Assembly: GCA_010015805.1 (NCBI GenBank)
Contig: ML978131.1
Span: 496,001 to 560,000 of the forward strand
Direction: 5' to 3'
Origin: Rhizodiscina lignyota
Taxonomy: Eukaryota > Ascomycota > Dothideomycetes > Aulographales > Rhizodiscinaceae
Length of the DNA: 64,000 nucleotides
Program-made: the position numbers and the translations under genes
Shown here: positions 1 to 64,000 of the stretch, in pieces
Layout of the letters: each line of letters begins with the position of its first letter
Position numbering within the stretch: position 1 is the stretch's first letter
The notes under the pieces: model-generated
The model's database searches: none
Seen by the model: the letters and a program-made list of their open reading frames with translations, nothing else
What the model was told of the DNA's origin: nothing

Positions 1-953
1 GTAAGCAGAAGTGGAGACAAATTTGCGCGGAATCGTCTCAACTTTCTTCCCCCTGACATCATTTTTGCAGCTGGAAAAATGGATAGGATAATCCGATGCC
101 GAATTCCAACCCATGTCACGTGCCGCGCATACCCCTTTCGACGTCGGGCGTCCATAGCTCACACCCATTATATTGTACAGTCATTTCCTCATTATCGTAT
201 GTCGTGATTATGGTGGATACTTTGTCTATGGCTATGATACTTTGGTCTGCAGTCCCTGTGATCGCCATCAACTTTCGGCAATAGCGGACGCCCTTGATCA
301 GCTGAACCCCGGAAGCTTTATCGTCACGAAGTAGACAAGCCCATAATGAGGCATTCAGTGTCATTATGCTTCGCTGACTCCTTATATGATGTCATTGGCC
401 TTGAGGACCACTTTCTCTTCTCGCAAGTCGGGCCCTGTCTCCACTGCTACGCTACTTCAGGAGATGCAGTTCGAACGTGCGTAATCATAAGAGATGGGAC
501 TATAGGATACTCTCTCAGTCCAGTAACTCGTGAGTATTTTAGTAAGGCTTTCTGTGTAACATAAATTTGTCTTGTTTCATGTCGCCTGCCATCTTACCCC
601 CAGGAGAAGGCGGATGTGGAGAACGGACAACACCATCTTCGAAAGATTAAAAATGAAAGAGATTTAAAGACTACAAACAGTATCAGAAACCGATGATTAT
701 GGAACCCCATGGAATGCACTGAGATGCAGCAGGTGAAGTTGAGGTGGGCTTTGGGCTTTGTTGGTGAGATTGTCCAAGTTGGGAAAACCTGTGGTCACCC
801 ATCACTTCACTTGACTTAACACGACGAAACTCCCAGCCACCCGACAAACTTTTAACACATGGCGAACCTCCCAGGCAGCACTTCTATTCTCGGTGTGGTC
901 CTCTGATTCGTCAATTGGTCCTATTGACCAGCCACCTTAACGATACTTTCAAG
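1..953. other. Left edge, no gene recognised
   Basis: Only short open frames with no family resemblance are present on either strand. The stretch directly before 954 probably serves as promoter and 5' leader of the first gene; an ATG at 915 lies in the same frame as 954, so translation could start 13 codons earlier. Part of a gene outside the window may end here, but I cannot see one. Confidence 0.5.
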
Positions 954-2796
954 ATGAGTCCTCCACCGGAGCCTCCAGTCTCCTTTGCTCCCGACACCTC
1001 TGCGCCCAACTCATCCGCTCCCGACTTCTCTACTCCCGACTTTGATCCCGTCGCATGGTTGCAGAAGGGTAGGAACAATCTTGCAGCGTGGCGCAAAACT
1101 ATTGAGCAGAATCAGCGGCCTCAGGTACACCGCCAGCCACAGCTCGTTGAGGACGAATTGAGCAACATGGCCAAACCAATGGCAAAAAAATCGATTGCGA
1201 AACGAGACCCGACCTTGGATAAGCTTCTCAGCTCCCCAGTCGTCAAGTTCACATTCCCAGACCTTGCGCCATATCCTTCGCCTATGCAATGTCGTGAACT
1301 CGCACCATATCACGCAAAACGAGTTCAGTTCACGCTTCACTCAATGGCGGATGATCTCTACAATCACTTGAAACTCTCAGAACTTTGGAACAAGACTGTA
1401 AGCAATATTGAACCGAGCAGCGCAAAAAAAACAGCTGACGCTTACCCGTTTTCAGCTTCGCGACGGACACAACGACTTGCTGTGGTTCCTTCACCGCGTC
1501 AATCTCGAAAAGCCGACTACGCCAGCTTCTGCCGTTAGAACCACCGCGAAAGACATGGCCTTCGGAAGTTTCTTCGACGAAGAGCTACCTTTCCCCTTGA
1601 CTCTCAAGATCTCGCCCAACACTGGCCGCATGAGGCGCCGCGTGACACCGCTCCGCTTTGGCGATCTCACCGACTTCGAAGACCTGTACTACATGATCTG
1701 GCACAAGGTGCTTACAGTCTACCAAGACTTGCGAGTAAGATATGCTTGCGGATTCATCTCACGAGAAAGCGTCATTCACCACCACGGCGTCACCCTTCGT
1801 GAAGAGAAGCCTTTCACTGTCAAGGAGCTGTCCTGGTTTCTACAAGCGGCCTGGGCAGAGCTCACTGATCCCCAACTCATTGTCGCGTTGGACTCAGCGC
1901 TCGGTGCTCGGTACCTTCAAGAGGACTTAGTCCCTGGCTACGACCCGCAAAAGCATTCGCTCGAGGATGAACTCCGTATTCGACAGGCCTACAGCAACCG
2001 TGGCCAAAACCTTCTCAAGCCGCTTCAGTACTCCCCTGGTTTGAAGGACCTTAGCTCCGCATCTCCAGTCGAAATCATCAACCAGGTGTACACCAAGCAC
2101 AAGATTATTCGCGATTGCGAAAAGGTGATCGAGCAAAGCAACAAGACTGAACGCGAGGTGCGAAAGGCAGGAATCAAGTTCCTACAACAGCGCACTCAAG
2201 CACGCACTGCTGGTCCTCCACAACCTGCGCCGGATGATCCAAAGAGCTATCCTTGTGAATGCAAGCGTGGCTGCATTTGCAAGGATCTCTGCACTGTCGA
2301 GCCCAACGGTGGATGCCTCTGTAGGATGTGGCCTGAGTTTTACTCGGCCTACGAACTGGACGAGTTTGCCGGCGAGCAACTCGAATGCGAAACTGGCACT
2401 GCAGTTGGCGAGTCCTACCTCTTCGGTACTCCTTCGAACGAGTTTGCCCAAATGCAAGTGGCTGCTATTGCTCTGTCGCGCCATCCGGTCGTGGGTCCTG
2501 AGTTGACCCGAGCTGCGAGCGACGTCCAGGATGAGATGAAGAAGTTGGAAGTGGAGTTTGCGAAGGTGGATTTGGAGAAGGCGGCGATGACACCGGCAGC
2601 GTTGACACCAAGGATGGAGAAGCTGACTATGGAGACCCCAGCCATGTTGATGACGCCTTCTCTAGTGGCGTCTTCTCAACTGGGAACTCCTGAGCCTGGA
2701 TCGGAGCCCAATACTCCATCCCACCAGCCTCGCAAGCGGTTGGCAGGCTCAATCAGGTCGCGCATGAACCTCGTCAAGCGCATCAAGCAGACTTGA
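954..2796 (+). CDS. Uncharacterised 594-aa protein with a Cys-rich segment
   Basis: Two exons, 954-1397 and 1456-2796, join across a 58-nt intron with a GCTGAC-like branch site and a TTTTCAG acceptor; the join keeps the frame and gives 594 aa. I do not recognise the family. The N-terminus (about 50 aa) is Pro/Ser-rich. The centre (about residues 100-330) looks globular, with Trp and aromatic residues such as LYYMIWHKVLTVYQDLR. Around residues 414-440 seven cysteines fall within about 25 residues (CECKRGCICKDLC then CLC), which could bind metal. The C-terminus has repeated Met-Thr-Pro segments and ends in basic residues (RKRLAGSIRSRMNLVKRIK), possibly a nuclear signal. The start at 954 was chosen for its purine at -3 (AAGATG). 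Confidence 0.75.
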
Positions 2797-3301
2797 GAAG
2801 CTTCAGGAGAGAACGAGTGTGGAGTCCGCTACTTCTAGAATAGATGACCACGTTTCATCAAACATTGAGAGCATATATGCTTACTATAGCTGTCTAGTTG
2901 TGTGAAATAGACACACCAGAATGCAAGACAGAACCTGCTTACATCCTCTTATGTGCATTGTCGTCGACCGGGGGATAACCTCAATCTGCTATTTCAGTGA
3001 TCTCGTCGACAATAAGGAAGGTCTCTTTTCAATTGAATTGCTGACTAATTACAGGCGAAGCAGTAGTAATGGTGCCCTCGATTCCTCTTCAGCGTTCAAC
3101 GATTGGGCAAATGCCACATATCCAGGCGTACTTAAGGTGGTCTTTGGAGTCGCATGTGCACCCCTGTCAGCCACATTGATGCCAAGCCCGCCCAGTCCCA
3201 TCTTGACTGATCCCTTCGTCATGCTCATAATTTCCCGGTCATCACATTCTCATTTAGCATGCTGTAAGAACGCTCGCTGCTAGGCGCGCGCTGTCGCGAC
3301 A
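2797..3301. other. Intergenic, no gene recognised
   Basis: This 505-bp stretch separates two genes on the same strand and should hold the 3' end of the first and the promoter of the MFS gene. A 120-codon open frame at 2921-3283 shows no protein-like features and I do not support it. Confidence 0.5.
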
Positions 3302-5315
3302 ATGCCACCCTTCAGATTCCCCTTTACCGCCACGCGTTGGCAAGTCGTCACCTATCTTCTCGGCGTCGCGCTCTTCAGCATCTCCTTCCTGGTTTTTCTC
3401 AACTCGTCTATTTCTTTCGTTATTACCGAGCGAATTGGGCAGCGCTCACGTGTCGGCGATGCTGTGGGTACATTGGGCTTCGCAGATGAGGCACTGGCCC
3501 TCCTGGCGTGTCCTTTATGGGGCATGCTGAGTGATCGCGTGGGCGTGAGGGCGGTAGCTGTCGCTGGCTACTTGATCGTTGGAGTGGCCTTAGCAGGTCT
3601 CGTCATGAGCAAGAATGTGTATCCAGACTTGCTGTTGGGCAGATTGGCCTTCAGTCTGGGTGGTGCAGCGACGTATGTGCTCAATTGCGTTTTGGTGCTA
3701 TCAAGTTTGACCTGCTAACGGACGATATGAATGCAGTGCGACAATGGTAACAGCAATCCTCCCCTCCATGACATTGCCAGTACAAGGCTCGCGGATAGAA
3801 TCGCGACCACTCAGCAGCCAGGCGAATGGCCACAACGTGACCCCATCCATTTCCTCCGAGCTTACGATCACTCCGACTCGCTACCAATCTTCCTCCTCCA
3901 GACAAGAATCGAGAGATGGACCTATTGGAGAGACTACAGACGCCTCAACATCACAATTGGCCGGTCTGGTCGGCATGTTTACAGGGTTGGGGGCACTTCT
4001 GGCACTGGTTGTCTTCCTTCCGCTGCCAGCCAGGTTCCAAAAACGAGGGGCGACATCTGGTGAAGCGGTGGCAGACAGCTTCTTCATCGTGGGGGCTGTC
4101 GCGATTGTCGTGTCTCTGTTCTGCTTCGTTGGGTTACGCAACCTACCAGGAGAGGAGCATAAGGGCTGGAGCGCGCTATTTGGCAAAATGAAGGAGGGAA
4201 ACAAGTATGATGGGTTGCCTTCCTCGTCAGAAAATGCGGAAGATGAACAGCTGCAGCTTTCGTATCTTCATCTGCTTGGTACATCGGTCCGTCTGGGGGT
4301 CCAGGATACGAACATTGGCCTGGGTTACCTGGGAGGGTTTGTCGCTCGAGCGTCCAGTGTCGCGATTTCTCTATTCATTCCTCTCTTTGTGAACGCCTAC
4401 TTCATCAGTTCTGGAATCTGCAATCCGGACCCGAATACCCCAGGAATGCCTGCTGATCCAGGAGAAGTTAAACGCCGATGCGCACAAGCCTATGTCGTGG
4501 CAGCAAAACTCACTGGCACTTCACAGCTTGTGGCGCTGATCTGTGCACCCATCTTCGGTTATTTATCCGGACGATATACGCGATTCAACGTCCCGTTACT
4601 GCTAGCCGCTTTCGCTGGGATCGCAGGATACACTGCCTTTGGATTGCTAAAGAGTCCGGATCCGTCGAGCGAAGACGGTACCGCTGGTGTCTACTTTATC
4701 GTTGCACTGCTGGGGATTAGCCAGATCGGCGCTATAGTGTGCAGTCTTGGTTTACTAGGGAGAGGAATCCAAGGAGGCGACGCTGCTCTGGACGTTGACC
4801 ATGATGCGGCTGACCAAGAAACGGTCCGTTCTGCCAGTGTTGTCCCATCTGCCATACCCGCTCAAGTCCAGCGGGCAATGCAAAGCAATGGTACACCGAT
4901 CACATCGCCTTCTCTTGCGCCATCGAGTCGTCGTGACTCCGTCGCTGCAGGTGCCAACATTGCAAGCACTGTGCTAAACGAGTCGTCTCCTCTCATCCCT
5001 TCCCACATCCGGCGAATACAACTATCTCCTCATTCATCACGAGCGCGTCTGAAGGGGTCAATTGCTGGAATCTACAGTCTAGGAGGTGGCGCAGGGATTC
5101 TACTTCTCACGAAAGCTGGAGGAGTCATGTTCGATCAGGTAGATGTCGGTGCACCTTTCTGGCTTATGGCCGGCTTCAATGGCCTGCTGTTCATTGTCGG
5201 AGTGGTCTGCAGTGTCATTGAATGGGCTAAACAAAAGCGAGAGGAGAATTTCATTTCATGGCAAAGGGATATGGAGAGGGAAAGCACGCCGGTGGATGCT
5301 GGCGGAGGCGGTTGA
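3302..5315 (+). CDS. MFS transporter (YCR023C-like)
   Basis: Exons 3302-3672 and 3737-5315 join across a 64-nt intron with a GCTAAC branch site, giving 649 aa. The first exon has a hydrophobic helix (VVTYLLGVALFSISFLVFL) and the MFS loop motif around WGMLSDRVGVRAV (G-x-x-x-D-R-x-G-x-R). More membrane segments occur up to the C-terminus (PFWLMAGFNGLLFIVGVVC). Long polar insertions lie between helices, near residues 150-190 and 390-460, the latter rich in Ser and Pro. The layout resembles the uncharacterised yeast YCR023C group of the major facilitator superfamily, probably on a vacuolar or plasma membrane. The substrate cannot be read from the sequence. Confidence 0.8.
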
Positions 5316-5700
5316 ACCTCGTATATGACGATCTCCAAGGGCCTAATTGAAGTTAATGAAAATCGGTACACATAAATACAAATACAACATCAAATTTCAT
5401 GAACGCTTTTTATAGCACACAAATGGGCAAGGCGGGTGATTCCGAATATCTCTCCACTGTCTTGGCAATATGATTCGCGGTAACCGGTCCCACGCGCTCG
5501 GTAAAACGAGATGCAGACTGATGAAATCTTCTCCCGCGCGGGCTGAACAATGGGCGTTCGCTCAGATTCCTCTTTCCCACCAGCATTCACTTCTTTCCGC
5601 GCTCGAGAAGCGTTCAAGCCCCACCGGCAGGCAAGGAAAAGCGCGCGAATCATGGCGACGACTACTTGATCGATCCTAGTGTCAGCACATCTGCAGTGCA
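5316..5700. other. Intergenic, promoter of methyltransferase gene
   Basis: This 385-bp stretch lies between the MFS gene and the methyltransferase start. No gene, repeat or clear motif is visible; it presumably holds the 3' end of one gene and the promoter of the next. Confidence 0.4.
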
Positions 5701-7072
5701 ATGTCGAGCAGTCACAACGCCGACGCCTCTACCAGCGGAGCGGAGCAGAACGCCGAGAGAACCGGATCGTCGGAGGCAAACGCTGCGTCTGATATTCAGC
5801 AGAACGTCGTCGCGGCCGCAGGAGGGCAAGGAGCACCTCACTCATCCGCGGTTTGTGCTGTCAAATTCTGCAGATATTGTGGAGTGCGCGCTTATGGATG
5901 TAATGTAGGAGGCTGGCCCTTCAACGCAGAGCGCCTATTATCCGCCGTCGCTGTCGGACTTTACTGGGCCGGTTGCGGATAGTCACAATTCTTCGAGTAA
6001 TAGCGATACTGATTCTGCGGTTGGAGATTTCGTCTCGACGCGCAGTCAGAGCTTGAGCGAGTCTGTATTCGATTTTCGCAACGAGCATGGTAAGAATTTC
6101 CAACCATTCGATGGCAGTTCTAAGTGGGGCACGTCCTTGCACTGGCAACCCTACCGGCTCTATACTGATGAATATTCGCCATTATAACAACTAAAATCTA
6201 ACCTGCTTTGCCTAGGTCGACGCTATCATGCTTATCGCGATGGAGTCGAATACCAACTACCAAACGACGAGCAGGAACTCGACCGGCTAGATCTACAACA
6301 TCATCTATTCTATCTTACCTTACGGGGCAAACTGCAACAAAGTCCTCTTGATGAACTACCTTATGGCGTTCAAAACGTGCTCGACATAGGCACAGGCACT
6401 GGAATATGGGCAATCGACTTCGCGGACCGTTATCCAACAGCCAAGGTGATAGGCACAGATCTATCACCAGTACAGCCAGTCTACGTTCCACCTAATTGCC
6501 ATTTCTATGTTGACGACGCTACTGCTGATTGGAATTTTGATGCCCCGTTCGACTTCATCCACGGACGAATGCTGGTTGTTGCAATTAAGGATTGGTCGGC
6601 TCTCTTCCGGCAATGCTTCGACAATCTTACACCTGGTGGCTGGGTCGAGTTTCAGGATCTCAATTTCCCCTTTCGCTGTGACGATGGCAGCGCTGGGCCG
6701 GACTCGGCCGCATTGCAGTGGAGCTATAAATTTGTGGAGGGCGCAGCAAAACTAGGTATCGATATGACCGCTCCGAACAAATTCGCACAGCAGCTGGCCG
6801 AGGTCGGCTTTGTGGATGTTCAAGTAGAACGCTATGTCTGGCCGATCAATCGGTGGCCAAAAGACGAGCACGAGAAAGAGAAAGGACTATGGATGCTTCA
6901 GAATATGCAGGAGGGTCTGCAAGGCTTCTCGATGGGCATCTTCACAAAGGGATTGGGATGGAGAGCGGAGGAGGTGGAGGTCTTTCTTGCGGAAGTGCGA
7001 CGAGCGTTCAACAACCGGAAGAGTCACGTATATTTGCCGATTTGGATTGTATATGCCAGGAAACCATCTTGA
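5701..7072 (+). CDS. LaeA-like SAM-dependent methyltransferase (copy A)
   Basis: Exons 5701-5850, 5930-6089 and 6216-7072 give 388 aa. The acidic, Ser-rich N-terminus (about 90 aa) is followed by the family marker RRYHAYRDG and LPNDEQELDRLDLQHHLF, then the SAM-binding motif VLDIGTGTGIWAIDFADRYP (motif I) and LTPGGWVEFQDL. This order is that of the LaeA/UMTA class, which includes regulators of secondary metabolism and small-molecule methyltransferases. The C-terminus ends in IWIVYARKPS. The second intron has a perfect CTAAC branch site; the first (79 nt, GTTTGT donor) is inferred from frame only and is less certain. A second copy lies at 17928-19853 on the other strand. Whether this one regulates chromatin or methylates a metabolite cannot be told. 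Confidence 0.85.
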
Positions 7073-7632
7073 TGGACACGATTGAATGTTAGATAATGTC
7101 TTAGTCTTGTCCATACTGCATTGGATGAATTTATATTTGAGATTTTTATTGGCCGTGCATCTGCTGCGGTCTGCACTGGGGCGGCAGGTGACGAAGTACC
7201 CGGCCAGGGTTGGGAGCTCCCCTGTCGACGATGGGTTGCGGGGCAACGTGCTTCCAATCAGCTCACGACCCAAAAGTCTCTCATGCAGTCAGGACACCAC
7301 CACGACACCACTGTGTACCCTTGTCAAGCTGAGGCTTCTCTCTGCAGAATCTACTCCGAGTCCGTTCGCTTTCACCACCATCATTACAGTACACGCAACC
7401 TCTCGCTCTCTAGCATTGACGTTCACGAGATACGATGCGCTCACAGCGCAACCCCGCTGTCGCTCTCCGCCAGCTTCCCCAGCTCCAATAGAGCACCGAA
7501 ACCTCTGTGTATTCACCGCCTTGCGGCTCTTGCGGTCATAGTAACTATCAGCCGCCTGTATATACAGAGCGCCTTAAGACACCGGTCCCAAGATTCGAGC
7601 GTCGGCGAACATAGCGGCCTGACCACTCCACC
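7073..7632. other. Intergenic, promoter of b561-domain gene
   Basis: This 560-bp stretch is CT-rich on the plus strand near 7300-7500 (short runs of TCTC and CACCAC), as is usual for fungal promoters and 5' leaders. No separate gene is supported. Confidence 0.4.
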
Positions 7633-10278
7633 ATGTCTCCATCACCACAGCTGGACCAGCTGGCAGCGCCAGGCAGCTCGTCGTACTCTTCGAACACATT
7701 ACACGTAAGGCGCTCTGAATCTTCAAGGAATAAATGCAGAAACGCTCTTTCTAACGACCAGTAGGTTGGAGATGGCACCTGGGACTCCTCGCGCGATACA
7801 TTTCTTCTTCCCAATCTACAAGCTCTCAACTTTGCGACAATGCAATACAATGGTCAGTATACCTCATTAGACGCCGAATACAAACTGATTTCATGTTAGG
7901 CATGGCCAATCGTTTTCGAAATTTAGCGCAATACCACACTTTAATCCTAGGTCATGGAGTCCTTGCAGCCATTACATTTCTCGGCGTCGTCCCAATGGCC
8001 GTCATGATTGCACGCTTCTACCGTCGAAACCCGCGAATGGCCCTTAGATTACATATATGGATGCAGATCCTCACATTGTTTCTGACTACAATCGTCTTTG
8101 TGCTGGGGTGGTTTGCTGTCGGGCCGGAGCGCAGCTTGACAAACCCGCATCATGATGTTGGTTTGACCATCTATGTGTTGGTGTGGTTCCAAATCATATG
8201 GGGGTGGCTCACATATCGCACGGAGAAAGGGAAGCAAAGATACAAGACGCCTGTGCGATTGATGGTAAGCATGATGGGTTCGATTGATTGCGGTGGTGCT
8301 AATGAAATACCAGCTCCATCAATGGCTCGGACGGGCCACTGGCCTGCTTGCACTGGCGCAAATAGGGACCGGGATCACATTATATGGTTCTCCGAAAGCG
8401 CTGTTTATACTCTACGCGCTTGCACTCGCACTTATCATCTTCATTTACTTTGTGCTCAGTTACAGATACCAAGAGGCGCTCATTGCGGACGACAGCTACT
8501 ATACGGGGTCTAGTGTTGATGCACCACCAAGGCGCCAACGGTCTCAGCATCGCGGTCTGAAGGCTCTGGCTGGCGTAACAGCGGGAGCAATTGGCCTTGA
8601 GGCATGGAGGAGACACAGGAGAAGGTCTCGAGAAGAGACGCGTACAGACGTAATCAGTTCACGCCATAGTTCGCGTCCCTCTCGACACAGCTCACATCCC
8701 TCGGAATCGTTTGTGGACGAGAAGTTCTCTGAGCATGGCGGTCGGCAACATACGTGGCGCAACAGACTGCTGGGTGCAGCTGCAGCTGGAGGGACGATCG
8801 CTGCAATACGAGGCTTCATGAACCGTCGCAGAGGCAGGGACGACGAAATCAGCGATGTGAGCTATACACGTCCTTCAGGTGGAGTAACCACGGTCACGCA
8901 GGACGACATCAGTAGGGTGGAAAGCGGTCACGCACCCGCATCTCCTGCAAATGCTCGCCTCCATCGACCAGGAACATCTGCCGCAGTTGGCACGCCAGGA
9001 GGAAGCCCCCTGAGACGACCCAGGCCGAGACGAAGTGGAGACTCAATAAGCTCCTATACGAGTATCACAGATAGACAGGATCATCACGATAATTACGGTG
9101 TACGTGAGGGAGTTACTGCACTTGGAGTTGGAGGATTTGCAAAGTATCTGTGGAGCCGCCAAAGGAGAAGACGCGAAGATAGGAGAGTGGATGAAGTTCG
9201 GCGGCAAGATCAGATTCAAGAAGAAATTGCTCGCCGAAATAGTCGCAGACGACGCTACACCGGCGATGGATCACCTTCTGTCCGACGGCATGGTCGTCCA
9301 GTGGCTGCGGGCGGCTCTGTATTGACATTGGACGACAGCGCTCTCACCGGGAGCAATCCAGCGCTGTCACGACAGCACCTCCCTCGGCCGCCGACGGGTG
9401 GGCCGTCCACGGCCTCTCACTTACCTATCACTCCTCTCAATCCTCCCCCTTCGAACATACCGATGCCTCCTCCTCCTCCTCAATCTCAATTCACCGATCC
9501 TTTGCCTCCACCTCCACCAATAACCGATCCAGTTGTTCACGACTCTTCTGGGTCTGAGGCGTACATCTCAGCAGGTGGTGGCCAACACCGCAGACACCGC
9601 TTCCGCGACGCAGCAGCCGCAGGAGCTACTGGAGCTGCGCTAGGAACTGCGGCCGCAGCAGCTGGGGGTCGCGCACATAGTCGTGATAGCATGAACTCTC
9701 CACCAGTCAGTGTAAAAGTCAAAATGCACAACGACGGCCGCCACGTCACCCTCCGCCGCCTCAACGAACAGGAAGCGGCAGCAGAGCGCGATGCCCGCCG
9801 CCGCGAGCGCCGCAGACACCGAAACGGCAGCCTGAGCAGTCAAGACGGCAACACCACGGCCGACGAACGCTGGCGGCGAGTGGAGGCCATGGAAGCTGCG
9901 CAAGCCGCACAAGCGGGCCCGTCTGGAACGCAGCAGCACAACATCCTGCCTCCTGAAGCACACGCACCAATCCCAATGCCCATGCCGCCTCCTATGCCTA
10001 TGCCGCCGCCGCCACCGGGCCCGCCGCCACCGCAACATATGACACCGGCTCAGGCGCAGGCACAAGCTCTGTCGATGGATCTACCCCCTCCGCCACCAAT
10101 TCCGGGGTCTGGAATTGGCGGGAGCGGGATTGGAGGACATAGTCCGCCGAGTACGGGGGCGTATGGCACGGAGACGGATATCAGTAATTATGAGAGCAAT
10201 AGGAGGAGGAGGAGAGCTGAGAGGATGAAGGCTAAAGCGGCCCAAGGTGGTGGGTCGAGTAGAGTTGAGTTCCAATGA
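7633..10278 (+). CDS. Cytochrome b561-type membrane protein with long disordered tail
   Basis: Four exons (7633-7704, 7765-7852, 7900-8264, 8314-10278) give 829 aa. Residues about 60-220 form a membrane domain of about five helices. Histidines at H72 (in LILGHG), H105 (LRLHIW), H137/H138 (NPHHDVG) and H177 (LHQWLGR) are spaced like the two heme pairs of cytochrome b561, which carries electrons across a membrane, often for ferric reduction. There is no DOMON domain in front. The rest, roughly residues 230-829, is Arg/Ser-rich and then Pro-rich (runs such as PMPPPPPPQ), without globular character, and is probably a cytosolic disordered tail. Small Gly/Ala-rich segments such as AAAAGGTIAAIRGFM recur within it and may associate with membranes. 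Electron partners are unknown. Confidence 0.8.
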
Positions 10279-12865
10279 TGAATGGAATGGGGTATGAAGG
10301 CGTATGGAAAGATGAAAATTTTATTACGAAAGGACCACTCTCTTGCAAACGAGCGTTTTGTACACGGCTCAAGCGTGCACCTCCGAATCATGAGGCAATT
10401 CAGCCCGCTGAAAGAGCAAGCTTACTCGCAAGCAAGGCGCCTTTGGGAGTGACTTTCACTGCATTGCGTGGGATTTCAGGACAGCTGGTTAGCATGTGCA
10501 GCGGACGTGGGTGTACAGTACTGATGTTATGGATAATGCAATACTAAAAATTTATAAGATCAACAACTTGGTGTGGAGACGTGAAAAACAGGCGGGCGAG
10601 AGAGGTGGCTCCATAGCTTTAGAGGCGTACCGAAACGTACCGAAACATGAACAGGAGATGATTGGGGATTTGCAAATTGCGCGATTCTTGACCCCTGCAG
10701 ACTCCTGAATGATCTTCGGAAATTTCTAGTGACTCCAACTCCACGAGTGTAGCACATGGTGGAGTGGCTCCACCGACTCACGCCCGAAATCCATCAAACA
10801 ACGTTACGCCGGAATTCGAGAAATGAGGCGTTCCGAAGAGGCTGAAAAATTCTTTCTGAGATGTGGCGAGTATCACACAGATGGCCGGGCCCTTGTCCCT
10901 GTCAATTGCACACGAAACCGCCGTCTCAGGTGTGGTTGTTGCAAGCCTCCTTAGCCCAACATCACGAGATGCACGTCGAACGCGTTCCGGAACGGGAGAT
11001 CCAAAAGCTCAGTTTCTAGAAAAGGTGTGGAACGGGACTTACGAGTCATGACATCCGCAACGTCAGAAATAAGGCTTGAAAAAAGTCGACGTGCCCAAAC
11101 CGCCGGGATGCGAGGCAAGGCAAGTGTGCATGGTGGCTGAGTTGGAGCACGTCGATATCGACCTTTGACCCTCAGTATTGTATCAACCGCTGACAAGAAA
11201 TAGCTTCCTGTCGTATCTCAATCAGCGTCGGTGCCGAAGTGAGTTCTGCATGCTTTTACCAGCCCGCGAGGAAATGGAGTTAGCTGCACCTAGGCTCGGT
11301 CAAATTTGGAGTTCCTCGACTGCCAGTTGGTTCCTCACGCGCAAGATTTGGATGATTCGCATGGTGTCCGCCTCTCGCTCGCCTTGCTACGCGCAAGACG
11401 GCCCTTTTTCACGAGAGGTGGTATATAGAGGGCATACATCGTCCCTTTCCAGGAGTTCATGAAGAAATGTACAAGGTGGTGCTATTGCATTGCTATGTGA
11501 CTCCCACCGGGCTCTCCGCTCTCGCTTTCTTGCCATCATACGATAGGGCCTTCACCTTTGGGTTTTTCGTCCTTCCACCTCCGCACCACCTGCAGAGATG
11601 GTCCAATGGCCGCCAAAAGTGTCCAACTCGGGAATGAGAGATGATTATCCTCTCCTGATGAACAGCGGAAGCATTTCTATTCACGTCCAGCGAGACCTTG
11701 TAAACACCTATCACATGCCGGAATTGCGCTGCGTCGAAGACGCACGAGCGCGCTCGTCCGCTGGGCTGCTGAAGCCGCTAGAGGTATTGCCATCCGACGT
11801 CAAATTTTCGCGGAAGCCGTGTCCAAGAGCAGCTGCCGACCCGCTCGTTCGGATGGGAGGTTTACGCGGCATTGCGATACACCTGCTCCCTCAGCTATGT
11901 GGACGGCGACTGAGCATGAAGCAGCAGCTCCATATTTGCGAATGGACATGGCAAGCAGCTATCCAATGCACTAAAAGGGACGGATTGAATCGGGCCACAT
12001 CCCTGAGGTTGCGATCAAAGGCAGGACGGCTAATCGGACGCAGGCGAATCGTTTCCTGCCTACCGCTGTCGATCTGAAGATCACCCAGATTTGAGGTGCA
12101 CGCCGGCCATCGCAAGCGGAAACAACGTTTGTTCATCACCACCAGCACTTCTACGGCGCTTCCATTATTGCGGGCCTGCGGCAGCTCCGAGCATCCGACA
12201 ATTGCAGGCGCTCCATGCACATTTTGCTGCCGCACTGCCACAGCTCAGCGCGGCGAACATCACATCCATCCATCTCGGGAGTCTGTTGAGAGCATCTGTG
12301 TTAGAGTTGACTGGTTGCAGCTGCACCTCAATGCAAGATCCTCAGCTTGACCAGGACTCGGAATGAGGCAACCCCCTCCGGCGATGACGCATTCAGCCAT
12401 TTGCCCGCCCGCCCTCACATCTCAATTCCGCCAGCACCCATGGCGGACGTCTACCTCGGACCCTAGGGCTGAAGCTTAGAGACGCACTGGCGCGCTATCA
12501 GAAGTCGCTGGGTGCGGTGGCTATCGAGGGCTAATATGGCTTGCGTGCTTGGCCGGTCTAGGCGTGTGCCCACGAAAGCCACTGGGGCTAACCGTTTACC
12601 CATGCTTTTAGTGCTCCTCCTAACCTCCTCAGCACATCAGACCATGACACAGACTCTGTACGTCCGCACAATCCGATATTCCTCGGCGCCATCACCGGCC
12701 TCTCCGCCACAGCTCCTCGTCAATGCCGGCCGATCAAAACTGCTTGCCGGCACCATGACCTAAAATGTTCCGGTTCATTTCGATGTTCCTATTGGTATTA
12801 TTCTATTTGAGGCAGCATCGGCCAGAGGCTTCCAAATCGTGCTGCCCAAACCACCAAGTTCAGCC
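10279..12865. other. Long intergenic stretch, no gene recognised
   Basis: About 2.6 kb on which I find no protein family and no consistent exon chain on either strand. Open frames of up to 159 codons occur but read as random sequence. No repeat or transposon ends are evident. It probably contains the promoter and a long 5' leader of the Zn2Cys6 regulator; a non-coding transcript is possible but not visible. Confidence 0.45.
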
Positions 12866-14932
12866 ATGAGTTCGAATCCGGTAGCCGGTAGTTCAGCGGC
12901 ATCATCCTCCGCTCCGGTCAAACGTGCATGCGACAGGTATGTCTTTACTCCTTTGGAATTGGGAATTTGTAACCATTGTCCGCTTAGATTTTCCCTCGCA
13001 GTTGTCACCGGCGCAAAGTCAAATGTATCGGCGAAGGGTTGAAGCCTTGCAAAAACTGCATCTCAGCCGGCCTGACATGCACATACAACGCCATACCACA
13101 AAAGAAAGGGCCAAAAGGCAGCAGAGCAAAAGTTCTATCCGAGTTACGAGAGAATCAGAGGCAGTCGCAGCTGGTACCGAGTTCTTACGATCGTGGATTC
13201 GGCGCGCGAGCCGTCTCTCCAGCTCGAGCTAAAACGCCGGGACTGCTAACGACGGATGTAATAGAGGTATGCGTTGATTACTACTTCGCAACTGTCTACT
13301 CGACCCGGCCTATTCTCCATCAACAGGGCATTCAGAGCACGATTATGCACATGGAGCAGTCTGTTGAGGCGTACTGCCAGCTCGCGGCGCTTTGCGCATT
13401 CGTGCTACTCCAGCCGCACATGGTGCTCCCTCCCGATGTCGCGGCTCGAAATGAGAGTGGAGCTACCTCGAATTTGCAGCTGGCGATTATGCTTCTGGAG
13501 GAGGCGATCCGGGTGCGCAGGAATTACGATTTCATTGAGAACCCGACCCTTTTGAGCGTGTATACTTCGTTCTTCATCTTCGAATGCTACTTCTTCCTGG
13601 ATAAGCAGAACGCTGCTTGGGTCTATCTACGGCAGGCAATGACGCTGGCGCATATTATGGGCATGCACGACGAGGAAACCTACAAGACTGGAGACATGAT
13701 TGAGACTTCTCGAAAGAGAAGATTGTTTTGGCTGCTCTTCATTACGGAAAGGCATGTCATAGAGCAGTGAAGAGCCCCATTGCACTGAGCCAGAGTAGCT
13801 AACGTCATACAGAGCGTATGCATTCAAACGACATCGGCCGCTGACATTGTACAACACCATACATCTTCCTACAGTCGACGAAGACCCTTCAGACACAGTA
13901 GCCCTGACAGGATTTATTCATTTAATCAACCTCTATAAGCCTTTCGATGAAACCTTCTTTGGGCTCTGGAATCGAACAAGAGAGGGCGCCGTTCCCTCCT
14001 GGCTGGTCCAGTTGCAGAAACAACTTTCTGATGCTTTACCGACTTATCTCGACAGTACCGAGGTCCAAGCCGTAGATCTGAGAATGTCTCAGCAATGGTT
14101 GAAAACGATGGTGTGGCAGCTGGCAATTAGCCATGGTTTCATCTCGTCGATGGCTTCAGACAATACGCTGAGCTTTCGCTATCCGATAGAAATCTCCAGA
14201 GACCTGGTCGAGCTGTCAAATGAGTTTTCGCAGCACGCCATGGAAATCCACGGCATTGGACTGGTAAGATGGATCAGACACACCGCAAATTGGCACCAAC
14301 ATTTTGGTTGATATTTCCCACAGATCGAGAAGCTATTCGACGTGGCTTGCACGCTTATAGATGTCATGGCTTGTGTTCCACAGGCAACCTTGGCGCATGC
14401 GAGCAGTTTCGAAAACGGACCTCGAGATTATCTCAATCGCTTTATCCATCTCATCTCTACATTGCGAGGAGGCCAATCCCGTTATCTCCCATTACTCGTT
14501 AACAAAGTAAACGAAGTTCTTCCAGGACACGCGCTGTCGTTGCCACGCTCGCTTCAGACTCCTAGCCAAAGCTCTGCGTCTGGTCAACGCATGGACGAGC
14601 TTTACGAGTCTTCTGCTGGTTCAGCAAGCCAAGAAGCGACACCGTACGAGTCGCCGCCACCTCAGGCGCAACATGGCGGTCCCTTGAGTATCCGTCCTAA
14701 TCCTTCACATGTCCTAACTAATCCACACTCGAATTATTCGGTTCATTACGAAAACGCGCCTTCGCATGTCGCAGGTATGCCATCAGGGTATCCGTTGTTC
14801 CAAGCTTCGATGGGGTATCCGGATCTATCGTCAGGGGCTTCTCAGCATCAGGTGTCACAGGACGAAACTAATCCTATGTATTCAACTCATCTGCCACAGG
14901 GTGGTCAAGGAGGTAGAGGGTATGGTGAATGA
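12866..14932 (+). CDS. Zn2Cys6 transcription factor with a GC-AG intron
   Basis: Exons 12866-12936, 13002-13751, 13813-14263 and 14324-14932 give 626 aa. The zinc cluster near residues 22-50 (ACDSCHRRKVKC...PCKNC...LTC) has all six cysteines and is itself interrupted by the first intron. It is followed by a basic linker (KKGPKGSRAK) and the fungal regulatory middle domain (about residues 90-400, with HIMGMHDEE and RKRRLFWLLFITER). The C-terminal 130 residues are Ser/Pro/Gln-rich, as in activation regions. The second intron begins with GC (AAG|GCATGT) and ends CAG; only this join continues the conserved ER-AYAFKRHRPLTL stretch. The start could be 27 nt upstream only if a non-ATG codon were used, so 12866 was chosen. 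Target genes are not known. Confidence 0.87.
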
Positions 14933-17927
14933 CTATAGCTGGTATTCGCCGCCGTCTTACGGTCTCGATACGAACAGAAAATTTTCGAACTGGACGTTGA
15001 TCGAACGAAAGGAAGGTATCAGGGCATTGCTGCTATGTGTTTAGGTCGCTATAGCTGAAGCCTCAGAAGTAGCTCTCGACGAATGTTGGCGGATCTTCGA
15101 TTCGATTTCGATTCGAGGCGCGACGGGGCAAGAAGCGTGAACAGCACTGGCACTGGAAAATCGAAGTTTTCATGCTGACGAGGTTGTTGGCGAAGCGATG
15201 GGAAGATAGTACGAAGGTAAGTAAGCAATCCAACCACGATTAGCCCCAGGAGACAATCAGAATGACAAGAGCTAGTGAGCCCAAGGGCGTCTGCGAGACT
15301 TGTTGACTTGGTGAAGCATTCTTTCAAGGCACGAAGATCGTCAGGGACGAAGAATTTGCTCCTAGGAACAGAGTGCACGCCTGGTCGACGCAAGGAGATT
15401 TCACGACGGAAAAAATTGAGGCTTCAAATTTCCGCACACTTGGCGATTGGGAGCTCCCCCGAGTTCGAAGGGGCGAAGATCTAGGATTCACTGATTCAGG
15501 CTCCAGGTACCACCGAAAATGAAGCCGTAGTCGGACCGAATACTCTTCCTTCCAAATCATCTTTCTGGCTTAGTGTAGTTTCCGCGTGCATTCCGCCTTG
15601 ACGTGAGAGCTCCGAGCATGAGGTCATCGTCCGCAAACCGCGATGCTTTCGGACTATATTGCTCTATACATACGTGCCATGAGTTTGCGAATGCGAGGGC
15701 GCGGTGGCCTGATGTCGGCCGTTGGCCGTTGGTGTGGCAAGGCACGGAGCATGCCGTCTTGTCAGACCAGGCCAGGTGTCGTGCTTCTGCATTCGAGACG
15801 TCCATCACCGACTTGGAAGGCCACAACCGTCGCGCTTGTCTTCTTACGCGATTGGGCCACAGTGGCTCGCTTCTATCGTGCCTTGCGTCTGAATCGCCTG
15901 TGAACCTCGTCGTTTATCTCTGATACTGACCACGTCTCCTCCCATTGACCAAGACTGGAAGCCGTCCAGGCGAGATGAGCCAGTCAAATGAGCCCGGGAG
16001 AACTCAGATGTGTATCTCGACACGTGCAATCTGGGGAAGCCAATCTCACGACTAGGTGACCCCCGAAAAAGCTTCTGCACCTTGGCTCAATCGCCGGAAT
16101 CTCGCAAAAGTCGATCCTGACCCTTTATAGAACCGACTGCCTCATAAACATGCAAGCCTGTCAAACCTCTCGCGCCTCGCGCGTGGTGTCGCTCGTCCGC
16201 ACCGCCGCTTTAAGCTCCTCTACATGAAGCATTACCGAGTGGCTGTCCAGCGCCGTTGCATGGCGGGACGCCTTCGACGCTTGTCATTAGGCCCCGCACA
16301 CCGTTTTCTGGCGCTCTTCCCTCCACCGGGCCAACATCTAAGACAGATCTCATCGTCTTACGCACGCGTTTGACGTGCAATTGTGTAATCGGCTGGGCAG
16401 CTGTGCACATGCAGGACCCTGTCGAAAGCGTGGAAGCTCTGACAACCCTGGAACCAGATATCTACAAGACCCAACCGACAAGTCAAACGCCGCCGGGCTG
16501 CAGCTCCCGCCATGCTGGCATGCACGATTAATTGACACATGGGTGTCCCACCTTGCTGCACGGCAGCGTCCAGGGTCCATACGTTCGTGCCATTACCTCT
16601 ATGGATAAGGTCACCTCGTCGATCGGCGTCGCCTAGACGCGTTACGCGTTGCCGATGCTAAGGGCTTGATGACTCTATGTGCCGTGACGCAGACGGCTAG
16701 CTTTCATGGGTAGCACTTTGGTTCCAACCACGCCGGCTTCGGTGTCCTTCGGCACGGGACGGGGAGAGCTCTTCCCCCCAAAACGCGAGACGCCTGTAAC
16801 GTGGTAGATTAGCGGTTATAGCGGTCCGGTGGGTTGCAGGTTTCCTGTCTGGAACCTGTGGTCACTGTATCTGGCAAAGCACTCGTAAAGTATTACTGCA
16901 ACTGTCACGGTAGGCTGTGGTTCCGCGGATGTTTATGCCCGCCAAGGCAAACCGTAACCGCTACGGACGTACGAAGACAATTTCAACCCAAGCTGAGACA
17001 TGCCCGTAATTGAGGACGGCAGGCAAGCTTGAGGCTGGATTCGCGGACGCAGAACGACAATCGTTCCTACGAATTTTGCGGCTAGAAGTCGCCGAGAAAG
17101 CACCGTTACTAGCAGGGACGAAGGGAATGACAGGTGCGAGAAGGCCACAAGGGTTTTACGAAAATTTGCCATTTCAAGGAAGAGAGGTAGCAAAATTGAC
17201 CGGTGAATTGGTAGCAAATAACACGCTTCCCGTACGTGGTTAGACTATATATGCTTCATCCGTTGATCCTCGTCGTCACCAGGGAGTGACTTGGCAACCT
17301 AAACACTATAATTTCCTGAGGAGGCATTGCGGGCGATGGACTGAGAGATAGGTACCTAGGCTCTAGCACAACTGAAAAGGAAGCTCCAGAATGATTACCT
17401 GATATCCGAAGCGCTTACGTACAACATAAGCCTTCGGCGAGTCGGCGACTACGATATCTTGGGTTCGGAATTTCCGGCGCGAAGGAAGATACCGGTCAGT
17501 TTCATCTCGAGTAGGCTTTATTGACTACCGAGATCGACAGTTTCAAAAAGTTTTATTTTCGTTCTTCCCTTAACCCTGCCAGTCAAAAACATTCAGCATT
17601 TTCCTAGGAAGCTTCAGAGCGACCTCGCAACTCGAACCTGAGCTTACCGAAAACGCCGAATACGGGAGAACTGCAGGAAGAATCTCCATGAAGGTGTGAT
17701 GTGCAGTATGGAACCAGGAGACCTTGCTTACATACATGAGGATCTACCAAGCTCAAGGACCCAGGTCTAGAATAACCAGAGAAGAAAGAAATATCGAAGA
17801 TCTTGAAGTGCTCGAACGCTCACTACCAATCAAAAGTCCACCCAGGCAGGCAATTCAATGCCCTCTTGTGAAAATGTGTCAGCCCTCAAGAGAGGGGACG
17901 AAAAGTCACGGAATGGCTGGACCGAGC
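14933..17927. other. Long intergenic stretch, no gene recognised
   Basis: About 3 kb between the convergent regulator and methyltransferase genes. No frame on either strand resembles a protein, and I could not assemble a spliced gene. There are no terminal repeats or transposase remnants. For two converging genes such a long gap is unusual in this window. Confidence 0.45.
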
Positions 17928-19853
17928 CTATGAGTCTGTAATCTTTTGGGTATCGACATTTGCTGCTTTCCCATCTCCAGGATCATCCGCATTGCTGGAT
18001 TTCGAGGGTGGACTCGAAGAGGCGGCACCGGCTGCCGCTTCCGCTTCTTCTTCTTCACGCTCAGCTTCCAAGTCGCCGTCGTCATCAGGTGAGAATGCCT
18101 CTTTCTCGGCTTCGGGGGCCGCTGCGTCGTCCGGCTTTTTGGCGTAGATGAAAATACTGCGGACGGGTACTGTTAGCCGGAACAGATTGCAAACAAGCCA
18201 CAGTTACACAGCATAGGATGACATGCAGAACTCACATCGGCATGTAAAAGTGACTTTTCTGCTCATGCAGCTCCCTCCGGACCTCCATCAAGAACACCTC
18301 AACGCGCTCCTTGCTCCACCCGAGCATGCGCGTAAACAGCGCCAGTGATCCGCCCTGCAGCCCCTCCAAGATGTTCTCGAGCGTCCATTTCCCCAGCGTC
18401 TTGTTCATCTTGCCTTTCGCCCAGGGCCCGAGCGGCCACTTGAACTTGCGCCCCGTGATGCCGACGAAGCCCGCCTGTCGCAGCGGAGTCGCGAAGTCGT
18501 TGGCCTGAGTTGGGTTTAGGCCGGCCTTTGTGCCGGCTTCGATGAACAACTTGAACCATTCTGCCATTGGCGAGGTGGGCGGCGCGCTGCCGTCGTCGCA
18601 GCGCCCGGGGAAGACGACGTCTTGTAGCTCGATGATGCCGCCGGGTTTGAGTGCACTGTGTAGACGTGAGCATCTATGTGTAGCTCGTTATGTGGTGGTA
18701 TGCTCACTCGTATGCTTGCTGCAAGAACCTTGGCCAGTTTTTCGTTCCTGCTACCATGGCACGTGAGTGGATGTAGTCGAACTGGTGGTCGTAGTTCCAT
18801 TCTGCTTCAACGTTGTCGACGAGGAAACTGCAGTTTGGCGGTACTCTGATAGTTCAGTTGCTGCCAATTACGCATAACGGGGTCTGTGAATGCTTACTCG
18901 AGAGGCTGTATGGGGCTACGCAATCATCAGCATATTACCAGATAAGAATAGAGTTCGGGCAAGGTATATACCTGAGATCAATTCCAAGAACTCTTGACGA
19001 TGGGTATTCGTCCGCGAAATCCTTTTCCTGTCAGTGCTTTCCTGAAGATACTATATTTAGAACAAGGCGTACAATTGCCCACATGCCTACAAGGTACAGT
19101 TAGAAAGTAAATACGCTTTAGAGCTGAAGACAGTAATACCAGTTCCGCAGCCGACATCTAGGACTTCCTGTATGTCCTTTGACAATGGCGCAAGATGGAG
19201 CTTGCCACCTATCGTTAATCTGAACTCATGGTGTTGGAGGTCTATTCAAATCATCAATGGACGTCATAGTGATCTATGTGAATTGATATCTTACTTAACC
19301 GATCGGCTTCGATCTTGACGAGTGCAAAACGCGTTAGTGAACACTGCAGAATGGCAATCTGGGTCGCGTGGGACGAACTTCATCGTTTGGGAGATGGTAC
19401 ATGCCATCCTCATAGGCGTGGTACCTCCTGTACGCGTTCAGTCGAGGCCAATCCAGGCGGGGTCCTTTGGGAATGAGTTCACCTTCCATGCTCGTAGCGA
19501 TAATCGAACGTCGACGGCGTGAGAGATTGGGTCGTGCTGTCGGAGATGAGCGCCCTGGGTGATACTTCGAATGTTATTGGAATAGACTCACGACGCCGAA
19601 TCACTTCCAATCGCCGAGTCCGTTTCGAAGCGACTTGATGACTGGCGACCGTTAGCAAAGTGAATTCGCAGAAGAAACGCGTCGCTCTGAAGTCGTCTTG
19701 CACGTGGAGGACATTGGCACGGCACGGCCCGTATCCACCTGCAGAATCGTGTTGCTTTTCGCAAAAGCAAATCGGTGGTTCGCGAGATGGACTTACATCT
19801 GCCTCGAGTGATTCCCCACTGGATATGGCGTCCGCCGCCGTCGAGTCCGCCAT
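17928..19853 (-). CDS. LaeA-like methyltransferase (copy B), 12 exons
   Basis: Twelve exons on the minus strand, in order of translation: 19797-19853, 19592-19641, 19483-19536, 19379-19427, 19295-19313, 19140-19241, 19073-19086, 18972-19021, 18898-18915, 18708-18845, 18236-18655, 17928-18156. They sum to 1200 nt (399 aa). The spliced protein has [33 protein letters not shown], the SAM motif [36 protein letters not shown] and the ending IIFIYAKKP, all matching copy A at 5701-7072. Exons of 14, 18 and 19 nt are needed to keep these motifs. After the domain an acidic tail rich in Glu and Ala (about 65 aa) is added. Introns are 51-79 nt except the first (155 nt). Function as in LaeA-like proteins, either regulatory or small-molecule methylation. 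Single splice sites may be off. Confidence 0.8.
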
Positions 19854-20292
19854 CGTTCACGGCATCTCAGAGAATTTTGAAGCTCGATTATCCGAGGTGC
19901 AAGATTTAGGGATGAAATTGTGGCTTTATGCAGGGGACTGAATCAGGTATCACAGTCACGTGCGGTCAGCGGAGGTGGGTCAGAGATGTGGCACAGTATG
20001 TTAGGGTCAATATTAGGTAACCAAGGTTGAGTTGAACTTTTGTCATTGCTAGAACTGCCTAACAAACCCCATCGTGAGAAAATTAAAGGCTGGAATACAG
20101 GCAAGAAGGAGTAGACCACTCTCGACCCGTCAAAGGCGCCTAGTATATCTAGCTACAACGAACAAGCATTATTCGTCGAAAATTTTGTCTTCCACCGAGC
20201 CCATGCACATCTCTGAAAAGTCCCCAAAAAGACGATTGCACCGAGAGGATATCATAACGCCGAACCAAGATCTACCAGGAAGGTTGGAACGT
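19854..20292. other. Intergenic between two minus-strand genes
   Basis: This 439-bp stretch contains the upstream region of methyltransferase copy B and the 3' end of the HSP90 gene. No further gene or repeat is visible. Confidence 0.4.
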
Positions 20293-22404
20293 TTAGTCGA
20301 CCTCTTCCATGGCGCTCTCAGTAGGCTCAGTTGAGGCTGGCTCGGCCTCGGCGTTGTCCTCCGCTGCCTCGACATCCTCGTCGATGTTGAGACCAAGAGA
20401 CACGAGCTTGTTGACACGCTCGGCGAACTGAACGGGCTCATCGATCGTAAAGCCAGAGACAAGAAGAGAGGTCTCAAACAGGATCTGGGTGATCGACTTG
20501 ACTGCGCGGTCATCCTCGCCGTCGGTCTCGACCTTCTTCTTGAGCTCCTTGATGATGGGATGCTTGGGCGAGATCTCGAAGGTCTTCTTGGAGCTCATGT
20601 ATGAGCTCATGGAGGTGTCACGCAGGGCCTGGGCCTTCATGATACGCTCCATGTTGGCGGACCAGCCGAACTGGCCCGTGCGGATAGCGCAAGGCGAGCC
20701 AATCAGCTTGTGTGAAACAATAACCTTCTCAACCTTGTCACCGAGAACGTTCTTGAGCGACTTGGCAAGGCCTTCATACTCCTTCTCCTCAGCCTCACGT
20801 GCCTTCTTCTCATCCTCGGTCTCCTCGAGTTCGAAGTCCTTGGTGATATCGACAAGCTTCTTGCCCTCGAATTCCTTGAGCTGAGTGAACGCGTACTCGT
20901 CGATGGGATCAACGAGGAAGAGGACCTCGAAGTTCTTCTCCTTGAGCGAGTCGAGGAAGGGTGACTTGACAACAGCAGCCAAGGATTCTCCAGTGATGTA
21001 GTACATCTGCTTCTGGTGCTCTGGCATGCGAGTAACGTAGTCGGAAAGGGAAGTGATCTCATCACCTGACTTAGTGGACTTGAAGCGCAGGAGCTTGGCG
21101 AGCGACTGGCGGTTCTGGGAGTCCTCGTGGATACCAAGCTTGATGTTCTTGGCGAAGGCAGAGTAGAACTTGTCGAACTGCTCGCGGTCCTCGGCAATCT
21201 CGTTGAAGAGCTCGAGAGTCTTCTTAACGATGTTCTTGCGGATGACCTTCATGATCTTGTTCTGCTGAAGGGTCTCACGAGAAAGGTTGAGCGGAAGATC
21301 CTCAGAGTCAACAACACCCTTGACGAAGCCGAGCCACTCAGGAATGAGATCTGTGGCATCGTCGGTGATGAACACACGACGGACGTACAGCTTAATGTTG
21401 TTCTTCGTCTTCTTAGTCTCAAAGAGGTCGAACGGAGCGCGCTTGGGAACGAAGAGAATGGCGCGGAATTCGAGCTGACCCTCAACAGAAAAGTGCTTGA
21501 CTGCCAGGTGGTCTTCCCAATCGTTGGAGAGAGTCTTGTAGAAGGATGCGTACTCCTCCTGGGTGATGTCCTGAGGGTTACGCGTCCAGATGGGCTTGGT
21601 CTTATTGAGCTCCTCCTCCTCGATCTTGCTCTCTTTGATCTTCTTGGTCTTCTTCTCCTTCTTCTCCTCATCCTCGTCAACCTCTTCGACTTTGGGCTTC
21701 TTCTCCTCGTCTTCCTCATCCTTGGTCTCCTCCTCAGCATCCTCATCAGGCACCTCCTTCTCAGTCTCCTTCAAGACATGGAGGTAGATGGGGTAGGAGA
21801 TAAACTCGGAGTGCTTCTTGACCACATCCTTGATGCGGCTTTCGTTGAGGTAATCAGTCTGCTCATCCTTGAGGTGGAGGATCATCTTGGTACCACGGCC
21901 AAGAGGCTCGCCCTCGGTGTCTTCGCTGATTGTGAATGTACCACCAGCGCTCGACTCCCAGATGTACTGCTCGTCATCATTGTGCTTCGAGATGACTGTG
22001 ACCTTGTCGGCAACGAGGTATGCAGAGTAGAAACCAACACCAAATTGGCCAATCATGGAGATATCAGCACCAGCGGTGAGCGCCTCCATGAACTGCTTTG
22101 TGCCAGAGCGGGCAATGGTACCAAGGTTGTTGACCAAGTCGGCCTTGGTCATGCCGATACCAGTATCACGAATAGTCAGCGTCTTGCCCTCCTTGTCGGG
22201 GATGATGTCGATGCGGAGGTCCTTGCCGCTGTCGAGCTTGCTAGGGTCGGAGAGAGCCTCATAGCGGATCTTGTCTAACGCATCGGAGGCGTTTGAGATG
22301 AGTTCCCGCAAGAAGATCTCCTTGTTTGAGTAGACGGTGTTGATGATGAGGGAGAGCAGCTGAGAAATCTCAGCCTGGAATTCGAAGGACTCTGCAGGAG
22401 CCAT
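20293..22404 (-). CDS. hsp90: Cytosolic heat shock protein HSP90
   Basis: A single uninterrupted 703-aa frame covers the full HSP90 layout. The N-terminal ATPase domain has [34 protein letters not shown] and [14 protein letters not shown] (GHKL ATP site). A highly charged Glu/Lys linker spans about residues 210-270, then comes the middle domain with [12 protein letters not shown], then the dimerisation domain, ending in MEEVD, the docking site for TPR co-chaperones and the mark of the cytosolic form. The frame stays open 19 codons further upstream, but those codons lie partly in a 5'UTR intron (22441-22584), so the start at 22404 ([10 protein letters not shown]) is preferred. HSP90 folds kinases and receptors and hands precursors to TOM70, which is encoded at 33293-35455. 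The gene is transcribed away from the ATP synthase delta gene. Confidence 0.97.
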
Positions 22405-22440
22405 TGTGAATGTAGTGGTAGATGGTATGAGGTACGATGT

Positions 22441-22584
22441 CTGAGTGATGAAATTAGTCAATAACGTTCAAAGGGTTTGAGTTGAGGTCTGGCTTCGAGG
22501 TGCGCAAACACTTGTCGGTGGGTGCAAGGCAGTGATGCCAGTGAAGCTTCAAGGCGGAGCTGCGTTTGGAGAAAGGAAACTTAC
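22441..22584 (-). other. 5'UTR intron of the HSP90 gene
   Basis: Reading the minus strand, GTAAGT at 22584 opens and TCACTCAG closes at 22441, 36 nt before the ATG, with a GACTAAT branch site about 15 nt before the acceptor. The 144-nt length is longer than the coding introns here. Splicing would remove the upstream in-frame codons and fix the HSP90 start at 22404. Confidence 0.7.
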
Positions 22585-22737
22585 TTAGGAGTACGCGAAG
22601 GTGTATGGGGTATCAAGGCGCAGAAATTTGGCGCAAGAGCTTGTGCAGAGAGCTCAAGATATAGAGGAGGGGGAGCTTGAAGTTGTGGAAGCAGAAATTT
22701 GCAGGTGGTGGAGCGGTTGCTGGGGCTTTTGTAGATG

Positions 22738-22750
22738 GAAGCTCGAAGAA
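22738..22750 (-). promoter_or_regulatory. Probable heat shock element
   Basis: The sequence GAAGCTCGAAGAA fits the three-unit heat shock element GAAnnTTCnnGAA with one mismatch (TCG in the middle unit). It lies about 75-80 bp upstream of a TATAT stretch near 22660, both upstream of the HSP90 5'UTR intron, which is where an HSF1 site is expected. The divergent ATP synthase gene starts 400 bp away and may not respond. Confidence 0.45.
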
Positions 22751-23146
22751 ACATTTGCCTTAGCGTAGCCTCACCGCACCCCTGTCCCCCAGCCCAGCGA
22801 AGCTTCTAGCTCTCCCAGCCAACGATTTTCCGCTCCGAAAAGCCTCATCCACCAGGCAACGCGACGAGGCTGAACGAATTGGACTTTTCGAGTATCTTCT
22901 TGAAGGTGTGGGGCGGCTGCCTTGCGAAAGCTCCTGCGGACTCTCGCATTTGCTTTGCATTGACTGTATTTCGTGATGCCAATTCACATGATCGTGCAAA
23001 ACTCCGCCGTGGCAGCGGAAGCACGTGATCGCTCCGCTAGCTCCATGTCTTGGCATTTCGCATCCCGGTCTTTGCTCTTCGGGACTGGCATCGCTGAGCG
23101 TCTTCAAATTCAACGCCATTGAATCTTCAATACTCAATCAACAGCC

Positions 23147-23972
23147 ATGAGCTCCTTCCGCATAGCTAGGGCAGCTCTCAGAGCGCGCCCCTCGGCCTTC
23201 CGCGCCCCCATGCTGCGACGCGGCTACGCCGACGTAGCTTCGGACAAGATCCAGCTCACCCTCGCGCTTCCACACCAGGTATGATATTGACCATTGAGCT
23301 GATGTGTGCGGCTCCATGCCTGCACACGGATACAGTTTGTTGTATCTGGGTGTATGCAATTGGTAAAGCTAACTTGTGTGTCCGACAGTCCGTCTACAAA
23401 TCAACCGATGTGTAAATCCTCCTTACCAGTGCCTACTCAACCTCCACTCACGTATCGCAGTGTGCAAGTGAACATTCCCGCCGAATCCGGAGAGATGGGT
23501 GTTCTCGCAAGTCACGTTCCTTCGATCGAACAACTGAAGCCTGGCCTTGTCGAAGTCATCGAGGAGAGCGGCAGCAAACAATTTTTCTGTACGTCAAAGC
23601 GGAGATACGCTAGGCGCAGCGGTACAGGAAACATTACTTACAATGAGTAGTGTCAGGGGGTTTCGCGGTCGTCCAGCCCGGCTCTTTGCTCAGCATCAAC
23701 GCTGTCGAGGGTTACCCGCTCGAGGACTTCAATGCCGAAGTAAGCAGTCGAGTTTTGAGAGATTAACTTGACAATCCACTAACCATATGGATTGAAGGCT
23801 GTAAGGAATCAGATTGCGGAAGCTCAAAAGATTGCTAGCGGAAGCGGAAGCGAGCAGGACATTGCTGAGGCAAAGATTGAGCTAGAGGTAAGAGATCACT
23901 CCCATTTCGGTACTCCTGGCCTCATCTAACGTATAAAAGGTTCTCGAGAGTCTTCAAGCTGCGATGAAGTAG
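23147..23972 (+). CDS. atp16: F1-ATP synthase delta subunit, mitochondrial
   Basis: Six exons (23147-23278, 23389-23411, 23461-23588, 23651-23739, 23798-23887, 23940-23972) give 164 aa, close to the 160 aa of yeast Atp16. The first about 27 residues are Arg/Ala-rich without acids (MSSFRIARAALRARPSAFRA), a mitochondrial presequence. Then come LTLALPHQSVYKSTDVVQVNIPAESGEMGVLASHVPSIEQLKPG in pieces, the beta-sandwich of the delta (bacterial epsilon) subunit, and the C-terminal helical pair with EAVRNQIAEAQKIASGSG. It sits in the central stalk of the F1 rotor in the mitochondrial matrix. The second exon is only 23 nt. Confidence 0.92.
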
Positions 23973-24378
23973 ATCTGTACATAGATTTGGGTGACCAGGG
24001 TTCATATTGTAGCAATAGCGGGCTTTAGTGCCAAAATCAAAAAGGAAAGTGCTCCTCCTTTGCAAATGCCTAGTCTCAACTGTCAAATATAGAAGGCTCG
24101 TTGAAGAATGTCCAGACAGTCTCGTTTACTTTCCCTTCTAATCACAGTTCACACCTGGCGGCGACAGATACTTCTAACGCATTCCTATCGCTTGCTTTTA
24201 GGCAGGCCGACAGCATTGCAACATACAGCGTCGTAACCATTCTGGCCTCATCAAAATTTAGAATCGATCTTCTCATCCCTTCAACCTTGAATGTCGAGCC
24301 CCCTCCAATATTATGCATGAACTTCCATTTCGCTCAAAGCATCCTATTCTGCAACCGTAGCCCATCTCGCTAAAGGCA
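23973..24378. other. Intergenic, no gene recognised
   Basis: This 406-bp stretch holds the 3' end of the ATP synthase delta gene and the upstream region of the next gene on the same strand. A 90-codon open frame at 24101-24373 runs almost to the next start but shows no recognisable domain. Confidence 0.4.
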
Positions 24379-27300
24379 ATGGTCATCAGAAATGGCCTTG
24401 TTGCCTCCCGGATTCAAGCCTTTAATGCGCTGAACCCAACTCCTCAGCCCTCACAGCAACCTTCGGAGCAGAGTGCATTAACCTCTCGTGCGCCATTATT
24501 CAGTAGTTCCGCCTCGAAATCTGGGCCAACCAAAGCGGTCAACTTTGACCGAGTCCAGAAACAGCAAACGAAGCGGCTTTCGAGCACAAGCTCGAGCCGT
24601 ATTAAGGAACGTCGTGCGACCGGATACAACTTCAAATATCGGCCGCCATCGTCATCCTCTTCCTCGTCCCAAGACGAGCGTTCCAACCCTTTCGTCCGGA
24701 GGGACTCCTCCGTGGATCAGAATGTCTATCGACATGATGGGTCTGCAGTATCTGCGCCAGTAGATACAACTGGAGAAGATTCTGTCTCATACAACACCAC
24801 TCAAACGCCTGGGAGTTGGAAGGATGACTCGCTGTCAAGGGACCGCAGAGGCGAGGGACACACGATTTCTGGCTTCGGACGACGACAAACACAAGCATTC
24901 GCGCCGCCAGCTGCCAGACGCAGAAGCAGAGTATGGGAACATAGTTCTGAGATTGCGCTCAGGCGCAACAGCCGGCCAATCGTCCTCAGAGAGTGTGGAC
25001 ATGAGGAGCCTCTCGCGGAAGTCCCCGTACCTGTCGCCGGTGGCGGAAAGCCAGAAGTATTCGAGTCGCCAACTGGTGCCGCACCTGTTCTGGTGACTCC
25101 TATCGATGACTCTCCTGATGCATCCGTAGAATTTTCCGAGACGCTAAGCAGACATGTGGTACCTGGAGCTTGTACCGACTGCGATGATCAATTCACTCAA
25201 GAGGTTTCCAATAACCGGGGACCTCTTGCTGCTGATGTGATTGGTGTGACGGACTTCGCCGAGCCACGCGATGCCTCTCATTGGGTATGGGATGAGACGG
25301 ATCAGACGACGGATTGGTATAACAGGCGTCGGTCATCACAAATATCCGGCTCTCGCTGGTCGACCAGAGCGGAGTCGTCTGCATCGACTCCAAAGCGTAC
25401 AACTGTGATCGACCTGATATCACCGGATATCACACGCTCGGGTGACCTAGTTCCGGCGTCTGAAAACAATAAGGACGAGTCCGTGTCGCCAACGTCACAA
25501 CCTTCTACACGCGTTACTCCACTCCCACCCACGTCTGAGGGAATACCAACAGTACATTTTGAGGCTACCGAGTCGCCGGCAGGCTTGAAAATTCCACAAA
25601 GATCGCTTGCCGAGAGACGACCGACACCAATGTATGCTGATCACTATGGTGCTGCGGATACTCAACCAAGTTCAGGTTTCGCAAACGCCCCAACACGGCA
25701 AGCCGAGAAGAACGTCTCACTGGGAGATTATCTTCCAGCCACCTTTCAAAGAAGTCCAAACACCTACGTAGAGGCTACAGAGCGACGACGGCCGTCCATC
25801 GATCCACCGCGAAGATCGTCCCTGACAACAATTCCGAAAGTTTCTCGGACCGACCAACAGCGAACATCTGAGCCAGTAACGCGGCGAGCTTCTACAGGAC
25901 TTCTGCGCTTCTCATCAGGCTCATCGTATTATCTTCCACGTGGGTCAATACTGGTAACCGTCGACAGAGATTCGTACGAGGAGTCGAGCCGCATCGAGCA
26001 GGCAAAGTGTGATGATGCCATTTCACAAGTACCAGAGCGACCTGCTTCGTCGGAAAGAAGATCAGACGCTCTTTCAGAGACAGCGGAACCGCCGTCTGAG
26101 ACCGCCCAGTGGCGGGAACACCAGCATCAAACACTACGAGAATCAGATAATCCAACACAGCATGAGTACATTGCACAGATGTGTTCTTCTTTAAACTCAC
26201 CAGGCTACCTCCCACGTGGGCATTATCCTATTGAATCCACGCAAGGTCCATTCGACAATGAGCGAAGTACACCATCAACCGATCCGGATTTCGACATTTA
26301 CCAAAGAGTGCGTCCCAACATTCTCCCGTACACGCACGATCACGCTCGCGAACCATCAACAATGTCTTCATCTACCTCGTCTTCGGGCAGTCTATACCCG
26401 CGCCCTCTCGAGACACGTTCATCAACTGTTGCAGATAGCAGCCTGAAACACCCGAGGCCCGAAAGACCAACTGTACGCCTGGTATCTGAGCGCAGGCCAT
26501 TCTCACTCGACTCAAGCTATCTTGGGCAGAGCTGGGCAAAACAGAGCACTGCAGAGCATGCTCGCCAGGTAGCGAATCAGACTAATTCGATTGAAATTTT
26601 GCAGCTTATAGACTACATCATCACGGAGCATACGAATACTTTGACCGCTATCATCGACAGTCTGCAAGCTGCACTTCCCGGCCTCCACGAGATCAAGCGA
26701 CTGTCAACGGAACTCGCTGAAGTATCGAGACATGAAGGAAAGGTCCAGTTTGTAGATCAACCACTTGCGACGCCTCTGCGTGATCAGTTAGCCGAAGAAC
26801 CAACTCCAAGAGTTGAAGCTGACACGTCTGCGGATGATATGAAGATGTAGCTCGTTCCTCAATATCCCATATAGTAATGTTTACGAAGGCTGACTTTGCA
26901 TGCTGGCAGGCCGGAGCGAACAGTTCCTGATTTCGAAGATCCATTGATACTTCGCCGTCGTAGGACACAATCCATTCCAAAGATCATGAACCTCACAGAC
27001 GCAACTAAGGGTATTGGCTCGGAGCTTCCACAGCATGTGAAAGTCCGACAGAGTCTGAGCGTGCCGCCTGGCAAACGGAAAGTGGACACTCGAACCGGTG
27101 CTTCTCTCCTTACGCCAACGAATGTTCCTCAGACCCCACCGCCGACAGGACATCACACCGCATTGCAATCCCTATCTCTACGGACATCTCCATATTTGCC
27201 TACAGATGACCTCGACCAAGGGAAGACATACGCAGAACCGCCGCCGGAACAGCTATCATGCAATACACCACTGGAACCGTGGCCTCATGCTTCAGTCCCT

Positions 27301-28185
27301 GAGGCATTCGCCTCCGCCGAGTCCGTCATTGCATCTGAGCGTCCACCATCGACCACATATACGCTAGATTCTACTATGCAAAAGAAGTTTTCCGACTTCT
27401 CGGGATTTCATCCGCAGGAGATCGTGCTGCGTCGGCCAACCGGCGATGATAACATCATGCCCGGCTTCTTTCCATCAACGCCTCTTCAGCCGTCTTCGAT
27501 TATTATGCCCCAAACATTACGCGACAGAGTACCTTCGTTGGCTCTAGCCCCTGAAGTTCTTGCTATCATCATCCGCAAGGCATCTTATTCTGAACGTGCT
27601 AATGGCGCACTTGAACATTCACCGCCCCCGCCCCCACAGCCGAGCCCGATTGTCCCTGCACAGGCCAAGTGCGACGAAGACCACACACTACATGCGGTTG
27701 ACACAATCGAGTCTCTCAATACAATTCCACAGGATCTCATTCAAGCAGCAGCAGCGCAGAGGCCCGGGCGGGGCAGAACTCTCAGCCGAGATGCTTTCAG
27801 TCCAGGAAGCAGTAGCAGTAGGATACACAGTCCTTCGTTATCGAGAATCATCTCTCCAAGGCGATCTTTGACGCAAAATGGCCCTTCAAACGCATCTAGA
27901 GGCAGCATTGTCAGCTCCTTACAGCCGGTCCGGGACAGTGTCAAAGAGAGAACTGTACATGGCAGAGACATGCCAGTTGAAACTATGAGGTTGCAACGCC
28001 TTCCTACCTCATCAACAGTGCCGGCACAACAGGTGCAGACCCTGGATGCGGTGCCTTTGGAAGAGCCTCAAGCAGGACCGTCCCAGAGGCATAGAAAGCG
28101 GGACTACATGCATGTTCCAAAGCATATGCCAGAGGCCTTCAAAGTGCTCGGAAAGCTCAAGCATGTGGAAGGGGGGCGAAAATGA
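24379..28185 (+). CDS. Large disordered protein of unknown function (1247 aa)
   Basis: Exons 24379-26846 and 26910-28185 join across a 63-nt intron with CTGAC branch site and TGGCAG acceptor; the donor (AT|GTAGCT) is weak but keeps the frame, whereas reading through meets a stop at once. The protein is rich in Ser, Pro, Thr and Arg throughout, with short motifs such as SSTSSSRIKERRATGYNFKY near the N-terminus and IYQRVRPNILPYTHDHAREP in the middle. One amphipathic helical stretch near residues 735-785 (EILQLIDYIITEHTNTL and onward to STELAEV) could form a coiled coil. No enzyme motif, membrane segment or signal peptide is seen. I do not recognise the family. Two separate genes are possible if the intron is wrong. 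Confidence 0.7.
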
Positions 28186-28332
28186 CACAGTAACACATTC
28201 TTGACACGGGAAAGATGGATTCTTTATTTTTGGAAGGCGGTCGCTCATTGATGCTGCTCTAACACCTATGTCCGTTTACCCCTGAAGAATCCTCGAATCT
28301 CAAGAATACATCCACTACCGATATGATGCGCA

Positions 28333-29678
28333 TTACGCAGCAGGTGCCGTATGGTAGTACTGTGTGAAGTCGTGCTCGAAACTGGTGTATTTCTGTCTTT
28401 CGGTCAGTATCTGCTCCAACCACATGCTGTGTAAGCAAGGGTTGCACTTACCAACAGGAAAGCCTTCATATCATCTTGGCCCTTGTCATTCAAATCCTTC
28501 AGAATCAGCATAAATTTATCTTCGTCAATGACATCGGGCTTATGAAGCCTCTGCATATTCTTAATCGACCGCGGTCCAATATAGCGCAGGAACTTCTCCA
28601 CCCTTATCTCAGACCATTTGGTCAAGATATCGTCGTCCGTCTTGCCTTCGCTTATTCCAACAAGGCACTCGACGAGTCCACCAATGTCAACTATACCCGC
28701 CATGCAGCCGTATCCTCCGTACGGCGTGCACACGTGAGCAGCATCAGCAGCGACCATAACGCGCCCCACACGCATCGAGGTCACGCAGCGATTGTGCGTC
28801 TTGAATCGATCTGTCTGCTCCGTAGTATACTGTTCCGGTTCCGGGGCGCCGGGGAGCATCTTTCGGAACTTGTCCTCGCGCGCCTTCAAATACTCTTCTT
28901 GCGTCAAGCCGACCTTGTCACCGTACGTTACGCGCCAGAGAGCCGGCTTACACGGCGTTCCGGGCTTCCGCTTCGCAATAAGGCCCCAGTGATTTGGATC
29001 AACCATGTAGTTGCCGCCGTCCCAGCCAGCTTTGTCGAAACCGTCGTAGAATACGTTGCATACGAACAGCTCATGGGGATGCGTGACGCCCGGCCACTCA
29101 CTTCCAAACAGCTTCTTCCTCACCGTACTCTTGCCGCCATCGCAGCCAACGACATAGTCGCCCTCGAATCGAACCTTCTCCTTGTCGCCCACAATCTCGC
29201 CGTCCTGCTCTGCCCCATGCTCTGCCGCGACTTCAACATCAACCCACGCGCTCTTCTCATCCTGTCCCAAATCCACGACTCTATGACCAAAACGCACATC
29301 ACAGATGCCTTCGGGCAGCTTCTTAATATGCTCCAGAATGACCTCGAGCATCTGCGCTAAGGGGATGACTGTAATGCGGTCCTCCTCATTCCGAGTAATA
29401 CCCAAATCTATCCTTGCCACCTCCTCTTTCGTGCTCGTCTTCCGCCAGCAGATACTCGGAAAATTCCGATATCCGGCAGCACGGATATCCTCCAGGACAC
29501 CGGCTTTCCGGAGCACGCGGGTAGCTGGAGTACCATATTGTGTTGCGCGGAGCCGTTTGTCGACTGTGGACCACGCTTCCAGTATGGTTGACTTGATGCC
29601 GGCTTGGCCGAGCATGAGGCCCAGAAGCAGACCTGCTGGGCCTGCTCCGACGATGACGACATGTTTTATAGGGGCCAT
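28333..29678 (-). CDS. FAD-dependent monooxygenase, 4-hydroxybenzoate hydroxylase type
   Basis: Exons 28452-29678 and 28333-28392 give 428 aa. The FAD-binding N-terminus is HVVIVGAGPAGLLLGLML; the arginine-rich stretch KRLRATQYGTPATRVLRKAG and the DG motif YVVGCDGGKSTVRKKLFG follow; the third motif reads AADAAHVCTPYGGYGCMAG, where the family usually has GDAAH. This order is that of group A aromatic hydroxylases such as p-hydroxybenzoate 3-hydroxylase, which use NAD(P)H and oxygen to hydroxylate a phenolic ring. The 3' exon codes only 19 residues. It ends 148 bp from the convergent disordered-protein gene. The substrate is not shown by the sequence, and the family assignment comes from motifs only. 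Confidence 0.85.
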
Positions 29679-30159
29679 TATTAATTTCCTTTCTCAAGTT
29701 TCTCGCACGAGAAGAGATGGAAGACACAGAGGAAGTGAGATGGGTTGAAAGCAGAAGAACATCACTCTACGACTAACAGACCTACTCCTTAGATATAAAG
29801 AATATAAAGTCAAAGGGCGTCACCGGGCCGGTCTGCTTATTCAAAGTATCCACGGACATACCGAAAAGAATTGCCATCTCGTTGCGAGCATTATCAGAAG
29901 TAAGATGTTGACCGATCCGTATTTGGCATCGTGGTAACCCCGCTTGTTCTAGCGTGTGATATTACGGTGAGAGTAAGCACTTAAGATACCCAACCATTCA
30001 GCACAGAGAGAGGAAGTGCGCCGATATTCCGCGCTTTGCGAGTTAATACTGCTGTTGGTTAGGAATATAGAGGTAATGGTACTATACAAAGAGAGGGGTT
30101 CCCTATTCTGGATATTCATGAAAGTGTGCGACCGGCTGTTCGGCCGCCTCGCAATGTCA
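29679..30159. other. Intergenic between two minus-strand genes
   Basis: This 481-bp stretch is the upstream region of the FAD monooxygenase and the 3' flank of the septin-like gene. No gene or repeat is visible. Confidence 0.4.
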
Positions 30160-32668
30160 TCAACCCCAGTGCCACTGCACGGTCACACTTTCAACGCCGA
30201 AGAACGTCCTAGCGACGACACACGCCACTGCTCCAGCTGCACTGACTGCTCCGAGTACTTTCACTGCAGTCCACGCCACATTTGAGACCCTCTCCACAGC
30301 GCTGAGGACGTCAAGCGGATCTCTTCCATTTTTCTTCAGAGTCTGAGAGCCATGTGGAGTGGCACTATCACTCCAATGCCTTCCACCCTTACGCGATATC
30401 TTAGAACCTTTCTTCTTAGAACTTCCGCTCTTGTGGGACTGAGTATCAGACCAGAGAGCAGAGCCTTGAAGTGGTGTAGTCTGCATCTCAGGGTCATCAA
30501 CGTCCCACACAATCTTGCCATCTCGCTCCCGCTCATTTCGCAACGCCTTCGAGAGATTAGCCGCCCATCGTGGCACGTTAGGACGCTGTGACGCAGTATT
30601 CCGCTGCGCGAACGAGAGCAAGCCATGGCTCGGAGTAAGTGCGCCGGTGGCAGAGGAAGGAATACCACCACCAATCTTCCACAGTGATGAAGGTGGACGC
30701 GTTCCAGAGATGCGCAGGGTCGGATTGCGCATGATATCCATGCTGTTACTGATTATCTCATGCCGCCATGACAAGAATTTGCGTGCAGAAGTGTGACGAA
30801 GCCAGGCCGCCTTTTCCGGATCGAAGAGCAGCTCTACTAGTAAATGAAGCTCTGATGGTAGAGGTGGTGGGCAGTAGTCTGGAGACATGAGGAGACTCGC
30901 GTCCATCGTCTCGAGATCAGGGCCAGGTGCTGAGGAAATTGCGTAAGGGAAGGTAATTCTCGCTAGAGGAGATTCCGAATCGCGAACGTAATTTGAGACA
31001 CTTGTCAACGCTTCGGGGGTGACGTCTGCTGCCTGTGTTTGGGGTTGTGATGCTTGCAAATCATCAGATGGTGTATCTTGATGCGGTAGTGGCTGACTAT
31101 CCGCTTGGATGCTAGCATATCGTGTAAGAGATTCCTCGATAGTATTGCCGAACAAGAAAGGCCTCGAGGTGATGCCTTGAAGCTTTCCCAGAATTTGGTG
31201 CTTTAGCGAGACGAGTTCGGCTTGGCTGAGCAGGTCTGACTTTCCAATGAGGGGGACGACGTTGGTCAAGGCCGCTATTCGAGCAAAACTCGCAAGGTCT
31301 TGCTCAGTGATCGATTCTGGGCTAAGTTAGTAAGATGTACGCGTACTAGTTTCTAATGGTAAGCTTACCATGACCAAAGATATATAGCACAACATCAACC
31401 TGTACTCCACCACCACTGCTCAGCATGTTCAACAAGTCCGCATCGCTCAGATTTTCAACAGCCGCATTTCGGTGCATCAAAGCCTCAATATAGCGAGCAT
31501 TGTTCTCTTCCACCAGACCTCTCTCATCACCAAATCCAGGGGTATCAATAAAGCAGACGTTTCGTTCCAGAACAGTATCGCCAAGACCCATGCTCTTTCG
31601 CCGTCGAAGAATTCTGCTCTCCTCCACGTCAGACCACCAGGACGGGTACGCACGAGTGCTCGCATGAATCTCCGTTATGCGCGTGAGGGTTTTACCTCCA
31701 GTCCTCCCCGCAGAGACAGGCACTGGAGTTTGATCGACGTGCACGATGTCCTCGCAGATTTGTACAATGCTCCTGATCAAGCCAGTTTTGCCCATTCCTT
31801 CCGGGCCAACCACCATAATCTTCAGTCTTCCCAGCCTCTTGCCGCTTTCGGTAAATGGTCGGCGTGCTGGCATGGTTATGCTTGGCATGACAAGTTCCGG
31901 TACGAATGAGCTATGTTGCGTTTGCTCCAATTCTGCATCATCCTCGTCGTCTGTAGACACAATCGCTTGACTGGCAGCATCGTTCATTTCCGGATCTTCG
32001 TGCTCTCCGTCATCTGACAACCTCAAACTACGTAGACTGACTGATTTCGGCGTGCTCGGAATACCCGAGTCGGCATGATACGCAGGAGAATCGATGCATA
32101 TCGGTGTGAGCGGAGTAGACATCGTGGTTGGCGATAAGCGTCTAGCATGGCCAGATGGAACAGGTTGAGGAGGCTGAGGAGAACTGTGCGTCGAGCCGCA
32201 ATCCTTCGGGGTCTCCGTACCATCGTTGGGCTCTGAGACGCCTTGTCTAGCACTTTGGCACTTCCTCTTCCTTTTCTTGCCGCCCTCAGCACTTCCATCG
32301 CTGCTCCTGCTCTTCGCGCTGCCACTTCTGCTTAGCGTCTGCCCATTCTCTTTGCTTGAATCTGATCCAAATGCAGCGCCTATAGCTTCCTCTAAGCTCT
32401 GAACTCCATACGTGCCACTTCCTTCACTAGATCCACCATTGTTGACTTGTTCACTTGTTATCTGCCCTGGTTTCGCGATCTCCTTCTCTTTATTCACCAT
32501 GCCATTATGCGCACTGCTCACGCTCGTCCGACGCGTATCTTGACGTGCCATTGCCTTTTCCATCTGGTCCTCGCTCGCAATGAAGAAGGAAGTCGGAGCT
32601 GCGGCATGGTTCGCGGGTGATTCGGCGATGCTCGACTTGCGGGACCGAGAATGGACTGAGGGTGGCAT
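30160..32668 (-). CDS. Septin-like GTPase with C-terminal membrane segment
   Basis: Exons 31369-32668 and 30160-31316 give 818 aa. About 275 disordered residues (Ser-rich, with a basic KKRKRK patch near 131-136) come first. The G domain begins at RLKIMVVGPEGMGKTGL, with the P-loop at residues 288-295, has the G3 motif DTPG at 375-378 and a G4-like IGKSD shortly after the splice join (septins usually have AKAD). The order and the SWWSDVEES and RYIEALMHRN stretches resemble septins. The second exon adds a long polar region and a hydrophobic segment near the end (TAVKVLGAVSAAGAVACVVA), a probable tail anchor not found in classical septins, and lacks an obvious long coiled coil. It may mark a membrane-bound septin relative in the cortex or on an organelle. 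Confidence 0.75.
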
Positions 32669-33292
32669 CGTGAGGAAAGTTGAGACGCTCTGTAAGAGCG
32701 CTCAGTCAGGCAGAATGCCTGCAAACTTGTCCGAGCAGTGCACAACTTATAGATGGTGCTGGCGGAGAGGGAGAAGTGAGGTTGATGACGGATACGTTGG
32801 TACCCCGCCGGGGATATGATAAACGCGCGGACCACGTGTTGCCTGATGGTGGGTTGGCGGTGTGCTTTCAGGCACGGATCTGCAGCGCTGAAATCAATTT
32901 CATATTCGTCGATGAAGTGAATTTGGGCAGTCAAAGCCCAAAAAGTTGAGCAAGATAGATCATAGGTATTTGTGTGGGTTAGAGCGGAAACTCGCAGTTG
33001 CCAAGTATTTAGCATCAATATTGAAACCAAAGTTGGGAGACAACTAAACTTTTCACGCCTCATCATCCATTCCACGCCGCAAAGACATTATTTTTACACT
33101 CCTTCATTCCCATACCATCTAGATGTTGTGTTTCACCAAACCTGGGCCAGCCTCCCTCCACCATGTCACAGACATCTCCCCAAATGTTGCCCTCAAGGAA
33201 GAAGTAAAAGCGGAGATGTAAATACATGTGGAGAAATTCTTCCTCGAAGATAAATACTTATGGCCCCAGATAGCTCGAAATGCGGATCCAGT
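32669..33292. other. Intergenic between septin-like gene and TOM70
   Basis: This 624-bp stretch holds the promoter of the septin-like gene (minus strand) and the 3' flank of TOM70. No gene family or repeat was recognised in it. Confidence 0.4.
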
Positions 33293-35455
33293 TTACATCA
33301 TTCCAGGCATTGGACCGCCCATTCCCTTCAGTCGTTCGGCGAGTTTGGGGTATTTCTCTTGCACCTTGGAAGACGTTAGCTATTTCGAAGAGAATAGGAA
33401 TATCGGATGAAAACGAACCTCCAACTGCGTTCTTGTCGCTTCGGCATATGAGAGTGCATTGACAATTTCGCCCTCCGTCCTCGACAGCTCTGCCGCCTGC
33501 TCGAAGTACCGCAGCGCTTCTGTGACCTTTCCTTGTTGGAGCAGGAGCTGTGCCATTGTTGCGACAGCAATGTCACATTCAGGATCAACTAGTGTAATTA
33601 TCAGTATGAGATATCGCCAAATAGCACAATTATTGCGAGACGTACTGATGAGTGCCTTTTTACACAACTTCTCCGCCTCTGGGAAATCCTGCTTCCATTG
33701 AAACAGGGCCAATGCCTTATTGATCAGCGGCAATACATTCATGGCATGGCTCTTCGACGCCTTCTCCATTTCCACTGCAATGTCAAATTTCTCAATCGCC
33801 TCCTGGTACTTTTGTTGATCGAGCAATAGCTCGCCATAGTAGTTGTAAACGTCGGGAACCTTGTCAAAGTTCTTGATGCACCGACGGAAGGTTGCCATCG
33901 AAGAGGCAATTGACCCAAGCTTGTACTGTGTGACTCCGAGTTGAATGTGGGAGAAGATGAAGTCACGGTCGAGGTCGATGGAACGCTGGTAGTCACTCGC
34001 GGCGGAATCGTATTCTCCGAGGATGAAGTGGAGCTGGGCGCGGTGATAAAAAATGTCTGGGTCACTGTCATTTTGTTGCATGGCTAGTTCAAAGTCGTTG
34101 GCAGCCGCTTCACGATCCCCTAAAGTTTGTTAGTACGCAGGTTAATGGCTCGAACTTCCACGAGGGCCTACCAAGTTCAAGGTGCATGCTAGCCCTCTTG
34201 ATGTAGCTCTGCGTCAATGATGGCTGAAGTTCGATGCTCTTTGACAGATCCGCCAGTGCATCATCGTTGTCGCCTTTCAGGTATCTGAACGTGCCTCGCA
34301 TGTTGTACCCGAACGCTTCATGTTCTCCAAGGTCTCCAAGTGAGAGTGCTTTGTCAAAAGATTGGGCTGCTTCTGCATATCCTTCGCTCGTTCTTCTGCC
34401 CATCGCAAGTAACCCCTTTTGCAGTTGTCCCTTGCCGGTATTTTCGTCAAGCTCTGCCGTCTCTTCGAGTCCCTCCGGTAGCGGTTTCGGTCTGAAGCTC
34501 TGCAGGTAGTTTGCAACGAAAGTGGGACTCGGCAGCTTCTTCTCCTTGCTAGCAAGTATTGCCCTACCCTTTGTCTCTGCGACCTTCTTCAATAGTCGCT
34601 CCACACTCTGTGCGCTCTGCTCGTTGCGGAAGCTGTCGATAATGCAGCTTGCGGTGTAATCTAGGAGTGCCTCGCTGAACCGGCTCAGCTCTTCGTACGC
34701 ATTCGCTCGCCGGTTTAGCGCCTTCACGTAATTCTCGTCGAGGTTGATGGCAGCTGTGGTATCCTCGACCACCTTGTCCCATTGCTTCAAGGCGTTCCAG
34801 CACGCTGCTCGGTTCGAGTAAAACACTGGGTCTTGCTTGCAGAGGATGGCCTGACTATACAATTCAATTGCTTGTTGATACTCCTTTTGCCCATACGCCT
34901 TGTTGCCGGCAGCCTTGAGCTTAGCAGCATAGTCTTTCCGTTCCTACGACACGTTAGTTCAAGAACCCCAGGAATCGCCACCTGGTGACAAACCTGTTCT
35001 GAAAGCAGTTGAACTGAATCTTCTGTGACTTCTGGTAACTCCTCCTCGGAAACATCTGTTGCGGTTGCCTTTTTCGGCTCTACACGTCCGATTAGCATGT
35101 CCACATTATTTCTCGCGCATGTATTCCCACCTTCTCGCGACTCCTCGGGCGGCTGCTGCTCCGCTTCTTCGGCTCCCTTCTTAGCTTTCCGCCTGTCCTT
35201 CTTTGCCTTCTTTTTGCTCGCTGCGCTGCTCTCTGGCTCGTTGGTTACTCCCCGAGTCTCCGAAACGTAGTAGTACACGCCCGCCGCTGTCGCAACCACT
35301 GTCACACCCGCAATAGTATACACAATCGCTTTGTGCGCTGCTGCCCACGTTGATATCCGATCCCATAGCGATGACGATTCGACGGAGGATGCGAGGGCTG
35401 GGTTAAGCTCAACTCGAGCTGGAGTTGGAGGGACGGGAATGGGACGGTCTGTCAT
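33293..35455 (-). CDS. tom70: Mitochondrial import receptor TOM70
   Basis: Five exons (34994-35455, 34172-34943, 33646-34119, 33419-33588, 33293-33364) give 649 aa, close to the family's usual 600-650. An N-terminal membrane anchor ([22 protein letters not shown], about residues 43-64) is followed by a Lys-rich linker ([14 protein letters not shown]). TPR repeats then run along the protein, among them [38 protein letters not shown] and [20 protein letters not shown]. The C-terminus ends [10 protein letters not shown], typical for Tom70. It sits in the outer mitochondrial membrane facing the cytosol and receives carrier precursors from HSP70 and HSP90, the latter encoded about 11 kb away. The start at 35455 was chosen because the protein then begins shortly before the anchor. 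Confidence 0.93.
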
Positions 35456-35873
35456 TTTGGCGGAGGAGCGCTTCCGAATAGTCCGAATCTGTACTTTACT
35501 ACAGATGCGGCTAGGGAAATAAAAGGGACGATTAGTGTTGATGCAGGTTGGGGGAGGTTCGCGTCGACGGCGGTGGTCGAATCGCGATGATGCTGCTCTC
35601 GTGAAAGCTCCACAGCAAAAAGCTGGCATGGGCTTGGCAAGCGGCGCTCGGCCACCTCCGCACAGAAGCTGTGAGATCACCATCGACATTCTCTCATCGA
35701 CACGTGCATTGGCTGGTCGCACATCTTATCAGTGCAAAAGAGTTAAGTATCGCAGAATCCTCACTTTCCTCACACTTGTCTGCCGAATTCAGTATCAATC
35801 CCAACTGTCTCGTATTTGAGCCTTGAACGGCTGAACAAAGAAACGCCTTGCTGTGCCGCCCCCTCCTCCTCAC
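35456..35873. promoter_or_regulatory. Shared upstream region of TOM70 and HIU hydrolase
   Basis: These 418 bp lie between two divergent genes and must carry both promoters. No TATA box is evident. Confidence 0.45.
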
Positions 35874-36410
35874 ATGTCCTCTGTGCAACCTTCAAGGCAA
35901 TCTACCGCGAGGCTTAATCAGATATTCTCTCAATTGGCAAACCACAGCCAATCATTTTCGACTTCGGTGCCAAACTCCTTCGATCCAGAACTCGACATGG
36001 CTGCTCCGAAACGCCCTCCGATCACCTGCCACATTCTCGACACCACCACTGGCACGCCAGCACCCAACGTCTCTGTAACTCTTACCCTCATTGAGCCTCT
36101 CAAATCAACCTCCTCTCTCATCAGCGCCGAAAATACACTCTTCATCTCCCAAACGAACTCGGACGGCCGTGTTGAAAGCTGGACCACCACGACTGCTTCG
36201 TTAGAAGAACTCCTGTCGAAGCAGGATGAGTTGCTGTGGAATATAACGTTCGAGATTGGAGAGTACTATCGACAAAAAGAAATCAGACCTTTCTTTCCCA
36301 AAGTCGAGATTCAGTTCATAACGGGTGGAGAGGGCCAGGAAGGACGGAGCCACTACCACATCCCGTTGCTTGTGGGGCCATACTCCTACACCACGTATAG
36401 AGGATCGTGA
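35874..36410 (+). CDS. 5-hydroxyisourate hydrolase with N-terminal PTS2
   Basis: An intronless frame of 178 aa. From residue 42 it is a full transthyretin-like HIU hydrolase: ITCHILDTTTGTPAPNVSVTL (catalytic His in the CHILD motif), NSDGRVESW and the end HYHIPLLVGPYSYTTYRGS with the diagnostic YRGS. The enzyme hydrolyses 5-hydroxyisourate, the product of urate oxidase, on the way to allantoin. Residues 13-21, RLNQIFSQL, match the peroxisomal targeting signal 2 pattern (R/K)(L/V/I)x5(H/Q)(L/A). The first ATG at 35874 has a weak context (CACATGT); a second in-frame ATG at 35997 has a better one (GACATGG) and would yield the enzyme without the signal. Both forms may be made. Confidence 0.92.
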   Translation: MSSVQPSRQSTARLNQIFSQLANHSQSFSTSVPNSFDPELDMAAPKRPPITCHILDTTTGTPAPNVSVTLTLIEPLKSTSSLISAENTLFISQTNSDGRVESWTTTTASLEELLSKQDELLWNITFEIGEYYRQKEIRPFFPKVEIQFITGGEGQEGRSHYHIPLLVGPYSYTTYRGS

Positions 36411-36683
36411 GCTATGATGGAGAACGTTCATGCCATGCTTTAGAACTGGCATGTTTCTTGGGAGGCTACTTTCTGGCGTCTAAAGCGACCGGCGTTTTGT
36501 GATACAAGCTCAGGCTCTCAATTCATGTAGATGCTCATGGGGGCGTCTGAGAGAGCATATGGACAGGAACACCGGCTTGCGGGAAAGCTACTTGCTGCTT
36601 ACTGATGTGTATTCATTAATCCTTTCTAGCTTTGGATCAATTTCAAACAGCCTGCAAAGGCCCCATTAACATACCAATATATT

Positions 36684-39600
36684 TCAGTAACCCCACTGTT
36701 GAAGCCAGATGTCCATCCATTCTGCAGTCACGCCCGGAAGTTCTGCCAGATACTTGCTCTGCTTTCGTGTCTGATCGGTTTCAAACAGCGGTTTCCGCGC
36801 TTTCTCACCACCTCCAGTAAGCCCGGTGTAGAAATCAAGGAGACTGAAAGCTGACAGACTCCTGCCGGCTCCTTTGCTATCATCATTCTCATACTTCTGC
36901 CGTAGCGCCTCGATCCACGTGTCGAACGGTACTGCTTGAACCTCTTTTTCTCCCAAGCTTTGACTCAAGCGAGCTTGGGCTACTGGAAGAAGCCTTTGCT
37001 CCCAAGGGACTGGGGAGGGATTGACGCAGTGGAATACCTTCCCGCCTTCTCCATCGTCGCTTGGCTGCAGTGCGAGTTCCACAATGATAGAGGAGAGAAT
37101 GTCAACAGGTATCCAGTCGACATACTCATTCGTGCCTAGTGTGCGAGGGAACAGAGCCAGTTGAGCCGATGCTTCGACAATCTAATTCAGGCCTCAACGT
37201 CCAGTTGCCAGAACAAACGAATGGGGTACTCACGCTTGGCAACCATTCTTTCCGATTCCACAATCCGGATTGACTTGTCTGCTTCACTGGTCCCGCAATC
37301 TGTCCCACCCGACATACGGTTGCGTTCACCCCAAGCTTATCACTAGACTCAAGGAGCAGTTTCTCGGCCACGAGTTTTGATTGCCCATATCCAGAGCTGG
37401 CGACATTATCCTCGAAGAAAGGAGCTTCAGGGATCGAGGACGCAATGGTAAGTTTATTTGCAATGCCGACCGAGGAAGTGAAGAAGACCTGGATGGTGTT
37501 CCCGAGACTGGATGCAGCAAGACAAAGGCTTATCAAGTTCTTGACCCCGCGAAGGTGTGTGCTGAATGATGTGAGAGCCAGGTTGAAGTCAACCTGCCAT
37601 TGTGTATCTGAATGACTGTAAGCAAAGTAATATCCAAACAAGGTGAAGTCGGACCACACGTACGGATTATTTGTGTTGCATTCTTCAAGAGATAAAGATA
37701 GTCCTTGTAATCTAGTCCTAGATTATCTTTCCAGAGCGTTGCTTGCCTGAAGAAAACTCTCCGATTATGAAAATCTGTGCGAAGGCCACGCTGGGCATTT
37801 GATGCTTTCTGTCTCGACTCGCTATCCGCAGACCTATTGAGACACCATATCTCTTCGACTGTGCCTGAGTTCATCAGATCGTTCAGAACATATGAACCGA
37901 GGGACCCAGTACTTCCGGTAAGAATGATGATATGGCCCTCCCTTCTCGACTGGATTTTGGCAACACCGTTTACTGTACGAGGAGGGTTGGGGAGTTCGGC
38001 GAATAGACTTTCAAATAGCTGCTGCACTGGAGAAGGTCCGGAGTGTCTATACGCGATGTGGCCATTTGAATGAGGTGCGGATACGAGTTGATACAACGTC
38101 CTTGACAAGAGGCTGATTGTGGGATTCTGGTAAATCAATGCTGTGCTCACAGCGGACCTTTCGCCATTGACGAGCACGAGTCCCTTCCGGAGATACTTCT
38201 GCAGCGTCAAGACTTGAAGCGAGTCAATCCCAGCAGCAGTGAAGAAGTCCGCATCTTCCGGAAGATTGACAATACCAGTGACCGACTCGAAAGCCTTCCG
38301 AACCCCATCACGGAAGGTCTGCTCGTCAGCCGAATTCAACTGAGGCACATCAGCATCAGTATCCGAAAAAGACGAGTCTGCCTGTGCATAGAGATCGTCG
38401 AGCTCTTTCTTGTACAATTCGAGAGTCGGTCCACGTCGTACAGTGCCTTTACTCGTTTTCGAAAACGGCTTGTCCGGGGTTGCGAATAAGATGTACTCCT
38501 TTAGGAGTTGGGCATGAGACGGAGCTGATATATTAGCGTCTTCAATCCACGGCCATAGTTCGTCGATGATGCGATGCCTTTCGATCGATATGTGGGGCGG
38601 GTTCCCTAAGAGCTCGACTAACAGCGAGGTCTGAAATCTACCCTGCCCAGAAACCACGACAGCTGAAACTGCGGGATGCGCAGCAATCGTCAGCTCCATA
38701 TTATGAGGTTGGACCTTCTCCCCATTGGAGAGTACGAGCACGTTATCGGCTCGGCCTTCGAACGTAAAGAGGTCTGGCTTCGTGGGATGTTTCGAAAACA
38801 AGTCCTTGAACGAATACTCTTGCTGGTCCGGGAAGGTCGAGAAGATCGGTTGCCACAACTCCAATTCAGGCCTTCGCACCGCGACGAGTTCGTAGAGGCC
38901 ACCGCCACGGTCTTGAAACTCCAACCCACCATATGGGTGGAAATGTATGTAGTTCCAGTCCTCTCGGTCAGTCTCGACACATGGTAACCATCCTGTTTCC
39001 GTTGTGCCGATGGATAGTACGAGCTTCGTATGTGGGATGATTCGATCGCCAGCTTCCTTGCTAACCGGCCCTAGTCATATTAGCACTGGAATAGAATTGC
39101 AGTAGGGGTTCCTCGTACCTCCGCCATACGCTATTGCATTTACATTTTCCAATATCTTCAGGAACTCCTCGTCTTGCGAAATATCCTGGACAATGGAAGG
39201 CGCTGTAAAGACAGCGTCGACCTTAGAGTGTATGATGACCTCCTTCATTATATCAAGAGTGACGGGACGCTCCGGACCCAGAACAACAGTCGTGCCGTAG
39301 AAAAGTGGCCACAACAAGCCATTAGATAGCCCGGCCGCGTGGAATAAGGGAAAAGTAAGATATGCTCGGCTGTCGAAATAGTCGTGAAGCAGTAGTGGTC
39401 GCCCATTGATTGCCGGTAATGCAGTATTCGCATCACTAGATGCGATGCTATCTAGATATCTGCGTACGGGCTTTGGGTTGCCTGTACTTCCACTTGTGTG
39501 GAGGATCCATGCTGGATCTCTTTTGCCTTCTTCCCAACTCTTGTCATATGGGTAATGACGAGATGGATTGTCGTTGAGAAAGTGCCCTATGTCAGGCAGG

Positions 39601-40140
39601 TCATACAATTGGAGGGGGACACGATCAAGGACTCTCTCGATGTTGGTGCCTCGAGAAGGCTTCAGCCAAATTTTGCAATCTGTTGCTTCGATCACCGCTA
39701 CATCGCCTTCCACGCTGTTACGTGGAGATATGTATAGAATCTACGCATTGGATCTTAGGCGATCGTAATCTGATATTCGGCTTTCGTTGATTTACCTTGT
39801 AGCCAGCCTTAATAGAAGCGATGACCAGAATGAAATATCGAAGATCACCTGTCCTGTGAGTGAGTAGAGACAAACGGATTGTCAGATCGCTAGTCAGCAT
39901 ACCTGGTCCCAAGTAACCGACTGTCGGAAACTCATCTGCTCTCCCCAAGGTCTCTTCGAACCACCACGCGGCACGATTTACCGCATCTGCAAATTGTCGA
40001 GTTGTGATTTTCGCAAACGGAACCGTAACATCATTCTTAACTGGAACTTCATACAGCACACGATGCGGCTGTTCGTCTGCCAATTCATCTAGAACGTGCG
40101 GAAGTAGCCTCCTACCGGTGTCACTTCGTTGCTTTCGCAT
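36684..40140 (-). CDS. Adenylate-forming reductase, A-T-R (NRPS-like)
   Basis: Six exons (39903-40140, 39796-39848, 39119-39740, 37664-39070, 37234-37607, 36684-37181) give 1063 aa. The adenylation domain has the ATP loop LHTSGSTGNPKP (about residue 177), SIGTTETGWLP and FEGRADNVLVLSNGEKVQP. A carrier domain follows with FFTAAGIDSLQ, whose Ser (about 587) takes phosphopantetheine. Then comes a thioester reductase of the extended short-chain type, with ILTGSTGSLGSYVLNDLM (NADPH site), the active-site pattern SGYGQSKLVAEKL (Y-x-x-x-K) and IVEASAQLALFPRTLG. There is no condensation domain, so it should activate one carboxylic acid and release it as an aldehyde. It heads the nine-gene run to 58664 and is divergent from an MFS gene. 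Start at 40140 is the first ATG in frame; the substrate code is not readable by eye. Confidence 0.88.
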
Positions 40141-41181
40141 GTCTGGAATATTGCGGTGGTGGTTGCTCGTATGGCACGTCTGGGCCCTCACAGAGGGCTC
40201 CAAGGTGAAGGGCGGCCATAGTCAAGTACATCCTTCGACCTGTCCGGCCTACGCTTCCGTCTCAACGGATTCGTCGGCGGATTGATGCAAGCGATACTGA
40301 CCAGAACGCGGTACGCGACGAGGAGGTCGCCAAAAAGATGCTGCAGGGGTTAGACGCTATCCCGGGAAACACGCTCGGTGGTGACACAAAAGTTGAGCCG
40401 TAGCTACAGTACTAGCTCCAATACACTGGCATTCAAGGATGTCTGCACTCGTCAACCAATAAAGATTGTGGCTGTCAATTTGTACACTTCCAACAAACAC
40501 TGTCTGAAGTATATCCAATTAAGCCTCCAGAGATGCTATCGCTGGCGCTGAAGAAGAGAGCTCATTTCTTTCGATGAATCTACTCTATCGTAAATGGCTC
40601 GGGGCTCGACTATTCTGCCACCGTCGAGCCACGCTTTACTACTATTGTCATCGCCGAAAAACAACGCCGCTAGCCTGTCCTAAGCTCCGCTCCATATCTA
40701 CGTCTTCCCTTCCTGTTCATCACGCAATTCTCCGTCAATCTCACGAATCTTCCTTCATTGCGTGAACCCTCCGATTACTACTCAGCATGCGGTGTTATGC
40801 TCCAACATAGCTTAGGAGCAGGGTCTCTATTCTCCTCCCGCCACGCGATGTCGCGTCTAATGTATTCCGGTCGCCTTACCTTGCTTTAGCGATGAAGTAT
40901 CTAACACATGCTCCCATTCTATGGCTCGGATATGTCAAAATAGGAACAGCGTATTCGTTGATTCTGCGAACGGTTGTCTCGAGCTCCATGCTTGGCTTAG
41001 AGCCGTGATAGTTCAATGACAGCCTGGGCGATTGTTGATTGATGCTTGAATCAGTCATATATCAGCTTCTCTGTTTTCTCATTGAGTACAGATCTTCTTT
41101 TATTTCTACTCGTCTTACTCTACAAAACATCCACCATCCGCGGGTTTACTCCATCTAATCAGTGTTTCTTTTATTTTCGCT
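40141..41181. promoter_or_regulatory. Shared upstream region of reductase and MFS genes
   Basis: These 1041 bp separate two divergent cluster genes and probably drive both. An everted CCG pair, TCCGT-CTCA-ACGGA, lies at 40256-40269, a layout some Zn2Cys6 dimers bind, and other single CCG/CGG sites are scattered nearby. No gene is visible in it. Confidence 0.45.
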
Positions 41182-43179
41182 ATGGGACTCTGGGTTTTGG
41201 AACCAGCGTCAGACGAGCCAGTGCCAGGCACCGTTCATCTTCAGCGCGAGCACGAGAAACGAATCATAAATACCGACCATCTCAAACATGGAAAAGGAAG
41301 ACATGCCAATCTGGTCCTCGTACCTCAGCCGTCCGACTCGCCCAATGATCCCCTAAGTAATATTCATTATCTTGACGCTGAGCCCATCAAATCAAGTATT
41401 CTAACGTATCCAACAGACTGGTCACAAGCGGCGAAATGGTATCAGGCAATCTTTCTCAGCATGGGCACTGGTTTGATGGCTGGAACACATAATTTCGTCA
41501 ATCCCGCCAACGCTCTCATGGCGAAGCTCTTCCACACGAGCATATCGACGATATCTCGCAGCGTTAGTATCGTCCTGCTCACTCTCGGCGCCAGCGCAGT
41601 AGCAACCTCTCCGGCCGCGCGTATATGGGGAAAACGCCCTGGTGAGCGAAAATCTCATCTCTGGATGATCGATCATCCAGTTCGCAGTCGCTAATTCTGA
41701 TGTAGTCTTCTTGGTCAGCAACCTAATCGCAATCCTTGGCTATGGGATTGTCATTTCAGACACCAAAAGCCTTGTCTCTCTTTATGTTGGAAGAGCTATA
41801 CACGGGCTCGGCATAGCCGCACTCGAGTACCTTGTCAGTTCAAGTGTTGGCGATCTTTTCTTCGTTCACGAACGAGGTATGCATTTAGCAATATGGCACT
41901 ATGCGTTGTCAGGTGGAAACTCGATTGGTCAAGTCATTGCTACCCAAATCGTAGCCGCACAGGGCTGGCCCTGGGCGTTCAAATACGCGTAAGTTCTCAT
42001 ACAATTTGTGGATTTCACATGCTAAATTGGAACTCCCAGCATGATCATTTTTGCCGCTTATACGGTCATCCTCTTTTTCACGTGCCCTGAAACGACTTAT
42101 AACCGTCCGGCACAGCTCAATACCGACATTAAAGAGCTTCTGGAAGACAGCAGTGTCGAAAGTATTCACGACGAGAAAGGCGATGAGATTGCAAGCCTTG
42201 ATACGGCACATGTAACGACAATAGCAGCAGATCTCAAATCTCAGCCGCATGCTGTCGAACTCGAGTCAAGGTCGCCCGTTTATGAGAGAAAGAAGACGTA
42301 CTGGCAATCCCTGAGAGTATACAACGGTCGTTTTAGCGACGAGTCCCTTCTCCGTGCATTCATCACTCCGTGGAGCGCTTACCTTTTACCGGCAGGTGAG
42401 AAATCTCGCACATTAACATTAGTAGCATACTGACACGGTGTTTTAGTATCATGGACAGCTTATTCGTACGGCTGTTCTGTAGCATTTGCCGCATCGTTCT
42501 CAGTCGCCTTGGCGCAAGTGTTTGCAAAGCCTCCGTATTATTTCACTACCTCGCAAGTCGGGCTGACGGTTCTGTCTGCCTTCGTGGGTGCAACGTTAGG
42601 CAACATCTTCCCTGGTCCGTTTTCTGACTGGCTGGTCAAATACATGTCTCGCAAGAATAACGGCATCTACGAGCCAGAATTTCGCATCCCTTTAACAGTG
42701 CCATCGTTCGTCCTTGGCTTGATGGGGTTCTGGGGATTTGGCTGGTCACTTGACGCCAAGGCACATTGGATAGCCCCAGTATTCTTCTTCGGTCTAGCCA
42801 CGTTCGCTGGGTCGATTCAGTCACTGATATCGAACGCTTACTTGCTCGACTGCCACCGCGCTCATGCTCAGGATGGGTATGCTGCTGTAACCATCTGTCG
42901 TGGGCTCTTTTCTTTCTTGATTACAATGGTCATTAATGACTGGATCAGTAAGGAGGGTGTCAAGGACGTTTACTTCTGGATTGGGATGCTGCACGGAATC
43001 AGCTGTCTTTGGGGGATGGTATTGTATGTTTATGGCAAAAGGGTAAGTGTGCTCGAGTGTTCAGACACTTCATCTCACACTACTTCGGAATCATGCTAAC
43101 AGACTGTTATCAGATCCGCTTAGCGGTGTCGAAGGGATGGATTCAGAGTCGGTTAGGATCAGCGAGAGAATTGAAATAG
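41182..43179 (+). CDS. MFS transporter of the cluster
   Basis: Five exons (41182-41641, 41706-41988, 42040-42395, 42447-43042, 43114-43179) give 586 aa. A polar N-terminus of about 85 residues precedes the first helix. The two halves of a major facilitator fold are seen, with helices such as SIVLLTLGASAVATSPAARIWG, the loop GKRP, VSNLIAILGYGIVI, VGRAIHGLGIAALEYLV and FVLGLMGFWGFGWSL; a polar loop of about 100 residues lies between the halves. The arrangement is that of fungal drug:H+ antiporter-like MFS proteins, and its place beside the reductase suggests export of the cluster product or uptake of its substrate. Intron 1 contains a 20-bp perfect palindrome (41661-41680). The substrate is unknown. 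Confidence 0.88.
41661..41680. repeat. 20-bp perfect palindrome inside an intron
   Basis: CTGGATGATCGATCATCCAG reads the same on both strands and occupies about a third of the 64-nt first intron of the MFS gene. It could fold as a hairpin in the pre-mRNA or bind a dimeric protein. Confidence 0.9.
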
Positions 43180-43871
43180 CAGCCATGACCATCCGGATTA
43201 TGCAGATTGGCAGGATACAGGGTGTGGCGCTAGCGAATATTTAGTTGAATTTAGAAATTAATATTTTCGCTCCTGGATATAATGATCAGAGCTAACCACT
43301 TACGGCATTAGTATTTTGGTACTATATAGTAGAATACTTAGTAAGCAGGCGCTACGCGCGGGACCTTTGATTTCTACGCGTCTGTGATCAAACTCTCTAT
43401 CCACAACCAAAATACTACTCCTTACTATCTACAGACACACTGTGCCTAGTGAAGCGTGCAGTAACGGCAGCGGTGGAGCTGCTCCATTTCATTGTATAGC
43501 GCTGGTCACGATAAGCGCACGCCCGAGCTGTACGCGTTAGATACGCTTAATCAATCGGCCACTCATAGTTTGGGGCAAGAAAGTGAAGTATGAATCTCCA
43601 TCTAACGAATTGGAATTTTCACCATGTCCTTTTCCTTGACTGCCGTATCTAGGCTATGATTCAGTGCAAGGATTCTCGCTGCATTGCTTCCATGTGGAGT
43701 ATTAGCGGCGATGGTGCAATACCTGCCTGTTCTGTGGTCATGACCACGGCCTTGGGTTATCTCTCTGAACCACTCTTTCCGCTTTCCATTCAAGCCCCAA
43801 TCGAAGGGACAGCTGCTAGTCTTCTCCGAAATACATTGTCATAAGGAGAATGTGCTTGAAAAGTGAAAAAC
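43180..43871. other. Intergenic before the cluster regulator
   Basis: This 692-bp stretch between the MFS gene and the regulator gene is AT-rich around 43255-43350. An 11-bp inverted repeat, TAGTATTTTGG at 43309-43319 and CCAAAATACTA at 43407-43417, flanks about 90 bp. No gene is supported. Confidence 0.4.
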
Positions 43872-46682
43872 ATGAGTTTGCTTGATATCAGTCTCGTGGA
43901 TCCATCTTCTTTTGGCAAGAAACGGAAGCGAACAATCGCAGCTTGCGTGAGATGCCATGAAAGAAAGGTGAAGTGCGATGCCAGTATGTCAACAATCTCC
44001 CTTCGGCGATGTCTGCTTACGGAAATGCAGGAAGCTTATCGAAAGGGGAGTCCTGCAATGTACGTGGGTAGAGGCCTTAGTTTTATGATATCTCTGCGGA
44101 ATACTGAATCACTCTGATCAGAATTGTTTAACGGCTGGTGAGATCTGCCGGTAGGCGACAGTTTCGATGGTTACCTTGAAATGGCCTAATCTTCGTAGGA
44201 GTCATCTTGACGGACGGCTTCGAACGAACGGCCGAAGCAATGGAAGACCGAGGTACGAACACTTTATTAATAGCTTATGCTGCTTGTAATCTAATATGAA
44301 GCAGCATTTCACAAGCCGAGGATGCTGCCAGCAATACTGAGTCTGGTTCTGCATCGTCGTCCTCTGCCGTAAATTATCTAGCTTCAGGCGAAAGGGCAAC
44401 ACCTGTCTCTAACGACCAAACATCGAACCTCATTCATGCTCCAGATATTCCGGCGGGAACTACGAACGGTTACCCTCAACTCTCACAGACTGGCCAGAAT
44501 GGGCTGCTTTCCGCGGAAGTGTCAACTGACATTGCAGTTCCAAGTACGGCTGCACCAGTCCATCGCTTTCAATCGTACATTGAGGACAGTCTTGGGTCTT
44601 ACGCGCCTCGATTCCGTGCCGAAAATTCGTTATTAGAACCTCACAATCACTTCGATGTCGCCACTGGTCCACAAGGCCTCCCCTTTGAAGATTCTCATTA
44701 TCCAATAGAGATTGATATGGGTTCCCGCTCTACAATAGACTTGGAACAACAAGTGACGAATCTGGACTCGGCCGACATGGATTATCTCCGCGCAAAAGGT
44801 GCGCACACTGTCTTCATTCGTTTGATCTTTGACCCTAATGCACACAGGCGCATTCGAACTCCCTCCGTACAATTTGCAGGAAGATCTAGTACAGGCGTAT
44901 TTCGCAGAAGTCAATCCCGTGGCACCTATCATCAATCGGACAAAGTTTCTGAACGAATTCCACAATCACTGTGTTAGCAGTAGGCTCCTGCTTTTTGCTG
45001 TATTCACAGCTGGGTGCAAAGCGTGCCGAAACCCTCTGCTACTAGACCATAAGGGCACTAATCATCAGAGTGCTCGACGCTTCTACAAAGTTACCAAAGC
45101 ACTACTGGATACTGGATACGAACAGGATAAGGTCGCCCGAATCCAAGCACTTTTACTCATCACGTGGTGGTGGGATAAGAAGGTAAGTTTTGCGTTAGAG
45201 CAAAAGTGAAATTGGAACTATGTTAACCTGCTCCACCTAAATTCAGGACGATGGTGGTCGAAACATGAGGGCATGTGCTGTTGATGCAATCAACACCGCA
45301 CAAAGTATCGGAATGCACAGATGGGATCAGTATCCGCGATCAGATCCTGTCCTCCGAGGTCTATGGAAGAGAGTTTGGTGGACTTGTTTTATGCGCGACG
45401 TCGGTGTCGCGACTTCACATGGCCTTCCGTGCATTATCAGCCTATCCGAATTTGATGTACACTTTCTAGTAGCTGAAGATTTCTCCGAGGAGCCCCACGT
45501 GCCACCGGATCAGCAACAGTATCCGTATTCAAACGCAGAGATCTCCTTCTTCATAGAGCAAGCAAAGATCATGGAAATGCTACATCTCATCCAAAGCGAA
45601 CATATCACAAGATTCAGACTCCACAGCAACACAATCGGACCAATTGCGGACCGGCAAAGCGGTGGCACAGAAATGGAATATCCTCCAGGAGTCAAGAATA
45701 TTCGACTCGACTACGAGGACGACTATCACGATCAAAGCCTCAAACTTCTCAAGCAATGGTTTGAGACGGTTCCGGAAGCGGTCCGATATGATGTAGATGA
45801 CATCCAAGGCCACCGTTTCTGGCCCGCCTTCCTTCACATCTTGTACTTGTAAGTAATACCTGGGCCTTTTGAATCAATATCTGATTAGTTCAGCACCGCC
45901 ATTTGCATCCGATTCCGTGAAAGAGCTGTATCTCGGCCTACAGATGCTCGAGCTAGGGCGGAGAGGCAATACTGTCAGTCCCGAGGCATTGCCGCGGCGA
46001 GTATGATATTCAAGATCCTCCGCAACGTTAGGGCTCATGGACATATTTACCGCTGTACAGGACTGCTGTAAGACAAGCCATAAACTCTAACAGGCTTAGA
46101 AGCTAATTGTTGCCGTGTCATTGCAGTACTCAATCGGTCTTCAATTGCTTAATCTTCTTCCTCATTGAAGGCCAGTCACTCAATGAAGAAGTGAGAAAGG
46201 ATGCACGCAACAAATACTCGTTGTGTTTAAACGTTCTCTATGAGTTCAGCCAGCTTTGGGTGAGCGCGTCTCTTATTCATAGACTGTTCGAATCCCTCCA
46301 GGGGAGTATGCAGTTTCGAAAAGAACGCCCTCATTCTATATACTTCGACCAATGGCTCCCTCCCGTTCCTGGTCTTCATGTTTCGAGCGACATCACGAAC
46401 CAAAAGATGAGAGAGTGAGTATCTATTAATGTTGAAATTAAGCGAAATTGCTGATGTAGATGTAGGCTTCTAGCAACAGAATTCTATTATGCACCAAGTA
46501 GTACAGACGTTACCGGTTTTGAGCAGTCATCCAACAGCATTAGCACAGGCTTTACTCCCAATTTCTCATTCCCTATGGATGACACTTCACCGCACTATTC
46601 TCAAGGGTTTCCAGAAAACCTGGACGTGGAGCAATGGTACGATTTACGTGGAATCAGAGGTGTGTACAGGGCTGACACTTGA
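43872..46682 (+). CDS. Zn2Cys6 transcription factor of the cluster
   Basis: Ten exons (43872-43983, 44031-44059, 44122-44150, 44199-44252, 44302-44798, 44848-45182, 45247-45848, 45894-46067, 46127-46414, 46466-46682) give 778 aa. The zinc cluster at residues 25-56 (C25, C28, C35, C46, C49, C56) is coded over three exons, two of only 29 nt, and appears only after splicing. A basic stretch KKRKR precedes it. The fungal regulatory middle domain follows at about residues 240-560 (AYFAEVNPVAPIINRTKFL, LLLITWWWDKKDDGGRNM, RGLWKRVWWTCFMRDVGVA). It lies in the middle of the enzyme genes and is the likely pathway-specific regulator. The last exons, after an intron at 46068-46126, are inferred from frame and are less sure. 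Confidence 0.85.
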
Positions 46683-46945
46683 TAGGTGTAATTTCTTTGA
46701 CCTGGGGGAGCTATAGACGCTCTAGACCTCCAGGTTCGGCGTCTTGGGTTGCCGGGCAGACCCGAATGACAATCTGCGGCTCTTTTCTGCCGATATGATG
46801 CCCTTTCTGGCTTCACCGACATCGCGCTAACCACTATTCCATGCCTCGGCATATAAACAATCTCACGTCTTTGATGCTTGGCCTTGATGGCCACAGAAAC
46901 TGATTGAAACACTTCGCCCAGATTCTCCGATTTCTCAAATTGATC
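46683..46945 (+). promoter_or_regulatory. Promoter region of OYE gene with TATA box
   Basis: TATAAA at 46852-46857 lies 89 bp before the OYE start. The rest of the 263 bp is the 3' flank of the regulator gene. Confidence 0.5.
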
Positions 46946-48091
46946 ATGGAAGCATCGCATCTCTTCTCTCCCCTTGGAGTGGGAAAATGTACACTTCAGC
47001 ACCGCGTTGTCATGGCCCCAATGACCCGGCGACGGGCCTTGGATGGGTTTGTCCCGAACGATCTGATGCGACAATACTATGAGCAAAGAGCCTCTACACC
47101 GGGAACGCTGCTCATCACCGAGGCCACGGCTGTGTCCCCTCGCTCCGCTTCACTTCCACATACACCTGGATTATGGACCGCAGAACAGATCGAAGGATGG
47201 AAGCAGGTCACATCTGCTGTTCATGCACGCGGTTCATTTATCTACGTACAAGTATGGATGTGTGGGCGGGCTGCGAGGCCAGGAGCTGTAAAGCGTGGTG
47301 CGGAGGTCATATCTCCGAGCGATGTATCGATTGGAGAAGGACATCCACAGCCACGGCAACTTTCCGAGGATGAGATCCAGCAGTGCATTGAAGAGTTCCG
47401 GCAAGGAGCAATCAATGCGATAGAAGCAGGCTTCGACGGGGTCGAACTTCACGGAGCAAATGGTTATATCATTGATCAGTTTACGCAGGACGTATCAAAC
47501 CACCGAGACGATAAATGGGGCGGCAGTACTGAGAATAGAGCAAGGTTTGGATTCGAAGTTGCAAAGGCCGTTGCCAACGCTATTGGCTCCGATCGCGTCG
47601 CCTACCGCGTCAGTCCCTGGAGCCGACATCACGGCATGAGGATGGAAGACCCAATACCGCAATTTACCTATCTGGTCAAGGAACTGCGGAAGCTTCAGTT
47701 GTCGTATCTGCATATCGTCGAAGCTCGCGTACAAGGCAATGCAGATACCACAGGAACAGAGTCAATTGATTTTCTGATCGATGCTTGGGATAATATCAGC
47801 CCGGTCGTTGTTGCCGGAGGTTACAACTCCAACACAGCAAGAGAAGTCGTAGACGAAAACCATGCCAAAGGAAGAGACGTGTTGGTGGCATTTGGCCGAC
47901 CTTTTGTTTCAAATCCGGATCTGCCGCTTAGGATCAAGGACTATCTGCCGATTGCAAAGCACAACCGCGAATTGTTCTACGAGGTGCTGAAGCCTGAAGG
48001 CTATATCGACTACTCGTTTTATTCAGTACAGGCCCCCCATCCAGCGTTGGATAGAGATATTCGTAGAGAGGGTATCGCAGTCGCGGCGTAG
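46946..48091 (+). CDS. Old yellow enzyme-type FMN oxidoreductase
   Basis: An intronless frame of 381 aa with the whole (beta/alpha)8 barrel of the OYE family. Seen are HRVVMAPMTRRRA near the N-terminus (FMN-side Pro-Met-Thr), the substrate-binding pair and Tyr in ELHGANGYIIDQF (H169, N172, Y174), SNHRDDKWGGSTENRARF, and the phosphate-binding end VVVAGGY and LVAFGRPFVSNPDLP. These enzymes use NADPH to reduce activated C=C bonds of enones. In the usual WHxGR segment this protein has WMCGR. The start at 46946 is the first ATG and fits the family; the frame is open slightly further upstream without an ATG. It stands between the regulator and the hydrolase, all on the plus strand. Confidence 0.92.
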   Translation: MEASHLFSPLGVGKCTLQHRVVMAPMTRRRALDGFVPNDLMRQYYEQRASTPGTLLITEATAVSPRSASLPHTPGLWTAEQIEGWKQVTSAVHARGSFIYVQVWMCGRAARPGAVKRGAEVISPSDVSIGEGHPQPRQLSEDEIQQCIEEFRQGAINAIEAGFDGVELHGANGYIIDQFTQDVSNHRDDKWGGSTENRARFGFEVAKAVANAIGSDRVAYRVSPWSRHHGMRMEDPIPQFTYLVKELRKLQLSYLHIVEARVQGNADTTGTESIDFLIDAWDNISPVVVAGGYNSNTAREVVDENHAKGRDVLVAFGRPFVSNPDLPLRIKDYLPIAKHNRELFYEVLKPEGYIDYSFYSVQAPHPALDRDIRREGIAVAA

Positions 48092-48486
48092 GGCGCATAT
48101 CCTGTCCAATCAACAACAAGCTCTTCTTCGATTGCGTGATTCTCTTTGAATTTCAAATCGACTGCCTAGATTGCCGAATATCCACTCTGTGAATGTTTAG
48201 CCTTCCATACTTTGGAGAATTGTAGTTCGGCATCAAGCATGCGAAACTCTGGAACAACCACACGCCATCCAAGCTATTCCCTTTTTGACATCACCGAGAA
48301 TCACTGTCATTGGAAGACGAGACCCAGATATGCCTTCTGCATGTCCTAGTCATGCAGCTTGCCCTGCATTGGTTGCGGGGCGGGTTCCAACCCCTTGGTT
48401 ACTGAGTCTGGGATTCGGACACAAAAGTCATACAGCTTTGCATCGAGATTAATCAATCTGTCAATTCACTGCAATTTATTTTCCAA
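48092..48486. other. Intergenic between OYE and hydrolase genes
   Basis: This 395-bp stretch separates two plus-strand genes. A B-box-like GGTTCCAACCC near 48388 has no tRNA fold around it. No gene is supported. Confidence 0.4.
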
Positions 48487-49380
48487 ATGTCAGAGAATAC
48501 TGGTGCCTCGAGATCGATAACAAGATCAGATCTTGTTAGGGCATCTTCGTCTCCTGACATCCGCCTCTTCTATACTATCGATTCTCCCTTACACAAAGCC
48601 GAAAAGACTCCCATAATACTGTTATCGAACTCCTTGGCCGCATCGACTCCACTCTGGAACGAATTCGTGGAAGCATTTGCCAATGAGTACACAATCGTCC
48701 GGTATGATGCACGATTCCACGGACAGTCTCCTCTGTCATCAACAAAGGATTACGACTATGAGCGCGGCCATACAATCGATGATTTGGCCGAAGATGTCAT
48801 CAAGCTCCTCGATGGCTTAAACATTCAAAGAGTCGACGCATTCATAGGCCTTAGCATAGGCGCTGCAGTAGGCGTTGCTCTCGCAGCAAAATATCCTGAG
48901 CGCTTCGATAGTTTCGTGATTGTAGGCACAAGGGCAAACGCCAAAGATGGAGATAACGCAGGGTACGATGCGAGGATAAAGTACGGCCGAGAGAATAGCA
49001 GCAGAGCACTTGGACAGCAGAGTGTCCAACGATGGTTTGGGGAACAGTGGATTCAGCATCATCCGGATAAAGCGTTATTCCTCTTAGATGTTGTCGGTGG
49101 CCAGTCTATCGAGGGCTTTGTTGCCAGCGTCCAAGCGCTGAGGAAGTTGGATCTATGGCCAGCTGCGGAAGAGATTAGCAAGAGGAGTGAGGGCAATAAA
49201 TTGTTGTTTGTCGTTGGAGCGGAGGACGCAGATCCAGTAGTGGAAGATACCAAGGCATTGGCTGAACGGACCGGCTCTGAGGCAGTGGTTGTCGAAGATG
49301 CAGGCCACATGGTCAATGTGCAAGCGCCGGAGCAATTCCATGATATTGTGAGGCGTAGAATAGAGCAAACCATCTCCTAA
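48487..49380 (+). CDS. Alpha/beta hydrolase, 3-oxoadipate enol-lactonase-like
   Basis: An intronless frame of 297 aa. The oxyanion region (IILLSNSLAASTPLWNEF) and the strand-turn YTIVRYDARFHGQSP match the enol-lactonase (PcaD) branch of alpha/beta hydrolases. The nucleophile is S123 in GLSIGA, the acid D247 or D249 in VVGAEDADP, and the base H274 in DAGHMVNVQAP. Enol-lactonases open the lactone formed late in catechol or protocatechuate breakdown; fungal cluster members of this fold also hydrolyse other lactones and esters. Its neighbour is a Baeyer-Villiger enzyme, whose ester or lactone product would be a natural substrate. The start is the only ATG in a good place (AAATGTCAG). Confidence 0.9.
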   Translation: MSENTGASRSITRSDLVRASSSPDIRLFYTIDSPLHKAEKTPIILLSNSLAASTPLWNEFVEAFANEYTIVRYDARFHGQSPLSSTKDYDYERGHTIDDLAEDVIKLLDGLNIQRVDAFIGLSIGAAVGVALAAKYPERFDSFVIVGTRANAKDGDNAGYDARIKYGRENSSRALGQQSVQRWFGEQWIQHHPDKALFLLDVVGGQSIEGFVASVQALRKLDLWPAAEEISKRSEGNKLLFVVGAEDADPVVEDTKALAERTGSEAVVVEDAGHMVNVQAPEQFHDIVRRRIEQTIS

Positions 49381-49956
49381 GCTGTATGCGTGACGCACTG
49401 ATCTTGATCTCTCAAAGTCATTTTAACGCATTGTGGAGGAGAGAACATGTAGCTGAGATGATGGTGAACGCGGCGCGCGAGTCATGTCAACCACATGGCG
49501 TGCTTCCACCTTCTTCTCACGACAACCTCATCCTTCTCTACAGCCTCGTATGCTGATCGCGTGGATCTCAACTTCCGAACTTATCTGCATGCCGTACGCG
49601 TCTCTCTAGGATATCGACATCGCTCGGAGATGCTCTTTTAGACCGTGGCCGCCTCTAACTCAATCGTTCGGAGCTCTTGGCTATCGCCGTTCCGCTCGCC
49701 AGGCCGGACCAAAGCCTCCCGGAATTTCCATAGCTCTAGCAATGGATAGCTCGGCAGATGTACTAGAATGGGGTCTGCAGGAAGCTCTTGCGAGATGCTG
49801 CGTAGTAGGTTTACTGATTGAGAAACAATCCGTTCTCAGTTTCTCCTCTCATATAAGCTCTCTCGAGATTGTCCCGTCAAGTTCTTTTTCTATGCTTCAA
49901 CTGACCTTCCACATAAAATACTATTTTCCTGCTCACAGCTGCAGCGGGAAAGCAAG
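49381..49956 (+). promoter_or_regulatory. Promoter region of the BVMO gene
   Basis: TATAAG at 49852-49857, 100 bp before the start codon, is the likely core promoter. The 576 bp also contain several CGG/CCG triplets (for example around 49670-49720) but no clear pair with fixed spacing. Confidence 0.45.
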
Positions 49957-51908
49957 ATGAACGGGACAAGTAGTGAAACTGCGAATGGCCATACCAATGG
50001 CGGCACCAACGGCAACGCTCCGCAAACCAGCGAACTCCTTCCTCAGAACACGAGCGACATTGTTGCCGGCAACTACGTCCACGAGCCTAAACCGATCCGG
50101 GTCATCTTCATTGGCGCTGGTATATCTGGTATCGCGTTTGCTTATAAGGCACGTCAACTCGAGAATGTCGAATACGTGATCTACGAGAAGAATCCAGACA
50201 TTGGCGGCACTTGGTACGAATCGAGATACCCTGGCGTCTCTTGCGATGTCCCTGCACACTGCTACACCTATACTTGGGCATCAAATCCAGACTGGTCGCG
50301 CGTATATGCCAGTGGAGAAGAGATACGGGAGTTCTATAAGAAGCTGGCAGGGGAATATGGCGTTTATGAGACGGCCAAGTTCAAGCACAAGGTGATTGGA
50401 GCGCAGTGGGACGAGGGCACTGATGAGTGGAAAGTCGAAGTGGAGGACCTAGAGACTGGCAAGAAATTTGTGGATGTTGCAAAGGTGTTGATTAATGGCG
50501 GGGGGCCGCTCAAGTGAGTGCGGGACTGCTTCGTATCACGATACGAAATGTGTGCTCACTAATCGTAGCAACTGGAAATGGCCGGACATCCAAGGCCTGC
50601 ATGATTTTCAGGGCAAGTTGCTACACATGGCGCAATGGGACGATTCTGTCGACTTGAAAGACAAAAGAGTCGCAGTCATTGGATCTGGGGCTTCCGGAAT
50701 CCAGATTGTTCCTGCCATTCAACCAGGTAGGTTGTTTCATGTAGTTGTGTATGTCCTGTCAACACCAGCTGATGTAGTCAATTTGGACTGTAGTTGTGAG
50801 CAAACTGATATCCTTCAATCGTTCTCCCACTTGGGTCGCGCCTGAGTTCGCGGGCCAATTCGCAGCTAACGGACGAAACACGGTCTACTCCAAAGAGCAG
50901 CGACAGAGATTTCGAAGCGACCCTACATACTTCAGGAATTATCGCAGAGAGATCGAGCACGGCATGAGCGCGAGATTTCCGGCCTTTTACAAATATTCCA
51001 AGGCTCAGAAAATTGGCCGGCAAATGGTTGCAGAGACTATGCGAAAGAGACTGAAGGAAGATCCTGACCTCGTCGAGAAGTTGGTTCCCAAGTTCGAACT
51101 CGGCTGTAGACGGTAAGCATGGAACTTGCTGCACGACCTGAAAGGCGATACTAATAGTCTCTACAGTGTAACGCCAGGTCATGGATATTTAGAGGCCCTC
51201 ACTGAGCCGAATGCAAAGGTAGTAGCCAGTGGCATACAAGAGGTCGTATCCAATGGCATTATTAGTCGTGATGGAGAGCTCCACGAAGTCGATGTGATCA
51301 TAACAGCAACAGGATACGAGACTTCGTACGTTCCGCGATTCCCTATCATTGGGCTGCAACAGCAGAACCTGCAGGACAAATGGAGGAAAGAAGGTGCTGC
51401 TGCATATCTCTCTTGCGCCGCGCCAGGCTTTCCAAACTATTTCCTCACGCTAGGCCCGAACGCTCCGATCAGTAACGGCTCGCTTGTTGCAGCGATGGAA
51501 CGCCAAGTTGATTTTGCGCTCTCTTTTGTAAAGAAGATACAGACTGAAGACATCACATCGGCAGTCGTGAGTCCAGAAGCAGCGGCCGAATTTGATGAAT
51601 GGAAGAACGATGTCATGAAGGGCATGACCTGGAGTGGTAGTTGTACTAGTTGGTACAAGAACGGAACACAAGATGGCAAGGTGATCGGTAAGTCTCCATT
51701 TCAAAAGACTACGTGGGACAACGCTTTCTGACGATTACGATCAGGGCCATGGCCGGGCTCAGTCAACCACTTCATAGAGATCATGAAGAGGACGCGTTTC
51801 GAGGACTTCAACTACAAATACAAGACTAGGAACCGGTTCAGGTACTTCGGTGATGGCAGGTCGCCAGTGGAGGCAAAAGGAGAGCCTTTGGGATGGTATA
51901 TGGAGTAA
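49957..51908 (+). CDS. Type I Baeyer-Villiger monooxygenase
   Basis: Five exons (49957-50513, 50569-50726, 50794-51112, 51167-51687, 51745-51908) give 572 aa. FAD binding is by VIFIGAGISGIAFAY (residues 53-58), followed by GGTWYESRYPGVSCDVPAHCY. The fingerprint FxGxxxHxxxW(P/D) is present as FQGKLLHMAQWD at residues 199-210, followed by the NADPH-binding AVIGSGASGIQIV and the ATG motif ITATGYE. This defines a type I BVMO, which inserts oxygen next to a ketone to give an ester or lactone. An Asn/Gly-rich leader of about 40 residues precedes the domain. It is convergent with the FAD monooxygenase (91 bp apart). The hydrolases at 48487 and 57845 could act on its product. Confidence 0.92.
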
Positions 51909-51999
51909 TCTACGTACCTTTTTTAACTGCGATACAAAATTTTGAAGTCTGAAATCGCTTGTCGCGTATCTTAATCTAATTACTCTATATGCCCGAGGT

Positions 52000-53405
52000 T
52001 TAGAAATTCTCCGCGTCGTGGCCAAACAACCATTCTCTTCTCGCTTTGTAGCCCCAAAATATCGGATTCTTTTCGTCATCTTTGGTGATCCACGCATCTC
52101 TGTCTTGCTGTTCTTTCCCGTCCGACAGATGATAAGCGTCCTGTAACTTCCTTCCAGCCTTCTGGACTACAGACGCGCGCGGTTGCCGGATCTTCTGATA
52201 TCTCTGTAGAGCTGCTGGGAGATTCTGTTTGGTTGCCGTTTGAAATATCTTTCGCAGTACAGCCGCATCTTCACAGGCCATTGCGGCTCCGGAAGCCATG
52301 TACGGCAGCATGGGATGCACTGCATCGCCGAGCAGAGCAGCTTTGCCAGACGGATGCACCCAGTGGTCGACGAGATCAAGATCGAATAATCTCCATTTGA
52401 GGAAGTCCTGCATGAAATCTCAGTATATGCAAGGAATTAGTATGAGAAAGGCCGAAATACCTTGCCCGCGAGGCTCACGATTTTCCTCACTCTTGGCTCC
52501 CAACCTGCGAACCTCCGAACCAATTCTTCATTGTCCGAAATGACGAGCTTTGTCTCATCTCCGACGAACTTCTGGTCCCGCATTGAGCGCGCAGAGCAAC
52601 AACATATAACGTTGTAGATCTCTCCGCCGCGTATTGGGTACCCAATGACATGCGCATCCGGTCCGCACCAGGAAGTTACCCATGGTTGGGAAAGGAGGTC
52701 TCTCAATTCCGGATCTGCAAGGACGTCCTGCCCTGGGATAAGAATACGGTAAGATATGTCTCCAGTATCGATTGGAGGGAGCTCGTGGCCTTGAAAAAGT
52801 GTACGAGCTTTGCTCTGCACGCCTGCTTCGCCGTCAGAAATGGGGCTGTATGTCTCTTCTGTACAAGGCGCCTCACCATCTGCGACGATAATGACGTCCC
52901 CTTCAACTCTCTCCCCCGTTTGCAAAGTCACTGCTGGCGCATCGAAGTCATACTCGTCCACTCTGCTACTCTTCCGTATTTCAACGCCGAGATCAAATGC
53001 CCTCTGCAACAACACAGCATGGTAATCGGCCCGATGCACCATTAGATAACAGCCACCAAAGTCCCATTCCGGAATACCATGCGGCATGTTCGCCAGTGTC
53101 TCGCCGCTGTCAAATCTTAAGAAGCGATTGCCATTTGAATATGTCTTCTTCATGTACGTCAAATCAATGCCCCATCGATACAGGATTTTGAAGCTGTTTG
53201 GCGGAATACGTAGTCCCGCACCAACTTCACCAAAGGTTGGAGACTGTTCAAGAATGAGGACCTTGTGGCCGTCGAGACGAAGTCCGATCGCGACTAGCAG
53301 ACCACCGATTCCCGCGCCTACGACGAGAACATTGAGTTTATCGCCAGGACTCTTCTCATCATGGCCATTCACGTAATCACCATTGGTTTCAAGCTTTTGG
53401 ACCAT
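52000..53405 (-). CDS. FAD monooxygenase, salicylate hydroxylase-like
   Basis: Exons 52461-53405 and 52000-52407 give 450 aa. The N-terminus has VLVVGAGIGGLLVAIGLRLDGHKVLILEQS (FAD, GAGIGG at 30-35 ), then FGEVGAGLRIPPNS and the FAD-contact segment MVHRADYHAVLL. The third motif is ALLGDAVHPMLPYMASGAAMACEDAAVL. This order is that of fungal salicylate hydroxylase-like enzymes, which hydroxylate (and may decarboxylate) aromatic acids. The middle motif reads VIIVADGEAPCTEE, whereas the family normally shows ADGxxSxxR, so pyrophosphate or NAD(P)H contact may differ. The start at 53405 is the only ATG near the domain. Confidence 0.88.
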
Positions 53406-54319
53406 CGCTGCACCACTGAATTCTGACAATACGAAAGAAATATTTGAGATGGGATTACTGGACGATGAAAGAATAGGACGAAGCTACAAGGTGTATGTAG
53501 AGTAATCTGAACATAACCGCGAACATATTGATACGCACTAAATCTTACACATCTCAATGAGACGCGCGCTCACATGACAACGGAGGAATAAAATCGAATT
53601 GCGCCATTCCTACGGTATTCTCGGACCCGTCATGAGAAGTAAAGCTGGCGATTCCGTAAATGGAATCGCCGGTCGAGAGAGCAGTGAGCTCCTTTGAAGC
53701 GAAGCGATCCCGCAGTAGGCTAAAGCACTGAAGGTGGGTCTGCGCCGAACCGTGATGAACAGCTCGAACAAGAAAGATCGATTTGATCCATCTGTCGACA
53801 CGAGGCCGGACCGCTATCCCAGAGCTGTCGCGACTAGCCCATTATCATACCATTTTGCAGTGGAGTGGCGAGACAAGGCTCCTTTCAAGTTTGGACCTGT
53901 TTCGCATTTCTGAATTCGAGGTCAATGTACCCCATTGATCTCCGCGTATGAGACGCTTGACTATATTAATAATATATAGATGGTCATAAGCGTTGAACAC
54001 TCTCTGAAGTCAGCCATCTCCGATTGCCTAAACAGGTTTAGCAGCTCCCGAAACGTGATCTCGATGCGTCTTGCTCAAAAGACCCACATGCGTTAAATCC
54101 ATTCTGAGAGTGTTCTCTCTAAGTCTGATCAAAGTTAAAGATGCATATGTAAAGCACGCGGAATACGTACAGGTATGTATCTTATTTGGTTAGTGGAAGG
54201 TTCTCGTGATCACGCGTCGTTACGCGCTTCGTAAATCAGAATAGGGAAAGCGCGCGTTCTCCGCAGAGCTTAGAGCTTTCTTTCTTCATCCAACAACCAT
54301 CAATCACCGCCCCGCAATA
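53406..54319. other. Intergenic, upstream of FAD monooxygenase
   Basis: About 0.9 kb holding the promoter of the FAD monooxygenase on the minus strand. No further gene is recognised; the part near 53960-53990 is AT-rich (TTAATAATATATAG). Confidence 0.4.
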
Positions 54320-54690
54320 ATGGCTCGCAGGCTCCACTTCTTCGACCTCCCTCGGGAGATGCGCGATATGGTCTACACCTACATAGTGACTCCCTCGCAG
54401 TTATCACTTCTTACGATGGCTAGATTCGGCACTTGCCTCTTGAGTTCTAATGCAAGGAGCAGGATATTCGACATATCAGGAGAATACTGGAGCGTGAGAG
54501 ACAAGATGTCAGACACCTTTTATTATGGAGGTCGGACGTCTCACGTGATATGGAATACCTCTTAGAGAGTGTCATGACACCGGTTGTGACAGCCGCGGGG
54601 TTCAAGCCTAAAGTCCTGAAAGGCATCCACGTTTATGACGATACTGGCGCAATGGTCTTTGGGGGAGCAGATGAGGTATATGTAGAATAA
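54320..54690 (+). pseudogene. Remnant of an F-box-like gene
   Basis: The first 81 codons (54320-54565) begin MARRLHFFDLPREMRDMVYTYIV, a typical fungal F-box-like start (L-P-x-E-x-R-D-x-V-Y). The frame ends at a stop, but a second frame from 54550 to 54690 reads on coherently (LLESVMTPVVTAAGFKPKVL and GIHVYDDTGAMVFGG). The two halves are out of phase with no good splice site between them, so a frameshift is the simplest explanation. The total, about 124 codons, is far shorter than the usual 250 or more. F-box proteins pick targets for ubiquitin ligases; this copy is probably dead. Confidence 0.55.
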
Positions 54691-56208
54691 CGGGATATAT
54701 GGATTCACGGGCATGGTAAAACGAATCTCTGTAGGGGTGGGTGGTGTACCCCCTTTAGCGCTAGGGCACACCCGGCCTCGGTACAGAAGTACCCTCTAGC
54801 TTAGGTACTGAAGTACCCAGATCACGGGGCACCCTGCACCCAACCCCATCCAGAGCTCGGTGTCCTAACCCCCCGGAGCTTAGGTACTAAAACTGGGAAT
54901 GCCAGAGTGCTAATGGGGATAAACACGCGAACCACGGGAGAATGGTGCTAGCGCCTGAACAGACTCTGCTCCATATCGAACAGGCTTGAAGCCATTGATG
55001 TAATTGTGCAGGGAAATGGCATGCGACAGTTGCGATACTTAAAGAATTTCATTTCCTGTATAACCGTGACTTGATGTCAATCAAGGTGGTGGCAGCATTA
55101 CGAGCGAGATTCGAGATGTAAGAATCTCCGTCGTAGCGAAGGTTGCTGCTTAATCTGTCAGCTTCGGTCGTTCAGGACGACGGAGATTGAAACATACAGC
55201 TCAACTTACGCAAAGGCTAGTAGTTTAGGAGCGTACACGCCTACTATCTGCCTCACCAAAGTATTCGCCGCAAGATACTGGGCCTGCTGCACATTTGATT
55301 GGCCAAACGCATGGTATGGTCGTGCTGAGTTCAGGCCAACTTCGAGACGCGCTGAAGTGTAAGCTCACAGCCAAGCTCTTCTGAAGGAATCACTTCCAGG
55401 TTACCGCCGCGCGTCGCTCTCATATGCTTTCGAAGCATCTTGTATCTCGTTTCACAGTTGGCATCGCGAGTTTGTAAGCGTGCCAAAGGGCGGAAAGTGC
55501 CCACGTTCATTGGTCACCTGGGTATACAGAGTAAAACAACGAGACGGAGCTCTGTTGTGAATGATAAGAGATGCATCTAAAGGAGCAAAAGCCCAAATTA
55601 ATGATTCCATAGCACCTTCTGCATCTTAACTGACGAGCCAAGAAGAAATATATTGGTGGACGAAGCTAATCCCCTTCAGGCTTCGTCACATCGATGATTG
55701 ACGATCAGGCATCGGACTCCGCGCTGTCTCAGATTCCGCGAGCGGAACATCCAACAACCTGCTCACCAAGCCTTCCTCTCACCAATCACTCATCAGTCAA
55801 TGCCATCAGCATTTCCGGGGCACGTTGCCCACGCTATTTCGCGTCTGCCAGCTGCCGACCTCACTTGACGATGGCCAAAATGAGGCATCTGTGCAATGCA
55901 AATGCGTCCGACATCTGCCGATAGCTGTCCCACACCCCTCAACGGGCAAGACCTGGGGATCTACCCCGCCGATGCCCTGAAGCAGCTGCGTTTCCGGGCT
56001 AGCTAATCTGGCTGGGTGGCTTAAGAAGGCGCGCGTGTTGCGTTCGCGAGTACGTACTGCCTCTATGCGAGATTGATGCGGGTAAGTGATCTCGGGAAGT
56101 CGCGCTGCTGTCACTTTTGTTATTCAAATAAGCCACTTGGCTGCACCTCTGAAGATGCATCTCTCTCATTCAATTCAATCTTCCATACGCGCTCAGTAAT
56201 CACTCACA
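54691..56208. other. Intergenic with short repeats, upstream of aldehyde dehydrogenase
   Basis: About 1.5 kb without a supported gene. At 54780-54793 and 54804-54817 stand two near-identical palindromic units (GGTACAGAAGTACC and GGTACTGAAGTACC), and AGCTTAGGTACT occurs at 54798 and again at 54878. A 12-bp inverted repeat lies at 55123-55188. These look like traces of a small repeat that cannot be assigned to a family. The right end is the aldehyde dehydrogenase promoter. Confidence 0.5.
55123..55188. repeat. 12-bp inverted repeat with 42-nt loop
   Basis: AATCTCCGTCGT (55123-55134) and ACGACGGAGATT (55177-55188) are perfect reverse complements and would form a 12-bp stem. It is located between the F-box remnant and the aldehyde dehydrogenase gene. 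Confidence 0.8.
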
Positions 56209-57724
56209 ATGGCGTCGGACGCAGTCAATGGCGGTGCTCATTTCACCGTACCTCTTATCATCAATGGCAAAGAAGTCATCACCTCCACCACCTTCCCCGT
56301 AATCAGCCCCTCGAGCAAGAAAGAAATATGGAGCAGTTCCTCCGCCGGCAAAGAAGAAGCAATTGCAGCTATCGAAGCTGCTGAAGCGGCCTTTCCATCA
56401 TGGAGCCGTACGAAACCTTCAGAGCGCCGCGACATCTTCCTACGCGCCGCCAACATACTTGAGAAGAGGGCCGACGAGGCGAAGCAGATCATGCAAGATG
56501 AGACGGGAGCGGTTGCCAACTTCACAGGATTCAACCTCATGACAACGGTGGAACAACTGCGCGATATTGCGGGGAGGATTGTTGTCAGCTTGAGCGGAAC
56601 TATCCCAGTTTCTCAGACTGAAGGGACAAGCGCTCTTATTTTGAAGGAGCCATTTGGAGTGATTTTTAGCATTGCGCCATGGTAAGATAAGGGATATTTT
56701 GACGGCAGAGCAATTGCTGATTCTCGCGTTTAGGAATGCTCCGTTCATCCTTGGCCAGAGAGCCATCTCCTACGCGATCGCCGTTGGAAACACAGCTGTC
56801 CTCAAGGGCAGTGAGATGTCCCCTCGATGCTTCCAATTGATCTCCCAATGCTTCCAGGAGGCCGGCCTCCCAGGAGGTGTGCTCAACGTCATATATACAC
56901 GGCCACAGGACGCAGCAGAAGTTACCAAGGCATGCATCGAGGCTCCACAGGTGAAGAAAATCACCTTCACTGGCAGCACTGCGGTTGGTAGCGTCATTGC
57001 GGAGCTCGGAGGCAAGAGTCTCAAGCCTGTGGTCATGGAGCTGGGTGGCAAGGCTAGTGCCATTGTGTGCGACGATGCAGAGCTTGACCATGCCGCATTC
57101 CAGTGCGCGCTGGGTGCCTTCATCCACAGCGGCCAGGTATGCATGTCTACGGAGCGAATTCTCGTCCACGAATCTATCCTTGAATCATTTTCCAAGGCGC
57201 TCACCAAGGCAATCAATATTTTGGGTCAAGGTGCCTCTGATAGCCCGATCCTAATCAGCCCAGTCGGTGTCAAGAAGAACCACGAGCTCATCAATGGTGC
57301 TGTCAACGGTGGTGCGAAGATTCTCCATGGAGATATCAACATCAAAGAGACCACTGATACTCGCATGCGACCAATCGTCGTTAGTGGCGTGACACCGGAG
57401 ATGGATCTCTACCACAAGGAGTCATTCGGACCGTCTGTCAGTCTCATTGCAATTTCGAGTGATGACGAGGCTGTCAAGATCGCCAATGATACCGACTACG
57501 GCCTATCCGGTGCAGTGTTTACAAAGGATCTCGTCAGAGGTCTGAGGATTGCAAAGAGCATTGAGACCGGAGCAGTTCATATCAACGGCATGAGCGTACA
57601 CGATGAGCCGAATTTGCCCCACGGCGGTGCGAAGAAGAGCGGCTTCGGCCGATTCAATGGGCAGCAGGGTATGGACGAGTTCTTGCGCACAAAGGTGGTC
57701 ACGTTCCTAGGAGTGGATCTTTGA
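56209..57724 (+). CDS. Aldehyde dehydrogenase, salicylaldehyde/vanillin type
   Basis: Exons 56209-56681 and 56734-57724 give 487 aa, the normal length of NAD(P)-dependent aldehyde dehydrogenases. The cofactor region has SIAPWNAPFIL and KGSEMSPRC, then ITFTGSTAVGS; the general base is E260 in VMELGGKAS and the nucleophile C294 in SGQVCMSTERILVH; near the end are KESFGPSVSLI, DTDYGLSGAVFT and KKSGFGRFNGQQGMDEF. The QVCMSTER form and the overall motifs resemble the salicylaldehyde and vanillin dehydrogenase branch, which turns aromatic aldehydes into acids. Its product could feed the salicylate hydroxylase-like gene next to it, and it could detoxify aldehydes made by the reductase. Confidence 0.92.
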
Positions 57725-57844
57725 GGGAGCGGAGTCTTGGCGCTGAGGAGTTGGAGTTTGGTGGCGCTGGAAAGCCGGAGCTCAGCATGGGATGTACGAA
57801 AAGCGCACTGGAAGCGATTTTCAGGGTATCCCAATGTAAAAGTT

Positions 57845-58664
57845 TCATACTTGAGTTTCTAGATCGCTCAAATCCAGGTCTTCTCCTGCTATCCCTCTCA
57901 CGATCTTCGCAACCACATCAGGATGGTTTACGAAGGGACTATGCGCTGCATCGACCTTGTAAATCTTTTCGTGATGAGAAGCGGTCTGTTGCAGCGTCTT
58001 AACAGCGAATCCTTGATCCTTCACAGGCCAAATGTACCAGGTCGGATAGTCCTCGTATGCTGCATATGTAACCTTCGACTGCATGGCCCTGAACGAGTGC
58101 GGTCTGGCTCTTTCAACAAACGACCGTGCAATCTCAGGGTCGATGTCCGGATAGAAGACCTTCTCCATGTTCGGCACGATCCAGCTCAGTCGTCCCTTTT
58201 CGCATCATCAGATGAGTAATTGACAGAACTGAAAGGGCGAGACTTACCTCGCGCCCATACCACGGAGGCTCTGCCGCACCCGGCATGTTCGACATTACGC
58301 TCCCGCCAACAGGCAGAACGAAAGCTGCCATATACACAATTCCCACTACGCACCCCTCCCGTCCCATGGCCTCGCGTTCCTTGCGCGTGAAGCCCTTCGA
58401 AGCCTCCCCAGCGATAAGTCCCCCGAATGAGTGCGCAAGAAGCAAGACATCCCGACTTCGTTCAATCTCGTTGAGAATCTCATACCGCACCAACGCGACG
58501 TCTGCGTCGAAGGATTGCGTCGGCACCTCGCTGGCTGAAGGCATTGTCTCTCCCTTGACGGTATATCCTGCCGCTTGGAGAAGTCCGATCACAGGGTTGT
58601 AGTGCTCGACGGCATGCCATGCGCCAGGGACTATGAGAATTATCGGCTTTGTCTTCGGCGCCAT
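57845..58664 (-). CDS. Alpha/beta hydrolase (esterase-like)
   Basis: Exons 58248-58664 and 57845-58195 give 255 aa. The N-terminus PIILIVPGAWHAVEHYNPVI is the oxyanion loop, the nucleophile is S79 in LLLAHSFGGLIAG, and the base is the His in VDAAHSPFVNHPDVV near the end. It is a small alpha/beta hydrolase of the Pfam AB_hydrolase_6 kind; relatives are esterases and hydroxynitrile-lyase-like proteins. It is convergent with the aldehyde dehydrogenase (120 bp apart) and is the last gene of the cluster-like run. No signal peptide is seen, so it is probably cytosolic. Confidence 0.88.
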
Positions 58665-59645
58665 GTTGACTGTGTTGAATTATCAATTCCTTCTTTGTTT
58701 ATGATTTGCCGATTCGAGAGAGATCTAGAGCGGAGGAGTAATGATGGATGAATACAACTCCCAATCAACAACGAAGTCCAGCCACTATCACCGCAGCTCT
58801 TTTCCTTAGCAAAAATTGAAAGCACTGGGAGTGCTTGTGGGGGGAAAATGTGAACAGCTGGGCTTTTTGGATAATTGCATTGTTGTTATCCATAATGGGT
58901 GCCTGAGTCAGCTTGAGGAGGGGAGTGAAGGCATCGGCTACATGATTCCTACGAAGTAACGCAAATCGATCATTCAGGGGAATACTCTAATCGGGGTCGG
59001 CCAACATCCGAACAGAAAGGGGAAAGCGATTATGTATGCAAAGTAAGCTTAAAGTTGGACTGAAACTGGAATATGCTTAATCATACGATTGGTTAATCCT
59101 TCTTTTCTTAAAGTGCCGCAGACGAGGATATTACTGCGATGAGAGTGATGGCAGGTTCGAGTTCGGGGCACGGGTGGCGTCACGGAAATTGGGTGGACTT
59201 CGCTACGATAAACGCTTTGCCGATCACCTTTCGGAGCATACTTGTGTACAACGATACAAAATATGTAGAATATCTGAATAGAACTACAACGAAGACGCCA
59301 AGTCGCCCTGCTGCGAATTGCAACAGGTTGTTCCTATACAGTAGGGCTCATAATCGTCGAACGAATATTACGAAATCGCTGGCAAAGAGTGATATTTCGA
59401 GATGTTTGGTGAAAAAGCTCGTGGATTGAAGGGTGTAGAGGTACGAGAGAGTGGAGGGCTTTCAAGCCGACCATAATCTACTTCATACATAGAAAATAAA
59501 CTGTAGAAGCTCGGAGAACGAGCGGAGGGCCGCTCGTTGAGTGAGACTGGTACGGCCTCGCCTGACATGCGCTTAGATTGTTCAACAATAATTGTTCAAT
59601 CTGTTCCCTGTGATGCAGTGACATATCCGGACTGTGAGGAATCAT
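58665..59645. other. Intergenic, right border of the cluster
   Basis: About 1 kb that holds the promoter of the second hydrolase and the 3' flank of the Fig1-like gene. No gene or repeat was recognised. Confidence 0.4.
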
Positions 59646-60950
59646 TCATAGACCTCTGGGGCGAAGTTCCGCTCGCTTCGCCGCACTCATAATCTCCCTG
59701 TCTCTCATCTCGCCTATTCTCTTCATAACCGATGTTTCTTCTACCCCTTCTCTCTGACTTACGGCGTCGTTCATCGGAAATACTATTAGAGCTCGGAAAC
59801 CGACTTCGATAATGCTCGCGACGCCAACCGTATCAATCATAGTCCCTTCGGATCTTCGCGCTCTTTCATGAGACGTCTCTCTTCGCACTATACTTCTTCC
59901 TCTGCTTCTGCTGTGATTCCTTTTAACGTTATGCCGGTCACTTTCACGCCGATGCCGATCATCTGGTTTGGCAGCAAATACAAGCATAGCCACCAAACCG
60001 AGCGCGGCAAGAAGCATCAACCCAGCTCCGCTCCAGGTGAAACCTGTGGCTTGGTGTCCCGCAGCAGCCGTTATGTCGAAGATCGTCTCTTCAACCCCAA
60101 CAAGAGTTCCTGTATCAGCTGCTACGGCAGCATTTACAGCCCCATGCTGCCATGCTGCGCAGACGAACGCTAGCAGTACTGCGGCAGCTGAGAATAAAGA
60201 TACAAGTAAAGCTAGACCTTTTGGAACTGGCCTCCTTGGGCGACCCGTAGGGTGTATACAGAGGAAGATCAGATAGCCAATGAGGAATGCAAAAGGAATC
60301 GACAAGAAGCAGAGTGCGGCGATACTACAACACGACCTGTGACTCTTCTACTCCGTTTCGCGTGTAAGATTCGACTTACAGTACACCTGGACGGAGCGAA
60401 TCGTGGAATTCCTGCATTTTATGCACCATACGCAGCGAATCCGATCCATTTCCCTCTTGTAGTAAGTACTGTGTAGCACCTGGGTATCGATTCCAGCCTG
60501 TCGTAGGCGTCCACATGCAGAAGCCGTAGTAACCTGTGCGGATCTGTAGAGCAATGTTATCCTCTGCTCCTTGTCTGGGAAATTTGGGCGAAGGAGGAAT
60601 CGCGCTCGATACTACTGCAGTGGACAGAAGATAGAGCTATGGTTGAGAAAGGCTGTTAGTGCATCAACGCCTCCGTTGGCTTCTCCTCGAATACAGCGGC
60701 CATACATTGTCGTGTGAAGCTGATACCGAGCACCCCGCGAGCACGTAGCCTTCTTCCGGTCAAAAAAGATTATCGCCGCGGTCAACATGGGATACACAGT
60801 ACCGAGAAATGCGATCGGAACGGCATTAAGCGCCAGCACTGCAATGGTAGCTTTCGTTACTGTGAAAATGTCAATTACTACCCCCAAAATCAGAAGCCAT
60901 AGATACGTACTAGCACGCTCTCTGCCCTGACGGCGAGCTCCATTTGTCAT
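59646..60950 (-). CDS. Fig1-like membrane protein
   Basis: Five exons (60911-60950, 60803-60859, 60706-60749, 60380-60636, 59646-60324) give 358 aa. The first membrane helix (ATIAVLALNAVPIAFLGYVLAGC) is followed by LYLLSTAVVSS and the extracellular IRTGYYGFCMW, which corresponds to the G-Y/F-x-G-x-C motif of the Fig1 family; three more helices follow (IAALCFLSIPFAFLIGYLIF, LALLVSLFSAAAVLLAFVCA, GAGLMLLAALGLVAMLVFA). A charged cytosolic tail of about 110 residues, rich in Arg and Ser, ends the protein. Fig1 proteins act in calcium entry and membrane fusion during mating and hyphal growth. The first two introns (51 and 53 nt) were placed because they restore a single N-terminal helix ending in GC; the very start is the least certain part. 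Confidence 0.7.
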
Positions 60951-62630
60951 GACTGGACCTACAAATTCTATGAAATATCAATGTTGAAATATGACTTTTT
61001 TCCAGTGGTGGATGACACGCAATGGAAGCATTGGAAGAGAAACGAATTTCGGAAAACGATGAAAGAAGACGAAATGTTCTTTTCCTCTATAAACCGCAAA
61101 TAAAATGACCCTGAAGCGCTGCTGATTGTACTGGATGGGCAGCGATCAGTCTTTGCACAATACACAAATCCAAAGCAAACGGCAAACAGCAAGATTCAGG
61201 ATCTGGCCACAGCATTGAGGAGGCTCTCTATTACAGTCGTACATTCAATTTCGATTTTGCTCCGGGACGTTGTCGCTTTCATCCTAACGACCGAAAGATA
61301 TGGGTTTTGCTCGGAATCCTGGCACAAAAGAGGAGGCTGTGGAGACTGCGGATGGGAATGGTGCAAAGGTGTACGATTCTAATTTAGGAACTGTCTGGCC
61401 GGAGATGAACTCTGCCACCGATGGTGATAAATGCCAGATGAAAGAGAGGCGTTCTATTGGTGCGAGAAAGCAATAGCTTTGTCCTCCTGTCAGATGGTAC
61501 CTTAAAACCTAAACGTAAAACAGGGGGAGCCGGTTAATCTCCGCGCGAACAGGAACAGAGCAGGGAAAGTACGCTAAATGAAAATTGGGTTAGATGGGGC
61601 ACGTGACCTTCAGCTTAGCTTGACAGCTTCCCCTTCCGACCTTGCGAATTTCCTCCTCTCACAGAACCTCGTCAAAATTGGCACCCTGTAAGAGGGGCCG
61701 CATGAGACAGTTAGACAGCTAATTAATAAGGCTTTCCAACTCTGTCTCCGTCCTTCAGTTACAGCATCTTGGTGCTCTGCAGCCTGTACTCCGTGCCTTG
61801 CTACCTCGGATATTTCTTCTACCCTGCTTGCTTTCATCTTTCCTTTGTTTTACAGATTCCATATCAAGGCTATTAATTCATTCAATGCCGATTTACCGCT
61901 CAAGAAACTCCGCCAGGTCCATTCATTCATCCCTAATCCTTAGCTCAGCAATAAACTCCCCTTGCATAACAGATACCCCAATTACTCCATGATTCGGAGG
62001 TGTTTCCTTCTGGAAGACCGCGGGACCCTAGCCAGTCATAGGGCTCTCGCCGTCTGTGCCGGCATTTAAGCTCGAGCTAAGCTTTGACCGGAGACTTGCG
62101 AGATCACCAGGAACGCGCCGTTTTGTGGAGATCCAAAAATAAGCTTGCAGATTTTAACGAGGGTTCCTTTAGTCGCTCCCCTTTTTGCCAGCCCAGTCAC
62201 GGACCACTGCGATCCCTGTCCAGCAGAGAGTAGTACATGGCCATTATCCTTCACCATTTGAAGCCTCTATGGGTCACCTTGCGCTTACTGTTCAAGGGAA
62301 TATTTGACAGCTCATGCGTACCTGCCACTTGCCGCGAGGTACCAGCTGGATAAATTGTGTTGTCTGACAGCACCGTGCCATTCACGAGCCTCAAGCGGAC
62401 GGTCCGATGCTACCATACACGGAAGTAGGTGTACGATTACAGATCTTCGGTATCCAGCTGAAGTGTGCAATAATCATGCGGCAAAAGCTGGAACTCTGGA
62501 TAAGTATAAATCATTTTCCTTACTCCCAATTTTGGAGAGGGTTTTCCAGAGGATAATCTTCCCGTAGCGGTCCCACGGCTAGCTACTGTCGTTCTTTACT
62601 TCCTGTCTCTCGTTAATTTCGGATAAAATA
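60951..62630. other. Intergenic between divergent Fig1-like and GH55 genes
   Basis: About 1.7 kb that must carry both promoters. TATAAA at 62505-62510 lies 121 bp before the GH55 start and is its likely TATA box. No gene or repeat is recognised in the rest. Confidence 0.5.
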
Positions 62631-64000
62631 ATGTATATTTCCCGTGTAGTGGCTCTTGCGGTCGCTGCTTGTGGCAGTGTCGCCCTCGCTCTACCAAAGA
62701 ATGGAACTTCGAAACCTCATCCGCATTTAGAGCATCATAGAGTGAACGCCACCGCACTGCTGTACCCTCCGTATCATTTCACGCCAGTCAACGCTACCTT
62801 CAAGCCGAGTTCAAAGTTAGTATACACATGAGTTTTGATCCGTTCTAAGCTAACGCTCTCTTAATAGAGGTTTGCCTGCTTCTGCTAAGAATCACACAAT
62901 TCATCCGCAATCCCCAACTAAGGAACCGAAAAACTCCACCGCCAGCTCAAACAACTCGACCCTTCACTTCAACAATTTCCTGGAAGAAGCCTCTTGCACG
63001 CCTCTTGCTCCGACAAATCCTGGTACTTTCTGGTATGAAAGCATAGATCACAATGGCTTGGCACCTTTCATTGAGGGCTCTGGGTACACTGTCTTTCGAA
63101 ACGTCAAAGACTTTGGTGCAAAAGGTGATGGCAGCACGGACGACTCTATTGCCATTCAAAATGCCATCAATGGTGAGCGAGATCCTCTGTAGCCACATAG
63201 GTCTTGACACTAACAGGAATGATTCATGAATAGCTGGAAGCTCTCAGAACTCGAGGGACAGTGGCGCTTTCGGAAGCACTGGCTCACCCGCAGTCATCTA
63301 TTTCCCTCAGGGAAAATACGTCTTGCAAAAGCCAATCCAGATGTACATCAACACTTTTATCATCGGCGATCCTAATAATAGACCTCAGATCCAGGCTGGG
63401 TCATCATTCAGTGGTTCGACTTTAGTATTCGGAAAAGACCCAAACCTGGGCAGTTCGACCGACTGTTTCTATTCTGGTATCAAAAACATCATATTCGTGT
63501 CCACGGCGATTAGCGCAAGCACAACATTCACTCTACTCGATTGGTCCGTCTCCCAGGCCACCCAGTTACTTAACTGTAAATTTGACATGCCCGATTCCTC
63601 GCAGCATACTGGTATGTCACCCTCGTGTTGAGTCTTGCGCATTCACTCACAGTCACAGGTATTGCTATGCCAGAAGGTGGATCTGGAACGATGATTGGCA
63701 ACCTGCAGTTTGTGGGCGGCAAAATCGGTATCAACATGAGCAACCAGCAGTACCTTCTCAAAGACATCACTTTCGACGGATGCAATGTGGGAATATTCAT
63801 CAGCCATGTGTTTGATTTGGTGGTCGAGAACGCCCAGTTTTCCAACTGCGGCACTGCGATTGATGGTATGAAATTTCTATGTCTAGGTCCTGTTTTTCTG
63901 AGCTGATGAATCATTCAGCAACTTCTGGAGGTGCCGGAAACGTTGGTAGTGTCGCGATTATTGACTGCTCCGTTACGACTACTGGGACTTTCCTCAACAC
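62631..64000 (+). CDS. Secreted GH55-like exo-beta-1,3-glucanase (partial)
   Basis: The 5' part of a gene cut by the window end; exons 62631-62815, 62868-63172, 63234-63611, 63659-63865 and 63919 onward. A signal peptide (MYISRVVALAVAACGSVALA) is followed by an Asn/Thr-rich linker with possible N-glycosylation sites. The domain starts around FWYESIDHNGLAPF and has FRNVKDFGAKGDGSTDDSIAI, VIYFPQGKYVL, GGSGTMIGNLQFVGGKIGI and the right-handed beta-helix rungs that follow. This is the first half of the pectate-lyase-like beta-helix of glycoside hydrolase family 55, which releases glucose from beta-1,3-glucan (laminarin or fungal wall). The catalytic acid lies beyond the window. Introns are 47-61 nt. 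Confidence 0.88.

What the first reader, a model, noticed from the sequence alone, without database searches (positions are those of the whole stretch)
36684..58664. Nine-gene candidate metabolic cluster with reductase, BVMO, OYE, two FAD/FMN oxidations, two hydrolases, exporter and regulator
Seen: an A-T-R reductase, MFS, Zn2Cys6 factor, OYE, two alpha/beta hydrolases, a BVMO, a salicylate hydroxylase-like FAD enzyme and an ALDH stand next to each other in 22 kb, bordered by housekeeping genes on the left. From family knowledge: such mixtures of a core activating enzyme, tailoring enzymes, transporter and regulator mark fungal metabolic clusters. Inference: the product or substrate is an aromatic acid/aldehyde or cyclic ketone. 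I recognise no described cluster with this set.
Basis: partly seen in the sequence, partly recalled or inferred. Interest (0 to 1): 0.85.

Follow-up and report, generated by a model that had tools for sequence, protein, structure and literature searches.

The report
Fungal aromatic-compound enzyme gene cluster
Nine neighbouring, intact genes in an unnamed fungus look like a kit for breaking down or modifying small plant-type aromatic compounds; each enzyme type is known, the combination was not found in the papers searched, and that the genes work together is not yet shown.

Summary
In detail: nine genes of the stated families lie in 22 kb, with canonical introns, no internal stops in the models and the expected motifs. 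Comparison with PDB sequences narrows the chemistry. The 'salicylate hydroxylase-like' FAD enzyme groups with decarboxylating 4-hydroxybenzoate/vanillate 1-hydroxylases (305/263/261 bits; next 162). The ALDH groups with salicylaldehyde/vanillin dehydrogenases (377/366/344; next 258). The A-T-R protein looks like a fungal carboxylic acid reductase. The BVMO is type I without a specific relative. I read the locus as an aromatic aldehyde/acid/ketone catabolic or detoxification cluster rather than a natural-product cluster. That all nine genes form one unit is not shown: no shared regulator-type site, a 2.8-kb gap without a recognisable gene, and CAR and ALDH run opposite reactions. No fungal genomes were available, so synteny is untested. 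Likely a new member of a known kind. The boldest open reading is dioxygenase-free ring opening, as in nicotinate catabolism of Aspergillus nidulans.

The parts
36684..40140 (-). ATR: adenylation-thiolation-reductase protein, 1063 aa, 6 exons; fungal carboxylic acid reductase type
   Evidence: Pfam AMP-binding, AMP-binding_C_3, PP-binding, NAD_binding_4; R domain best PDB match 8aep, 239 bits (before the splice correction), the NcCAR R domain; counterparts of essential NcCAR residues by motif
41182..43244 (+). MFS transporter, 585 aa (stop 43099, 4 exons) or 611 aa (stop 43244, 5 exons)
   Evidence: Pfam MFS_1 87 bits on the 585-aa form; models
43872..46682 (+). Zn2Cys6 transcription factor, 768 aa, 10 exons
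   Evidence: Pfam Zn_clus 25.9 and Fungal_trans 92.9 bits; N-terminal introns placed by hand
46946..48091 (+). OYE: old yellow enzyme, 381 aa, no intron, H-x2-N-x-Y motif (169-174)
   Evidence: Pfam Oxidored_FMN 304 bits; best PDB 4qnw chanoclavine-I aldehyde reductase 382 bits, 47.8% identity over 358
48487..49380 (+). ABH1: alpha/beta hydrolase of 3-oxoadipate enol-lactonase (PcaD) type, 297 aa, no intron
   Evidence: NCBIfam TIGR02427 152 bits, below its cut-off of 256; best PDB 2xua PcaD 88 bits
49957..51908 (+). BVMO: type I Baeyer-Villiger monooxygenase, 572 aa, 5 exons
   Evidence: fingerprint FQGKLLHMAQWD and two Rossmann motifs; best PDB matches 170-188 bits, spread over CHMO, PAMO, steroid MO, OTEMO and 5j7x (5j7x is BVMO-AFL838)
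52000..53405 (-). FAD hydroxylase, decarboxylating 4-hydroxybenzoate/vanillate 1-hydroxylase group, 432 aa, 3 exons
53406..56208 (.). 2.8-kb stretch between FAD hydroxylase and ALDH without a recognisable gene; contains both upstream regions
   Evidence: six-frame Pfam scan: 2 matches, E 0.08, both below cut-off; no tandem array there
56209..57724 (+). ALDH of salicylaldehyde/vanillin dehydrogenase group, 487 aa, 2 exons; catalytic Cys and Glu motifs present
   Evidence: Pfam Aldedh 438 bits; PDB 6qhn 377, 9ihb 366, 4jz6 344 bits, next 258; motifs. NCBIfam models do not single out this group
57845..58664 (-). ABH2: second alpha/beta hydrolase, 255 aa, 2 exons; specific type unknown
   Evidence: Pfam Abhydrolase_6 63 bits; two weak PDB matches, one an ancestral hydroxynitrile lyase; no NCBIfam match
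40141..41181 (.). divergent upstream region shared by ATR and MFS, 1.04 kb
   Evidence: gene models; no shared CGG-type dyad with the other upstream regions

Best explanation
A fungal catabolic/detoxification cluster for small plant-type aromatics. Shown by sequence: nine intact gene models of the named enzyme groups. Inferred mechanism: (1) ABH2 may free an aromatic acid or phenol from an ester; (2) ALDH oxidises an aromatic aldehyde to the acid; (3) the FAD hydroxylase replaces the carboxyl group with OH, giving a hydroquinone or methoxyhydroquinone; (4) in a parallel arm, BVMO turns an aryl ketone (acetophenone type) or cyclic ketone into an ester or lactone, which ABH1 hydrolyses, giving again a phenol/hydroquinone or an open-chain acid; (5) OYE reduces quinone or enone intermediates; (6) MFS imports or exports the compound and the Zn2Cys6 protein switches the set on; (7) ATR, a carboxylic acid reductase, reduces surplus aromatic acid to the aldehyde for detoxification, or belongs to a separate unit with MFS. 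Ring cleavage of the hydroquinone would be done by enzymes encoded elsewhere. The odds given for this and the rivals overlap; they are not exclusive.
For: Two enzymes group with aromatic-acid and aromatic-aldehyde enzymes of the PDB by wide margins (FAD hydroxylase 305/263/261 v 162 bits; ALDH 377/366/344 v 258). Aldehyde to acid to hydroquinone by an ALDH and such a hydroxylase is a known fungal route: vdhA/vhyA in Aspergillus niger and arylaldehyde dehydrogenase plus TvMNX1 in Trametes versicolor. ATR has counterparts of the essential NcCAR residues. BVMO relatives on bacterial plasmids: of 6 neighbourhoods opened, an annotated alpha/beta hydrolase lies directly beside the BVMO in 1, in the order BVMO-SDR-hydrolase-ALDH in 1, as third gene downstream in 1, and not within three genes in 3. 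TF-OYE-ABH1-BVMO run co-directionally with gaps of 263, 395 and 576 bp, and the FAD hydroxylase gene ends 91 bp from BVMO. No PKS, NRPS condensation, terpene synthase, prenyltransferase or P450 domain in the parts scanned.
Against: No expression, metabolite or synteny data. No CGG/CCG dyad stands out in the upstream regions; an excess of other dyads shared by 8 of 9 regions (16 v 6.7 +/- 2.2 in 12 shuffles; 95 v 71 +/- 9 for 7 or more; none in 9 of 9) holds no CGG/CCG pair, is also seen in 2-6 of 12 control regions, and is unexplained. CAR and ALDH catalyse opposite reactions. No ring-cleavage dioxygenase domain in the window parts scanned. NCBIfam does not single out the aromatic group for ALDH (best aminobutyraldehyde, succinate-semialdehyde and HpaE types, 303-296 bits, all far below cut-off), and puts the FAD enzyme nearest 3-hydroxybenzoate 6-monooxygenase, also below cut-off. 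BVMO is equidistant (33-35%) from 6 bacterial relatives of varied context, and the hydrolases beside those BVMOs gave no match to ABH1 or ABH2 at E 0.01; only a pcaD gene in L002 matched ABH1, at 28%. ABH1 is below the PcaD cut-off and its single-sequence structure model was too poor to use. ALDH/ABH2 are 2.8 kb away with GC3 0.60 v 0.48-0.57 for the other seven, though flanking genes span 0.49-0.74.
Confidence: 0.5

Rival explanations
1. Two independent units side by side: ATR+MFS (with or without the regulator), an aromatic-acid reduction/export pair, and OYE-ABH1-BVMO-FAD hydroxylase(-ALDH-ABH2), a catabolic set. The reader's nine genes are then not one pathway.
For: ATR and MFS share a divergent upstream region; CAR and ALDH oppose each other; a 2.8-kb gap separates FAD hydroxylase and ALDH; no common regulator-type promoter element.
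Against: Compact spacing from TF to FAD hydroxylase and only one regulator in the 22 kb; ATR probably acts on the same compound class as the FAD hydroxylase.
Confidence: 0.3
2. A secondary-metabolite biosynthetic cluster: ATR activates and reduces a carboxylic acid, OYE, BVMO and FAD hydroxylase tailor it, MFS exports it.
For: Family mix typical of fungal clusters (general knowledge); OYE is closest in the PDB to chanoclavine-I aldehyde reductase, an ergot-pathway enzyme (recalled); a carboxylic acid reductase acts in biosynthesis of vibralactone (BvCAR).
Against: No PKS, NRPS condensation, terpene synthase, prenyltransferase or P450 domain in the parts scanned; the ALDH and FAD hydroxylase groups are known from catabolism.
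Confidence: 0.2
3. Alicyclic enone/ketone or terpene-ketone degradation: OYE saturates a cyclic enone, BVMO makes the lactone, ABH1 opens it, ALDH oxidises the aldehyde; the FAD hydroxylase is a bystander or acts on a related compound.
For: OYE-ABH1-BVMO are contiguous; best BVMO matches include cyclohexanone monooxygenases; a bacterial BVMO-SDR-hydrolase-ALDH set exists.
Against: ALDH and FAD hydroxylase group with aromatic substrates; no alcohol dehydrogenase domain among the nine; BVMO similarity is not specific.
Confidence: 0.2
4. Chance neighbourhood of fast-turnover metabolic genes with no joint function.
For: No promoter or synteny support; such families are numerous in fungal genomes (general knowledge).
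Against: Nine in a row with regulator and transporter, related chemistry, short gaps.
Confidence: 0.15

Closest known systems
Aspergillus niger vanillin/vanillate pathway (vdhA, vhyA, mhdA, omeA; PMC8336404, passages read)
   Same: aromatic aldehyde dehydrogenase plus FAD hydroxylase that turns the acid into a hydroquinone
   Different: no dioxygenase domain found in the window parts scanned; OYE, BVMO or CAR neighbours are not mentioned in the passages read. Sequences were not compared
Trametes versicolor / Candida parapsilosis 4-hydroxybenzoate 1-hydroxylase route (PMC12915361, passages read)
   Same: FAD hydroxylase group; arylaldehyde dehydrogenase feeds it
   Different: hydroquinone hydroxylase and intradiol dioxygenase not seen here
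Aspergillus nidulans hxn nicotinate cluster (PMC9304392 and PMC8478523, passages read; PMC5746545, abstract start)
   Same: decarboxylating FAD monooxygenase (HxnX) plus OYE (HxnT) plus transporters and regulator; ring opened by a hydrolase (HxnM)
   Different: here BVMO and enol-lactonase-like hydrolase instead of HxnW/HxnM; the FAD enzyme is nearer 4-hydroxybenzoate 1-hydroxylase (305 bits) than NicC (145), the nearest homolog of HxnX; regulator Zn2Cys6, not C2H2
Aspergillus terreus 3-hydroxyanthranilate cluster neighbourhood (PMC7842363, passages read)
   Same: a BVMO gene syntenic with it and a salicylate-hydroxylase-like FAD gene in its vicinity, the latter upregulated on salicylate
   Different: no 3-hydroxyanthranilate pathway domain among the nine
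NcCAR, Neurospora crassa carboxylic acid reductase (PMC10168641 and PMC5826065, passages read)
   Same: A-T-R order, similar size, counterparts of essential residues
   Different: only the R domain could be compared by alignment; cluster context not compared

Membership tests
Fungal carboxylic acid reductase (NcCAR type) | A-T-R domain order, no condensation domain | tested here: met
   Pfam
Fungal carboxylic acid reductase (NcCAR type) | essential residues H237, E433, S595, Y844, K848 of NcCAR | tested here: met
   motifs NGEK, GIDSL, YGQSK at similar spacing; H231 in PLFHAAGL found by reading the sequence. Assigned by motif and spacing, not by a full alignment
Fungal carboxylic acid reductase (NcCAR type) | reduces aromatic acids to aldehydes | not testable with these tools
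   needs enzyme assay
Decarboxylating 4-hydroxybenzoate/vanillate 1-hydroxylase | group A FAD monooxygenase closer to 8gsm/8x38/8r2t than to other groups | tested here: met
   305/263/261 v 162 bits
Decarboxylating 4-hydroxybenzoate/vanillate 1-hydroxylase | substrate-binding residues | not tested
   no residue list for this group in the passages read
Type I Baeyer-Villiger monooxygenase | two GxGxxG motifs and FxGxxxHxxxW[P/D] (motif recalled) | tested here: met
4-hydroxyacetophenone monooxygenase (HAPMO) | long N-terminal extension (about 140-150 aa, recalled) | tested here: not met
   about 45 residues before the matched core; 2 of 6 bacterial relatives have 138-148 (L003, L004)
Old yellow enzyme | FMN barrel with His/Asn pair and Tyr | tested here: met
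   HGANGY at 169-174, Pfam
Salicylaldehyde/vanillin dehydrogenase group | closer to these than to other ALDH, with catalytic Cys and Glu | tested here: met
   PDB ranking, motifs; NCBIfam ranking does not single the group out
3-oxoadipate enol-lactonase (PcaD) | NCBIfam TIGR02427 cut-off | tested here: not met
   152 bits v cut-off 256 (a bacterial model)
Fungal secondary-metabolite cluster | PKS, multimodular NRPS, terpene synthase or prenyltransferase core | tested here: not met
   none in the parts scanned; ATR only
Fungal metabolic gene cluster (any) | co-regulation | tested here: inconclusive
   no shared regulator-type motif; no expression data
Fungal metabolic gene cluster (any) | conserved gene order in other species | not testable with these tools
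   no genome held for the window; scans of bacterial/archaeal and viral collections found no relative
hxn-type nicotinate cluster | HxnS-type molybdenum nicotinate hydroxylase gene nearby | tested here: not met
   no such domain in the proteins and frames scanned

The most novel reading that the evidence does not exclude
The cluster encodes a ring-opening route for carbocyclic aromatic acids that needs no ring-cleavage dioxygenase, with the same logic as the A. nidulans nicotinate pathway: the FAD hydroxylase replaces the carboxyl group with OH, OYE partly saturates the resulting quinone/dienone, BVMO inserts oxygen beside the ring ketone, the enol-lactonase-like hydrolase opens the lactone, and ALDH oxidises the aldehyde end to a diacid.
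Probability: 0.1. Interest if true: 0.75.

Novelty: new member of a known kind. Interest (0 to 1): 0.35.

Why it matters
Fungal routes for lignin- and plant-defence-type aromatics are incompletely mapped, and genes for Baeyer-Villiger steps on aryl ketones are, as far as I recall, rarely placed in a fungal pathway. A compact set of CAR, ALDH, decarboxylating hydroxylase, OYE, BVMO and hydrolases gives named candidates for testing that. If the dioxygenase-free route were real it would be a new way for fungi to open a benzene ring; if the set is only an upper pathway feeding hydroquinones it is a useful but ordinary addition.

Tried and rejected
Gene finding: a first codon-usage model merged neighbours and was replaced by region-limited models. 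These missed in-frame introns in ATR and the FAD hydroxylase, the start of OYE and the first exons of the regulator; those were placed by hand from homology, reading frame and splice signals. Searches used the models before the ATR/FAD corrections.

Shared promoter element: CGG/CCG dyads of spacing 0-20, gapped dyads and 7-10-mers were tested; no regulator-type site. The dyad excess stays unexplained.

Bacterial neighbourhoods of BVMO relatives: 6 of the 25 listed hits, picked by hand to avoid near-duplicates (395 records in all), were opened; identities 33-35%, no orthology signal, used only as weak support.

A single-sequence structure model of ABH1 had mean pLDDT 55 and was not searched. 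A taxonomy look-up had no bearing. The antisense ORF opposite the Hsp90-like gene (21070-22278) was set aside as a probable artefact without a test.

Considered and rejected: ergot-type cluster because OYE resembles chanoclavine-I aldehyde reductase (no prenyltransferase domain in the parts scanned); HAPMO as the BVMO identity (too short at the N terminus).

Full report
What was checked. I built gene models from codon usage and splice signals, corrected them by homology, frame and splice sites, and scanned the proteins against Pfam, NCBIfam (six of the nine) and PDB sequences (seven of the nine; not MFS and the regulator).

The nine genes. In order: ATR (-, 36684-40140), MFS (+, 41182-43099 or 43244), Zn2Cys6 regulator (+, 43872-46682), OYE (+, 46946-48091), ABH1 (+, 48487-49380), BVMO (+, 49957-51908), FAD hydroxylase (-, 52000-53405), ALDH (+, 56209-57724), ABH2 (-, 57845-58664). 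None of the models holds an internal stop; the introns tabled run 45-79 nt with GT donors and AG acceptors, and those added or moved later are 53 and 54 nt. Catalytic motifs are present (for ABH2 the nucleophile AHSFGG was seen by reading the sequence, the regular expression did not catch it). So the genes look intact, not relics.

Two splice corrections matter. Removing a 54-nt in-frame intron and shifting one donor in the FAD hydroxylase raised its best PDB score from 274 to 305 bits. Removing a 54-nt in-frame intron in ATR raised the AMP-binding score from 82.8 to 97.7 bits.

What each enzyme is closest to. FAD hydroxylase: 8gsm '4-hydroxybenzoate decarboxylase' 305 bits, 8x38 'decarboxylative vanillate 1-hydroxylase' 263, 8r2t 261; then 4bjy 'probable salicylate monooxygenase' 162 (a 3-hydroxybenzoate 6-hydroxylase by my recall), tropone 2-monooxygenase 155, 6-hydroxynicotinate 3-monooxygenase 145, salicylate hydroxylases 135 and 116. 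The name 'salicylate hydroxylase' is therefore less apt than 4-hydroxybenzoate/vanillate 1-hydroxylase; NCBIfam, which has bacterial models, puts it nearest 3-hydroxybenzoate 6-monooxygenase, far below cut-off (204 v 459). ALDH: salicylaldehyde dehydrogenase 6qhn 377, vanillin dehydrogenase 9ihb 366, NahF 344, next 258; NCBIfam ranks aminobutyraldehyde, succinate-semialdehyde and HpaE types first, all below cut-off. OYE: chanoclavine-I aldehyde reductase 382, next 285, 47.8% identity over 358 aligned residues. ABH1: PcaD 88 bits, NCBIfam PcaD 152, below its cut-off of 256. BVMO: best matches 170-188 bits to bacterial cyclohexanone, phenylacetone and steroid enzymes, OTEMO and the fungal 5j7x without preference. 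ABH2: two weak matches. ATR: its R domain matches the NcCAR R domain at 239 bits, and the residues essential in NcCAR have counterparts by motif and spacing.

How it most likely works. ALDH and FAD hydroxylase give aldehyde to acid to hydroquinone, a route shown for Aspergillus niger (vdhA, vhyA) and described for Trametes versicolor. BVMO plus a hydrolase gives ketone to ester or lactone to phenol or acid; an annotated hydrolase lies within three genes of the BVMO in 3 of 6 bacterial neighbourhoods opened, but those hydrolases showed no match to ABH1 or ABH2. OYE would reduce quinones or enones. ATR would reduce aromatic acids, as NcCAR does with benzoate. These steps are inferences from family membership; no substrate is shown.

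Is it one cluster? For: short gaps from the regulator to the FAD hydroxylase (263, 395, 576 and 91 bp), one regulator and one transporter, related chemistry. Against: no shared regulator-type site, a 2.8-kb gap without a recognisable gene before ALDH, opposite reactions of ATR and ALDH, and a modest GC3 difference (0.60 for ALDH and ABH2, 0.48-0.57 for the other seven, 0.49-0.74 in flanking gene models). My preferred core is TF-OYE-ABH1-BVMO-FAD hydroxylase; ATR/MFS and ALDH/ABH2 are possible but unproven members. How likely nine such genes in a row would be by chance could not be estimated without the genome.

What was not found. No PKS, NRPS condensation, terpene synthase, prenyltransferase, P450 or ring-cleavage dioxygenase domain appeared in the nine cluster models, nine flanking models or ORF pieces, seven further ORFs, and the six frames of 10.3-13.0, 14.9-17.9, 53.4-56.2 and 58.7-62.6 kb (E limits 0.001 to 0.1). 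The Hsp90-like gene and the shorter intergenic stretches were not scanned. Lower-pathway genes, if any, lie outside what was scanned.

What is known. Aspergillus niger vdhA/vhyA, T. versicolor MNX1, the A. nidulans hxn cluster (HxnX, HxnT, HxnM) and the A. terreus salicylate-induced region with a BVMO and an FAD gene are the closest systems. In each case I read search passages, not whole papers, and their sequences were not at hand. The hxn pathway is a fungal precedent for decarboxylating hydroxylation, then OYE ring reduction, then hydrolytic ring opening; the present set has the pieces for a carbocyclic version with BVMO and lactonase. That is the boldest reading; I give it 0.1. The searches (no paper) listed no paper that by its title or abstract start describes this set; nor did the broader search (25 of 36 listed).

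Other passages read. Two papers on salicylate-hydroxylase genes in plant-associated fungi (PMC7663156; PMC5006380), one on Ophiostoma piceae with sapwood-induced clusters holding a salicylate hydroxylase or an ALDH plus FAD gene (PMC3680317), and a review on A. niger aromatics (PMC12388069) gave context, not a match.

Verdict. Real, intact-looking, ordinary parts; an unproven combination. A new member of the known kind 'fungal metabolic gene cluster', most likely catabolic for aromatics.

Noticed in passing
28333-29678 (-): Another aromatic-type FAD monooxygenase (FAD_binding_3, 137 bits), 7 kb left of ATR among housekeeping-type genes.
   Followed up: partly
5701-7072 (+) and 17928-19084 (-): Two class I methyltransferases of the same Pfam type (Methyltransf_23); LaeA-like by recall.
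   Followed up: partly
12988-14932 (+): A second Zn2Cys6/Fungal_trans regulator, between two stretches of about 3 kb without Pfam matches.
   Followed up: partly
53406-56208: 2.8 kb without a recognisable gene between FAD hydroxylase and ALDH; one short ORF (54245-54565) with an F-box-like start by eye, no Pfam match.
   Followed up: partly
upstream regions of the nine genes: More short dyads shared by 7-8 of 9 upstream regions than in dinucleotide shuffles, none of CGG type and unexplained.
   Followed up: partly
59646-60347 (-): Fig1-type membrane protein fragment (PF12351), the only domain above a Pfam cut-off between ABH2 and the pectate-lyase-type gene.
   Followed up: no
62631-63906 (+): Rhamnogalacturonase/pectate-lyase-type beta-helix protein (PF12708, 201 bits), possibly running off the window.
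   Followed up: no
21070-22278 (+): 402-aa open frame opposite the Hsp90-like gene; probably an artefact of charged-residue repeats, not tested.
   Followed up: no
L004 (Sphingomonas pISP0) 5557-10752: Bacterial BVMO-SDR-alpha/beta hydrolase-ALDH set on a plasmid typed as conjugative, a ketone-opening module by annotation.
   Followed up: no
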